The notes under the pieces are model-generated. The model did no database searches, was not told the origin of the DNA, and saw only the letters and a list, made by a program, of their open reading frames with translations. A DNA stretch of 64,000 bases from Limnomonas spitsbergensis. Lineage: Eukaryota; Chlorophyta; Chlorophyceae; Chlamydomonadales. Positions 1 to 64,000 of this stretch are shown piece by piece. A program made the translations under genes and the position numbers. The DNA is taken from contig JAYJMM010000112.1 in the NCBI GenBank assembly GCA_037349105.1, forward strand, positions 3,162,001 through 3,226,000. The letters run 5' to 3'. Every line of letters starts with the position of its first letter. Within the stretch, counting starts at the first letter, position 1.

Positions 1-59
1 TGCAAAGCGAGGCGCAGCCTACTACTGGCGGCCCAAGCAACATGGCTGGCCACACCTGA

Positions 60-1010
60 GGCCACCAGCCGGAGGCCCCAGTGTAGCTGACAGAGACCGG
101 AGTGTAGCTGACAGTGGCCGCAGTGTACCCGGCAGAGACCGGAATGTGACTGACAGAGGCTGGAGTATAGCTGACAGAGGCCGGGGTGTAGCTGACAGAG
201 GCCAGAGTGTAGCTGACAGGGACCGGAGTGTACCTGACAGAGACCAGAGTGTAGCTGACATAGGCCGGAGTATAGCTGACAGAGGCCGGAGTGTAGCTGA
301 CAGAGACCAGAGTGTAGCTGACATAGGCCGGAGTATAGCTGACAGAGGCCGGAGTGTAGCTGACAGAGGCCAAAGTGTAGCTGACAGAGACCAGGGTGTA
401 GCTGACAGAGGCCGGAGTGTAGCTGACAGAGGCCAAAGTGTAGCTGACAGAGGCCGGAGTATAGCTGACAGAGGCCAGGGTGTAGCTGACAGAGACCAGG
501 GTGTAGCTGACAGAGGCCGGAGTGTAGCTGACAGTGGCCGCAGTGAACCTGGCAGAGACCGGAGTGTAGCTGACAGAGACCAGGGTGTAGCTGACAGAGG
601 CCGGAGTGTAGCTGACAGTGGCCACAGTGAACCTGGCAGGGACTGTAGCTGACCGAGACCTGAGTGTAGCTGACTGAGGCCAGAGTGTAGCTTACATAGG
701 CCGGAGTGTAGCTGACAGAGACCGGAGTGTAGCTGACATAGGCCGGAGTGTAGCTGACTGAGGCCGGGGTGTAGCTGACAGAGGCCAAAGTGTAGCTGAC
801 AGAGGCCAGAGTGTAGCTGACAGAAGCCGGAGTGTAGCTGACAGAGGCCAAAGTGTAGCTGATCGAGGCCAGAGTGTAGCTGACCGTGGCCAGAGTGTAG
901 CTGACAGAGGCACGAGTGTACCTGACAGAGGCTGGAGTGTAGCTGACCGAGACCAGGGTGTAGCTGACAGAGGCCCCAGTGCAGGTGACCGAGTCTAGGG
1001 CCCCAGGGTT
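60..1010. repeat. 21-bp tandem array
   Basis: About 45 imperfect copies of a 21-bp unit of the form GTGTAGCTGACAGAGRCCRG. Because 21 is a multiple of three, the plus strand reads as a heptapeptide repeat (VADRGRS-like) and the minus strand as another (LSATLRP-like); I treat both as incidental. It lies downstream (in gene direction) of the last CAX exon recovered, so it may be intronic or may follow that gene. The array stops near 1010; the sequence after it, CTGCAGATCAACC, recurs near 1090. Confidence 0.85.
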
Positions 1011-1165
1011 GATCTGCAGCCCTTTTTCCAGCGGGTGGCAGCTCCACACGAGCGCGCCATGCAAGCTGCAACCCGATGAAAGAAGGGGTCTGCAGATCAA
1101 CCTCGGGGCTTAGCCAAACCGCCTGAACTCCGCATGCAGGCGACCATCATAGCGTGGCCACTTAC

Positions 1166-1255
1166 GCTCAGTCGTGGCTGGCTGGCAGCCTCCTCCCCCT
1201 CCCCCCCCCCCCCATTGGGGAGGGGGGGGAGGCTGCCAGCCAGCCACGACTGAGC
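1166..1255. repeat. 90-bp near-perfect inverted repeat (hairpin)
   Basis: The arms, beginning GCTCAGTCGTGGCTGG, are identical for about 28 bp and continue into a C-run facing a G-run around the centre ATTGGGG. Diverged direct repeats containing CCTGAACTCCGCATGCAGG flank it at about 1122 and 1290. It could be a foldback/MITE-like insertion or a hairpin-driven duplication. No coding content was seen. Confidence 0.8.
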
Positions 1256-1506
1256 TAATCGGGGAAACCAGGGCGGGCTTAGCAAAGGCCCTGAACTCCG
1301 CATGCAGGTGGCGACCGTCCACTTTTGATGCATGCCAGACCATATTTTGAGGGGTGCCACCGGGCGGCCACCGCAAGGCCGTGGGGGATCAAACATGGAT
1401 AGGCCGACAACAGGCCGCCCAAGCAGCAAGCACCTTGCTGCACCAGGCCCAGCAGGCCTCAGGTTCCGATGCAGCCAAAATGCAGCTAAAGCACACAAAC
1501 GAACGT

Positions 1507-2297
1507 TAACACTGGCGGCCACCTACCCAACAACGGTAGCTGAAGCACACTAATTGTAGCTGAAGCACCACAAAGCTAACACTGGCGGCCACCTACCCAA
1601 CAACGGTAGCTGAAGCACACTAATTGTAGCTGAAGCACCACAACGTTAACACTGGCGGCCACCTACCCAACAACGGTAGCTGAAGCACACTAATTGTAGC
1701 TGAAGCACCACAAAGCTAACACTGGCGGCCACCTACCCAACAACGGTAGCTGAAGCACACTAATTGTAGCTGAAGCACCACTAAGCTAACACTGGCGGCC
1801 ACCTACCCAACAACGGTAGCTGAAGCACACTAATTGTAGCTGAAGCACCACAAAGCTAACACTGGCGGCCACCTACCCAACAACGGTAGCTGAAGCACAC
1901 TAATTGTAGCTGAAGCACCACAAAGCTAACACTGGCGGCCACCTACCCAACAACGGTAGCTGAAGCACACTAATTGTAGCTGAAGCACCACAACGTTAAC
2001 ACTGGCGGCCACCTACCCAACAACGGTAGCTGAAGCACACTAATTGTAGCTGAAGCACCACAACGTTAACACTGGCGGCCACCTACCCAACAACGGTAGC
2101 TGAAGCACACTAATTGTAGCTGAAGCACCACAAAGCTAACACTGGCGGCCACCTACCCAACAACGGTAGCTGAAGCACACTAATTGTAGCTGAAGCACCA
2201 CAACGTTAACACTGGCGGCCTCCTACCCAACCATTGTAACTGAAGCACACCAATTGTAGCTGAAGCACCAAACAACATAGCACTGGCGGCCACCTAC
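1507..2297. repeat. 70-bp tandem array in CAX intron
   Basis: Eleven to twelve copies of a 70-bp unit, with TAAC ending at 1510, 1580, 1650 and so on to 2210. Each unit contains ACTGGCGGCCACCTACCCAA. The GGCCACCTACC part matches, on the minus strand, the 5' splice site of the adjoining CAX exon (GTAGGTGGCC), so the array looks seeded at the exon boundary. Confidence 0.9.
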
Positions 2298-2363
2298 CTA
2301 ATACCAGCAGGAGGTTGGACAGGACTGAGCCGACGAGAGACGTGGCAACCACAACATACAGAC
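2298..2363 (-). CDS. CAX exon: SxLGSxLSNLLLVLG segment
   Basis: Acceptor CTCAG before GTCTGTATG, donor TTAG|GTAGG. The 66 bp encode a membrane helix ending VLSNLLLVLG, a hallmark of CAX proteins directly after the first cation-binding motif. Entry phase 1 matches the exon at 3222. It is the last CAX exon I can recognise. Confidence 0.85.
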   Translation of the reverse strand, partial: VCMLWLPRLSSAQSCPTSCWY

Positions 2364-5300
2364 CTGAGACACAGGGTTCGGTAGGTTCAGGGTTTGGGGT
2401 GGAGGGTTTGGTAGGTAAAGGGTTTGGGATTTGGGGTTCAGTGGGTAAAGGGTTTGGGGTCAAGTGTTTGGTAGGTTAAGGGTTTAGGGTTCGGTAGGTT
2501 ACGGGTTTGGGGTCCAGGTTTCGGTAGGGTAAGGGTTTGGGGTTAACAGTTTGGTGGGGTAAAGGTTAAGGGTTTAGGGAAGTAAGCGCATCTGGGTGAG
2601 TTAGGATGGGCAAGCGCAGGTGAGTGGGCGGGTGAAAACAAATGTGGATACATGATACGCCCTGGGGCGTGGAATGAGGAATTCAGCTGTTTTGCCGTGG
2701 CACTGGGCAGGCTACCGGGCGGTTGCTGCGGGGGAGGGGGAGCGCAGGGGTCGGGCGTCTGGTGTTCAAAACGTGCAGGACAAAACTGGAAAGAGGTGTC
2801 TAGCCGGTCGTTGCTCAACAGCAGCTCAGTGTACTTCACACTCACTCCCCCACACACTTTTATGGGGTTGCCCACTCTTTCTCCTAACCTTTTCATGTGT
2901 GTACACTCTTTCCCTACCGCCATTTCCAAGCGTTACACCCTACCATCTCCCTCTCTCTCTCACCCTTTCCGAGGGCCGCAATGTTGAGGAACACCTCCAT
3001 GATACTGCCATGTGTGCAGGTCGGGACTTACTACGGGCTGCCAGCTGGTCATCGATGGACAGCAGCTTGGTGTGCTGCACACTCCCTCCTTCCCACCCTT
3101 TTCGAGTGTTGCCCACTCTTTCTCTCTCAACCATTCAAATGTGTGTACACTCTTTCCCTACCACCGTTTCCAAGCCTTACACCCGACTATCTCTCTCTCT
3201 CCCTCTCTCAGTCTCTCTCACCCTTTTCGAGGGCCGCAATGCTGAGGATGACCTCGACGATATTGCCAAACGTGGCATTCAGCAGCCTGCATTGGACAAG
3301 ATTAGACGGTGAGACACACACAAATCACGGCATTAGACGTGGAACGGTGTGTGAAGTGTGAACACATCGATCGCAATGCCGAGGATGACATCGAAAATAC
3401 TGCCAAACATGGAATTCAGCTCCCTACAGCAGACACGAGAATGCAACATAACCCAGTCTAAACCCTAAACCCTGGAATTCAGCTCCCCGCAGCAGACGCG
3501 AGGAAGCAACACAACAGCGTCAAGGTAATAATTACCACTCAGCATCATATGCACATGACGGCGTGTGAAGCGTGGACACAAAACTCATGCACTGTCCAAT
3601 CCTGGTGCCTCAAGCTTCAGGCCACTGCAAACAGCCGTGGATGGAAAAGGGGGGAAACTACGCCCACACTCAACAATTACGGTATATTCACACACTGTCC
3701 ACACTTACCCATACCCTCACCCTTACCCCAGCCCTACCTATCCCTAAACTCTTAACCCTACGCCCGCAGACACCCTCCCGGACGCGACCGTCCTCTTCCA
3801 GCACTCAATCACAAGGGTTTAAGGTTTAGGGTTCTGGGTTTCAACCCTGTAACCTACGCCGTCAGGGCAAGGGCATGACTGACCCTAAGCTACGCCGTCA
3901 AGGCAAGGGCAAGGGTATGGGTTTAGGGTTCTGGGTTTCAACCCTCGATCTTACGCCTACGAGGGCAAGGGTATGACTCACCCTCCAACGATGTCTCCAA
4001 AACGAAGGGCGAGATCTGCACGAAGCAACAACCCACAAGGGATGATTCAAACGGGCAGTTACAAGTAACTCGATACATGTTGCATCAGCGAAACCAACAG
4101 ACTACGCCGACCCGTCTTTAAATAAAGAGAAGGCTTCTTCAGCACAAGCAGCAGTCAGGGCAACATGTGTTCACATTTATATCAGCATAAATCAAGGATG
4201 GTATGAATCCCTCATACTTTGATTGTTTTTATACAGTGGGACTTATATAAAGTGTCATTTATGGTTCAATTTAGGGTTATTTAGGGTTAATGGGTAAATT
4301 AATTTCAGTGGGACTTACCGTAAATGACATAGTTTTTAGAAGGGAATTAGTTGTAGACATGTTGTTGTCTCGGAAGTTCTTACATCAAGTTGACGCAACC
4401 ACCCACAGCCTTAAATATTCGTATCGGGGATTCAGGGTGACCAGCAGAACTCTACAGCATCAGACAGAAAAGCAAGACACCCAATCGGGTAACCCCCCAG
4501 CGTTCGGGGGCGTTAAGGGTTTAGGGTATGGGGATTGGGAGTTCAGGGTTTAGGGTTCAGGCGTCCAGGAACCATCTACGTACACCTGCAGGTGCGGTCT
4601 CACCCTCAGTGACGTCACCCAAGATCAGGGCCAGTGGGACGAGGGACAGCATGTTCTGCAGGCATGCAGGAGGCGAGGGTCTTGACAATGCGGGGGTCAG
4701 CGGCAGATTGTGATGACAAAGAATGATGGGGGTGAGAGACTGCATGCTCTGCAGACAGGCAGGAGGCAACACTGTACACATGCAGTACAATACAATACAA
4801 ATGCAGTACACTACATCTGCAATACAATACAAAACAATACAAGACAAATGCAGTGAATGAAGGCCAACGCAACAAACTTGGCAGACGCAGGGCGATTGCA
4901 ATGCTGACGGATTGGCATGCAGGGTTTCCCGCGGGTAAGTGGAAGAGTTTGTGCACGTGTAAGTGCAAGAGTGCGTGTATGTGTGAGTGAAAGAGTTTGT
5001 GTACGTGTGAGTGCAAGAGTGCGTGTACGTGTGAGTGAAAGAGTGTGAGTATGTGTGAGTGCAAGAGTGTGTGTACATGTGAGTGAAAGAGTGTGTGTAT
5101 GTGTGAGTGAAAGAGTGCGTGTACGTGTAAGTGAAAGAGTGTGAATATGTGTCAGTAAAAAAGTGTGTGTGCGTGTGCGTGGAAAAGTGTGTGTACGTGT
5201 GAGTGAAAGAGTGTGTGTGCGTGTGAGTGGAAGAGTGTGTGTACGTGTGAGTGGAGGGGTGTGTGTGCGTGTGAGTAGAAGAGTGTGTGTACGTGTGAGT

Positions 5301-8300
5301 GGAAGAGTGTGTGTGCGTGTGAGTGGAAGAGTGTGTGTACGTGTGAGTGGAAGAGTGTGTGTACGTGTGAGTGGAAGAGTGTGTGTACGTGTGAGTGGAA
5401 GAGTGTGTGTACGTGTGAGTGGAAGAGTGTGTGTACGTGTGAGTGAAAGAGTGTGCGTGTGTGTGAGTGAAAAAGTGTGTGTACGTGTGCGTGGAAGAGT
5501 GTGTGTACGTGTGCGTGGAAGAGTGTGTGTACGTGTGAGTGGAAGAGTGTGTGTACGTGTGAGTGGAAGAGTGTGTGTACGTGTGAGAGGAAGAGTGTGC
5601 GAACGTGTGAGTGGAAGAGTGTGTGTACGTGTGCGTGAAAGAGTGTGTGTGTGTGAGTGAAAGAGTGTGTGTACGTGTGAGTGGAAGAGTGTGTGTACGT
5701 GTGAGTGGAAGAGTGTGTGCACGTGTGAGTGGAAGAGTGTGTGTACGTGTGAGTGAAAGAGTGTGTGTGCGTGTGAGTGGAAGAGTGTGTGTACGTGTGA
5801 GTGGAAGAGTGTGTGTACGTGTGTCGTGTGAGTGGAGAAGTGTGGGTACGTGTGAGTGAAAGAGTTTGTGCACTCGGATTTTGGTGAATTATGTTTCCTC
5901 TAGCATTTGCGCATGAGTGTGTGAGCACGGAGCGTTCACCAGCAGGCTGCATCTCCAATATGGTGCGGAGCATATGCGTCTTGCGTCTTTGTGACTTCGA
6001 GCCCGGAACGTTGTTGAACGGCATATCCTTCTGTGCGTTGCAGAGCACAGGCGCTCTCAAGCATGTGTGTGTCCATGACGTTACTCCTCTGGTTAACACC
6101 ACCTCTCATGCATGTGTGTGTCCATGACGTTACTCCTCTGGTTAACACCACCTCTCATGCATGTGTGTGTCCATGACGTTACTCCTCTAGTTAACACCAC
6201 CTCTCATGCATGTGTGTGTCCATGACGTTACTCCTCTGGTTAACACCACCTCTCATGCATGTGTGTGTCCATGACGTTACTCCTCTGGTTAACACCACCT
6301 CTCATGCATGTGTGTGTCCATGACGTTACTCCTCTGGTTAACACCACCTCTCATGCATGTGTGTGTCCATGACGTTACACCTCTGGTTAACACCACCTCT
6401 CATGCATGTGTGTGTCCATGACGTTACACCTCTGGTTAACACCACCTCTCATGCATGTGTGTGTCCATGACGTTACTCCTCTGGTTAACACCACCTCTCA
6501 TGCATGTGTGTGTCCATGACGTTACTCCTCTGGTTAACACCACCTCTCATGCATGTGTGTGTCCATGACGTTACTCCTCTGGTTAACACCACCTCTCATG
6601 CATGTGTGTGTCCATGACGTTACTCCTCTGGTTAACACCACCTCTCATGCATGTGTGTGTCCATGACGTTACACCTCTGGTTAACACCACCTCTCATGCA
6701 TGTGTGTGTCCATGACGTTACACCTCTGGTTAACACCACCTCTCATGCATGTGTGTGTCCATGACGTTACTCCTCTGGTTAACACCACCTCTCATGCATG
6801 TGTGTGTCCATGACGTTACTCCTCTGGTTAACACCACCTCTCATGCATGTGTGTGTCCATGACGTTACTCCTCTGGTTAACACCACCTCTCATGCATGTG
6901 TGTGTCCATGACGTTACTCCTCTAGTTAACACCACCTCTCATGCATGTGTGTGTCCATGACGTTACTCCTCTGGTTAACACCACCTCTCATGCATGTGTG
7001 TGTCCATGACGTTACTCCTCTGGTTAACACCACCTCTCATGCATGTGTGTGTCCATGACGTTACTCCTCTGGTTAACACCACCTCTCATGCATGTGTGTG
7101 TCCATGACGTTACTCCTCTGGTTAACACCACCTCTCATGCATGTGTGTGTCCATGACGTTACTCCTCTGGTTAACACCACCTCTCATGCATGTGTGTGTC
7201 CATGACGTTACTCCTCTAGTTAACACCACCTCTCATGCATGTGTGTGTCCATGACGTTACTCCTCTGGTTAACACCACCTCTCATGCATGTGTGTGTCCA
7301 TGACGTTACTCCTCTGGTTAACACCACCTCTCATGCATGTGTGTGTCCATGACGTTACTCCTCTGGTTAACACCACCTCTCATGCATGTGTGTGTCCATG
7401 ACGTTACACCTCTGGTTAACACCACCTCTCATGCATGTGTGTGTCCATGACGTTACACCTCTGGTTAACACCACCTCTCATGCATGTGTGTGTCCATGAC
7501 GTTACTCCTCTGGTTAACACCACCTCTCATGCATGTGTGTGTCCATGACGTTACTCCTCTGGTTAACACCACCTCTCATGCATGTGTGTGTCCATGACGT
7601 TACACCTCTGGTTAACACCACCTCTCATGCATGTGTGTGTCCATGACGTTACTCCTCTGGTTAACACCACCTCTCATGCATGTGTGTGTCCATGACATTA
7701 CACCTCTGGTTAACACCACCTCTCATGCATGTGTGTGTCCATGACGTTACACCTCTGGTTAACACCACCTCTCATGCATGTGTGTGTCCATGACGTTACT
7801 CCTCTGGTTAACACCACCTCTCATGCATGTGTGTGTCAACGACGTTACTCCTCTGGTTCACACCACCTCTCATGCATGTGTGTGTCCATGACGTTACTCC
7901 TCTGGTTCACACCACCTCTCATGCATGTGTGTGTGTGTGAGATAGAGGTATGTGTTCATATTTACGGGAGTGTATCAAAAATACATGATGGGAGCTTGCC
8001 TAGTGCTACGGCTGAACGGGCGGCTCCTATAATCCACGCACCATAGGGCGTGTTAGTATTTATTTATTTATAATGCATGATGGGTAGCAGCCGCTCCTCT
8101 TCTCTCACCAGCCAGAACGTGGGCTGTGCCCCCCATCCGAGCAGCCCCGATGCCAGGCCCAAGGGGATTGCCAGCTGCAACCAGAGGGGACAGCAGGGCA
8201 GGTAAGTTAGGTGCTTACACAAACAACGGCTGCACTGAGTAGGGAGAGGAGGAAACAGAAGGAGCATATATTGCCTCATCAATACCAGTTGTCAGTAATA

Positions 8301-9415
8301 TTTCATGCCTAGTAATCGTGATTGTCACCTGCAGGTTTCACACCCGCTGTCCACACACACAAACTCTTGGAGGCAGTACGTAATTGGTGCAGCAAGCGTA
8401 CCGCCGTGCATGTACCGCCGTTCACGGCGGCACTCGATGGGTAAAGCAAGCGGGCCTCTGACACTACAGATGCTTGCCTGGGTCATGAATTTAGGTGGGA
8501 TCGATCACTGCTAACAATGTCTGCATGCGTCCATCCGCATGCAGGTATCCCTCAACCCTGAAGCAATTTTCCCACTATTTTTCCTGCGTCTTAAAAAAAA
8601 TTATTTTGGCTCCCTATGGCCTGCCCTTGGACACCGATCAGTGCTGTGATGCCAGTTGTGCAGCTAATGGTGAGGCCGATTGTGAAGCTAGTGGAGGATC
8701 AAGTTGTGGAGCCAACCGTGTGCTGCAGCTGTTGAACTGCTGGGCCACGCAGCTCCAAGCCATGCGCTGGTGGCGTGACCAGGATTCTGTGGCACGTGAT
8801 TGTGGGGACTGAGGTGCTGAATCCAAAGTACTGTTTCCATCCTGATTTGAATCGGGATCTTTGGCAAGGTTGAGGAGCGGGGTGCTGTCTCCTAAGGGTA
8901 CTCTCCTTGTACATACACCAGCGATTGATTGGTGCGCATCAGACCACCTTAAGCAGAACACGTGCACCAAGAGGCCGATGGGGACCAAGCCTTAATCAGT
9001 CTCAGACCGGCGCTGGTTCTACGCTTAGGGAATGCTGCACCAGGCCCCCACGCCTCAAGGTCGTGACGTAGCTGACTTGCAGCTGACGCAACCGCACCCT
9101 CGAATAAACAGAGTGAACCTAAGCTGGGCAAAGGGCAGTTGGTCCCACCAGAAGTAGGTTGATGTAGGAGTCGGTGCAGAGAGACCAGATGGCAAACAGG
9201 TCGTTTGCAACCCAGTTGACGTTGTAGGGACGCTCTAGAGGGAGGTCAGGTGGGTTGGCCATGGATGTCTGAGGCCTCAGCGATATGTTATGCATGGCCA
9301 GGCGCTCGTGCACCGTTCGCTCATCTGCCTCCTCCCCGAGTAGCGACTCCTTCTCGTCATCGCCTTTCTCCCCTAGACGCCTGAGCAGGATCTTCATACG
9401 CACAGTGGCCCGCAC
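2298..9415 (-). CDS. CAX: Ca2+/H+ antiporter, CAX family (partial, six exons recovered)
   Basis: Membrane antiporter that exchanges cytosolic Ca2+ for H+ at the vacuole or another acidic compartment. Exons in gene order are 9149-9415, 8109-8174, 4604-4655, 3982-4015, 3222-3286 and 2298-2363. Their phases join exactly and give about 183 residues: an acidic N-terminal segment, the first membrane helix (SYINLLL, then IPLGLASGLLGW), NMLSLVPLALILGDVTED, LALRFGDIVGG, the cation-binding repeat LLNATFGNIVEVILSIAAL, and SLVGSVLSNLLLVLG. The conserved glutamates of the TE and GNxxE motifs are present. The family normally has about 11 helices in 400-450 residues, so both the start and the C-terminal half are missing; the second half probably lies beyond base 1. 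Introns hold 24-, 49- and 70-bp arrays. Family assignment is firm; exon edges are predictions from motif and phase. Confidence 0.88.
2380..2580. repeat. Telomere-like degenerate TTTAGGG tract
   Basis: Irregular repeats of GGTTTAGGG, GGTTTGGGG and GGTAGGTTAAGGG. It sits in the intron between the CAX exons at 2298 and 3222. Similar short tracts occur at about 3440-3480, 3700-3960 and 4260-4560 in neighbouring introns. Confidence 0.8.
2830..3420 (-). repeat. Tandem copies of the CAX GNxxE exon and its intron edge
   Basis: The segment around the real exon (3222-3286) is repeated with divergence. One copy lies at about 2968-3010, keeping the donor side (IAALGKG then GTGAG). One lies at about 3374-3413, keeping the acceptor side and open in frame (NSMFGSIFDVILGIA). 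The intervening spacers, with TGTGTACACTCTTTCCCTACC, repeat at about 2900 and 3140. The copies could be decoys or alternative exons. Confidence 0.75.
3222..3286 (-). CDS. CAX exon: GNxxE cation-binding motif
   Basis: Acceptor AATGCAG before GCTGCTGAATG, donor AAAAGG|GTGAGA. It encodes LLNATFGNIVEVILSIAAL plus EKG, the first alpha-repeat of CAX with its conserved Asn and Glu. Two diverged copies of this exon flank it at about 2968-3010 and 3374-3413. Confidence 0.88.
3982..4015 (-). CDS. CAX micro-exon: DLALRFGDIVGG
   Basis: Only 34 bp. The acceptor TTCGTGCAG precedes ATCTCGCC, and the donor is GGAGG|GTGAGT. It enters in phase 1 and leaves in phase 2, exactly bridging the exons at 4604 and 3222 and completing TED-LALRFGDIVGG-LLN, the expected CAX order. 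Confidence 0.85.
4604..4655 (-). CDS. CAX exon: NMLSLVPLALILGDVTE
   Basis: Acceptor GCCTGCAG before AACATGCTG, donor GAGG|GTGAGA. The 52 bp encode the second membrane helix and the conserved TE pair. A diverged copy of its acceptor edge (GCAGAGCATGCAGTCTCTC on the minus strand) lies about 80-100 bp upstream, near 4735-4762. Confidence 0.85.
4925..5870. repeat. 24-bp tandem array
   Basis: About 39 copies of a 24-bp unit such as GTGTGTACGTGTGAGTGGAA plus GAGT, with single-base variants. It lies in the CAX intron between 4655 and 8109. It reads as HTHTHS-type octapeptides on the minus strand and CVRVSGRV on the plus strand in long open frames; these are not credible genes. Confidence 0.9.
6059..7935. 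repeat. 49-bp tandem array
   Basis: About 38 nearly identical copies of a 49-bp unit containing CATGCATGTGTGTGTCCATG, ACGTTACTCCTCTGGTTAAC and ACCACCTCT. Point variants recur (ACTCC or ACACC; CTGG or CTAG) in blocks, which suggests recent multi-unit duplication. It is inside the same CAX intron as the 24-bp array. Long uniform repeats without spacers rule out a CRISPR array. Confidence 0.95.
7960..8050. repeat. Dispersed repeat fragment, also at 2645-2720 in the other orientation
   Basis: The reverse complement of this stretch (TACGCCCT..GCGTGGA.. GCCGTAGCACTAGGCAAGCT) resembles 2645-2720 (TACGCCCTGGGGCGTGGA.. GCCGTGGCACTGGGCAGGCT). Both are intronic. No coding capacity was seen. Confidence 0.5.
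8109..8174 (-). CDS. CAX exon: IPLGLASGLLGWGAQPTFWL
   Basis: Acceptor TCTGGTTGCAG before CTGGCAATC, donor CTG|GTGAGA. The 66 bp are phase 0 at both ends and encode the rest of the first conserved helix. The family usually reads VPIGIAAxxLGWxPxxxFWLN here. Confidence 0.82.
8175..9148. other. CAX intron, mostly unique sequence with a dispersed-repeat fragment
   Basis: Between the two first CAX exons. It contains a fragment of dispersed family B (about 8965-9090: TCAGCTACGTCACGACC.. AAGGCTTGGTCCCCATCGGCC on the minus strand). I see no exon in it. Confidence 0.5.
9149..9415 (-). CDS. CAX exon: N-terminal region and first helix
   Basis: Acceptor CACCCAG before GTGCGGGCC, donor CTTCTG|GTGGGA. The 267 bp are phase 0 at both ends and encode 89 residues. 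An acidic, Lys/Arg-rich stretch (GEKGDDEKESLLGEEADERT) precedes a segment ending IWSLCTDSYINLLL. An ATG at 9436 just upstream is in frame, but the acceptor suggests an internal exon. The N-terminal part is not conserved in the family. Confidence 0.65.
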
Positions 9416-11374
9416 CTGGGTGGGACCGAGGGGCATTGTTCAGGGACGCGACAACTCATTAACTGGCAGTTGGGAAGCGTCATTTCTTTTCCAATTTCGT
9501 TTTCAATTTCATTTGTGGGAGTCTACAATCTATCCGTGCATTTGAAAGGGTAGGCCCCACATACCGCGATCAGTGCCCGTGTCATGCTCTTTGATGTCAT
9601 GCTAGTTTGCGGATGTGCAAACAAGAGTCAACACCAAGTTGAACCCGCAATCAGTCAATATCAAGCGCTATCAACTGGTGTAGGCCTGTGCATCGGGATG
9701 ATCGGGTATATGGGTGTGGGGTGCCGAAACCTGAAAGGCATGCCGCTCTGCCACCAGGGTTTGCCATGCGGAGAGTGCCATCGTAGCACCATCGTTACAT
9801 CGACAGGCATCTTCCTCTAACTGTCTGCAAGCGGCGTCGTTCGTGGTTGGTGATACATTTTGTGTTCCCTGTATCTTGAGCAGCTTACATAGCGAAGATG
9901 AGAAGGGGACTGGTCCGAGTTCTGCAGCAGGCTGGTGAGCTGCTTTCTCAATGCGACTATGATAAGATGTGGATGATGATTAAGTGCATGATGCCATCTC
10001 ACTAGCATGTGTTCTTCGCCCTGCAACATCCCTCTCGCACCTGGCATTCTCTGGACCCCTGGACCTTATTATATGTATTGCATACATGATATCCGATCGC
10101 ATTTCAGCTCTCCCAATGAAATGAATGACCGCCGATGTTGATGTTGATGATGATCAAGTTGGTCGTAGACGCTAAAAGCTCCTATTTTTCTGGTTTGTTA
10201 CAACTTAGGTGCGGCGTCCAATGGCGCAGTCCAGTCCGAGGTGCGCTATGCCATCCCGGTTAATGTTGTTTGCAAACTTTTTGCACTGCTCTGCCATCGC
10301 TCCCCTCACGGCTTGTAACATGAAACAATGTGGAAGATCTCATCGCTCAATTTACTTTGCAGTCGGTGGCTGCTGGCCCGGCTATGGCAGCTTGGTCGAG
10401 GTCGATGAGCAGCCATCCCGAGACTCCGATGTCCAAATTCATGCCCGCAATTGCTGCCATCCCTAGGCAGACTTTCAACGCTCTGGTCGGATTCACAGGT
10501 GTGTTCGTCGCTGTCCTCCTCTTTTGTCCCCTCCCTAGTCATGGGGGAGGCACATCGATTCCGGGTCACTGGTGTCCATCACCTCGCTGCTTGTTCGATG
10601 TGAACCCATGTGGGGCCATTGCATGTCATATGGCTTGAGCGCTGATAAGGGGTCCTGGTGGTGGATCAGCCATCACGAACGTCTCGGCAGAGTCTTTCCT
10701 GGCCTGGCTGCGGGACCCTGCGACATGAGTCCATCTGGGAATGCCCTGCCTTGGCCTATTGGCTGTAAACTAGGGCCCTGGCAAGCCATGCTTGGCTGGA
10801 TCCGCATGTTATGATCCGTCAGGCTTCGCCTTCAAGCCCTGCAAACGGGCAACCTTGGAATGCCGAAACCTGGCCCACCAGCCCTAGTCTACGGTCTCAT
10901 CACACTTCGCATGACTGGCTCTGAAAGGGATGGCTCGCCAGCTTCGTCGGCATGGTGTGAAACTTTCTGGAATGCCACAATCCTGCCTATTGGCTCCAGG
11001 TCCCGGAAACTAGGCATGGCTGGTTCTGAAGGAAATGGGCCGTCAGGCCCTCAGCCTGCGGCGTCGGCAGAGCCCCTGCATGAGGAACAGAGCCATACTG
11101 CGATAATAATGGAGAGCCGTGGATGCTAGATTACGAGACAGACTTGGGGGTGGCAAAGCCCTCATGCTGGCCGATGACGAGGACAATGGTGGCAGTCATG
11201 TGTTCCTTCTGGCGACGTCAGCCATCCACATGGTAGCCCTTTGAGAATCTGCACTCCAAGTTGCAACCTCACGCCATAAAATTGTTAGCAGACAAGATCA
11301 TGGTGAGAGCAGCCTCTTAAGAAAATACAACGCCCCTTCCCCCGTTGTTTTGACCCTTACTGTGCCACTCGCAG
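9416..11374. other. Region between the CAX gene (minus) and helical-repeat gene (plus)
   Basis: No recognisable gene. The missing first exons of both flanking genes may be here. A minus-strand open stretch at 10306-10569, rich in Ser, Asp, Glu and His (KEEDSDEHTCESDQSVES), could be an upstream CAX exon, but no splice partner could be proved. Short imperfect repeats with GCCTATTGGCT and CCTGGCAAGCCATGCTTGGC occur at 10740-11040. Confidence 0.4.
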
Positions 11375-11536
11375 GCATGGCCATTGTGGGCGCGGCCACC
11401 TCTGGCCCCATCCGGTCGGTGGTGTCCTCTTTTGCGGACAAGGTTGTCGTGGAGGAGGCCCTGGTCAAGATTGAGGACCTGGACCCCTCATACTGGGCCT
11501 ACTGGCTGGCAGCCACCGGGTACAACAACCAAGCGG
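11375..11536 (+). CDS. Helical-repeat protein exon 1 of those found
   Basis: Acceptor CACTCGCAG before GCATGGCC, donor AAGCGG|GTGCGT. It encodes MAIVGAATSGPIRSVVSSFA and IEDLDPSYWAYWLAATGY. The ATG at 11377 could be a start, but the acceptor-like context argues for an upstream exon. Confidence 0.65.
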
Positions 11537-14500
11537 GTGCGTCTGAAACCGCGACAGGATGCTGCTGGGGTTTAGGGTTGGGTACAGGGCTGCTGGTGTC
11601 TCATGAACACACGTCAATTGTTGGGCCTACGAGGACTTTTATGGGTTCAGGGTTGGGCACAGAGCTGCCGGTGTCTCTTGGACACACGTTGGTCGTCGGG
11701 CTGGGGAGGACTTTTATGGGTGTGGGGAGGACTTTTATGGGTGCTCTCTGTGGGTGCAGGCGGTCTAGGGTTTGGTCGAGTGAGAGAAATGTGGTATGCT
11801 TGGCAGGCATGCTGATTTTTTGACGGGGCGTTGGTCGCCCGCGGATGAAGCATATAATCCTGACCCCAGAGGTTAGGCATGTGAGCCGACAGATGGTCAG
11901 ATGGAGAGGGGGGTGATTCACCCAGCACTGTCAGCTGGGGAGTGGGACCCAGCAGTCCATTGTGGGGAGGTCATGGGACCCAACAGTCTATTGCCTGGGT
12001 GCAAGGTGATTGAGGCACCGCCCTCTGCAGTTGCCCCCCCCACACATGGGCGTCTCCTTACAGCATTGGGTCCAAGTTTGAATTGAACGTTTCAGGGTAA
12101 GCACGCTTAACCCTTTGCGGCCGTTTAAAGCATGGAAGGAAAGGTTTAAGGCATCTCACTTCAACTCCAGCATGGGCGCCCTATACGCAGCACTACGTTG
12201 TTTCGACCATGCAGTTGTTTCGACCATGCAGTTGTTTCGACCATGCAGTTGTTTCGACCATGCAGTTGTTTCGACCATGCAGTTGTTTCGACCATGCTGT
12301 TGTTTCGGCCATGCAGTTGTTTCGGCCACGCAGTTGTTTCGGCCATGCAGTTGTTTGGACCATGCCATTGTTGCGACCATGCAGTTGTTTGGACCATGCC
12401 ATTGTTGCGACCATGCAGTTGTTTCGACCACGCAGTTGTTTCGACCATGCAGTTGTTTCGACCATGCAGTTGTTTCGACCATGCAGTTGTTTCAGCCATG
12501 CAATTGCTGCGACCATGCAGTTGTTTCGACCATGCAATAGCTGCGACCATGCAGTTGTTTCGACCATGCAGTTGCGGATCAGTAGGATCTGTACCCTTGC
12601 CCGCCCGGTGGCTCCAACGGCAGGGCTTGCCCGGCCAGTGCAGCTGCGTTCCGGTGCAGCTGCCCGTTCAATAGGGGCTGGACCCTTGCCCGGTGCATGC
12701 AGCTGCAGCAGTAGGGCTTGCTTCACAGGGCCTTCGTGGCCCATGCAGCTGCATTGTAGCCTAAGTGTAGCCCAAGCAAACAGCGATCTGAACCTTGGGG
12801 ACTACCGAACGGGACTGAGAGCGAACAGGTGGCTTGCTGAACTGGATCCCTGGGCGCTCAGCTAAATATTCTAGCTTGTCCGATGTGTGGCGGCTGAGTA
12901 TCGGGCAAGGTTTAAGAGGCAAAGGTGATGCCCTGCCCCTGACCTTGACCCTTCCCTTGACCCTGACCCTGACCTTACCTCTTGACCCTGACCTTCCCCT
13001 TGACCCTTCCCTTGACCCTGACCCTGACCTTACCTCTTGACCCTGACCTTCCCCTTGACCCTGACCCTGACCTTACCTCTTGACCCTGACCTTCCCCCTG
13101 ACCCTGACCTTGACCCTGACCAGACCCCTTGCCCCTGCCCTCGCCCCGGCCCCTCTGTTGACCCCCCTATCTGTCTGATTTCCGATTTGCCGATTGGTCG
13201 TGCTTCATGCAGGTTTCAAGAAGCTGGCGGAGGCGGCCAAGGCCAAGGCTGCTTCGTTCAGCGCGGTGCAGATCACCAACCTCGTCACTGGCCTGCACAG
13301 GTGAGCCCGCCAGGTTGAGAGTACGTGGGCAACAGAGCCGGGCGACGACCCTAGTTACTGGCCTGATCAGGTGAGCCTGCTGTGCTGTCCATGAGAACCT
13401 AGCAGCCCTGGCCTGCACATATGAGCGATGGTCTGAAAGCATGTGGGCAACAGAGCCGGGTGATGATCTAGTCACTGGCGTGCCCAAGTGATCCTGTCAG
13501 GTTACCCATGAGAACCCTGCAGCGCTAGCCTGCACTGGTGAGCCTACTGGGTTGAGAGCATGAGGGCGACTGAGACGAGCGCTGAACGTGGTTTGTTTCC
13601 CCATGGCAGCCGCCCATCTAGGGGCAGCTATACCTTAAAGCATCCGCCAGGAGGCCAAATGTATGAACTGCCCAGCTGCATTGCTGCTTAAGCCGCCGGC
13701 CATAGGTCCATCTGGGTTTGGTCCCCCCATTGTGGTTTGTGCAGCCGAGGGGCGGCCCATCCGCCGCGGGACCCAAAACAAAAATGTTGTAGGGTGGGGG
13801 GCATGTGGGCGACTGAGCAGGGCGCCGATTGGCCTGTGCACAAGTTAAATCAACCTGGGCTGGGTGGGGCCTCTGAAAGTGCAGCCTGAACGAGGCATCT
13901 GTGTCTGTACGGTTGGGACAGCTTTCATGTGAGCTGGACGCTGGATGCAAAATCGACGCTGACGCCCCCTCGGGGAGCCTGAATGGAGAGGAGACGTGGA
14001 TTTTATAGATGCCTCTAATTGGGCGGCGCTAGAGTTAATGCAACGCTTGTTGGGAGGTTTGTGGATCGAGGGAAACCGCCTTCAGGGCCGTAGCCTGTTA
14101 TTTGGCTGCTGTGGGTGGACTGGGGCTGTGGGTAGGTGGGTGGGTGGAATGGCTGCTGTGGGTGGACTGGGGCTGTGGGTAGGTGGGTGGGTGGAATGGC
14201 TGCTGTGGGTGGACTGGGGCTGTGGGTAGGTGGGTGGGTGGAATGGCTGCTGTGGGTGGACTGGGGCTGTGGGTAGGTGGGTGGGTGGAATGGCTGCTGT
14301 GGGTGGACTGGGGCTGTGGGTGGGTGGGTGGGTGGAATGGCTGCTGTGGGTGGACTGGGGCTGTGGGTGGGTGGGTGGGTGGAATGCCTGCTGTGGGTGG
14401 ACTGGGGCTGTGGGTGGGTGGGTGGGTGGAATGGCTGCTGTGGGTGGACTGGGGCTGTGGGTAGGTGGGTGGGTGGAATGCCTGCTGTGGGTGGACTGGG

Positions 14501-17500
14501 GCTGTGGGTGGGTGGGTGGGTGGAATGGCTGCTGTGGGTGGACTGGGGCTGTGGGTGGGTGGGTGGGTGGAATGGCTGCTGTGGGTGGACTGGGGCTGTG
14601 GGTAGGTGGGTGGGTGGAATGGCTGCTGTGGGTGGACTGGGGCCGTAGGCACTATCTAATGGCTACTATGGGCTACCTGTGGTTGCTACTTCTTGACCAG
14701 GTCACCCTCAACCATGGCTTGCCATACCACACGCTATACCACACGCCATACCACACGCCATGCTCGCTCTCTGAACTGTCAGGTGATGCCTCATGCCCAG
14801 GCGGGCAGAGCGCATCACTTGACAACTGAATGGGGCAATGGTGCTTGGGTTTGCGCCTCGCATGCATGAGACTTGAAACAATTTGAGCCAGCGCACATAA
14901 TCCGTCTGACCCTCTCCTTGCTTCGCTCTAAGCCACACAGCTTTCCCTCTTTTGACCCTGTTGCCCTACCCCCATCCCTGTGCCCCCCTGTCTGTGCGTA
15001 AAAATGAACGAGAACGACCAGCAGCATGCACCCCTTTGCTTCATACCAGCAGCCCGCACCCCAAGATCACCTGGCTCAATTCCCACGCCATCTCTCGCCC
15101 CAATATATTCCATTCAATTTATTCCATTCCACCCTCGTCTCATCTCTCTCCCCCTATGCCCCCTGCCAGTGTACACATGTATGACAAGGACCTTTACGAG
15201 GGCATTGCCAGCAACATCAGCGCAAACTTCACTAAGTTTGAAACAGACCAGCTGCTCAAGGTGGGCAGGGAGGTTAGGGTTCGGGCTTCATTGGCTGCCT
15301 TTTTCAGCGAAAGGTAAGGTTACACATCCAGGGCTTAACTCTGAACTTGGCAGGAGATTCCCTGACTTCCGACTAGGGCACGCTGCCCCAGTTTGCCCAG
15401 GGCTCTCTACACCACTGCCACGCCTCACTGCCTCACGCACCTCCCCCCGCCTCACCTAACAACTTTGAATCTAGACCGCTGTTCAAGGTTTGCCCAAGCC
15501 CCCCCCCCCCCTACTTAACATCACTGCCTCACGCACCCGTCCTGTCCCCTCCCCCCCTCGCTCACCTTGCAACTTCGAATCTAGACCCGCTGTTCAAGGT
15601 TTGCCCAGGGTTCCCCACCCCTGATATACCTCACGCACCCGTCCTGCCCCCCCCCCCCCCTCGCCCACCTTGCAACTTCAGATCATCAAGGCATTTGCCG
15701 ACAACGGCCACTTCAACGCCCAGCTGTACGACGACGTCGCGGACTCCATCACCTACTGCAACCACTACCTGGCTCCCATCAAGGTGGGACAGGCGTCCAA
15801 TCCGGAACCTTGCGCCAACCCTGAAGCTACTTCATCCTTCACCCTTGTCCTTCCTTGTTCACGAGCTGTTTGAGGACCCCCCCCGTCATTCAAGCTGTAC
15901 CTGTCCCACCTACCTAGGTGCTGCTAGTCCTTAACATTACACCTTGGAAGGTGCTCCACCCTTTCTCAATCTTGAGCTGTTTGAGGACCCCCCACCTCCC
16001 CCTCCATCAAGCTCTTCCTGACCCACCTATCAAGGTGGTACCGGGATCAAGTCCTGAACATTGCACCTTGGAAGGTGCTTCACCCTCTCTCAATCTTGAC
16101 TTGTTTGACGACCACCCCTCTATCAAGCACCTGGGGTTCATGATCACTCAAGTGGCACCCATTAACGATGGACAGGGAAGTGGGTTGCCTAGAAATCCTA
16201 AAATCTGACTCCATTGAGGATGGACAGGAAAGTAGGGTGCCTGCACACCCCAATCAATACACCCGGGGGCATGGATGAAGGAAGCACAGTTCAGCTGAAC
16301 CACAAACCATTAACCCTTAACCCATCCTCCCTATGATCCACCCAGGCGCTTCCAAACCCTGAGCCTATCCTTCCCTATCCATCCAGGTGCTTACCAACCC
16401 TGACCCCTGAGCCCATCCTTCCCTATCCATCCAGGCGCTTACCAATTCTGAGCCTTGAGCCCATCCTTCCCTATCCATCCAGGCGCTTACCAACCCCTGA
16501 GCCCTGAGCCTATCCTTCCCTATCTATCTAGGCGCTTACCAACCCTGAACCCCTGAACCCATCCTTCCCTATCCATCCAGGTGCCCACGAACGAGGTTGT
16601 GGCTGCCCTCACGGCCTATGCCAAGTTTGGCCATGACCGCGGTGACCTGTTCGTTACCCTCACACGGTGAGTGCTTGTTTCGAGGGTAGAAGGGGAGCCT
16701 TCCTAGTTTCTACCCAAGTGCACCCTGATCTGATGAGCGCTTGTTAGGGGGGGGAGGGGGGCGTAAACCTTCCTACCCAACACACACCCTGACCAGGAAA
16801 CTGCATGTACAGGGTTCAGGGTGTCATCCCTTGATGGCATCAGCATGGTCGTCTAAGGACTCCCATGCACCTGCAATATCTGTTCTAGATCCGTAAGACC
16901 TCCGCACCAGCGAGGTCGGGCTTGCCAGGCTGGATGCCAAGATCTGTATGAGATCCGTGAGATCTGACCGATCTGGATCCTTTAGACTCTGTTGGCCTCC
17001 TCAGGGGCATCAACAAGGATGGACTCGCCAGGATGGACGCCAAGATCTGTACTAGATCCATGAGATCTGAAAGATCTGAATCCTGTCACCTCTGTTGGCC
17101 ACCTCAGGGGCATCAGCGAGGTTGGACTTGCCAGGCTGGACGCCAAGACCCGGCGCGACACCGTTGTGGCCGGCCTGCAGGCGCTGTCCACCCTCAACTT
17201 CTACCCGGAGCAGGTGGACGCGCTGCTGTACTACACGAAGACAGAGGTGCGGGGTTTGTGTGAGATGGTGTGGAGCTGGTGTGATTGGGTGTTGACAATG
17301 TGGGGAGTGTGGCAAACTATTTGTTTTGAGGGTATGACAAGGGATGTACTACAGAAGAAGTAAAAAAACTGTGTGGAAATAGTTTGGTGCAAGCAGGGGC
17401 GTGAGTGCGTGACCATATGTCACACATGAGGCTAAGGTTCCAGGACGAGATGTGCCGTCGCGATGACTCATGCTCAGGCTTTCGAACACCATGCATGCAT

Positions 17501-19098
17501 TGTTTGTGCCCTGCCCAGCAGTGTTCCTCTCATAGGCTGCCAGGCTACCTCCCATCTATTGGCCTCCCATAGGGTGCCATGCCGCCTCCCCACCTATTGG
17601 CCCTCCGACAGCCATCACTGGGCCAGTGTGGACCGAACCACCTGGTTCAGCCTATGGCTGTTTGTTTGAGCAGCAGGGCTTGCAGCGCCGGGCGCCCACA
17701 GCCGTAGGCTGTGATCGAGCTGAAGGGTGCTAAAGCAAACGGCGCTCTTCTCCCCCCCCACCATCGCTCGCAAAGAATCCAGACCTGCTGGCCTCCCGAC
17801 CGCGAATCCAATTGCGCCTGCCGGCCCGAGAACCGCTCATCGTGCCCGTGCTTTTCGTCCCTCTTAAAGCTGTTGGATTTTCTCACCGGTGTGGTTACTG
17901 GTTTCATGCGCCTCATGGCACCACACGCACATCGCACACCGCTTCAAAAGCCTAGTTTAGGGTGTCTAGGGGCTAAACCCTTAACCCTAAACCCTTGTGG
18001 CACCATGCTCATCGCACACAGCTTCAAAAGAAGTACTAGTGAAAACCCACACCTTGGAAATGCTTGCATCTAGGTCCTGTGTAAAAACTCCACCATATTC
18101 CTGTCTGCACAGCCCGAGCAGTACACGCCCGAGGAGCTGAAGGCTGCCGACAGCATAACGTCTGCCGTTGAGGCGCAGACTGGAGGACAGCTGCAGACCT
18201 ACACCCCCAGCGACGAGGACGCGGTGCATTGGTGAGGCTTGCGGGCTGAGGGAGGGGCATTACCTTTGCACTTCCCCAACTCCAACCCAGCGATGAGGAC
18301 GTGGTGCATTAATGAGGCTTGCAGGCTGAGGGAGGGGTAATACTTCCGCTCTTAGCCTTTTACGCCCATCCCAGCCATGAGGACATGGTGCATCGGTGAG
18401 GCTTGCGGGCTGAGGGAGGGGTACTATTTTATCTTTAACTGAACCCAGCGACGAGGACGCTGTGCATTGGTGAGGCCCTCGGGATGAGAGAGGGGCAACA
18501 TTCTTGCCATACAGCTTTTACTCGTAACCTAACCATGAGGACGCAGTGCATTGGTGAGGGTTGCGGACTGGGGGAGGCACTTGTTTTGTTTTAACCTTTT
18601 AGCCCGTTAGCCAGTGACGGGGATGCTGTGCGTGGGTGAGGCTCGTGGGCTCAGGGAGGCAAAAACGTTGCCCTAAACCTTCACAGCCCGTAATTCAGCA
18701 ACGGGGTTGTTGTGCATTGGTGAGGGATGCAATGTTGTTGCCATAGACCTTTAACCGTAACCCAGCGACGGGGTGCTGTGCGAGGGTGAGGCCCATGGGC
18801 TGAGAAATTTAACATTGTTGCCCTAAACCTTCAACCCTGAACCCAGTGCCAAGGGCGCTGTACACGGGCGGTGCTTGAATACGCCTGGTGCTTAGCTTCA
18901 GCGCATGTGTATTATTCACCTGGTGCTTAGCTTCAGCGCATGTGTATTATTCACCCTGTTGCTCTCCTTTGTGTGCCCTCCCCCACCAGGTACGGCCACC
19001 ACCAGCCAGCTCCCTCGGCCTACGAGCTGTACGTTTTCAGGGACTCCCTAGTCCCTCACTCGTACTCTCCGGCCTCAGTCCGAGCGAGCAAGAAGTGA
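11375..19098 (+). CDS. Alpha-helical-repeat protein (partial 5'), possibly organellar
   Basis: Eight exons join with exact phase: 11375-11536, 13213-13300, 15170-15260, 15682-15783, 16581-16666, 17108-17246, 18113-18231 and 18990-19098 (TGA). They give about 298 residues. The product is rich in amphipathic helices of the pattern LLKIIKAFADNGHFNAQLYDD, VVAALTAYAKFGHDRGDLF and VAGLQALSTLNFYPEQVDAL, like FASTK/OPR/HEAT-type helical repeats, and ends YSPASVRASKK. I cannot name it with confidence. One idea, from memory only, is a chlorophycean mitochondrial ATP-synthase-associated (ASA) subunit; an organellar RNA-binding helical repeat protein is another. The first exon recovered is entered in phase 1, so at least one upstream exon is missing. 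The protein is real by phase and composition; its function is open. Confidence 0.75.
11550..11760. repeat. Diverged tandem repeats after the first exon
   Basis: Two to three copies of a segment with GGGTTGGGTACAGGGCTG, GGTGTCTCATGAACACACG and GAGGACTTTTATGGGT at about 11575 and 11650, then a shorter piece near 11700. Starts with a telomere-like GGTTTAGGGTTGGG. Confidence 0.65.
12195..12580. repeat. 17-bp tandem array
   Basis: About 22 copies of GTTGTTTCGACCATGCA with GGACC/GGCC/GCGACC variants. The unit has no stop in any reading and 17 is not a multiple of three, so several frames on both strands are open; none is a plausible gene. It lies in the first intron of the helical-repeat gene. Confidence 0.9.
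12930..13125. repeat. CCTTGACCCTGACC simple repeat
   Basis: Irregular tandem CTTGACCCT/GACCCTGACC units just upstream of the exon at 13213. Confidence 0.85.
13213..13300 (+). CDS. Helical-repeat protein exon
   Basis: Acceptor TTCATGCAG, donor CTGCACAG|GTGAGC. Enters phase 1, leaves phase 2. Encodes FKKLAEAAKAKAASFSAVQ and ITNLVTGLH. Three diverged copies of its donor edge follow. Confidence 0.75.
13340..13560 (+). repeat. Echo copies of the 13300 donor edge
   Basis: Copies at about 13348-13380 (AGTTACTGGCCTGATCAGGTGAGCC), 13470-13500 and 13520-13570 resemble the real junction GTCACTGGCCTGCACAG|GTGAGCC and its following GTTGAGAG..GCAACAGAGCCGGG. Confidence 0.7.
14104..14645. repeat. 47-bp tandem array
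   Basis: About 11.5 copies of GGCTGCTGTGGGTGGACTGG plus GGCTGTGGGTAGGTGGGTGG and GTGGAAT. GGCTGCTG alternates with CCTGCTG in some copies. Intronic, in the helical-repeat gene. Confidence 0.95.
15170..15260 (+). CDS. Helical-repeat protein exon
   Basis: Acceptor CCTGCCAG, donor CTCAAG|GTGGGC. Enters phase 2, leaves phase 0. Encodes VHMYDKDLYEGIASNISANF and KFETDQLLK. Confidence 0.78.
15460..15681 (+). repeat. Echo copies of the 15682 acceptor edge
   Basis: Three copies of a C-tract followed by CCACCTTGCAACTTC, the upstream side of the real acceptor, each with CTGTTCAAGGTTTGCCC spacers. Confidence 0.65.
15682..15783 (+). CDS. Helical-repeat protein exon
   Basis: Acceptor CAACTTCAG, donor ATCAAG|GTGGGA. 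The 102 bp are phase 0 at both ends. Encodes IIKAFADNGHFNAQLYDDVA and DSITYCNHYLAPIK. Confidence 0.8.
15784..16100 (+). repeat. Echo copies after the 15783 donor
   Basis: The real junction CCCATCAAG|GTGGGAC is followed by diverged copies (CCACCTATCAAGGTGGTACC at about 16023). Intervening GAGCTGTTTGAGGACCCCCC blocks occur at about 15862 and 15970. Confidence 0.65.
16310..16580 (+). repeat. Echo copies of the 16581 acceptor edge
   Basis: Five to six copies of TCCTTCCCTATCCATCCAGG followed by CGCTTACCAA..CCTGAGCC. Each ends in CCATCCAG like the real acceptor, giving a ladder of potential acceptors upstream of the exon. Confidence 0.8.
16581..16666 (+). CDS. Helical-repeat protein exon
   Basis: Acceptor CCATCCAG, donor CACACG|GTGAGT. 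Enters phase 0, leaves phase 2. Encodes VPTNEVVAALTAYAKFGHD and RGDLFVTLT. Confidence 0.8.
16895..17107 (+). repeat. Two echo copies of the 17108 exon start
   Basis: Segments at about 16905-16960 and 17003-17060 resemble the real exon start (GGCATCAGCGAGGTTGGACT then TGCCAGGCTGGACGCCAAGA), each followed by ATCTGT..AGATCC.TGAGATCTGA. The copy at 17003 is preceded by GGCCTCCTCAG, a plausible decoy acceptor. Confidence 0.75.
17108..17246 (+). CDS. Helical-repeat protein exon
   Basis: Acceptor GCCACCTCAG, donor ACAGAG|GTGCGG. Enters phase 2, leaves phase 0. Encodes GISEVGLARLDAKTRRDTVV and LSTLNFYPEQVDALLYYTK. Confidence 0.8.
17586..17715. repeat. Dispersed family B copy
   Basis: GCAGCAGGGCTTGCAGC.. 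CCACAGCCGTAGGCTGTG belongs to a roughly 120-150-bp dispersed family (core GGCCGTAGGCCGGTCAAGG and TTTGGTCCCAATCGGCC) seen about ten times in the window. Intronic here. Confidence 0.5.
18113..18231 (+). CDS. Helical-repeat protein exon
   Basis: Acceptor GTCTGCACAG, donor GCATTG|GTGAGG. Enters phase 0, leaves phase 2. Encodes PEQYTPEELKAADSITSAVE and TPSDEDAVHW. Confidence 0.8.
18232..18870 (+). repeat. Eight echo copies of the 18231 donor junction
   Basis: Copies spaced about 75-85 bp repeat the exon end and donor (CCAGCGACGAGGACGCGGTG then CATTGGTGAGGCTTGCGGG and CTGAGGGAGGGG) at about 18290, 18370, 18450, 18533, 18612, 18695, 18762 and 18845, with increasing divergence. Most keep GGTGAGG, so they are potential decoy 5' splice sites. 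Confidence 0.85.
18990..19098 (+). CDS. Helical-repeat protein last exon
   Basis: Acceptor CCCCCACCAG, TGA stop at 19096-19098. Encodes YGHHQPAPSAYELYVFRDSL and ends YSPASVRASKK. A 35-bp duplication (CACCTGGTGCTTAGCTTCAG..) lies upstream at 18880-18955. Confidence 0.8.
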
Positions 19099-20229
19099 AG
19101 ACATTGAAGCCATGTCGTCATGTGGTTATGTCAGGGGGCATGCCATGGATGCCCCGTAGCCTGGGACTGTGTCGTGTTAGGCTTGATAGCACAAGATAGT
19201 TTGTTTGAAGGCTGGGCTCATGTTGGCCTGCTGGTCGCTGGCCTGCTGCTGGTCGACCTGAGCATGAGGGCTGTTGGCGGGTGTGTGCACATGGTCCTGA
19301 TTCCGATTACCGTATAGTTCGTTTGTGACTCTCCGCGAAAAGTAAAAGCTTGTATCTTGCCGGGATAGTTGCCCCAAGTTCTGCATGGTGGGAGGATACG
19401 GCAGATCCGGAACCAAGCAGGAAGTGATTGGTGACGATCATGATGTCTAGGCATTCCTAGGTTAATCCTCCCAGTGTACCACCATGTATGCATGACGCCA
19501 TTACGAGTTACGACAAATGATGTCCCGTGTGAACCTTCACTCAGGGCAAATGAACGATGATGCAGGCTATCTAAGTGGTGCCAAATAATTTGAAAGTTTG
19601 ATGCCTCTTCCCGCAAGAACGTGAATGATTTATCGCGATCCCTCCACATGTCCCACAACGCTCGAATAATCTATCCTAGAACTACCCGCTGTCAACCACT
19701 CAGAATGCTCATTATGAATTGGAGAAGTCAAGGTTTATCATCGCTACGTATAATATTGATACATAGTCTGCCTCTGCAGGCGCAGTAGAAAGAAAGAAAA
19801 CGAAAGTAGTTTGCAGGTCGCACATTCGACCACATCCGCCGCACATTTCCCATTTCTGGATCCGCAAAAGAAGTGTCTAAGGGACTGGGCATCTTCAAGA
19901 TGACGCTGTGCGTCAATTCTCCGCACGATCCCCTATCGATTTCAAGTCCCGAAGCGCCGTGATTCTGTGATGCAGGTGTTGTCGTGCAAGTTCTAACAAT
20001 GCTCGAGACATCGCTCGCAAAAACATTATTTCTGCCGGTCACACTTTTGTGCGCCCTTTCGTTAGGCGCCCATGCGGCCGAGCCTTTTTAGCAGGACCCA
20101 GAGCCCTAGAGGTGTAACGTCATTAAGTTTCTTGCACGTCGGTGGTAGCTGGGCATAACGATTAACAATTGCAGGGGCTTGCCATTTGATTGGCTTGCCC
20201 TTCAGTCTGGCATTCCCAGCTCCCACCCA
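19099..20229. other. Intergenic sequence
   Basis: No gene seen. The 3' untranslated region of the helical-repeat gene probably occupies its start. A family A repeat lies at 20065-20130. Confidence 0.5.
20065..20130. repeat. Dispersed family A copy 1
   Basis: GCGGCCGAGCCTTTTTAGCA.. AGAGGTGTAACGTCATTAAG matches copies at 46100-46167, 53446-53521 and 54330-54408. Confidence 0.6.
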
Positions 20230-20836
20230 GGGGCGCGTTCACATTGGCTCCAATCCAGTCGTTGGGATCCTTCGTTGCATTATGAATATTTAGTATGGAT
20301 CTTTTTGCCCATAGTTTCAGCTACTTGCAGGAATCCGTCAGCCACAGACGATTTCACAGTCAAGTTCTGATATCAACACACCACAATCGTCGTGGCGCGC
20401 TTAGCACTGTTGCTGTGAACACGAGAGAAATCGCGCAGGGATCTCAAGCTTGTACCAGAGCATGAACCGATCGAGACTCTCAATTTCGCTATGCATTGCA
20501 CAGCACCTTTCCGCCTCGATGTAACATTTTGCTTAATCACAACCGTTCCAAAATAACAAGCACGTAAACGAATGAGACATGTATGCATTCAATCGACATA
20601 GTTTTGAGTTTGCGTGGAGTCTGACCCAGCCAGCGTGGCAGGATCATTTGGATCATTCTTAATTTCTTGGACACTACCTCATTACCGGGAGGTCGTTTCT
20701 GAAATGATCCTAGATGTACACAAAAGGACAACTACTAACTGTCGCCCAACTCGCGCCTCTAGTGTGGATGTAGTAATTCAGGATTCTGTACGGCGCCCAC
20801 TTTTGGCTCGGATCACCCCCAATGTGAACGCGCCCC
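20230..20836. mobile_element. 607-bp element with 18-bp terminal inverted repeats
   Basis: GGGGCGCGTTCACATTGG at 20230-20247 recurs exactly inverted at 20819-20836. No transposase ORF is inside, so it would be a non-autonomous MITE-like DNA transposon. No convincing target-site duplication was seen next to the ends. Confidence 0.55.
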
Positions 20837-21289
20837 AGATCCCCAGAATGCATCCCAAAAGGGGAATGGGCATTGATGGTCGAGCCCAAGATCGTGGACA
20901 TGGGCTCGATTAAAAACAGAACGAAGAATCATAAGGCAGCAGTAAGAAAGGGAAGACAGCGTTAACACTGCCGGTGTGAAATTTGGGAGGTATAGATTGC
21001 CGGGGCCCTTTGGGAAGTATAGATCCAGGTGTAGATCTCTTTGGCCCACAACGATGGAGTGCAACTGCCCTCGTGAAGATCTGATGTTTTGCTGTCCCAG
21101 TATTAGGGGTATATGTACCAATCCCCTTCCCAATCCTACCCGTGCACTGGTACTATGAGGTTTATTCCCAATGTACACCCTTATGATTGTTCCCCACGGT
21201 AACTTCGTTGGGATATCAAGACGTAACATAACAACTACGGCACAATTGAGTTGGGAGAGAACAAAAGGGGAAAGAAAGAGACAGGTGCG

Positions 21290-22111
21290 TGTCATGCTGA
21301 TGTAGCGCACCGCGCGTATTACTGAATTATCAGTTCCGTGTTTAAGGATTCCTGCAGTTGAACTCTGTTTACATCACTGCTGGTGGAGTTACACTTTGTG
21401 TTTTCTCTGGATATCAGAGAAGTGTGTATTTTCACACTTTAGCCTCCTTCTTAGTGGCTGCTTGGTTTTCTGCTGCCACTATTTCTTTCTTACTTGAAGC
21501 CCTGATTTCGTAATCACCCTTTTATCTGAAGTTACATAGTCACTCCTCATCGAGCAAGCACAAACACTGCTCACTTTATTCCAGCAAGCACAAACACTGC
21601 TCGAATATCGATCCATCATACAGAACAAGCACAAACACTGTTCGACCCTTCAGTCTAAGCAAGCACAAACACTGCTTAGTCTTGGAGGTCTTCTCTTGAT
21701 ATTTCGGCCCTTATCAGGCATTCTCCAGCCTTCCAGCTGGTTTACCACCACCAACTCCATCAACACTTCATCAACAGCCAGTCCAGAGGCTCCAAGTCGA
21801 CTCCTTGATAGATCATCAAACGAGTCTCCCCATCTGAAGATCGCCTACAAGCGACTTCCCACTGAAGATCATCGTACCCTGTCACCAGTGTACTACAACT
21901 TCGACTGCTACTACAGTCACCTTCGGAAGGGTCGACCCATCAGGCAATCTTGTCAACAGTAGAGAATAGTCAGGTAAGTAGTCCAGGGGATACTTATCTT
22001 AAATATATCGACTGATCCCCAGGTTTACAGCTGGGGATTCGAGTCTCAACAGCAGTGATCAGGAATCTGTCATATTCCTGAAGTCACAGCACCTTTTCTA
22101 AGACAAGAAAT
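21290..22111 (+). repeat. Left direct repeat (5' LTR)
   Basis: 822 bp, 99.5% identical by eye to 29644-30465. Differences seen: CATCAC/CAGAAC, GGTGG/GTTGG, TTTTAT/TTTAAT. It contains a four-hairpin array at 21552-21680 and a further foldback AAGTGTGTATTTTCACACTT near 21420. Confidence 0.92.
21552..21680. repeat. Four stem-loops with identical 11-nt loop
   Basis: Loop AGCACAAACAC occurs four times. It is closed by GAGCA/TGCTC (21552-21572), by AGCA/TGCT extended by TATTC/GAATA across one C-C mismatch (about 21577-21607), by GAACA/TGTTC (about 21623-21643), and by CTAAGCA/TGCTTAG (about 21655-21679). Stem changes are compensated on both arms. Repeated in the right LTR. Confidence 0.85.
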
Positions 22112-22268
22112 AGTCCGACTGGTCGCACCTCCAGTTGTCTGTAAACAGGTCGACTCTAAGAGTCGACTCAAGCAGGTGCCAAAATTCGTCTGTCGACCAC
22201 TTGATCGATCACAAGAAGTACTTCTCAGTACTCTGGAATTTTTCCTGTCAACAGTCAGGACTGGTTTC

Positions 22269-24542
22269 ATGACTGACGAATCAGAGGATGAACATGGCAG
22301 TGTAATGTCTGTTCAGGCCAAGCATGATCAAGACTTAGAGATTGCGATCATCAAAAAGGAACTAGAGGATATGACTGCGCGGGACCAGATCCATTTGTTA
22401 ATGCGATCTAAGGTCAGAGATAAAGACGGTTTGATAATCACTGATTTGCTATATTTGAGTAAGAATGAGCAAAGAAGCCTACGCAACGCGATTAGACATG
22501 CTAAGCGATGCGAGAGTGATAGGGAACTGAGGATGAACCAAGAGCATAGGGAGGTTTCGGAAAGGAACGCTACTGAAGATAAAGAAGCACAACGCAAAGC
22601 TGATCTTGCTGTGCAAAATGAAGAGGAAATGGCTTACTATAAATTACAGAGTGACTATAACTGGGCATCAGTTGAGTTAGCAGCTACCCCAAAGATTATT
22701 ATGATCCCTGTTAGTGACGACAATTATGACGATAGAATTCCCTTTTCTTCAATGGACAATCCTGCTTACAACCTAAAAAAATCTGCAGCCGATTATTCAG
22801 CCAGTAAGCTTAACCAATGTGCATACGTTACGAAGAGATCTGGGCAAACTAGTGAGCATAGCGATTCACTATCAATCAAAGGTGAAGATGGTTATCAAGG
22901 AGGAGTGCCCGTATTGAATTTTATTGCAAAGAAACTTAGAGCAGATGGGACTTTCTCACCAAGCTGCGATAGCTCCAATAATTTCTCAGCTATAGGAGAA
23001 GGAGACCAAGCAGCGGGATCCGAGCACATCACTCCGAAAGAAGGATATGTCCAAAGTCAAGTTCAGAGAATGAATACTGCGAATAATACTGGGTATAAGT
23101 CAGCAGTCAGTGCGTTCAGCAAAACGCCACCACCGCCAGTACAAACTCCAATCAGTGGTCAACCAATTAATCATGACACTGTTGGGGTAGGTCGAGGGGT
23201 AAAACAAGAACAGTCAGACGTTCCCCAGCGGTATTCTAGAGAAGAAAAAGAAAAGTTTTATGCTAGGGAAAACGAGTCCTTGAGAAATCAAATAGAACAA
23301 CTTAAAATTCAGAATGATCGTTACGCTAAAGTGGCACGTGACAGCTCACCTGAATTATTGTTTGCTGTCCCAAATACTGGAATCAAAAATGAACATTTTG
23401 CATCTGGTCAACGCAACAGTCCCTCTGCTAACGCCTCTCACTCCTATAAAAAGGAAGTTAAACATGAGCCACCCCAAGAAACCAGTGACTTAGGAAAATT
23501 TGCAAATTCCGAAGTAGAACTACCTCGCAAAGATGAGGTAGTGGGAGTTGAGACTGCCATGTATATCCATGCAGACATGACTCCTACCATCATGGCGCTT
23601 GAGGTAGTGGTAGTTGAGACCGCCATGCAGAATCCTGAGTACGCGCCTCACGATGTTCTGACACATAAAGAGCTTGAAGGTGTGCCGGCCAATCATGCTG
23701 AGATTGCTTGCTCGTGGTCAAGACCCGAGCTGATTAGTAAACTTGAGAGGACTATGCTAGAGTTCGCACAACCACAGACTAAGGGTTACTATATGCATCT
23801 TCGTCAAGAGGAGCACATTCTCAAGGTTCTCATAGACATTCCGGACCAAATTAGGGTGATCAGCAATAAACTTGCATTCTTGTGGTTAAACGAATTAATG
23901 GCAGTTCACGAGTTCCTGGACGATAGCTTAAAGAGTTCTTTGTTTATAGCCATGCACAGCCATGAGGAGCTGCCTCCCGTCATTAAACCGCATGAGCAAT
24001 GGCAAGTTGAAATTGCCATGCACAGTCATGTAGAGCTGCCTTCCGCTTTCATGGTGCACGAGGTGATGATTTACTCAGAAACTCCCTTGTCCACACATCC
24101 CCCAGCATATGACATCATCAATGTGTGCTCCTCCAAAGCCAAGCCCATGCAGGAAACTGATTCCGTTGAGAAGTACAAGACCACACGAGGTGGAGAGGGC
24201 AACAGCATGCCGCGTTCCTCCGGGCCCATCCTGATTAACAGTGCTCCACGAATTTGGTCACTCATGGCTTCAAAGGTGAAGGGTTTGTTTGGGACAGGCC
24301 TAGACAAACACACTGATGTCCCTAAGATTCAAGACAGAGACACCCGTCCCCATGAAGAACCAGGTGGAAGTATGCAACCTACAGGGTATAGAGCTGAGAC
24401 TTCCTTCGACAGTTACCCAGTCAGTAAAGAGCGTGTCATTGAAACAGAAGAGCTCAGTGAGATTTCCTCAGGCCTAGAGACTCCGGTGCGCATGGTGCAT
24501 GAGGTACACCGACAGAGTGGGAATTTTATGATGGATTCATAG
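22269..24542 (+). CDS. Gag-like ORF of the LTR-type element
   Basis: 757 residues from the ATG at 22269; an in-frame ATG at 22176 would add 31, but those residues lie in the leader next to the LTR. It starts with an acidic segment (MTDESEDEHGSV), then a charged Lys/Glu-rich coiled-coil-like region to about residue 150, then low-complexity Ser/Asn/Gln-rich sequence and a second coiled coil (REEKEKFYARENESLRNQIE). The C-terminal half has internally repeated VVVETAM and IAMHSHEELP motifs. No CCHC zinc knuckle, protease DTG or polymerase motif is visible. By position after the 5' LTR it is the gag equivalent; it is intact, unlike the downstream frames. Function beyond that is inference. Confidence 0.6.
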   Translation: MTDESEDEHGSVMSVQAKHDQDLEIAIIKKELEDMTARDQIHLLMRSKVRDKDGLIITDLLYLSKNEQRSLRNAIRHAKRCESDRELRMNQEHREVSERNATEDKEAQRKADLAVQNEEEMAYYKLQSDYNWASVELAATPKIIMIPVSDDNYDDRIPFSSMDNPAYNLKKSAADYSASKLNQCAYVTKRSGQTSEHSDSLSIKGEDGYQGGVPVLNFIAKKLRADGTFSPSCDSSNNFSAIGEGDQAAGSEHITPKEGYVQSQVQRMNTANNTGYKSAVSAFSKTPPPPVQTPISGQPINHDTVGVGRGVKQEQSDVPQRYSREEKEKFYARENESLRNQIEQLKIQNDRYAKVARDSSPELLFAVPNTGIKNEHFASGQRNSPSANASHSYKKEVKHEPPQETSDLGKFANSEVELPRKDEVVGVETAMYIHADMTPTIMALEVVVVETAMQNPEYAPHDVLTHKELEGVPANHAEIACSWSRPELISKLERTMLEFAQPQTKGYYMHLRQEEHILKVLIDIPDQIRVISNKLAFLWLNELMAVHEFLDDSLKSSLFIAMHSHEELPPVIKPHEQWQVEIAMHSHVELPSAFMVHEVMIYSETPLSTHPPAYDIINVCSSKAKPMQETDSVEKYKTTRGGEGNSMPRSSGPILINSAPRIWSLMASKVKGLFGTGLDKHTDVPKIQDRDTRPHEEPGGSMQPTGYRAETSFDSYPVSKERVIETEELSEISSGLETPVRMVHEVHRQSGNFMMDS

Positions 24543-25816
24543 GGGCCTAAAACACAGGTTCCAATGGCTTCTAATTTGTGCTTTGAGCAAAGCAAACCTC
24601 CATTTGAAATTAAATCCTGTCACGCCTGGTCAGTCGCCAGTGCCCCATCGATCCAAGCACCGAAACAAGTCGGTTGAAAATGTGGACCATGCAGAGCGTG
24701 ATCCGAACCAGTTCACACTTTCATCCGCACAGAGCATTGCGAAGTCGGAGCTTAGCCAGATGTGAATTGACACCGGTGAATTGACACCACTGCAAGATGC
24801 TTGACCACTTCGAGACGCTTGCTCCCTTACTTCCTACCCAAAGCCAGGATGTACACCTTCTTCGTGCGGCCCTGGATAAACCAGCGGTTAAGGGGTTCCA
24901 CAGCCCCCACCTTCGGTAGCGTGGCAGCGGCATGGTGATGTTCGGTTGACCTGTCCTTGGTCAATGTCAGGTTGTTAATTTCTTTTGTTTCCTTCTTGCA
25001 TGGTGACCCATGCAATGAAAGTAGCACTGCCCGTTATAGCAGTTGGCTGGTGCCTCTAGATGCTAGTTGTAATGCCGCTGTTGTTCTTGCCTTCTCGACT
25101 TTGTTTGACTTTCTTAGAGATATGTACTGTGTGTATTGCAATCTGCTATGCTGTACATTCCTGCTGATACAAACAGCGTGTTCATACCTGCTGGTTACTA
25201 CCTGCTTGTTCACACTGGTGGTACGCCCCTGAATGTTCACACATATTGTATGCACCTGGTGGTACACACCTGTTCATACTTCCGTGAAATTCACACCTAG
25301 TTGTACGTACTCCCAGTTCACACTTGGTTGAGGACCACAGAGGTTACAACTACCGTGATGTGCTGTCTTTTTCAGTAGACATATGCGCAAACACTAACTC
25401 CTAATTCCTGATAGGACTGTAATAAATGCAGTCTCCTGCAGGACTGCTAAGCTTGCCTATTGTCCAGCTCAGAGCTGGTTTATGGTCACAGCTCAGAGCT
25501 GGGGGGGGATGTCTGTACATATGCATGCTTTATTCATGCTCTTTGCTTAAAACTTTTCCCTACCCATGGTTTCTCCCATGTGCAGAATGGTCCAGTGAGT
25601 AATCAATCGCCAACCGAATGCAGCGCACACTGCAGCGCACAACGTATTGAGCAAGCTTCTGCATAATACTACTGTGTGTTTGCACAGTACTACTGCAGAC
25701 TCCCCAAACCGGTGTAGTGAACCCTCGTCGCGTAATGTCTCAAGTGCAGTTTAGATGTGCTATGTTTGACGATACTGTTAAGGCAACCGAAAGAGTACTC
25801 GGGCTAGTAGAACGCC
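24543..25816. other. Element interior without recognisable coding sequence
   Basis: No family motif seen. Repeats of short CACACCTGGTGGTACAC-like units occur at 25215-25330. A G-run AGCTCAGAGCTGGGGGGGGA lies at 25485-25505 and resembles a polypurine tract, but it is 4 kb from the 3' LTR. Confidence 0.45.
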
Positions 25817-26563
25817 ATGTACTGCAGTCCTACCAGAGCTGGGGATGTACTGGGACTTAAAATGGGGGACTCTGTTGACCCTGATGTGCAGCAGCATCAC
25901 CTATCCCAGCAGCAGCAACAGCATCATCTTGCTGAAAAGAATAAAATCAAGAACCAAGAAAGAGACAGGTTAGCTAATTGGGACCATGCAAATATTAGAG
26001 AGTTCACTGGTTATGAGTTTTGTTCTGGTCCCGCGTGGTCCCCATCTTTAGGGGGACCCGGGATGCGCCCTGGGCCCCCACGTGTCGGGGGCCCCGGGCC
26101 ACGCCGTGAGTCTCCACCTGTCGGAAACTCTGGCAGAACAGCTACTGTGCCTCCATTTGTTGGAGGCCAGAGCCCTGTGAATCCTCCACCTGTCGGAGGT
26201 TCCAGAAGAGTTGATGGGCCCCCATATGTCGGGGGCCCCAGCTTCATTAGTGAGCCTCTAAATGTTGGAGGCTCCCTTAGCAACCGTGGGCCCTCACATG
26301 TCGAGGGCCCCGGACCTAGCATTAGGCTTCCAATTGCCGGAAGCTCTAGCAGTGGCCCAGCTGGTGGCTATTCGCAATGCTTTAGCGCTAGAGAGCTGGG
26401 GATCTCAGTGGGAACCCCTGTTGAATGGGATCAAATTCCCTCACAGCTTCTCCACCTCTATAGAGTAGCTCAGGATGCGGAGGCCGTGATTGAGTTCTGG
26501 CATGAGCAGTCGACCCGTTTCGGAGAGGACTGTGTTGCTATTTCAGCAAAGGCGCCTAATTAG
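25817..26563 (+). CDS. Pro/Gly-repeat ORF inside the element
   Basis: 248 residues. A Gln/His-rich start (HHLSQQQQQHHLAEKN) and a short charged segment precede eight 12-residue repeats of the type PPxVGGP encoded by 36-bp DNA repeats, then a tail (QLLHLYRVAQDAEAVIEFW). The DNA of each repeat is a hairpin (see the entry at 26037-26345). The reading frame ends at TAG 26561, shortly before methyltransferase motif I. It may be the N-terminal part of an ancestral methyltransferase-containing polyprotein. No homologue recognised. Confidence 0.5.
   Translation: MYCSPTRAGDVLGLKMGDSVDPDVQQHHLSQQQQQHHLAEKNKIKNQERDRLANWDHANIREFTGYEFCSGPAWSPSLGGPGMRPGPPRVGGPGPRRESPPVGNSGRTATVPPFVGGQSPVNPPPVGGSRRVDGPPYVGGPSFISEPLNVGGSLSNRGPSHVEGPGPSIRLPIAGSSSSGPAGGYSQCFSARELGISVGTPVEWDQIPSQLLHLYRVAQDAEAVIEFWHEQSTRFGEDCVAISAKAPN
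26037..26345. repeat. 36-bp-period array of eight covarying stem-loops plus one
   Basis: Hairpins start at about 26072, 26108, 26147, 26181, 26216, 26252, 26288 and 26325. The 7-nt loops are ACGTGTC, ACCTGTC, ATTTGTT, ACCTGTC, ATATGTC, AAATGTT, ACATGTC and AATTGCC. Stem arms differ between units but pair within each: GGGCCCCC/GGGGGCCC, GCCTCC/GGAGGC, GGGCCCTC/GAGGGCCC, GAGCCTCT/GGAGGCTC with one G-T. A related hairpin GGTCCCC/GGGGACC precedes the array at 26037-26058. Confidence 0.88.
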
Positions 26564-26708
26564 GTGGCTGCTCTGTCCCCGGGCCATGTTTTCGATGAGG
26601 AAATGGAGGTTTTCGGAGTTGTCCTTAGCTTTGTCAAAGGTCGCCACACTGACTATGCCTCTTATCAGAGCTGGTGGCTGTGCAGTCCGAAGCTGATAGC
26701 CTCATGAA

Positions 26709-27728
26709 TGTTGACCGTCGCTAGAAATTTTCGCAGTTCAGATGACTGTTACGTAATGGAATTAAAATCAACCGATACTTTTATTGCGATTCAGACTCTT
26801 CTGCTAGAAAGATAGCAATGCATAGAGTAAGATTACTTCGCCAGCAATATCCTACACTTTTAAATAAAGATGTGTGCCTCAATTCTTTCACTGACCCTCC
26901 GCAGGATGTATACAAGATCGAAGAGTCATATCTTCTTAACATCGGCTCTTTAGACGGGTGTCAATGGCTGCTGTATGCAGGATTTATGTGTTCTGACCTT
27001 TCTTCTGTTGGGTTAAAAACTGGACTACATGGTACTAAAAGTTATACTTTCTTCCCAATTCTCAAGATATTGGGTACAACTCAAGCTCTACAAGTTCATC
27101 AAGCTCCTGTGGTTTATTTTATAGAGAACACGACAATACAATTCGCCAAGGGTCAATCTGCTGATATGCGTGAATCATATACTGAATTATGTGAGCGTCT
27201 GGGCATCCCTGTTACATTTGACGTTGTTGCTGTTGGTGTTGTTGCTCACTGGTTATGGAATTATTGGTGCAACATCTGTGCGCCTACTGCCTTGCTATTG
27301 ATCTGAATTCCTTTGTCAGGGATCCTGATCTTCGACTTGCAGACGTTCTGGAGCCCAACCGTCAAGCGCAACTGTGCAAATTGGAGCACCGCTATCCTTA
27401 CCACGCTGTCAACAGAAAAGGCCACCTACTTCAAGTGTTACCTACTCTGGTTGCATGAGTTCACTCATGGGCCTTCAGCAGAGACGGTGCGGGGCTAGTT
27501 TGGGAAGACAACAAACTGTTTGACCTAAATAATTTAGAAATAGAACGGATTCTTGGCTACCGTATGCAGATCACTGCACTTCAGGCAAGGGTGCTTCTTT
27601 CGATGCTAGACACAAAGTCAATGGAGGAGCTTTTGATGCAAACGCCGCAAGTCATCTTATTGCTACCAGCTTTGCATATAGAGCTGCTAATATCGTGCAG
27701 CCCTCGCAACATAAGTTAGTTGCTGCAG
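26709..27728 (+). pseudogene. C5-cytosine DNA methyltransferase domain, degenerate
   Basis: Family motifs appear in order across shifting frames: motif I-like LEIFA at about 26721; LLRNGIKINRYFYCDSD (motif II acidic region) at 26746-26796; LLYAGFMCSDLSSVG (motif IV, nucleophile Cys kept but Pro of PC replaced by Met) near 26970; YFIENTT (motif VI, ENV-like) near 27115; DVVAVGVVAHWLWNYW (motif VIII region, where related retroelement enzymes have RxR) near 27225; and a C-terminal PTLVA..VHSWAF..LVWE..ERILGY at about 27445-27560. Defects: a frameshift between motifs I and II, an in-frame TGA at 26743, a frameshift near 27290 and a TGA at 27456. The longest uninterrupted piece is 26818-27306. It would methylate DNA cytosine if active; this copy is not. 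Family assignment rests on motif order and memory of alignments. Confidence 0.7.
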
Positions 27729-29643
27729 TTTCTTGCCTAGAGCTGGGGGGGAAACGAAATCCTGATCAAAATTTGACAAAATTTATTTGCATTAGTAGCT
27801 GACATGATTTTGCATGCAGCTCAGGCAGAAGCTGCAGAATTGTCTGAGGTAGACATTCAATCTGTTAATGAGGAAGATGATGTTGACATTAATGCAAAGG
27901 ATGCCACTCAGGATGGTGCAATTCATCGTGTTGCGGCACCCAAAATTGCTGTTGCACCCAAAATTATTGCTGCACCAAACCATCCTAAATTAACCTTCAT
28001 TCCGGTACCACTGAGAATGGGGGCAAGGGATAGGCAACCCGTTCGTTCGTTTAATGCGCTGTCCTCTTTGTCCTCATGTCCTATTGCTGTGTGCTGACTT
28101 GATCTTGCATACAGCTCAAACATTAGCTGCTGAGTTGATATATGTAGTTGTGTTGCATAATCACCCTGTTTGGCCGGTGAAAAGTGCGTAAGTCAGTGCG
28201 GTACCTACATAAAACGTTATATTTAAAAATAAATTAGATATGGACCTGCCTTGGAGTGATATGTGTACTGTGTAACTGTACATACGGGTAATGGTGCTAA
28301 TTTGAGTTCTGCTAGCCACTCTGACCTTGAGACCCAGTGATGACTCCAAATGCGGTGGGAAAACTGCCACTGCCATGTGCTAAAATTACCTGGTCAGTGA
28401 AATTGTGGCTTAATTACGGCCAAAAGTCAACGATCCTGCATGGTTACCATTTTATGGTTGGAAGAAGCCATTTTGTTGTTTAGCATTGTGATACGCCGCT
28501 CTATTCTAAAACTGCGGCCTAGATCTTACCTCTATCTGATAGCTAGGTGTTGAAGGACTGCTTGTACTCTGCTGCCATACCTGTTGGGGTCATAATGTCA
28601 GGCCCAGTGTGGTCCTACCGGTGCCGCCGCAAGGATGTGATACCCAGAGCTGGGACAGTTTTAAACCATGACCTGCTTCCCATGCCGCTTGTATGATCAT
28701 GATGATCTGAGAATTTAAAATTCTGTTAGATTGTGATTTACACCCTGTGTCAATCATAATCCTACGAGAGCAGATCAATTAATTGTATTAATCAATTAAT
28801 TGTACTGTGACACAGGTTTGATTTTTAATCCACACTTTTAAATGGGTTCACACTTATGCATGTTCCTGTTGAATTTGGCTATGTTGAGTACCTTGCTGCA
28901 TTATGTACCCAAATTAAAGCTTTCTTACTGTAGCTGCTTTCGCCTGCAAGATCGGCTGTGGAGGATGTTACCTTGAAGACTAAGGCCCCAGCGCAACGGC
29001 GCCTGGGGACCGCAGCCCCATCCGGAATCAGTCCAAGGTCCTCGCCAATTACGGAGCTAGATGAAAATAGCATCAGCCACTGCCCTGGGATTTTTCTGGC
29101 AAGTCTTGAAACGTTTCTCCAGAGCTGGCTTAATTTGTGGAAGGTTCCTCAACTAGAACTGATTGGCTATTGCAATTTAGAACTCTAGTTACCATGGGCA
29201 ATTAACAATTGCGGTCAATTTGAAGATTTTGTGTGCATCCCACGCACGGCTGTTGTGCGTTTAGCTTTTAGCGTTTGTTTTGACTTGAGCTTGCGACGGT
29301 TATTTTTGGCTAAAGACAGTCTCAAGGCTTTCATCAGTAATGTGCTGATCTGTTTCTGCAGTGACCTTGAACCAAGGTAAAAAAAAATGTTATTTAGCTG
29401 ATTTGCTTCTCCAAAGTTCTATGATTGAACTGAGTAAAATTCGTAACTCTTTATGGTTAAGCTGTAGTCTTTTAAGAATTTTCCCTCGAAATTTTTCACC
29501 CTTTTTGACAGTCCTCTATAAGTGTCTCCTTCGTCTCTTATTTCGGACTGGGGGGGGAGTGAAAGGGTGTCTTTGATACTTGCTTTATTTGTTTGCTGTA
29601 CTTGCGCAATCATTTACTAGGCGCAGCGCTTAGCCCCGACAGC
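27729..29643. other. Element 3' interior
   Basis: Short open stretches (27804-28097, acidic then Pro/Ala-rich; 28958-29188) without recognisable family. AGAGCTGG recurs at about 27738, 28646 and 29119. GGACTGGGGGGGGAGTGAAA near 29548 is the best polypurine-tract candidate, about 75 bp before the right LTR. Confidence 0.4.
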
Positions 29644-30465
29644 TGTCATGCTGATGTAGCGCACCGCGCGTATTACTGAATTATCAGTTCCGTGTTTAAG
29701 GATTCCTGCAGTTGAACTCTGTTTACAGAACTGCTGTTGGAGTTACACTTTGTGTTTTCTCTGGATATCAGAGAAGTGTGTATTTTCACACTTTAGCCTC
29801 CTTCTTAGTGGCTGCTTGGTTTTCTGCTGCCACTATTTCTTTCTTACTTGAAGCCCTGATTTCGTAATCACCCTTTAATCTGAAGTTACATAGTCACTCC
29901 TCATCGAGCAAGCACAAACACTGCTCACTTTATTCCAGCAAGCACAAACACTGCTCGAATATCGATCCATCATACAGAACAAGCACAAACACTGTTCGAC
30001 CCTTCAGTCTAAGCAAGCACAAACACTGCTTAGTCTTGGAGGTCTTCTCTTGATATTTCGGCCCTTATCAGGCATTCTCCAGCCTTCCAGCTGGTTTACC
30101 ACCACCAACTCCATCAACACTTCATCAACAGCCAGTCCAGAGGCTCCAAGTCGACTCCTTGATAGATCATCAAACGAGTCTCCCCATCTGAAGATCGCCT
30201 ACAAGCGACTTCCCACTGAAGATCATCGTACCCTGTCACCAGTGTACTACAACTTCGACTGCTACTACAGTCACCTTCGGAAGGGTCGACCCATCAGGCA
30301 ATCTTGTCAACAGTAGAGAATAGTCAGGTAAGTAGTCCAGGGGATACTTATCTTAAATATATCGACTGATCCCCAGGTTTACAGCTGGGGATTCGAGTCT
30401 CAACAGCAGTGATCAGGAATCTGTCATATTCCTGAAGTCACAGCACCTTTTCTAAGACAAGAAAT
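29644..30465 (+). repeat. Right direct repeat (3' LTR)
   Basis: 822 bp, the partner of 21290-22111, with the same four-hairpin array at 29906-30034. Confidence 0.92.
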
Positions 30466-30700
30466 TGGTGGAGTAGGCTGAAATGCTGAATTAAGCTAAC
30501 AAACGAATGATGTTGTTATGTCAGTTCTGCATGCGGCCCTATATGTATCATGGACAAGAAATACATGTAGTTCTCCCCGCATTATTTACGATTCCTTCCA
30601 TGATTACCAAGGCGAGTGGTATTGTTATATGAAGATCAAGACTGCTGTAACTTACTTACATCAGTATCGGGCAGGAAAGGCCGAGCATTGCAAAAGTGTT

Positions 30701-30808
30701 TGTCCGAAGTGGGATTTGAACCCACGCTCTTTCGAACTAGTACATTCTTTCTGATGAGTACATCAGTAGTCCTGAAACTAGCGCCTTAGACCGCTCGGCC
30801 ATCCGGAC
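30701..30808 (-). tRNA. trnL-CAG: tRNA-Leu (CAG) with 28-nt intron
   Basis: Cloverleaf on the minus strand. The acceptor stem GTCCGGA pairs with TTCGGAC (one G-T), followed by discriminator A. D-arm GCC..GGC, A-box TGGCCGAGCGG, anticodon stem CTAGT/ACTAG, anticodon CAG at 30772-30774, an intron at about 30743-30770 in the usual place after position 37, a short variable arm with TTC/GAG, T-arm GTGGG-TTCAAAT-CCCAC (B-box GGTTCAAATCC). A TTTT run at 30691-30694 can terminate Pol III. Class II shape and anticodon agree on leucine. Confidence 0.93.
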
Positions 30809-31671
30809 ATATTTTAACACAGCTGACGATAGCTATATCGACAACCCTCTTACCCTGGCGCCCAACCCTCCTGAACGGACGGCCTAGGAGGTGTTCTTCA
30901 CACGGGGATTGGCCCTTCGAAGAAACTATTCTTCGTGACTGTTTTACTGTTTAGTACCGGTGTTGCATTGAAAAAAGGCGTAAAATCTCAAAACATGCGC
31001 CGAACATATGACAAAAATAAGAAGCACAACAAGCAGCTGTGCAGTTGTGGCGGAGCTATTTGAGTTCACGCAAAAAAGCAGGTTGACATGAATAAATGCC
31101 AGCGAAATAACATCCAACCTCTGCAAAGACATCAACGGGCGTTATGTACCATTGGTTAAATATGTATCGTAATTAGACACATCGTTGTCCTGAAGGCAGG
31201 AAGCAGCGAGATAGGTCCCCAAAAAGGTTTTGATGGGCCCCTCAGATTTTATTCTGATGACAGCAACTCTCTCTTGACATATTGGGCACATGCAGGCCGC
31301 TGTAAGATCCATATCACGTTTGTTGCGATATCAACGCGATCAGAAGAAGGTGGATCCATTCGGGGGGGGAATGGAGGCCTTCCTCCTGCATAGCTTAGAC
31401 CATAGAAAGTTTCGCTTAGACCATAGAAATGTTGAGAACCTTGCGGTTCCAAATCAGAACTGTTATAAATCATGTTCCATACCCCCCATCCCCCCCCTAA
31501 CCATTATACTGCATGGCAACGGTTGTGTCACAACGCCACGTTGATCCAACATGTTTTGGAGACAGGCGCTCCAACTTCCTTTGCCACCATCGCCTCAAAT
31601 GCATGCAGCACAAACCTGTCCAAACCCGCTGACAACGTCGGCAACCCTGCTTCTTCCCTTCGATGACTCCC
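30809..31671. other. Stretch upstream of the tRNA, no gene seen
   Basis: No conserved coding motif or clear repeat was recognised. AAGTTTCGCTTAGACCATAG-like short duplication at 31393-31430. Confidence 0.4.
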
Positions 31672-31905
31672 TCATCCCAGGGTGGGCCGGATGGTGAAGC
31701 GCCCTCGATGCTCTATCTTCGGAGGCCGCCGGACGTTGGGGAAGTTGGCTGGTGACAGCTCGGGCAAAGGGTCCGAGACCAGGACCTGAGCCACCTGAGG
31801 ACAAGACTGTGAGGAGAACCAGCCAGGCAGCTGGGGAGAAGGCTCGTGCCTCACCGAGTTGAAAGTGATGTCGGGAGACAACGACTCCTGGTATGTTGCT
31901 GTCAT
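31672..31905 (-). CDS. Possible extra 3' exon(s) of the kinase or separate small ORF with a GRFTI motif
   Basis: A minus-strand frame preceded by ACATACCAG runs ESLSPDITFNSVRHEPS to a stop at 31672 and ends PPKIEHRGRFTIRPTLG. The GRFTI motif is of the same kind as the three GRFx[VI] motifs in the kinase last exon at 34179-35815, and a strong donor CA|GTGAGT lies at 34199-34205 just before that exon's stop. Direct joining of the two is out of phase, so another exon would be needed. A 48-bp intron inside this stretch (GTGAGG..TCACAG) is also possible. Confidence 0.3.
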   Translation of the reverse strand: MTATYQESLSPDITFNSVRHEPSPQLPGWFSSQSCPQVAQVLVSDPLPELSPANFPNVRRPPKIEHRGRFTIRPTLG

Positions 31906-31959
31906 AGCGTGAGGCATATTGTCCGAGCCTAGGCTGCCTAGTGGGGAGAGGGCAGGAAG

Positions 31960-32090
31960 GGGGGGGGTGATGTTATCAGAAAGTGTGATGATACCAGAAG
32001 GGTGTGGCGATACCAGTTAGTGTGATGATTTCAGTCAGTGTGATGATGCCAGCAAGTGTGATGATGCCATGAAGTGGGATGATCAGGGAG
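31960..32090. repeat. 17-bp degenerate repeats
   Basis: Several copies of AGTGTGATGATRCCAGNA. The surrounding 31920-32300 is G-rich with telomere-like GGGTTAAGGGGGTTTGAGG. Confidence 0.7.
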
Positions 32091-32712
32091 GAGGGAGACG
32101 CAGGTAAGGCAACCGCCTAGCCTGCCTTGGGGACAGAGGTCTTTAGCAAGTGTGTGTGTGGGGGGGGGGGCAGTATCAGAAAACGTGTAAGTGGGTTAAG
32201 GGGGTTTGAGGTTTGAAGGGGGGAGGAGGGCGACACATGGGGTCAGGGGTTCAGGGTGAAAATGGAGGAAGGGGGAGGAGGGCGAAACATGGGGACAGGG
32301 TGGCGTGCTGGCAGCACCTCATGCTGTGCAGTCTAGGTACACAGCATCACAGAGAGGGCATCACACAGCGAGGATGAGCAACACAAGGACATACTCAAAA
32401 GTAGTGCTTATTGTGAGAGGCAAAGAAGGCTTTGGGGTTCGGAAGTCGACATGTCCAGGGTTAAGGGGTGAAGACAAAAACGGCTTCATGATTTCTACAT
32501 GCAATGCCCTCCAGGTGAAAAGGATGTGTGCTTTGTTCACCCCAGCCCACAAGCCGCAATGCAGGAGCGATATCCACACTTGAAAGCCACCGTCCACATC
32601 AGCCATTAGAGGCAGTAGCATCATCAGCAGCAGCACAAGACCCGTGGTAGAACATTGGGCATGTTAAAAACAACAGAGCTAAAAGAGAAAGCAAAAAAAA
32701 AAAAAAAAAAAA

Positions 32713-33940
32713 ATCGTGGGGATCTTTGGCACCTTTCCCGGATTTCTTTTGGTGTCTTTTATTTTCTTGAACCCTTCGCTCTTTTTCTGGGTTGTTTTCT
32801 TTCGGGTGCGAACAACCATCGGCGTGTCAGTGCGATAACGCACGGTATGCAACATTTTTTTCTGCCACCGGCAGGTATCGAACTCGCGACCTCCGCTTGA
32901 CAGTATCGTCGATGCTAGGCTGTAAGCGACTGGCACCAGTACGGCATTAGTCACAGACGATTACGTCGGGTGGGTGGCGGGCGAGAGGTGTCATCGCCGC
33001 GCGGCCCAAAAGCTTTTCGAATTCATGTCGCCTACACCCGACGTTGGGTGCAATAGAATCGCATTGCTAATGCGCTGCTTTTGATCGAGGCCGCGCTTGC
33101 GGTAGAACACTTCGTGGCAACCCACCCCTGGCCTGTGCCTGCGGAGCGTCGTGAGCCTTTTTTTACAGTCTCCCATAAAGGAGATCCCTAAAAAATCGTG
33201 GGGATCTTTGCCACCTTCCCCGGGTTTCTTTTTGTGTCTTTTCTTTTTCTTGAACCCTTCGCGCTTTTTGCGGGTTGAACATCCATCGACGTGTCAGTGC
33301 AATAACGCACGATCTGTAATAATTATTTCTGCAACCAGCAGGTATCGAACTCGCGTCCTTCTCTTGATCAGTCTCGTCTGTGCGAGGCTGTAAGCGGCTG
33401 ACACCTATACGGCATTACTCACGGGCAGTTAGTTTGGTTAGGCGGCCGGTGAGCGACGTCATCGCCGCGCAGCGCATAATGTGCGATTACTTTTCGAATA
33501 CACATCGCCAACACCCGACGTTGAGAACAATATAACCACATTGCTAATGCGCTGCTTTCAATCGAGGGCGCACTTGCGGCGGAACACTGCGTTGCAACAA
33601 AGGCTGTGCATGCCGAGCGTCGCCACTCGTTTCGGTATGTCGCATGGGTGGTTGGCCGGCGAGAGATGTCATCGGCCCCCAATTCGCAGCGACTGCAATA
33701 ACTTTCCAAATTCATATCGCCTACACCCGACGTTGAGTGCATTAGAATCACATTGTCAATGCGCATCTTTTGATCGCCTGCCCGGTGCCTGCTGAGCGTC
33801 GTGCGCCGTCCAGGCCGGAATAGTAGGTTCTGTTGCGCGTGTTTTTTTTTTTTTTTTTTTTTTAGTCACTTTTTTTTTCTAGGCACACTTTTTTTACAGT
33901 CTCCCATGAAGGAGATCCCTAAAAAAAAAAAAAAAAAAAA
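32713..33940 (-). mobile_element. SINE-like units, about 2.5 tandem copies
   Basis: A unit of about 484 bp starts at 32713 (TCGTGGGGATCTTTGGCACC) and again at 33197; a third copy lacks its first 250 bp (33641-33940). On the minus strand each full unit contains GCGAGTTCGATACCTGC, which fits a Pol III B-box as in tRNA-derived SINEs. Units are bounded by A-runs at 32694-32712 and 33921-33940. The unit junction AGATCCC..GGGATCT is a foldback. No protein-coding capacity is credible. Confidence 0.6.
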
Positions 33941-34178
33941 TCTTAAACCCTTCCTAGACCGTTCCTGTACACTGTAGATTTGCTTTGCCTTCCCCTCTTA
34001 ATTAATGTTGTTTGGGGTTGAGGGATCCGTGAATTTACTGACTTTCGATTGTCGATGCCAGTTTCTAGTAGGAAATCAAGAGTTTTTGATGACAGGTTGC
34101 CATGAGGGCAGCATCAAAACAATTAGTTTCAAAATGCCTGATGGAAGGCACGTCAAATCTACGGTACCCCGCAAATTA

Positions 34179-35815
34179 TCAAAAAGACGATGTTTCGAAC
34201 TCACTGACTCGGCAGACTATATCCACGGGCTCCAAGAACGCCGCAGGCAGCGCGGAGATGGGAGAGAGCGCCGTTGTGAAGCTTGGCTGCCTGAAGCTGC
34301 TGCCCCCAGAGTCCGAGCGGGTAGGGCGAACATAGGCCCACGTGGCCCTGGGAACTGGCGTCACAACCACCACCCCATACTCCGGGGCCGACACCACCAG
34401 CTGCCCCAGCCGCCTCGAGGGGTCCTCCGTCATCGTCATGCCGCTGACAGTCATCCCCTTGGCCTTGGCCTCAGCCGACGTCCTGGCCGCGGCCACCACC
34501 GCCACCGCCGCCGCAGTGACGGCCGAGGCCGTCACCTCGATGCCGTCGGTCGCTGTGGGCAGGGGCTCCAAGATGTGGAACCGGCCTAGCTGGAGCGCCA
34601 CGTGCTTGCGCTTGGAAGGCGACGGAGGTGCGGAAGAGACCTTGGCCGCACGGCTCGTCGCGGCCAAAGGCACTGGGCAGGGCGGCGGCACCACCGGCCT
34701 TCCTACGAAAGGGGGAGCGGCCTGGCAGCCCAAGTGCGGCTGCTTTGCCGCATTCAGCCCCGCCGTGACCCCCGTGCCAGAATCTTGCAGCGACACGGCT
34801 CGCCGGCCGAGAAGCTTTGGAGGGTCCTTCCTCAGCGTCAAGCTCGCGGCGGCATCCGCACAGTGTGGAGCTGTGACACTCGTCGCCCCCGGCGCCGCCG
34901 CTGCCACCTTTCCAAACGAGGCGATCACGTTCTTGCGGCTAGCGGCCTTCTTGACCGGGAGGGCTCCTCGCTCCATGATGTGGAAGCGGCCGACCTGATG
35001 CACCTTGTGCTCCGGCAATGCAACCGGCGCTTCAACCTGGCTGTAGTCCAAAGACGCCCGCCGCAGCGTCACCTGACACTCTGACGAACTCCTCCTCACC
35101 GCCGTGCCGGCAGGCGCCACATGCGACACCTCCATTGCCCCCGCCACGACGGCGGCGGCCGCAGCCGCCGCGGGGCACGCCGTCGTCTTGCAGCTGCCGG
35201 ACTTGGTGGGGTCGGGTTCCCACACGCGGAAGCGGCCCAGCTGCAGCTCGACGTGGTCCGGCGTGGCGAGCATAAGCTCCGTCGAGCGACGTATGGATGA
35301 CACACGCACCACCTCGCGCTTAACCGCCACAACGGCGGCGGCAATCAACGGGGAGACCGGCGCTGCGCTGTCGCAGTCCAGCCCGGAAGCAGCGGCAGCC
35401 GCAGCGGCGGCGGCAACGGTTGCAGCCTCCTGCTCCTCCCTCGTACACTGCGCGACGAGCTCCTGCTGCCATGCTTCATCCTCTTGTTGCTGCCTCTGTT
35501 CCTGTTGCTGCCGCTCCTGCTGCTGTTGCTGCTGCTGCACCTGCTCTTGCTCCTGCTGCAGCTGTTGCAGCTGCAGGTGTTGCTGCTGCTGCTGCTGCTC
35601 CAGTTCCTGCACCTCCGCGTGGAGCTTGAGCAGCGTCAGCTGGGCGTCCTGCTGCTGGACGGTGCTCACCGGCAGGTTAAAGTTCCAGTCAGCAACTCCA
35701 CTCATATAGCTCTGTTGAGACATCTGCACGCGCTGTAGGTTCACCGGGGTGCACGTTGCAGCGGTGGCGCTGCCGGTCTTGATGTCAAACACGCGGTCAG
35801 GCAGTACGGGCAGGT
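34179..35815 (-). CDS. Kinase last exon: WNFNL motif, poly-Gln, GRFx[VI] repeats
   Basis: Acceptor GCTGCTGCAG before ACCTGCCCG; 544 residues to the stop at 34179. It begins [15 protein letters not shown], then VADWNFNLP, a Gln/Glu-rich coiled coil (35480-35630, CAG/CTG-rich DNA), then Ala/Val/Pro-rich sequence. LGRFRVWEP (about 35215-35245), VGRFHIMER (about 34974-35000) and LGRFHILEP (about 34565-34595) are spaced along it. RFx[VI] is the peptide that OSR1/SPAK C-terminal domains bind. An alternative donor at 34205 could replace the terminal residues. Confidence 0.8.
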
Positions 35816-38800
35816 CTGCAGCAGCAGTACAGCATCAGCGGGGGGGGCAGGTCAGGTAGTTTGAGTGAGTCTGAGAAAGCGGTACTCCCGCGGGAGCGGT
35901 AGGTCAGGCAGTACAGGCCACAGTATGAGGCACCAGGTAGCAGGAGTGGCAGGTCAGGCAGGATAGGTAGGTCTGCGACAGCGGAAGACTTCTTCGGGAT
36001 ATCTCTCCGGGGGGGGGGGGAGGGTAGGTCTGGGCCAGCAGGTGACAAGTAGAAAGGAAGGGGTGGATGAAGGTCCAAAAATGAACTGTTGACCGACGTG
36101 CGAGTCCAGCCCAAATGTATTGGCAGCAAAGCAAGGCAGATGCAGCAAGGAGAGACGAGGCTGTAAAACGAATGTCAGAGGAAGCGAATCCCATGGAGAC
36201 AAGATATGACAGTTCAAGGAGGTTTGAACGCTCCAGCGCCACAGGCCCTCAATCCGCATTGCGTACAGCAGAAACAGCACAGCTCACCCCTCCCCACCCC
36301 ATCCCACCCCACCCTCCCCATCCCTCCCCTCCCCTCCCCCACCCCACCCCGTCAACACACCCTTCAGCAAGTGCTTGGCCAGGTAGGCGCTGTTCTTGGC
36401 CTGCTTGAAAAAACGGTGGTTGGACAGTGCGCCTGCCCGGGGCCGCTGCGAAGAGTCCCTCTGCAGGCAGAGCGCGACGACCTCGCGCATGTGCCGCGAG
36501 AACACCCTGGGGCGTGCTGGCGCCATGCTGGGCTGCGCCAGGTGGAACGGGCTGTTGCCAGGCAGGTCTTCCTGGTGGTTGAGGAGGTGCGCCGTGGGGG
36601 GGTTCTGCAGCGGGAGAGGCAGCGGGGGGGGCAGGATGTGTGGGGGGGAGCAGGTGGAACGGGCTGTTGCCCGGGAGGTCCTCCTGGTGGTAGAGGAGGA
36701 GCGCCGTGGGGGGGGTCTGCGGCGAAAGAGGCAACGAGGGGGGGACAGAATGCCGGGGGGTGTCAGAAGAGGGTTCTGCAGCGGGAGAGGCAGCGGGGGG
36801 GGGGGCAGGATGCGGGGGGTGTCAGGAGAAGGGTTCAGGCAGTGGCCAGTATGCGTGGGCAAGATGCGAGGGGTCAGAGGAGGGGTTCAAGCAGGCGGAG
36901 GGCCAACAAGGGTAGGAGGAGAACCTTCGATGCTTGCGAGCAGCAGCCATCAAGACCCGCCTCTCCTATTTCTGAAGCTGCTCTCTGATTTCTGCAGCTG
37001 CCCCTCCCCATTGGGATGTGGACTGTGGGGCCTGCTTCCCAAAGCCCTGAACCCGAAACTCTAAAGCCCTGAACCCCCCAAAACCCTTAACCTGCTTCTC
37101 TTAACAGTGAACCTGGCTCCATGAACACCTGGTGCCTGCTACTTTTAAGGTACGCCCTCTTGCCCTGCAGCATTTGGAGTCTCACTCAGCTGTAAGGCAG
37201 GCCCTCAAAATCTCTAGCAACTCCCTCAGCTGCGCGGCGCGAGTCTCAACATCTCATTTACTTCCTCCAGCTGCCAGACGGGAGCCTCCCCTCCCCTCCC
37301 CTCCCCCTCCCCCCTTCACCTGCAGCGTCATCATGAGGACCTTTAGCGGTGGGTACTTGGCGAAGGGAGCGTGGCCATGCGCCAACTCGAGGAGCGTAAT
37401 GCCGAAACTCCTGGGGTGGAGCAAAGCATTCCAGACAGTCAGAGGAGGAAAGGGGTTCAGGTCGCCACGATGACCGCGCTTCAAGAGCGTTCGGCTAGGG
37501 TTCAGGGTTTAGGATTTTGGTTATTCTGAAGATAGTCATGGTTGAGGGTTTTGGTCATTCTGAAGATAGTCATGATTTAGGGTTCTGGTCATTCTTAAGA
37601 TAGTCAGGGTCTAGGGCTCTGGTCATTCTTTAGGTAGGCAGGAAAGGTACATTTTTTACCACTGGTTCTGGGGTGAAAGGAAACAGAGGCTGCAGACAAA
37701 AATACGTACCAGTAAGCTAGCACAGGGTTCACTGCACAACAAATACCGGTAGTCAAACACACAAATCAAGATCCGGATCACAGTCTATAGCTCGTACATC
37801 ACAATGCCACACTTCCTCACCAGATGTCTGCAGCAGAGTCGTAACCACTCTCCTGTGATCCGGGCAGCCACAGGGGGGAGGGGGGGGAGGAGGGGAGGAG
37901 GGGAGCAGAGGCAGACGTCAGGACGCAGGTACTAAGGAGGGGAAGAGACCCGGATAGGGAAGGTCCAGGGTTAAGTGCTTACAAGCAGCTACAGGGGGGA
38001 GGGGAGAGGAGAACAGCACAGGCAGACATCAGGACGCAGGCACTTAGGAGGGGCAGACACCCGAATAGGGGAGGCGCAGAGTTAAGGGCTTACAAGCAGC
38101 TACAGGGGGGAGGGGGGAGGAGAACAGCACAGGCTTCTTTAGGGTTATGGATTTTAGGTTTCAAACCCTAAACCCTGTGATTCGGGCAGCCATAGGGGGA
38201 GGGGGGGAGGGGGGGAGCACAGGCTTGTTTAGCTAGGAGATTTGAACCTCTATACCAGGACGCTAGAATTTAAAAGAATGAAGCCTTGAGCTCTAACAAG
38301 GCACCTCACATCAGCTCCCCCCCCTCTTCCATTTTGGAAGACCCCCCCCCTCCCCTGCTATTCTGGCACTCTCACAGCATCACTACGTCCTACTGCTGCA
38401 CCCATAGCAACGAATGCACGCAAGCATGACAATCAATGTTACAGGGTTTAAGGGATACAAGGGGTCAAGAACTTGAACCACAGAAGCAGGACGGACAAGC
38501 CACTTCCACACCTCCCTCCCTCTCCAAGGCTGTCCCCTCCCCACCCCGCCCTCAGCTCCACGCACAACTCCCGCACTGTCCCCATCCTGTCGTGCCACCG
38601 TTCTGCACCCCCGTCCCTATTCCCGTCCCCGTCCTACGTCACCCCACACCGTCCCTGCCCCCTGTCCCCGTTCCACCCCCATTTTGGCATCCTGCCAAGT
38701 AACCATTATTCTTCGCCACGTCCTACCCGTCCCCGTCCTCAACCCCTTCCTGCCCCGCCTCATCCTTGCCCTGGCAACCTACCATGCCACCATCATGCAC

Positions 38801-41800
38801 CACCCCGTCCCCATCCCCATCCTGCGCCTCCCTATCATCATCCTGGCATCCAGCCCATGCCACCATCATGCACCACCCCGTCCCCATCCCTGCTCAAGGA
38901 CTTCCGGAACCATCCTGCGCCGTCCTCTCACCATCCTACAACCCTGCCATGCCACCAGTCTGCACCACCCCATCCCCATCCCCATCCCCATCCCTGCTGC
39001 ATCGCATACCTGCTCAAGGACCTCCGGAACCATCCTGCGCCGTCCTCTCACCATCCTACAACCCTGCCATGCCACCAGTCTGCATCGGCCCATACCCATC
39101 CCCACCCCTGCTGCATCGCGTACCTGCTCAAGGACCTCCGGAGCCATCCAGCAAGGACTGCCCACCATTGAGGAGCGGGCGGTGAGAGCGCTGCCCCAGG
39201 AGTCCGCCCTCTGCATGGTCGCAGATATGCCCATGTCACCCAGCCGCACGTCACCATCCCCACCCACCAAGATGTTTCCAGCCTGAGGGGCAGGGCAGGG
39301 GGGGTCAGGGAAAGGGGGGGTCAGGGCAGGGGGGGTCAGGGCAGGGGGGGTCAACCATCCTGTCACCACGAGCCTCACAATATAATTTCAAATCTTGCAG
39401 ATGACACCGCGTATGGCCGGGCGCATGCATTCGCAAAGAAAGGAAGAAATCAGTCAGTTTGACCTGCATAGCATGGTCAAGCAGCTGTCATCTGTGTTTC
39501 ACCACCCATTCACACACACCTAGTCCATCCATTCACACACACCTGGTCCACTCATTCACACACACAACTGGTCCACTCCTACATCCAACTCTTTATCCCC
39601 CTACCCTTCACCCCCCCCCTTCACCCATCTAACCCATCATCCCCCCCTCCTTCACCCATCTAACCCTTCACCCCCCCCCTTCACCCCCCTCCCCCCTTCA
39701 CCTACCCCCCCTTCGACCCCCCCCCTTCACCCCCCCCCCCTTCACACACACCCCTTCACACACCCCCACCAACTTGCACCCACCTTGACATCTCTGTGGA
39801 TGGCCCCCTGCCGGTGAATATACTCCAGCGCCTGCAGCACCGCCAGCATCACCCTCCCTTCATCCCCACCCCTTTATCCCCCCCCCACTTCACCCACCCC
39901 ACCCCCGTCACCCACCCGCCAAGTTGCACCCACCTTCACATCCCTGTGGATGGCCCCCTGCCGGTGAATGTACTCCAGCGCCTGCAGCACCGCCAGCATC
40001 ACCCTCCCTTCATCCCCACCCCTTTATCCCCCCCCCACTTCACCCACCCCACCCCCATCACCCACCCGCCAAGTTGCACCCACCTTCACATCCCTGTGGA
40101 TGGCCCCCTGCCGGTGAATGTACTCCAGCGCCTGCAGCACCGCCAGCATCACCGTCGCGATGGCCGGCTCCTCGAGACCCCCCGGGTGGCCGTACTTCAT
40201 GATGTGGGCCACAGACCCACCCTGGCCAGGCACAAGAGTGTGACACACGATAAGGGTGGAGCCAATTTAATGCCAGGGAGGGGAAGGGGGGATTGAGGGT
40301 GGTCAGGAAGGAGCTTTTCACCGCTACCAGGTGGAACCAAAAACCGAGCTCTTGGGGCGCAAATCAGGTAGAAAGCAGATATAATGCAAGGGCGGGGAGG
40401 ATGGTCGGGGGTGAAATGGGGTGCAGGAGCAGGGGAGCAGGGTAAGGGGTGGAGGTGAGACCAACGCCAGGGACCTGGTCCTGGCGTGTGGCAAAGGCCA
40501 GGCGTCTCGAGATCTTCTTTTCTCACCTCCAGGATTAACTGGTACGGAAATATGGTGCGGCCAAACGGGGCTCGGTGTGGATACCAGTACAGCATGGTCA
40601 GAATGCAGATTAAGAAAAAGGCCGATACGATTTCATTATTACGGTGTGGTACTATTGGAGGGTACGATCAACAGTGCGGGATTTGGGCCCAATCGGTCAT
40701 CCTGGGTCACCCTGCTCACCGTCATGTATGGCATGACTAGGTACAGGTACTCCCCATCCACAAAGGAGCAATGGAGAGGAAGCAGGTGGGCGTGCCTGCG
40801 CATCAAGAGAAAAAGTGGGCAGCAGCAGGGGTCAGGGCAAAGCAGAAACAGGTCAGGCAGTTGGAAGCTATGGAGAGGAAGCAGGTGGGCGTGCCTGCGC
40901 ATCAAGAGAAAAAGTGGGCAGCAGCAGGGGTCAGGGCAAAGCAGAAACAGGTCAGGCAGTTAGAAGCTATGGAGAGGAAGCAGGTGGGCGTGCCTGCGCA
41001 TCAAGAGAAAAAGTGGGCAGCGGCAGGGGTCAGGGCAAAGCAGAAACAGGTCAGGCAGTTAGAAGCTATGGAGAGGAAGCAGGTGGGCGTGCCTGCGCAT
41101 CAAGAGAAAAAGTGGGCAGCGGCAGGGGTCAGGGCAAAGCAGAAACAGGTCAGGCAGTTAGAAGCTATGGAGAGGAAGCAGGTGGGCGTGCCTGCGCATC
41201 AAGAGAAAAAGTGGGCAGCGGCAGGGGTCAGGGCAAAGCAGAAACAGGTCAGGCAGTTAAAAAGCTATGGAGAGGAAGCAGGTGGGCGTACCTGCGCATC
41301 AAGAGAAAAAGTGGGCAGCAGCAGGGGTCAGGGCAAAGCAAAAACAGGTCAGGCAGCAGGAGCAATTTAGAGGAAGCATGTGCTCGTGCTTGCAGCGCAT
41401 CGGGAGATTAATTGGGCAGCAACAGAATCCTGAACAGAGGCAAAAACTGGTTAGGCAGCAGGAGCAATGTTGCGTAGGTGCCTCTTCAGGTCCCGGGGAA
41501 GGTCAAGGCGGTGATTCACCCGCTGAAACAGGATGCGCAAGCACTCGGTAGTTTCCCGCTGGAGGCTACGCGAACAGACGCATTGCATCTGCCCCAAGAC
41601 TGGACTGCACATGCCATTTCCCCCCTCCCCGAGTGACACCCACCCTGCTTCCTTTCCATAGCACCTGCTGCCTGACCTGATTTTGCTTTGCCCTGAACCC
41701 TGCTGCTGCCCGCTCATTCTCTCCATGCGCAGGTGCACCCGCCTGCTCCATAGCTTCGGGGCAACCTCGGAACCAGCAGGATGGGCCACAGCCCCAGGTA

Positions 41801-42794
41801 AGCCCCAATGACCTTTGACTTTGCTCTTCTTTGCCACGACAGCTGTTCAGCCACAACTTGGGGGCAACCTGAGCCAGCAGGATGGGTCACAACCCCAGGC
41901 AAGCCCCAATGTCCTTTGCCTTTGCTGTTCTTTGCCACGACAGCTGTTCAGCCACAACTTGGGGGCAACCTGAGCCAGCAGGATGGGTCACAACCCCAGG
42001 CAAGCCCCAATGTCCTTTGCCTTTGCTGTTCTTTGCCACGACAGCTGTTCAGCCACAACTTGGGGGCAACCTGAGCCAGCAGGATGGGTCACAACCCCAG
42101 GTAAGCCCCAATGTCCTTTACCTTAGCTGTTCTTTGCCACGACAGCTGTTCAGTCACAACTTGGGGGCAACCTGAGCCAGCAGGATGGGTCACAACCCCA
42201 GGCAAGCTCCAATGTCCTTTGCCTTCGCAGTTCTTTGCCTCCACAGCTGTTCAGCCACAACTCAGCTACCTCACTGCCTGATGACGGCATGGACTGCCAG
42301 TCATACGCCGGCCCAGCTTTTATCCCAATTGGACTTCCCACAAATGAGGGGCCGCCCATATCAAAGGCAGACCTGCAGCCTAAAAATAGCACACCGAGTT
42401 ACCCTCACCTCAGGCTCTCCATGAGGCCCTAAACCCTAAAACCTAAACCCAAAACCCTCACCTCAGGCTCGTCATAAGGCCTTAAACCCTTAACCCTAAA
42501 CCCTAAATCCTTAACCCAAAACCCTCACCTCTGGCTCGTCATGAGGCCCTAAACCCTTAACCCAAAACCCTCACCTCAGGCTCGCCATGAGGCCCTAAAC
42601 CCTGAACCCTTAACCCTAAACCCTCACCTCAGGCTCGCCATGAGGCCCTAATCCCTTGACCCATAGCCCAAAACCCTCACCTGAGGCTCGCCATGAGACA
42701 CGCCTCTCCGGTGAGACCATCCAGCTCAACTGAGAGGCAGTTGAGGCTGCAACGCTTGATCGCCACCACCTCCTTCAAAGGCAGGCACTTAGAC
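34179..42794 (-). CDS. STE20-type protein kinase, SPAK/OSR1/BLUS1-like (partial 5')
   Basis: Ser/Thr kinase. Exons in gene order are 42681-42794, 40720-40795, 40084-40221, 39124-39282, 37821-37852, 37320-37410, 36361-36571 and 34179-35815; phases join exactly and give about 818 residues. Motifs in order: VAIK lysine, hinge LVMPYMTGGS, HRDVK catalytic loop, GDMG in place of [13 protein letters not shown] activation segment, [38 protein letters not shown] and the plant-type VADWNFNL. The C-terminus is a long Gln-rich coiled coil plus low-complexity sequence with three GRFx[VI] motifs. The Gly-rich loop exon is not found and should lie above 42.8 kb. Relatives act in ion-transport and blue-light signalling; the role here is inference. 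Nearly every intron holds copies of its own splice junction. Confidence 0.88.
36361..36571 (-). CDS. Kinase exon: C-lobe end
   Basis: Acceptor ACCACCAG, donor AAGG|GTGTGT. Enters phase 0, leaves phase 1. Encodes [20 protein letters not shown] and [20 protein letters not shown]; the Arg of the RP motif that closes the kinase fold is present. Confidence 0.88.
36572..36900 (-). repeat. Echo of the 36571 acceptor edge and G-rich repeats
   Basis: At about 36648-36710 the exon start and upstream intron (plus strand GGTGGAACGGGCTGTTGCC..AGGTC.TCCTGGTGGT) are repeated with few changes. Smaller units GGTTCTGCAGCGGGAGAGGC recur at about 36600, 36715 and 36770. Confidence 0.75.
37320..37410 (-). CDS. 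Kinase exon: [20 protein letters not shown]
   Basis: Acceptor CCACCCCAG, donor CTGCAG|GTGAAG. Enters phase 2, leaves phase 0. Encodes subdomain IX and following helix, ending [10 protein letters not shown]. Confidence 0.9.
37821..37852 (-). CDS. Kinase micro-exon: [11 protein letters not shown]
   Basis: Only 32 bp between acceptor GGATCACAG and donor CATCTG|GTGAGG. It supplies the invariant Asp of subdomain IX and restores phase between 39124 and 37410. Confidence 0.82.
37853..38220. repeat. G-rich tandem repeats carrying the 37852 acceptor context
   Basis: Units with GGGCAGCCACAGGGGGGAGG recur at about 37862, 37985, 38098 and 38186; the last keeps CCCTGTGATTCGGGCAGCC, the sequence just upstream of the real acceptor. 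Telomere-like AAACCCTAAACCCTG lies at about 38163. Confidence 0.7.
38880..39123 (-). repeat. Two echo copies of the 39124 donor junction
   Basis: Plus-strand copies at about 38888-38960 and 38996-39085 (TACCTGCTCAAGGACCTCCG then GAACCATCCTGCGCC) repeat the exon end VPEVLEQ and its GTA donor; period about 114 bp. Confidence 0.8.
39124..39282 (-). CDS. Kinase exon: magnesium loop and activation segment
   Basis: Acceptor GCCCCTCAG, donor GAGCAG|GTACGC. The 159 bp are phase 0 at both ends. Encodes [20 protein letters not shown] and [15 protein letters not shown]. The Asn of the catalytic loop and the APE are conserved; Phe of DFG is Met. Confidence 0.9.
39590..39780. repeat. C-rich CCTTCACCCCCCC low-complexity tract
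   Basis: Irregular runs of CCCCCCTTCACC in the intron between the catalytic-loop and magnesium-loop exons. Confidence 0.85.
39781..40221 (-). repeat. 150-bp tandem triplication of the catalytic-loop exon end
   Basis: Copies begin at 39781, 39931 and 40081, exactly 150 bp apart. Each carries, on the minus strand, the coding end [18 protein letters not shown] and its donor AAG|GTGGGT; the outermost copy has a few substitutions. The true exon (40084-40221) is the only one with the upstream half and acceptor. Confidence 0.9.
40084..40221 (-). CDS. Kinase exon: GGS hinge to HRDVK
   Basis: Acceptor CCTGGCCAG, donor GTGAAG|GTGGGT. The 138 bp are phase 0 at both ends. Encodes [20 protein letters not shown] through [12 protein letters not shown], with the catalytic Asp. 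Confidence 0.92.
40720..40795 (-). CDS. Kinase exon: hinge beta strands
   Basis: Acceptor GATGCGCAG, donor ATGACG|GTGAGC. Enters phase 2, leaves phase 0. Encodes [20 protein letters not shown] and MPYMT. Confidence 0.85.
40771..41370 (-). repeat. 99-bp tandem array built on the 40795 acceptor edge
   Basis: Copies of ATGGAGAGGAAGCAGGTGGG start at 40771, 40870, 40969, 41068, 41167 and 41267. On the minus strand every copy has the decoy acceptor TTGATGCGCAG and the codons for HAHLLPL before diverging from the real exon. Six acceptors are therefore lined up ahead of the true one. Confidence 0.92.
41800..42250. repeat. 101-bp tandem array
   Basis: About four copies with GGATGGGTCACAACCCCAGG, AAGCCCCAATGTCCTTTGCC and GCCACGACAGCTGTTCAGCC. 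Intronic; no exon copy recognised in it. Confidence 0.9.
42400..42680 (-). repeat. Five echo copies of the 42681 donor with telomere-like spacers
   Basis: Plus-strand CACCTCAGGCTCGCCATGAG recurs at about 42408, 42462, 42528, 42570 and 42626, separated by GCCCTAAACCCTTAACCC. Minus strand: the codons LMASLR plus donor GTGAGGGTTT, then TTAGGG-type repeats. Confidence 0.88.
42681..42794 (-). CDS. Kinase exon: VAIK lysine and helix C
   Basis: Acceptor CCCCTCAG, donor CCTCAG|GTGAGG. Enters phase 2, leaves phase 2. Encodes [20 protein letters not shown] and [11 protein letters not shown], with the ATP-binding Lys and helix-C Glu. Confidence 0.9.
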
Positions 42795-42829
42795 CTGAGG
42801 GGGGGGTGATGGCGTGCTTCAGTTACACT

Positions 42830-43252
42830 TCAGCTACACTTCAGCTACACTTCAGCTGCATCATCGCCACCACCTCCCTCAAAGGCGGGCACTTGGACCT
42901 GGTGAGGAAGGAGGGATGTGTTTATGTGCTTCAGCTACACTTCAGCTACACTTCAGCTGCATCATCGCCACCACCTCCCTCAAAGGCGGACACTTGGACC
43001 TGGTGAGGGAGGAGGGTTGTGTTTATGTGCTTCAGCTACACTTCAGCTGCATCATCGCCACCACCTCCTTCAAAGGCAGGCACTTGGAGAGGAAGGAGGG
43101 TTATGTTGTTGTGTTGGGTATGTGTCAACTGGATGCTTTGGACGGAAGCTGGCCAGATGAGGACCAGATCATCAGTATATTTTGGGGGGGTGCTTCAGCT
43201 ACACTTTAGCTGCATCATCGCTACATATTCCTTCAGAGACAGGCACTTGGAC
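42830..43252 (-). repeat. Four echo copies of the 42794 exon start
   Basis: Plus-strand CATCATCGCCACCACCTCCC then TCAAAGGCGGGCACTTGGAC recurs at about 42860, 42962, 43047 and 43213, each beside CTTCAGCTACACTTCAGCTG. On the minus strand they encode KCPPLREVVAM-like peptides, copies of the VAIK exon start. Confidence 0.85.
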
Positions 43253-46200
43253 CTAGAGGGAGGAGAGGTGTGTTGGCTGTGTCACCTGGATGCTTTGGAC
43301 GGGAGAGGACCAGGGCCTCGGTTTTTGAAGGGTGCTTCAGCCACACTTAAGCTATACTTAAGCTGCATCATCGCCTACAGCCCAGGTGGATGAATGCAGC
43401 CAGCCCTGCTGTTTGGACACCCAGTCGTAAGGTTTTGGACAACAGTGGCCCAATGGCGGCCGGCTGGCGGCCTCAATCCGATGGTCTCATGTGTTGGAAC
43501 TACTGAACTCTTGTAAGAAACTTGCCCCAAAGTGAAATTGTAAGGATAACCCTCATCACTATAGTGCGGGAAAGGTGGGGAGGGGGAGGGGGAAGGGGAG
43601 GAGGAGGGGAAACAGGAGGGGAAGGGGGAGGGAGAGGGGGAGGGGGAGGGGGAGCTGGCTGTCGTGAGCTGTGTGTCCTTAGACATCCCAGGCATGCGCT
43701 AAAAAAATATGGCCTCCTTAGGCAACACTACTGCTTCGCCACAGCTGCTGTGGCCAGGCAAGTTGGTGCTGTTGCAGCTGAACACACGAAAGGCACATGC
43801 ACCAGCTATACCTCGTTGACCCCAGCACATGCAAGCGTCTACATTAGGCTATCCCCGCTTACAGCTGTAAATCTGGGTCCGCAACCTGTTGCTGCCTGCT
43901 GAAGACGGTGGACAGGTTTGCATGACCTGGCTGTTAACCTCCCTCCCTCCCACCCACCCACCCACCCACCCACCCACATCAAGCATGGGCTCATGTCAGC
44001 ACGCTCGGGCACACTCCCAGAGAGAAAATCAGCAACATGTCCATGCTAAAATACTGGTATGGATGTCGTTTGGAAATTTGTGAGGGTTAAATACCGACCT
44101 GAAGACAACTGAGCTCGCTCCATGACCACACTCCTCGATCAGATCGTAAGCCCATAAGCCTACAAGGAGGAGGCCACGATGAGGCAAACTACCACAACCA
44201 GTTCAAATCAAGAATCACTAACGTGGCTAAACAGCGGATCATGCCATTCCGACAAACGGATGGCGACGGACGAAATTTAAGAATGACCATGCGTGCATGC
44301 GGGTTCAGAAGGCCCTAATTGAAGTAGGGCCGCGGGTTCGCAACCCCGTCCTCTATCTATCAGTTTTCAAATGCTAAGATAACTGTAAATTCGAGTCAAG
44401 AATGAACATGCTGAGATGCAGGTGTTCAGCAGAAATCAGCCAGCGCGCAACTGCACTAGGTCACAACAACTGCATCAATGGGCACGGGTCGAAGTCGCAG
44501 CGTCTTGAAACTGACCCACCTATAGGGTACGTCTTGGCTGACGTCTTGGCACCACATGATGATATCGATTGCGCGTTGGGGCGCCGGAAGCTGTCTTGCA
44601 TAAGGGTGAAACTGTGCTTGACCCCTCTAGATGACAAGGCGGTGACTGCAGGTCCGCCAGAAATATCGGGAGAGAAATGTTCATCGTCACAGTAGAATGA
44701 TGCTGCGCTCTTGGACATAAACATGGCGAATTGCGAGGAATAATGTTTCCGTTCAATCTTTTAGCCGGCAGTCATCTTGCAGGAAAGGAAAGGATAAGAG
44801 GAACGCCCTTAAAGGGGCAGGGCAGCAACAGGGAATGTCCTTGCGTGCTGGGTGACAGAAAAGCAACTGTGAAAATATAACAATCGTCCTTGTAGAAATT
44901 GAGAAAGCAGAGAAACTCTGTGAAAATTTAGGCTTGTTTCAATATACGACACATTTTGGGCCTCAAGACCTAAACCCCACCACCCCACCCTGGCGCCTTG
45001 CCGTGAGCCCTGAGCCCATCGGGCCGTGACTCATCCTATGCCAGATCAGCCACCCGGTTCCCAGGCCGGATACGCGCACATGGCCTAAAATCAAACAAGA
45101 CGCTTTGTTAAGTAGGGTGCTCACAGAATTTAGTAGTCAGCCTTCTAACTTGGACAAGTCATACAAAAATGCTGAGGTACAAAATGAAAGGTTGTGACCA
45201 GGTCAGGGGTGGTGACGTGGTACAAGTCATACAACCAGCAGATTGAGGGGCACAGTTCAATGCCGACCGCCAGTATGATGTCACGGTGGACCCCTCCTGC
45301 CTGTTCGGAGGCCGGACATCGATCCTGGAGAGTGCGTGCTGCATGCATGGGCAAAACAGTCTTCATGCAGCCAGGACCAAGCGGGACATTCTCGGAAGTG
45401 CGAATACTCAGCCCAGGCTCTGAAAGTGACAAGAATCTCGTCATTGGACCGGCCAGCAGCAGTGAACACCACCGTCATCATCACCATGGACATTGACTCG
45501 TGGCCAGGTGCATCAAGCCTTGCTGCTTGGACCGACGGCTCCAGGCCTGCCAAGGTTTGGTCCCCACCAGCCCCAGGTCTCCCGGTAAGGAAATACGGTA
45601 CGGTACTTCGCGCGGTACTTACTGGCACAGGTATTGTACAGACAAAGAGTGCGGTACGGTAGGCTGATCCGGAATATGGGCCCAGAATGACCCTGACACG
45701 TCACCAATCACCAATCACCAATGCACATGCACCATTGTCATGCAAAGACTAGGGTCCCGGCGCGGCGGTACATGCATTTTAACATCAGTGATGTACAACA
45801 CACGAAACCCAAGGCACGTGATGCAGCCGGCCAGCCTCCATGCATGGGCCAAAAGCGGCATCCATGAGTAACTATGCATGCATGTCGCTTGGCCATGCAA
45901 ACTTAAATCGCATGCCAGTGAGGCCGTATCTGAGCACAGAACTGTGCGGTGCGGTAAACGGCCTGCGGGATAAACGGGCCCAAACAGCCGCACCAAGTAA
46001 ATTTGAAGCAGCCCGGTAGTGGCCACTCAGCGGCCTAACAAATGGTGCACACTTGATATTAGTTAAGAGAAGAGGGAAATAAACTTTATAAACTTAATTT
46101 TCTTCCAACCAGACAGTTGGACGAGCCTTTTTGAGCAGGGCCCAGAGGTTTAATGTCATTGACCTGATAATAGTGTGCATCATAAATTGAGAAGCGCACA

Positions 46201-46940
46201 CTAACAAAATGCTGTCTATCATGGCACTTAACACAACCGGCAAGGAGGCTGTTGGTGGGAGTCGGCTAGGTCTACATAAGCAGCCCACGCAGATGGCCTC
46301 TGCTGGAAGTCCTCCAGGGGTGGGCACTGGGCGGCAACAGAGCTTCTTGGGGGGCCTAAAAAGCCAATTAGGCGGCCAGATCGACAAGGTGAGGCCGAAT
46401 CCCACGAGCCCCTGCCAGTATGCCCCCCTGCAGTAGCTGGCAGCTCAAAAGCTCATTGGGCAGCAGCAACTGCCATGCCAGTATGACAGCCAGAAGCACC
46501 AACGGCCATTTCTAGCAGCATATTCAGTCTGGGTAGTGACGGCCCCAACACATGCAGCTGCAGCAGCCACAGCCCTGCTAACATGACCGACAGGAGCAGC
46601 CGGCAGCACATTGAGCCGCAGTAGCCGCAGCAGTATAGGTATAACAGCAATTCTTCCGGCATGCGTGCGTGAACCGTCATGCTGCCCATAGCAGCAGTGC
46701 TAGGAGAGGATATCTTTATCACCCCCCCTAGGACACTACCGCCACAAACCTCCCCAGTACTTGCGTGAGAGCCCCCCTCATACTTATCAATCAAGGCCAT
46801 GACTTTCCTAGCTGGCTTTTTGTTTGCCGACGTGGCCGAGCTTCATTTCAGCATGGCCTTAAAGTGTCACGTCAAAATTTCAGTTAGGAGCTATGGTGTC
46901 CCACATCAGCGGCAAAAGCCTGGCCAAACCTCGATAGCTT
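43253..46940. other. Upstream of the kinase: no exon recognised
   Basis: The missing kinase start should be here or further up. Contents seen: family B fragments at 43365-43480 and 45516-45580, a GGGGAG purine tract at 43575-43660, a (CCCA)n run at 43945-43980, and family A at 46100-46167. No conserved coding motif was found. Confidence 0.4.
46100..46167. repeat. Dispersed family A copy 2
   Basis: TTCCAACCAGACAGTTGGAC.. GAGCCTTTTTGAGCAGGGCC then CAGAGGTTTAATGTCATTGA, as at 53446-53521. Confidence 0.7.
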
Positions 46941-47300
46941 GAGTGACACAGATCACTGTACAGTACGTCCGTACTTGAGTGACACAGATCACTGTACAGG
47001 ACGTCCTGATTTGAATGACACAGATCACTGTACAGTACGTCCTGATTTGAATGACACAGATCACTGTACAGTACGTCCGTACTCGAGTGACACAGATCAC
47101 TGTACAGGACGTCCTGATTTGAATGATACAGATCACTGTACAGGACGTCCTGATTTGAATGACACAGATCACTGTACAGTACGTCCGTACTCGAGTGACA
47201 CAGATCACTGTACAGGACGTCCTGATTTGAATGACACAGATCACTGTACAGTACGTCCGTACTTGAGTGACACAGATCACTGTACAGTACGTCTGTATTG
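46941..47300. repeat. 36-bp tandem array with two palindromic unit types
   Basis: Ten copies of GAGTGACACAGATCACTGTA followed by CAG and a variable part. Type A carries AGTACGTCCGTACT and type B AGGACGTCCTGATT; both contain inverted repeats (AGTACG/CGTACT; AGGAC/GTCCT). Order by eye: A, B, mixed, A, B, B, A, B, A, decayed A. Confidence 0.9.
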
Positions 47301-47626
47301 CATATGGATATCGCCGGCTGTTTCTTGGTGTGGCGCCTCCAGGTATGTCATTCAAAGAGCGGAGAGGTGCATCCAGGATTGACAATCTGAAGAGGCATGA
47401 CAGCATGCCATGCGCTGCTGGGTTCATTTCGATTTCAATTCATCAGATTACAAGAGGCCGACCACTAAGCAGCTGTGACCCCCTAGAAACCCTACAAACA
47501 TAGATCTCTGCCATAAAGACAGCAAACAATTAGAAACTCCAGAGCTCGGTCAGCTCACTCAGCTCACACAGCCAATTTATTATTGCGGAACAGGTGTCCT
47601 GCCAAGCTTTTAAGAAGCTAACACAG

Positions 47627-47840
47627 GGAGAGCCTCTTTCCAAATACAACGGAACAATATTTTACTTAGCCTCGTTCAAATATTACGGAACAATATTTTA
47701 CGGAGCCTCTTCCGAAAATTAAGTTACGGAACAATATTGAATGGAGCCTCTTCCAAATATGATCCTACTGAACAATATCATTTTATGGAGCCTCCTCCAA
47801 AGTTTACGGAGCCTTTCCCAAATATTACGGAATAAGGTAT
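47627..47840. repeat. AT-rich degenerate repeats
   Basis: Five to six imperfect copies of GGAGCCTCTTCCAAATATTA plus CGGAACAATATTTTA. Confidence 0.75.
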
Positions 47841-47894
47841 CCGAGTAAATATCCAAGTACCAGTAGCACAAATTGTAAAGAGCTACTTAAAGGA

Positions 47895-49040
47895 AAGCCT
47901 CTTCTAAAAATGACGCCTTTCAGGAGGCTTAGGACTATGGGCAGCTTGACTTCAGATGCTGCCGCAATCTCTTTCTGTTGGATGAGCCCTGCTGTCACCA
48001 AAGCCATCATCTCCTGCGACCGTTCACGACGATGAAACCTGTCAGAATATGTATGAGACTAAACCCTAAAGGCTCCAAACTGGAACCCCAACATACAATT
48101 GGCATGCGCCAGGGTAACAAGCCGCACATCTACATTCGAATACCAAGGGGTGAGAAAGCCGGAAGACCCTGCTGCGATGATGCCTGCAATAATGCTGTAA
48201 TGATGCCACAATGATGCTGCCATCAATACTGCCATCATGCCTCATATCTGTAGTCCTAACTCATCGAGAGCTCCGCAGCAGTTTGACCCCGCTCCGTTTT
48301 CGAAGCTTGTGTCCATGCTCTGGGTCACCTGAATGGAGGTTAGGCGTCTGTTGCGGTCTTCAGTTATAGGGTACGGCTGTCCATTCCAGCGGAGGAAGGC
48401 CTGTGGAGGAGTGGATACAGTCACGATACTTCACGTCCATCATAAAGGGCTCTGATCAGTATTTATTTTAATGTGCACACAGTCACCTTCTGCGGGCCGA
48501 TGTGCTGCCACCACTGGACCCTAAACCTTGACCCTAAAACCTCAACTGCAGTGCACCTCTTAGGACATTGCAAGTGACCTATTTTCTCCGAAACCCAGCT
48601 GCAACCCAGCCTCACCTCATCGTCACAGGAAGGCACAGCTCCAGGCGTGCTTTCAGGGGCAAGTACAACACAACTCATCCCAAGTTGCTGTTTCTGCTGC
48701 TGCTCATGCTGCTGCAAGCCCCTCGTGTGCTGCGTGGTCCGATCTGAGTCTTGACGCTGCATTGTGTAACAAGCATTCATCCGCCCAGGTTGTTGCTGCC
48801 ACTGCTGCCCAGTTTTTGTTTGCCACCATCTCCCCGGTTGTTGCGGCCTGTAATACCTGCAGCATCCAGCTGTCCCCCATTATCATCCTGCAAACAGCAC
48901 ACAATCACACATCCAACCAGCCAATCAAATGCTGACACAACCTGTCTATTCTTAGAAGACAGCAGACGCTGTTTAGGGTATGAGGACGGTAGTCCCTTAG
49001 CTCCCTTATAGAAGAACTTGTACAATTCCATGATGCCCAA
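47895..49040 (-). CDS. Candidate exons of an unidentified minus-strand gene
   Basis: Three stretches look exon-like. About 48955-49040 encodes LYKFFYKGAKGLPSSYPKQR. About 48250-48402 follows acceptor TCCTCCACAG and encodes AFLRWNGQPYPITEDRNRRL. About 47900-48000 follows acceptor GGTCGCAG and encodes MALVTAGLIQQKEIAAASEV. The last resembles GVVAAVSARIIQQKETVGTS at the exon beginning 60203. No family was recognised and joins are not proved; confidence is low. Confidence 0.28.
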
Positions 49041-49044
49041 GTGT

Positions 49045-49815
49045 ATTTTATTTATGTGTCAGCTATGTGTCAGCTACACTCCAGCCTCCGGCCGTAGCCC
49101 CTTTTTGTTGGCCCCCATGGTGTTTTCTAGCCCTGCTGCTTTTCTAGCCCTGCAAATGTAGGCCGGTCCAGGTTTGGTCTCAATAGGGCATTCGGCGGCC
49201 GCGGGGCTGGGACCCACAAATAAAAGCTAGATACGTACCGGTAGTCAAAAAAAGAAACACTATGCACGACCGCACCACAACTGTTTATTAAAGGTGCTTT
49301 CGCTACACATTAGCTACAACGATAGTACCTACTACCCAGCCTACAGCCGTCAGGGCTTGACGCAGTAAGCCCTGCTGCTTGGGCCACTGGTCAAGGCTCG
49401 GTCCCAGTCGGCCTGCTGCCTGGTAGCCGCCTGGCAGCCCCGCAAAGGCTGGCTGCCTGGAGCGCAAAATAAACACGGCCAGGCACCCAGAGGCAGTACG
49501 GTCTTATGAAAAAGTACATCATGAAATCGGTCAAGAAGCGTGCATGAATAGTGGGCTTTTGGGCTTCTCCATCATTCAATCCGCCGAGGCAGCTTAACAA
49601 AGCTTTGTGCTGAACAAAACATGAGGCAGCTGCAGTTGAGTGTTTTTCCTTCGTGCATCAGCTACCTGTCAGCTAAACTCTTGCAACCACAGGCATCCAG
49701 GCAAGCTGCATGGGCCGCCGGCCGTAGGCTGGTTCAGAATTCAGATTTTGTCTCAATCGGGCTCTCTGTGGCTGCATGGCTGTCTGCCCATAGAGGCCTC
49801 GCGGCCGAACAAATG
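49045..49815. repeat. Three family B copies in a row
   Basis: Copies at about 49060-49225, 49305-49470 and 49650-49805 share CAGCTACA..CCAGCC, GGCCGTAG(GC), a Leu-tRNA-unrelated core CAGGTTTGGTCTCAATAGGG and GGCGGCCGCGGGGC. No coding content. Confidence 0.55.
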
Positions 49816-50419
49816 AACACTGCAGTAGGCTGAGTACAATACTGATCTTGATCTTTACGTTCTGGTACTTGAAGAGCTAGGATCGAGTCTGCTGCAATAG
49901 ATCTCAACAACACCTGCCTGATGAGGGACTTCGCCTTCTATGAACATGACGGCCTACGAAGCTGTGATCCACGCACCGGTCCTGATGTGCCGGGGTTGCC
50001 GAAGCTGAGCGGACAGTCTGGAGGGTTGGAGACTCCAGCCAATCGCGAATTCGCGATGACGACCCCCGGCTCAGGCAAATGGAGCTTTGTACTACCTTCT
50101 TTCTTGTATCTCGGCGACCACGCGAGGCGTGTGTATCCGTTTTCAGCTAAGCTCAGCTAAAAAAACAATGTAAATGGTAGTCTCTGATTGTGTCAGTCAT
50201 CAATATCTACTGCATGCATTCGCCGTGATGATGGACGTCCCACTTTATTTAGTCATCACGTGCGTGACAAGCAAGGGTGACTAGGACGTCGACGCGCCCT
50301 TCTGACCTTCTTTCAGGCAGCCAGCGAGTTACGCTGCGAATTACATACAACAACCCTGCTACAACCTGTGCTATGACTGTACATGAATCCCGGCAGAGAT
50401 GTGTTTAGAACAGTGCATC

Positions 50420-50575
50420 CCCGCTGGGCACTCGGCCACGTGGGGCTGGTAGGGAACGACTAGGCTCAATTCCAGCTACCATGCACAGCCTGGGCCATGG
50501 TGCAGCCATGCCATCCTTTTTATGTGAGGGGGCAGGAACATGGAACCCGGCGCTCTAGGCGGGGGGAGAGAGAAG
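50420..50575 (-). repeat. Diverged direct repeat, 3' side of LINE remnant
   Basis: CCCGCTGGGCACTCGG.. GTGGGGCTGGTAGGGAACGA.. ATGGTGCAGCCATGCCATCC.. GTGAGGGGGCAGGAACATGG corresponds to 53058-53215. It may be the 3' tail of two LINE copies. Confidence 0.65.
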
Positions 50576-50639
50576 ATCATGTGGCGGGTTCGATCCCTCA
50601 ACCTCTGGGTATGGATGCCACCAGCGTAGAGATGTGTGT

Positions 50640-51600
50640 ACATTCGTGTTCGTCAGAAATCGCTGGCGGATACCTCGCACCCCGCATTTCTCTCATGGCC
50701 ATCTGTGAGCGTGTAGACTGCACCCTCTTAGAGCGCTTGCACAGCTCGTAACAAACTTGAGGGAATGTCAAGGTGCTCTGACAAATGTAGACACAGCTGC
50801 TCCTGTGGCACGCTGTCATACTCAGTCATAGGCCTTGGTGAGGTCCACAAAGGCCACATGCATGCAGCCAGCCGCGGCTGCTATCTGCCCGATGTGCATG
50901 AACGGCAACTGTGGCCGTGCAAGCACGCCGAGTCATCTGTGATGGAAGTGAGCATGCTAGCTTACAGCCGGTACAACACACTACTGATGGAAATAATGGG
51001 CCTGTAATTACCGGGGTCAAGGGGGTCGCCCTTCTAAATGGGCTGTATCCTGAGTCCTGACGGGCTTCCATGCACTAGGCAACCCCCCCGCACCGCCATA
51101 GAAGTCATGCATACCTGCAATAGGTCCCTGTGCACGTGCCGTTGCTCTTCCTCGGAATCATTCACTACCACGGCCAGTTTGATGAAGGGAGCCGCCAAAC
51201 CGTCTAGGCCCACCGCGGTGTGCACGCGCATGCGGGAGAAAGCCCTTTCGAAGCAGGAGGCAAGCTGTTCAGCTGACTTGCTGAGATTCCAACTGAGCTG
51301 ATGTGGCGGTGGCGCTGCAGACCTGCAGTACAGGGGGGTGTAGTGGCGGAAAACTTCTGATTCGAGTAAGCCTCCCACCTTTGGGAGGAGACAGCTGTGG
51401 TGGGGCAGGTGTGCCGCCTGTCTTGCAGCTGCTCCCGATACATGCTGTATTCCTAACAATGCAGTCTGTCCGCTATAGCTGCTGCCATATGGCGTGTATA
51501 ATGCCGGCGCCCGGCGGCGACGGCGTGCTGTGGACTTGTATCGTTGCTTGGCTGTTTTGTACTCCGGACCTGGGGTACTGCTGAGTGACATTGCTCGCAG
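50640..51600 (-). pseudogene. LINE reverse transcriptase remnant
   Basis: Minus-strand pieces in several frames match non-LTR retrotransposon RT order: FERAFSRMRVHTAVGLDGLA at about 51180-51260, then GDPLDPGNYRPIIS-ISSVLYRL at about 50960-51035, then AFVDLTKAYD (motif A) at about 50826-50855, immediately followed by a stop and a TATGAC duplication, then SVPQEQLCLHLSEHLDIPSS. The YxDD box is missing, and several frameshifts and stops are present, so it is dead. Confidence 0.75.
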
Positions 51601-51840
51601 ATGAGCGTAAGCTTTCTGGACCTCCTCATCCCACCACGGGCGGCGCTGACGCTATCCGCGTAGAGCCTGTGGCCTGGCTGTGCGCATCATGCCAGCAGCT
51701 TCGGCCGCATTCCAAACTGTGGCCGTAGGTGCCGCTGCGGCTGCCTCGTCGTCGACTGCCGCAATGGTCATGCCGAATCGCTGTAGGCCCCGCTCATCGC
51801 GGGCCAGCGGGCCGCTGTACATGCTTGCCGTATCAGCTCT

Positions 51841-52200
51841 CTAAGCCAGAATCGTCTGGCTGCTGCCTGCTAGATTGCCAACGCCAGACAGCCCTCCCCC
51901 AACATATATTCCGCTGTCTGGAGGCTTGAGTATTGCCGCAACCGGCTTATGATCTGAGAGATCCAATCCGGTGGGTAGCACTCCATTGGTCTTTACCTGC
52001 CGCCAAAGGGTATGGTGCACCGCGATGTGATTAACGCAAGACCGACCAGTAGCCGCTAGAAAGTTAGTGGTCCCTTGGTCTCCCTTGCGGCCTGTGAGCA
52101 GCAGCATCCCAGTGGCTGCCGCCGAGTTGAGAATCATCCGAGCCTGTGGCCTCATGTGTCACGCATTGGGATAACATGTTTATTTTACCACACCGCAACA
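51841..52200 (-). pseudogene. LINE apurinic-type endonuclease remnant
   Basis: Minus-strand frame with NSAAATGMLLLTGRKGDQGT, then FLAATGRSCVNHIAVHHTLW and LDLSDHKPVAAIL. The SDH-K-P order is the C-terminal end of the APE-type endonuclease of LINEs, and it lies upstream of the RT remnant in the right orientation. N-terminal catalytic motifs were not found. Confidence 0.65.
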
Positions 52201-52339
52201 GCTGTAATTCATGTACATCACTGCATGCAGGCTGTTTGTGTACCTTGCCCATGCTCCTTCTGCCCCCCCTCCCTAGTTTGTATCTCAGATTATGTTGCCC
52301 CTTCCACCCTTCGCCCTCTGCAGTAGTGCAAAGTGGCCT

Positions 52340-52450
52340 GGGTTTCTTTGGGTATTTATGTAGTCCTGGGGTACGCTTTTAGGGTAAGAGTATTTATGTA
52401 GTCCTGGGGTACGCTTTTAGGGTAAGAGTATTTATGTAGTCCTGGGGTGC
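52340..52450. repeat. Three copies of a 39-bp unit
   Basis: TATTTATGTAGTCCTGGGGT followed by ACGCTTTTAGGGTAAGAG; the third copy is cut after GGGGTG. Confidence 0.9.
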
Positions 52451-53057
52451 CAAAGGCTCTGCCGTAGCCCTGCAGGAAGTGGCCTGAGTGGCACGGCCAG
52501 ATGCCTGGGCTGCTGCCTCCGGGTTTGTTGTCCCGGTTACCAAGGCTATACCCATACTTCTGGACCACCCCCTTCGGCAACGGATTGTGAAGGGGTGTTT
52601 GGGCTCACCCCCCTATCGCTTTTGGAGTCACCTAGAAGCATGCATGTCTGCGATTCCCTTCCTTCTACGGTCCGTAGGAACACTTGATAGGACAGGTCGG
52701 TAATACGATTTGGCAAAGGGTGCCTTAGCCATGCTTTCCTGGTACGTCAGCCATGCGCAGCGGAGTACCAACATGCATAGTTGCAAGAGGGCTGTGTGGT
52801 TGGCCTGCGTATTATGGGGGCTTTTATCATCGTGACCTCTTTCCTTCTCGCTGAGGTGCAAGTTTTCTCTTTCATGCTGGAGACATGTGGCCTGAATGTT
52901 CCTTTACAAATGGCCCTGGCTGTGCATGGTAGCTGGAATTGAGCTTGCTGATCCTTTCTAGCCCAATGCGCCCAACGTTAAGCGAGGCCCAACGGGTGTC
53001 GGGTGCTCACCATCCTTAACCTTGTGGGGCAGTTTTTGAACGGTGAATACCCGCTGG

Positions 53058-53215
53058 GCCCTGCTGAACGCTCGTTCGAGTGGGGCTGGTAGGGAATGAC
53101 TAAGCTCAATTCTACCTAGGAACATGCACAGCCATGAGCCCGTGACCATGGTGCAGCCATACTACCCTCCTATGTGAGGGGGCAGCAGGAATATGGAACC
53201 CGGCGTTTTAGACAG
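53058..53215 (-). repeat. Direct repeat partner of 50420-50575
   Basis: CCCGCTGGGCCCTGCTG.. GTGGGGCTGGTAGGGAATGA.. CATGGTGCAGCCATACTACC; about 75-80% similar by eye to the copy at 50.4 kb. Confidence 0.65.
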
Positions 53216-53445
53216 GGGCATTGTTTAGGTGTGGCTATAATAGGACACCGCGTTGCTATGCATTTCTTGGAACCGCAACCACGGACTGTTCAAATAAGTG
53301 AAATATTTGTTGTTTTTCTTTGCCTTCTTGGGGAATAGGCATGAGAGGGGCAAGGTTTGCTTCGGGCTGCTTTTTCCTTTGGGGGGGGGTAGTTCTTTCA
53401 TTTATTTTCTTCTCCTTCTTTCCCTCTTAACTTAAGTTTCTTTTC

Positions 53446-53521
53446 TTCCAACGAGACAGTTGGGCGCTTACGCGGCCGAGCCTTTTTGAGCAGGGCCCAG
53501 AGGTGTAATGTCATTGGCATG
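53446..53521. repeat. Dispersed family A copy 3
   Basis: TTCCAACGAGACAGTTGGGC.. GCGGCCGAGCCTTTTTGAGC then AGGGCCCAGAGGTGTAATGT. The best-preserved copy of the family. Confidence 0.7.
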
Positions 53522-54329
53522 AGTGAACTATGTATACGACGTATGCGCCCCAAGCAGGCGTAGTGCAGCCCTCCAGTGTATCTGAAATCTAAACATATTA
53601 ATTTAGATACCTACAGAGGCCGGCCTTCCAGCCCATATCTGGATCTTCATACAGAAACTGGTCGACGCATGGCCACAATTAACAACTTGGAGGATGTAAG
53701 CAAGGAAATATAAGGAATGCACCAAATATTCGCAAACGTGGACATGGAGTACAAGGCCAATAGGCCACCGCGTTTCATTAGATAGGATAATTTGAGATGG
53801 AAGGGTTACGGTATATTAGTAAAATATAATCATTTTGCAGAAACAAGCCTGCAAACTTTTGGCTACTGGAGGGACGGCACTAGATCCCATGCATCAAATG
53901 TGATCCTCTGTTGGACTGTAAACGCTTCACGAAACTTCACAGATTGTTAGGGTAATCCTCAAGTCCGTCTGGCCGAAATGGGTCATACGAATCCTCTATT
54001 TGAACCGGAATTGTCCTTGTATATAATACATCGAATATTGTCATCACGTGTGTGTGTCAAACAAGCCTGACATGTCTACAAGCCGAACATGGAAAGGGGT
54101 TCATAATGCATAGGCATGATCGATAGCATAGTTGGTTATGACACGAGCCTGGCAAGTGCATGGACCTAAGATGGCCAAGGGATCACATGCATGTGTACTT
54201 CCGGTACATTTTAGGGAAAAAACGATTTCGTGAAACAAGTCTGCCTCCTCCACAAATTATTTTGCTTCAGGCAGATGTGGAGGACATACACACTGAAAAA
54301 CACAAAGCAGCACATAATAATGCCGCCCC

Positions 54330-54408
54330 CCAACCGAGCAGTCCGGCGTCCACACGACCGAGCCTTTTTTGAAAAAGGCCTAGGGGTGTGATGTCATTGA
54401 TATCATAA
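54330..54408. repeat. Dispersed family A copy 4
   Basis: ACGACCGAGCCTTTTTTGAA.. AGGGGTGTGATGTCATTGAT; diverged. Confidence 0.55.
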
Positions 54409-54479
54409 CTTTTGGGACTGTGGTGTACTGGTCTCTGTTGTCAAGGATCACGGAAAATCAAGACCAGAGTTGACTGCAT

Positions 54480-54610
54480 GGTACTCCCGCTACACTTTCA
54501 GCTACATCACGGCCTACAGCCGTGGGGGGCTGGTGCATTAAGCCCTGCTACTTGGACCACCAGGTGCATGCCAGTCAAGACTTGGTCACAAATAGCCTAC
54601 GAAGTTGTGA
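54480..54610. repeat. Dispersed family B copy
   Basis: GCTACACTTTCAGCTACATC, ACGGCCTACAGCCGTGGGGG, GCATTAAGCCCTGCTACTTG and CAGTCAAGACTTGGTCAC; the 5' part forms a foldback GGCCTACAGCC. Confidence 0.6.
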
Positions 54611-55364
54611 CCTACCGGCAAAAGTAAAAACTCATGGGAGAGTTAGGGACAACTCTTGGGAAAACATTTGGGGGAAGCTCTGAAAACCTACGGGAACCCT
54701 TTGGGAAAACTTGCAAAAATTATGGATCCCTGTGGTAGGGCCAGTGACCTTGCGATCCGAAGAAAGTAATACGATCATGGGGAACTTAACTTCTGCCATT
54801 GAAAAGTAAGGAAGCTCCATAGGCGACTCATGTTTTCCCTTGGTAAACTTGGGTGTAACCTCTGTTGGTATCGCCGGTGATAACCTTGCCATCCAAAGAA
54901 TGTAAAAGAAAGGAAACTGCGCCCACCCCCTCCAAGGATCAGCGCAGCAGCTGGAAATCCAGTGCCTCCAGCTTGCGAGTGGTGAGGTAAGTGGACCATA
55001 GGTCCACTCAGTAATTACTAGGTCAGAATGACCGATCTAGTCACACTTTAATGAGCGGACCTCGTCTCCAATTAATTCCACAGGCCTCGACCTCACCCAG
55101 ACAGCGGGCCAGGCCCCCTGCCCCCTCCCCCCCCACTGACCCTCCCCCCCCCGATTTCTACCAGCTAACAACCACGTTGTGGCGAAGGTATGAGGCCTAT
55201 ACAGTTATGAGCTATGAATCCCAGATTGGGTAAGTCCCAATCAAGAAAACAGTAGTAAGAAACACACCATTGTAACGAGGCACTCAGAGGCAGATAGACA
55301 CTGACTGACGACAAACTGGACTCATCAACCTGAACTCATGATTCCTAACACTGCTATTTTAGCG

Positions 55365-55505
55365 TGCTTCTGCTACATTTAGCTACATCACAGCCTATGG
55401 CCGTGCCTGGTGGAGCAGGCCCTACTGCCAGGGCCACCAGCCATAGGCCGGTCAAGGTTTGGTCCCAATCGGCCCAGTAATGGCCGCCCGGCGGCCCCCC
55501 TAAGG
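55365..55505. repeat. Dispersed family B copy
   Basis: GCTTCTGCTACATTTAGCTA, CAGCCTATGGCCGTGCC, AGCCATAGGCCGGTCAAGGT, TTGGTCCCAATCGGCCCAGT and GGCCGCCCGGCGGCC. Most complete copy of the family. Confidence 0.65.
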
Positions 55506-55779
55506 TGCTTTGACACACACTAAAATAAAAAACTGCCATGAACCTGAACTCAAAATTCCCAACCCTCACACATCCGTAACCTCGCTTCCTCAGTCCTCAC
55601 TAAGAAACCCAGCATAAACAACCCGTCACCCTGGAAACCCTTCACCTTGGAAAACCTACACCCTGAGAACCCTAACATGCGGATTACTAAACATAACACA
55701 GCCAGCCAGGCCAGCCAGCCAGCAAGAAATATCGCAGCCAGCCAGCCAGCCAGCCAGAAATACACCTGTTGTATTTCGT

Positions 55780-57306
55780 TTATTTGAGCTCACTCCCTCT
55801 GTCCCTCTCTACTCTCCCCAAGGGCTGGTGCCTGGTCCCCGTCGGAACTCTGTCCACAGGCCCGTCACCTAAAACCAAGGCTTGGATCGTGCCCGTACCC
55901 GTTTCCTTCGGGCCGCCCTGCTCAGCAAGCCACCTCTTTGATCTCTTCAAACCCTCCAGCAGCCCGCGCAGGCCCCTCGAGCCGATGCCCAACGACAGGC
56001 TTGCTGGCCTCCCGGCCGGGACGCTCTGGAGCGGCAAGCTGGCAGGCCGACATGAGCTGACGCCTCTCGGCTGCTGCAGCCCATCTTCAACGAGCGAGGA
56101 GCTCCAAGGCTCCTCCACCAGACAGGACCTCTGTTGTTTCAGGGCCTTCATCACGCTCGACAGAGACGGGCCGTACCCGGCCGAGCTGCCGCCGCTGCCG
56201 ATGCTCGGTATCAACGAGCGTCTGCGCAGCGAGTCCAAACGGTGCCTAGCAGCCGCTTGCTGCCTGGGGTCTGCCAAGGAGCTGCCTAGTAGCTGCCTAG
56301 TAGCTGCTTGCAGCCGGGGCTCGCCTACAGAACTGCTGTACCGGCTGCCAGCCGCCGCTTGCTGATAGGGCTCCGCGGAGCAAACGCTGCAACCACCGGC
56401 AGCAGCATGCTGTCTGGGTTCCACCAAAGGGCTGCCAAGGGACACGAGGCTGCTCATGTGAGACGACGCCGGGCTAATAAGGGTGGAGCCAGTGAGCGCC
56501 GTCGTCGCCGCCGCCGCTGATGCTGCCTGATGGTAGTGCTGCAGCATCAGTCGCTGCTGTTTGCTGTCTGCCGGCTGGGTGCCAAGGCTCTCCGACGACG
56601 GGCCACAGCACTCGTCCTCGTTTGCACAGTCTCCGGCTGCCAGCGCCAGCAGGTCCGCAGGATCGACTGTCGAGCTGAAGAGAGCAGCCGCTGCCGACTG
56701 GCTCTGTTCCAGGCGGCGGACGCGGAGCCCAGTCAGCAGCTCGCTCATGGTGCCGCTGCCGCGGCATTTGAGGCTGGTGCTCTTGCGGACGCTCCGGCTG
56801 GAACGTATGCTGCAGCTCCTGACAGTCGTAGAATGTGGCGTTACGCTGACGGTGTTGAGGCGGCTCTTGGTGCGCTGGAGCGGTACCGACTCGCTCTGAT
56901 GGTCTGGGGTTGCTTCTTGGTAGCCGCGGCTGGGCGCGCGACGGGCGTTGCAGAGCGCGCTGCTGTTGAAGGACAGGCTGGTGGGCTCGAGCGGCGCCGA
57001 GTTTGTGTCACGCTGGGTAGCGACAGCGGCCAGTACTGCCGGGCTGCTAGCGTGGCTTCGCATGCAGCTGGGTGTGTGCTCCTTGGCATCCGTCTGGGCC
57101 AGGAGGCAGCCGCCCAGCACCTTGAAGAAGGTGCGGGAGAAGAATCCCCGCGCTTTCTTTGGGAGGTAGGGTGCATCGTCTGCTCGGCCTGTCGTGTCGG
57201 TGCGGCTCGACCGGCGGCGCTGCCTGGGCCGGAGGAGGGCGTCGAGCGGCAACAAGGGGATGGCTTGTAATTCAAAGGCCGCGGTGGCGCTGGAGAACGA
57301 AGGTCC
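55780..57306 (-). CDS. Ser-rich protein, terminal exon
   Basis: Acceptor CATATGCCAG before GGACCTTCG; 508 residues to TAA at 55780. The frame is open further upstream to an ATG at 57426, so an independent start there (548 residues) is the alternative. Confidence 0.6.
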   Translation of the reverse strand, partial: GPSFSSATAAFELQAIPLLPLDALLRPRQRRRSSRTDTTGRADDAPYLPKKARGFFSRTFFKVLGGCLLAQTDAKEHTPSCMRSHASSPAVLAAVATQRDTNSAPLEPTSLSFNSSALCNARRAPSRGYQEATPDHQSESVPLQRTKSRLNTVSVTPHSTTVRSCSIRSSRSVRKSTSLKCRGSGTMSELLTGLRVRRLEQSQSAAAALFSSTVDPADLLALAAGDCANEDECCGPSSESLGTQPADSKQQRLMLQHYHQAASAAAATTALTGSTLISPASSHMSSLVSLGSPLVEPRQHAAAGGCSVCSAEPYQQAAAGSRYSSSVGEPRLQAATRQLLGSSLADPRQQAAARHRLDSLRRRSLIPSIGSGGSSAGYGPSLSSVMKALKQQRSCLVEEPWSSSLVEDGLQQPRGVSSCRPASLPLQSVPAGRPASLSLGIGSRGLRGLLEGLKRSKRWLAEQGGPKETGTGTIQALVLGDGPVDRVPTGTRHQPLGRVERDRGSELK

Positions 57307-60203
57307 CTGGCATATGGTGGAAGGTGGAAAAATCAGCCCACGAAACCAGGGGGAACCCCTGCGCATGGAACCGAAACGAGCTATGCCGGAATATTTCATG
57401 TCGTTTGTGCATATTTGTTCAGGCATACTGTTAGGGATATTGGGCTTAAGGTATTGTGGTCGAATCTGCTTCAGCTTGCCCAGTGACCAAGTCCCCCCCC
57501 CCCCACTGCATGTTCGCGATGCTCTGTGCTGCCCGCTTCCCAGCCGGATTGCATATCTTATGATAGGTTCATGTCTCCCTGGATCTCAGGGCTCATGCAT
57601 CCGCTCAGGGATCATGCAATCGCAATGACGTGGGTTCAGAGACACGACCTTGCATGACATGCCTCTTTACATAGCACCTCGTCATGCCATGCTACCCAAC
57701 ATGCAATGTGACCCACATGCCATGCGACCTCAAGATCGCTGCATAAAATGCCATGCCACGGCACATCCGAGTTTTTAGAACGGTTTACCGCATCTAGTAG
57801 GTGTTGGGACCATCACAGCGCCTTGATGTTACGATAGGGAGTCGAGTTTACTCGCAGTGAACAGAGGTATACAGGGCGTCGTGCGAAGTGATAGCAAGTC
57901 GTCCAAGATGGGGAATCGTGCAAAATGGCGAGTCATACAAGGCGATCAAGCCGTGGGAAGTGACACATTGTTTGCGGAATAGCGAGTTGCGCAAAAACTG
58001 GGGAGTCGCGCTTTGCAATGGTGCACAGAGCAAAATTCCATCGCCTGCCTTATGGCAGTCAGGGGCGTCAGGCCAGGGCGTCATGTTCACACGTCGTCAC
58101 TTTAATACCAGTACTCCTGTGTACCAGGCTTGAAGGCTGAAGATGGGCCCACACATACAATGACCAAGGGATGGTGCCATGGTGGGCATATGTCCACCAG
58201 TCCATTCAGCGATGGCATGCAAAACCAAGTACGGTAAGGCAGAGGTCAGATTACGGTGACCTACTGGCTCAGCCACACGCGTGTCCTTTGCCGCTTAGTT
58301 TAGGATGCTTCAGCTACCATTCAGCTACATAATGTGATCTGACTGGCTCAGTGCAGCAAGCCCCCTTGCTTGCGCTGCTGGCCTTAGGCCGGTCAAGGTT
58401 TGGCCTCCTTTGGTGGCTACCCAACGGCTACCCTACGGCCAAAGGGCTCAGTGCAGCTAGCTCCGTTGCTTGGGCCTTGGGCTGTTGGCCGTTGGTCGGC
58501 TTGGGCTGCGGGCTGCTCGCCGTAGGCCAGAAAAGGTGTGGCCCCCTTTACTGGCAACACAACGACTATCTAAGCTTGGTCAGGGGCTCAGGTGTGCACA
58601 AAATAAATCACTGGTGACCTCAAGTTGCATCTACCAAACGGAAAGTCCGTGATGTGCAAGTTTTTCTCTTTCAGGGCTGGGGGACCCACCTCCTGGACAG
58701 GTGGAAACCCCCACATACCGTAAAACGCGGTAGGCTTTGCTCAAAGTTAATTAACGATTGGGGTGCACCGACCTGGGTGCGCGCTAAGATGAGTTCAAAA
58801 ATCGCCGCTGCCCGGAGTGTCAGCCAGATGCCCAAACAATTGGTTTGGGGTGCGCGCTAGGAATTCAAAACCGCAAAATACCGGTATAAAAAACGGTTGA
58901 CTAGACACCCGTTCTGTGATCTTTGTGAAGCCTGATTAAGTAGTCTAGCGTACCGGTAACACTACTGGTGGCTAGCTAGGCTGCTCAGTTCCAGGCAGTG
59001 GGCTCCTCGGCTTGCCAACGCCTCTCCGCGGCGTCTTCGGCCTTCCACTCTGGCTGGAGAAGGAGGAGGAGGAGGAGCGGGAAGAGGAGACGAAAGAGGA
59101 GGCTGACTATGCTGACTCTTGAGGACCGTGTAGCATCAAGCGAGGGTTTTGACTGGCTTTTACTGTACTGACTGACAGAGTTTCCTGTACTGGCCGACTT
59201 AGTTTTCTGTACTGTTGCTGTCCTTCCTATCATGAAACGAGGGTTTGACTGAGTTTTACTGTAATGGCTGAAAGCGCTGCGCAGACGGAAAATATTATTA
59301 TCGCACCTTATGCGCGGCGTTATATTAAACGACCTGCAATTTTCCGCCGTTGTGCGGCCTTCTGTAAACGTATTTTATTACTGTGCGACGACAATTTATA
59401 TTACTTTGGTGGGGGGCGCAGACCCGTTCCTGTTTTACGGTACACAAAAAAATCCACGTTTCCTATCTCAAGCGCACCTGATGAATGAAAATGCCTCCGT
59501 CAGGATGGTTCGCCGCCGGGTGCGGATCCGCCGCTGATAAGCCAGAAGAGGCTTGCGGCCATGAGTTCATGCAGGATGCCTCCTTGTCTGGACGAAGATT
59601 CGAGGGCTGCTCGAGCGAGGACCTTTGCATGACGTAGCTCGAGTTCCTTCGTGGGCTGCTGCCGCCCGGCTGCTGCTGCTGCCGAACACCGCTTGCGCCG
59701 GGGAGCCATGTAGGGGTGTCTCCGGAGCCATAGCATTGAGGTGTCGCCGAGAGACACCTCTCGCCGAGACGGCTCACAGCCGGGGGGCCTGTCGAGGACT
59801 GCCGCCACGAGGAGGCGATCGAGCAGCCAGAGTCGTGGGAGGGATGTGATGAGCCGGGCAGGAAGCCGTGGTCTGAGTTGTCCAGGAACGGACTTGAGGC
59901 GAGGCTGGGAGGGAGGACGTCGCTGTGGGGCAGGATCATTCGCGGTCGGCTGCTGCTGCTGCGGCGGCAGCAGTCGTTGGCAAAGCTTTGTGTGGCAGCA
60001 GTAGCAGCAGCAGCGTCGGGGAGTCTAGATCTGGGGAGTCTAGATCCAGCGAATCTGGATCCGGAGAATCTAGATCCGGGGGTAGCGGAGGAGAAGCTTT
60101 GATTCATGTTGCTTTGAGGGCATGGGGCTGCTTTGGCATCACCCGACGTGCCCACAGTCTCTTTCTGCTGAATGATTCTGGCAGAGACGGCAGCCACAAC
60201 ACC
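55780..60203 (-). CDS. Ser-rich protein of unknown function (last two exons)
   Basis: Two large exons joined in phase 0: 59478-60203 (242 residues) and 55780-57306 (508 residues and stop). The first starts GVVAAVSARIIQQKETVGTS and is then Ser/Arg/Pro-rich with a SRFSGSRFAGSRLPRSRLP repeat. The second is Ser/Ala/Leu-rich with an Arg-rich cluster (RPRQRRRSSRTDTTGR), a hydrophobic KKARGFFSRTFFKVLGGCLL segment, and imperfect 16-18-residue repeats (VEPRQHAAAGG, AEPYQQAAAGS, GEPRLQAATRQ, ADPRQQAARH). No catalytic domain is visible; a folded domain may be encoded upstream beyond the window. Long regular open frames with exact phase support a real gene; function is unknown. Confidence 0.6.
57307..59477. 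other. Intron of the Ser-rich gene, or intergenic if exons are separate
   Basis: Contains two adjacent family B copies at 58305-58560 and degenerate 18-20-bp GAGTCGTGCAAAATGGCG-like repeats at 57840-58020. A CTCCTCCTC-type tract lies at 59055-59100. No exon was recognised. Confidence 0.45.
58305..58560. repeat. Two adjacent family B copies
   Basis: ATGCTTCAGCTACCATTCAG.. GGCCTTAGGCCGGTCAAGGT then TTGGCCTCCTTTGGTGG, followed by a second copy GCTCGCCGTAGGCCAGAAAA with GGTGTGGCCCCC. Confidence 0.55.
59478..60203 (-). CDS. Ser-rich protein, penultimate exon
   Basis: Acceptor CTTATGCAG before GGTGTTGTG, donor CATCAG|GTGCGC. The 726 bp are phase 0 at both ends. The upstream intron starts about 60 bp away from the 23-bp array. 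Confidence 0.6.
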
Positions 60204-60261
60204 CTGCATAAGTCGTAAACAAGTCGTAAACACAAAATGGGTGAAAAGGGGGAGGGGGGTA

Positions 60262-63200
60262 TGGGTGCTGCAAAGTGCTGGCAGGCAGTTCTGCAAGGTG
60301 CTGGCAGACAGTTCTGCAAAGTGCTGGCAGACAGTGCTGGCCAGTAGTGCTGCAGAATACTGGCAGACAGTGCTGCAAAGTGCTGTCAGACAGTGCTGTG
60401 ATATGCTGGCAATCAGTGCTGCAAAGGGCTGGCAGACAGTGGTGACAAATGCTGGCAGACAGTGCTGCAAAATGCTGGCAGACAGTTCTGCAAAAAGCTG
60501 GCAGACAGTGCTGCAAAGTGCTGGCAGACAGTTCTGCAAAATGCTGGCAGGCAGTTCTGCAAAATGCTGGCAGGCAGTGCTGTGAAATGCTGGCAATCAG
60601 TGCTGCAAAATGCTGGCAGGCAGTTCTGCAAAATGCGGGCAGACAGTGCTGCAAAGTGCTGAGAGACAGTGCTGCAAAATGCTGGCAGACAGTTCTGCAA
60701 AATGCTGGCAGACAGTGCTGCAAAGTGCTGGCAGGCAGTTCTGCAAAATGCTGGCAGACAGTTCTGCAAAGTGCTGGCAGACAGTTCTGCAAAGTGCTGG
60801 CAGACAGTTCTGCAAAATGTTGGCATACGGTGCTGCAAAATGCAGGCAGGCAGTTCTGCAAAATTCTGGCAGACAGTGCTGCAAAATGCTGGCAGACACT
60901 GCTGCAAAATGCTGGCAGACACTTCTGCAAAGTGCTGGCAGACAGTTCTGCAAAATGTTGGCAAACAGTGCTGCAAAATGCTGGCAGGCAGTTCTGCAAA
61001 ATGCTGGCAGACAGTGCTGCAAAATGCTGGCAGGCAGTTCTGCAAATGCTGGCAGACAGTGCTGCAAAATTTTGGCAGGCAGTTCTGCAAAATGCTGGCA
61101 GACAGTGCTGCAAAGTGCTGGAAGGCAGTTCTGCAAAAAGCTGGCAGACAGCTTGCAAAATGCTGGCAGACAGTTCTGCAAAGTGCTGGCAGACAGTGCT
61201 GCAAAATGCTGGCAGACAGTGCTGAAAAATGCTGGCAGACAGTGCTGCGAAAAGCTGGCAGACAGTGCTGCAAAGTGCTGGCAGACAGTGCTGCAAAATG
61301 CTGGCAGGCAGTTCTAAAAAATGCTGGCAGGCAGTTCTGCAAAATGCTGGCAGACAGTTCTGCAAAGTGCTGGCAGACAGTGCTGCAAAGTGCTGGCAGA
61401 CAGTTCTGCAAAATGCTGGCCATTTGTGCTGCAAAGTGCTGGCCAGTAGTGCTGCAGAATACTGGCAGACAGTTCTGCAAAATGCTGGCAGGCAGTTCTG
61501 CAAAAAGCTGGCAGACAGAGCTGCAAAGTGCTGGCAGACAGTGCTGCAAAATGCTGGCAGACAGTTCTGCAAAATGCTTGCAGGCAGTTCTGCAAAATGC
61601 GTGCAGGCAGTGCTGCAGAATGCTGGCAGACAGTTCTGCAAAATGCTGGCAGACAGTGCTGCAAAATGCTGGCAGACAGTGCTGCAAAGTGCTGGGAAAC
61701 AGTTCTGCAAAATGCTGGCAGGCAGTGCAGCAAAATGCTGGCAGACAGTGCTGCAAAATGCTGGCAGACAGTTCTGCAAAATGCTGGCAGACAGTTCTGC
61801 AAAGTGCTGGCAGACACTTCTGCAAAGTGCTGGCAGACAGTTCTGCAAAATGCTGGCATACAGTGCTGCAAAATGCTGGCAGACAGTTCTGCAAAGTGCT
61901 GGCAGACAGTTCTGCAAAGTGCTGGCAGACAGTTCTGCAAAATGCTGGCATACAGTGCTGCAAAATGCTGGCAGACAGTTCTGCAAAGTGCTGGCAGACA
62001 GAGCTGCAAAGTGCTGGCAGACAGTGCTGCAAAATGCTGGCAGACAGTTCTGCAAAATGCTGGCAGGCAGTTCTGCAAAATGCGTGCAGGCAGTGCTGCA
62101 AAATGCTGGCAGACAGTGCTGCAAAAAGCTGGCAGACAGTGCTGCAAAATGCTGGCAGACAGTGCTGCAAAATGCTGGCAGACAATTCTGCAAAAAGCTG
62201 GCAGGCAGTTCTGCAAAATGCTGGCAGACAGTTCTGCAAAGTGCTGGCAGGCAGTTCTGCAAAATGCTGGCAGACAGTGCTGCAGAATGCTGGAAGGCAG
62301 TTCCGCAAAATGCTGGCAGACAGTTTGCAAAATGCTGGCAGACAGTTCTGCAAAGTGCTGGCAGACAGTGCTGCAAAATGCTGGCAGACAGTTCTGCAAA
62401 GTGCTGGCAGACAGTGCTGCAAAATGCTGGCCATTAGTGCTGCAAAGTGCTGGCCAGTAGTGCTGCAGAATACTGGCAGACAGTGCTGCTAAGTGCTGGC
62501 AGACAGTGCTGTGAAGTGCTGGCCATTAGTGCTGCAAAGTGTTAGCCATTGGTGCTGCAGAATACTGGCAGACAGTGCTGCAAAATGCTGGCCATTAGTG
62601 CTGCAAAGTGCTGGCCAGTAGTGCTGCAGAATACTGGCAGACAGTGCTGCAAAGTGCTGGCAGACAGTGCTGTGAAGTGCTGGCCATTAGTGCTGCAAAG
62701 TGCTAGCCATTGGTGCTGCAGAATACTGGCAGACAGTGCTGCAAAATGCTGGCCATTAGTGCTGCAAAGTGCTGGCCAGTAGTGCTGCAGTATACTGGCA
62801 GACAGTGCTGCAAAGTGCTGTCAGACAGTGCTGTGAAATACTGGCAATCAGTGCTGCAAAGGGCTGGCAGACAGTGGTGACAAATGCTGGCAGACAGTGC
62901 TGCAAAATGCTGGCAGACAGTTCTGCAAAAAGCTGGCAGACAGAGCTGCAAAGTGCTGGCAGACAGTGCTGCAAAATGCTGGCAGACAGTTCTGCAAAAT
63001 GCTGGCAGACAGTGCTGCAAAATGCGTGCAGGCAGTGCTGCAAAATGCTGGCAGACAGTGCTGCAAAATGCTGGCAGACAGTTCTGCAAAATGCTGGCAG
63101 ACAGTGCTGCAAAATGCTGGCAGACAGTGCTGCAAAGTGCTGGGAAACAGTTCTGCAAAATGCTGGCAGGCAGTGCTGCAAAATGCTGGCAGACAGTGCT

Positions 63201-63830
63201 GCAAAATGCTGGCAGACAGCTTGCAAAATGCTGGCAGACAGTGCTGCAAAGTGCTGGCAGACAGTGCTGCAAAATGCTGGCAGACAGTGCTGCAAAATGC
63301 TGGCAGACAGTGCTGCGAAATGCTGGCAGACAGTGCTGCAAAGTGCTGGCAGACAGTGCTGCAAAATGCTGGCAGGCAGTTCTGAAAAATGCTGGCAGGC
63401 AGTTCTGCAAAATGCTGGCAGACAGTTCTGCCAAGTGCTGGCAGACAGTGCTGCAAAATGCTGGCAGATAGTTCTGCAAAGTGCTGGCAGACAGTGCTGC
63501 AAAATGCTGGCCATTAGTGCTGCAGAATACTGGCAGACAGTGCTGCAAAGTGCTGGCAGACAGTGCTGTGAAGTGCTGGCCATTAGTGCTGCAAAGTGCT
63601 AGCCATTGGTGCTGCAGAATACTGGCAGACAGTGCTGCAAAATGCTGGCCATTAGTGCTGCAAAGTGCTGGCCAGTAGTGCTGCAGAATACTGGCAGACA
63701 GTGCTGCAAAGTGCTGGCAGACAGTGCTGTGAAATGCTGGCAATCAGTGCTGCAAAGGGCTGGCAAATAGTGGTGACAAATGCTGGCAGACAGTGCTGAC
63801 AAATGCTGGCGATTAGTGCTGCAGAATGCT
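60262..63830. repeat. 23-bp tandem array, about 155 copies
   Basis: Unit GCTGCAAAATGCTGGCAGAC plus AGT, with recurring variants (TTCTGC or TGCTGC; AAAA or AAAG; GACA or GGCA; CCATTAGTGC; AGAATACTGG). No stop occurs in any reading of the unit and 23 is not a multiple of three, so frames of several hundred codons are open on both strands. Longer blocks recur (about 62430-62560, 62580-62700 and 63490-63620), showing higher-order duplication. It lies in the intron upstream of 60203. Confidence 0.95.
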
Positions 63831-64000
63831 GGCAATTGGTTCTGCAAATGCTGCACCTGGTGTTGCAAAACCCTGCAACTGTGTTGCAAAATCCTGCAAC
63901 TAGTGTTGCAAAATGCTGCAGCTGGTGTTGCAAAATGCTGCAGCTGGTGTTGCAAAGTGCTGCAACTGGTGGTACAAAAGCTGCAACTGGTGTTGCAAGG
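63831..64000. repeat. Related 22-bp array at window end
   Basis: GTTGCAAAATGCTGCAGCTG plus GT, diverged from the 23-bp unit, continuing beyond base 64000. Confidence 0.85.

Follow-up and report, generated by a model that had tools for sequence, protein, structure and literature searches.

Genes at the locus and placement of their exons

The homologues of the genes found in the window (the whole stretch of 64,000 nucleotides of DNA analysed here) suggest a chlorophycean green alga as its source. Three genes bear the repeats described below: one for a kinase of the STE20/Fray/OSR1 type, one for the ASA3 subunit of the mitochondrial ATP synthase of algae and a third, present in part, for a CAX exchanger. 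The kinase gene, on the reverse strand (36359..44148), was modelled with eight exons (44148-44099, 42794-42681, 40795-40720, 40221-40084, 39282-39124, 37852-37821, 37410-37320 and 36604-36359) based on splicing, homologues, alignment and a match to PF00069 (E 3.7e-50), the start of exon 1 and both the acceptor and the end of exon 8 being provisional. The ASA3 gene, on the forward strand (9898..19098), was modelled with ten exons (9898-9934, about 10390-10498, 11375-11536, 13213-13300, 15170-15260, 15682-15783, 16581-16666, 17108-17246, 18113-18231 and 18990-19098) from splicing, homologues, alignment and PDB 6rd4. It had been described in an initial annotation of this DNA as a helical-repeat gene; its product shares 81% identity over 94% of the query with a JGI sequence and 56% identity over 88% with a Haematococcus protein named 36.3 kDa ATP-synthase-associated, and matches Polytomella ASA-3 (PDB 6rd4 chain 3, E 4.5e-56). 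No relative of ASA3 was found in the viral contigs or genome contigs searched. The part of the CAX (Ca2+/H+ exchanger) gene that could be placed, on the reverse strand (2298..4655), comprises four exons (4655-4604, 4015-3982, 3286-3222 and 2363-2298) and matches PF01699 (E 9.6e-7).

Ten open frames from the rest of the window returned one weak match when compared with Pfam. Two direct repeats of 822 bp (21290-22111 and 29644-30465) share 99.5% identity and have the appearance of terminal repeats of a young LTR retrotransposon. Within this LTR-like element, an open frame (26746-27303, forward strand) shows a weak likeness, below the family cut-off, to a C-5 cytosine DNA methylase (PF00145, E 0.0026), and a plasmid search with a long open frame of the retroelement gave no match.

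Altogether 22 exons were placed (eight in the kinase gene, four in CAX and ten in ASA3), and 18 of the 19 introns between them are of the GT..AG type. The acceptor of ASA3 exon 2 (10390) is a guess and lacks a preceding AG, but it was counted all the same among the 38 junctions analysed below. In alignments with seven kinase and eight ASA3 homologues, the six ASA3 junctions shown are gap-free, and one of seven kinase junctions (exon 5/6) has one residue missing in two homologues. The acceptor of kinase exon 8 is uncertain, because the exon as modelled holds 21 residues, beginning four residues past the acceptor, that are absent from the homologues. The alternative acceptor is a CAG before about 36541; neither choice matches the homologues well, and the copies at this junction are therefore weak evidence. 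The extra residues (36541-36604) fall inside a repeated unit, so that either the repeat entered the exon or the acceptor lies further on. The CAX exon edges were placed by frame, phase and the Pfam match rather than by alignment, and the 38 junctions do not include acceptor 4655 and donor 2298 of this gene, as only one end of each of their introns could be placed.

Tandem copies of exon edges within the introns

The initial annotation had reported, at eleven junctions of these genes, tandem copies of the exon edge within the adjacent intron. An offset listing and pattern counts confirm that such arrays exist there, and in the eleven cases counted by pattern, shuffled sequence yields hardly any copies (means 0 to 0.04). 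Across ladders, 3-73 nt of exon are copied, at donors as well as acceptors, and the unit length varies by ladder, with periods of about 48-150 bp in most of them. The reported copy numbers proved exact for seven of the eleven junctions and off by about one for the remaining four. It was also borne out that many copies keep GT or AG, so that decoys adjoin the true sites.

The ladders of the kinase gene lie, like the gene, on the reverse strand. The acceptor ladder of exon 3 (40767..41393) has a 99-bp unit and six copies, as reported, before the true acceptor at 40795; about 32 exon nt are copied, AG is kept in five of the six copies and four of them equal the true site over 25 nt. Exon 2 has ladders on both sides. 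Its donor (42681) is followed by five copies, again the reported number, with a unit of about 53 bp (42401..42697; copies at 42628, 42575, 42529, 42462 and 42409, all with GT), and its acceptor (42794) is preceded by the four copies reported (42828..43252), the best ones with 36-41 exon nt. The donor of exon 4 (40084; ladder 39704..40153) has a 150-bp unit including 73 exon nt and two copies (39934 and 39784), one of which is identical over 26 nt, while the donor of exon 5 (39124; 38885..39149) has copies at 39010 (GT) and 38890 (GG); two copies had been listed for each of these donors. At the uncertain acceptor of exon 8 (36604; 36539..36775), two copies (36716 and 36775) plus a weak third were found against the one reported.

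In ASA3 (forward strand), the donor of exon 9 (18231; 18206..18790) is followed by seven copies rather than eight, from 18311 to 18785, six of them with GT. This ladder is diverged throughout (0.52-0.82); likeness to the true site drops away from the exon, from 0.82 to 0.63, and the distant copies are also alike among themselves (0.73-0.78). The acceptor ladder of exon 7 (16581; 16357..16581) has a 48-bp unit with 4-11 exon nt, and four copies were pattern-counted (16386-16531) with a further, weaker one besides, against the five to six reported. The acceptor of exon 8 (17108; 16924..17148) has the two copies reported, with a 103-bp unit, one of them gapped and the best, at 17005, carrying 41 exon nt. 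The donor of exon 4 (13300; 13300..13543) has four copies instead of three (13370, 13420 without GT, 13487 and 13537), and exons 5 and 6 show four weak echoes, on both sides.

In CAX (reverse strand), the longest ladder was absent from the earlier list. It follows the donor of exon 4 (2298; 1507..2311), with a 70-bp unit and 11 copies (11 donors listed, 10 by pattern count) that carry only 4-13 exon nt. The other CAX copies (2964..4748) are degenerate, single or few: they belong to donors 3982 (copy at 3884) and 3222 (copy at 2964) and acceptor 3286 (copy at 3423), all three new with respect to the earlier list, and to acceptor 4655, with the one weak copy already noted (4748, 32/39).

Two further properties concern the ladders as a group. 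First, homogenised inner units (0.96-1.00 identical) with diverged edges are seen in two of the four ladders compared, namely the kinase exon 3 acceptor ladder and the donor ladder of CAX exon 4; of the other two, the ladder of kinase exon 4 has too few units and that of ASA3 exon 9 is diverged throughout. Second, exon sequence never makes up more than half of the period in the 15 ladders of a self-compiled list, which leaves out four weak cases (ASA3 exons 5 and 6, both sides) and in which decayed copies may be trimmed.

Junctions compared with the rest of the introns

We defined an echo as a junction-spanning window of 60 nt that recurs in the adjacent intron, and scored it at the 38 junctions of the 19 introns against a chance level given by 760 shuffled-intron comparisons (99% point 16, maximum 18). 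Fifteen of the 38 junctions are echoed (eight donors and seven acceptors, out of 19 each), with scores of 18-58, the acceptor of ASA3 exon 5 reaching only 18. From interior positions of the same introns, 16.9 would be expected in total, about 8.4 per side. Neither the statement that most introns are affected nor the description of the arrays as copies of the splice junctions themselves was confirmed. Windows from exon interiors recur in 55 of 326 cases. When the windows were shortened to 40 nt and copies were sought within 1 kb, 13 of the 38 junctions (0.34) had a copy, compared with 0.46 of positions in introns and 0.21 of those in exons; thresholds of 15 and 20, at which 15/38 and 11/38 junctions are echoed, leave the outcome unchanged. 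Shifting the mask circularly, gene by gene, gave a mean of 16.3 (sd 3.0), with a probability of 0.90 for a count at least as high as that observed and 0.17 for one at most as high.

Along the profile, echo frequency is 0.08 at a point 44 nt inside the exon and has risen to 0.34 where the junction is reached; 100-200 nt into the intron it is about 0.5, with no peak at the junction among these 38 junctions of three neighbouring genes, a sample so small that mild enrichment would escape the test. The observed distribution is thus junction-blind, and junctions are not echoed more often than the remainder of the genes, an outcome that the initial annotation itself had taken as speaking against its proposal of intron growth by repeated duplication of the boundary as such. 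Because the profile climbs without a junction peak, the copies at junctions mark the margin of something that happens throughout the introns, and no junction-directed process is needed.

The introns are indeed rich in repetition. At equal GC, positions with a local copy make up 0.42-0.46 of introns and 0.10-0.13 of other DNA, about a fourfold contrast, where "other" means 19099-36000 and 44149-60000, part of which is the young LTR element, and leaves out the repeat-rich stretches 1-2297 (0.79), 4656-9897 (0.55) and 60000-64000 (0.93), whose inclusion would shrink the contrast. The first of these stretches is probably a CAX intron. GC content is not supported as the cause of the repeat-rich introns, since the contrast persists at equal GC; age may underlie it, the other DNA including the young LTR element. 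The same introns also hold many arrays without any exon sequence, those at 12197-12574 and 14103-14643 among them.

Introner-like elements are single repeat families common to many introns. A shared element of this kind was rejected here, as a single 22-bp match was found among the 19 introns at E 1e-5; it is the sole match between introns of different genes. Elsewhere in the window, 6054-7934 holds 38 copies of a 49-bp unit, with 98% matches, and 60346-63962 is taken up by a 23-bp array of about 158 copies, open in several frames, while 2.3 kb at 19099-21400 have no local copies (0/575 positions), unlike the neighbouring introns. Telomere-like heptamers occur as TTTAGGG (17 times) and CCCTAAA (18 times) in the window, where about 8 in all are expected at equal base frequencies, and some of them sit in the donor ladder of kinase exon 2, at 42427-42614.

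Origin of the ladders and choice of the splice site

The pattern, which could not be placed when it was first noticed, has a published name, "mirages" (PMC3087553, PMC3902484). Mirages occur in amphioxus Adh3, the globins BflGb6 and BflGb9, PGBD5 and troponin C, the last two being said to show the same pattern (PMC3902484). They are described as boundary-spanning tandem repeats at 5' and 3' ends, with units of 10-160 bp, of which many keep AG/GT; their inner units are homogenised and their edges diverged, and RT-PCR suggests normal splicing (PMC3087553). The algal repeats resemble them in crossing exon edges at both 5' and 3' boundaries (15/38 junctions), in keeping AG or GT in many, not all, copies and, in two ladders, in combining homogenised inner units and diverged edges. 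They differ in occurring in a green alga, with several ladders in each of three neighbouring genes and up to 11 sites. Moreover, splicing and length polymorphism were measured in amphioxus, whereas normal splicing of the single algal haplotype is suggested by protein homology. Searches of the open-licence literature listed no report of mirages in algae, and the mirage papers found concern amphioxus only.

Other known cases share less with the algal ladders. In potato RdRp, a tandem duplication across an intron-exon boundary is reported to have made a new intron (PMC4974935). Like this case and that of fission yeast SPOG_01682, the algal ladders involve tandem duplication of exon edges; unlike them, they show no new intron, the likeness of donor and acceptor being at background in 18 of 19 introns. 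Human minisatellites at exon-intron boundaries alter genes, often by extending into the exon or by creating an intron, according to one study (PMC2812944), which also cites a 2007 paper on human introns arising from tandem arrays. Human and algal repeats both lie at exon-intron boundaries, but the algal protein appears unchanged. Finally, a survey of Chlamydomonas and Volvox found introns to have the highest tandem-repeat density of all gene regions, more so toward intron ends; exon-edge copies such as those of the present alga are not described in the portions of it available to us (PMC3887541).

We consider it probable that the ladders are minisatellites of the mirage kind, produced by tandem duplication in introns that is blind to the junction, with the outermost site still being spliced. 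Introns would gather tandem duplications irrespective of the splice junction, and some duplicated segments would cross an exon edge by chance. Such a duplicate could be tolerated by selection while the spliceosome keeps the outermost site (first donor, last acceptor), for the mRNA would be unchanged because the extra exon edge then lies within the intron. Unequal exchange or slippage may then multiply and homogenise the inner copies. Use of the outermost site is suggested by protein conservation. Besides the junction-blind distribution, this reading is supported by the variation of unit length and exon part between ladders, the lack of a repeat common to the introns, the premature stops that most inner sites would bring, the GT and AG kept about as well as neighbouring bases, the normal splicing of amphioxus mirages of like anatomy, and the homogenised inner units with diverged edges, as expected of minisatellite turnover.

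Three observations argue against blind growth. The limit of the exon part to half of the period, in all 15 listed ladders, is not predicted by blind breakpoints; the decay of the ASA3 exon 9 ladder with distance is what serial copying of the edge would give; and the survey of two green algae finds tandem repeats denser toward intron ends (PMC3887541). The first two points would favour a junction-directed process, in which exon edges, for example through breaks or R-loops, duplicate repeatedly, each round of copying adding to the length of the intron, and this would also fit the many introns affected at both ends. We nevertheless hold it unlikely, as junctions are not enriched over intron interiors, arrays free of exon parts are common in the same introns and the mutual likeness of the distant exon 9 copies is as dimer units would have it.

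The decoys themselves are largely intact. Among donor copies outside the CAX exon 4 ladder, G is kept in 14/16 and T in 15/15, and acceptor copies keep A in 12/12 and G in 11/12; these donor counts come from a second count that excludes the CAX ladder, which had supplied 10 of the 26 donor copies of the first. Selection against decoys was not seen, GT and AG being kept about as well as the neighbouring bases. If an inner site were used, a premature stop would follow for 27 of the 31 decoys translated, and the frame stays open in four (39010, 40894, 36775 and 36716). A regulatory role of the ladders, with decoys that tune splicing or make isoforms, would be compatible with these four open frames and with the uneroded sites, but the 27 premature stops and the fact that no decoy is kept better than its surroundings make it very unlikely. 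It is even less plausible that misassembly multiplied the repeats: an aberrant assembly of one amphioxus mirage is on record for a draft genome (PMC3087553), yet the algal copies are diverged in several ladders (0.52-0.90) and units differ between ladders. Least credible is the birth of the introns by tandem duplication of AGGT exon segments, of which the ladders would be leftovers, a model that had been mentioned at the outset and that is not supported although several junctions are surrounded by AG|GT, because donor and acceptor surroundings score only 5-10 in 18 of the 19 introns (two reach 10; shuffled mean 6.6, 95% point 9.0), the clear exception, kinase intron 4 at 16, looking like G-rich low complexity.

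As all counted copies lie in introns, the chosen site would be the one next to the exon, with the qualification that any duplication breaking the mRNA would have been lost and so could not be observed today. Site strength alone cannot account for this choice, because decoys with identical letters adjoin the true sites. With a scoring matrix built from 20 donors and 19 acceptors, the true acceptor of kinase intron 2 is equalled or outscored by 10 of the 121 AG sites there, and the true donor of kinase intron 4 by 2 of its 74 GT sites. Preference for the exon-adjacent site is what might follow if sites were paired across the short exons (32-246 nt). A bolder reading, which we regard as possible but rather doubtful, is that transcribed introns, and not DNA at large, are targeted by tandem duplication and that the spliceosome always takes the outermost of equivalent sites. 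If true, the ladders would be natural experiments for exon definition, in a lineage with intron retention as its commonest form of alternative splicing, as reported for Volvox (PMC4378016).

Taken together, the pattern is real, striking and local, and was correctly seen in the initial annotation, though its kind is already known. It would extend mirages to green algae, with several per gene. It also carries a warning, as exon boundaries predicted in genomes of this kind may be wrong. Where decoys nearly identical to the true site are present (acceptor of kinase exon 3, donors of kinase exon 4 and CAX exon 4), cDNA would reveal whether site strength or the position next to the exon guides the spliceosome. 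The main value of the locus lies in its natural splice-site ladders as a set and in the question of why the introns are so rich in tandem copies.
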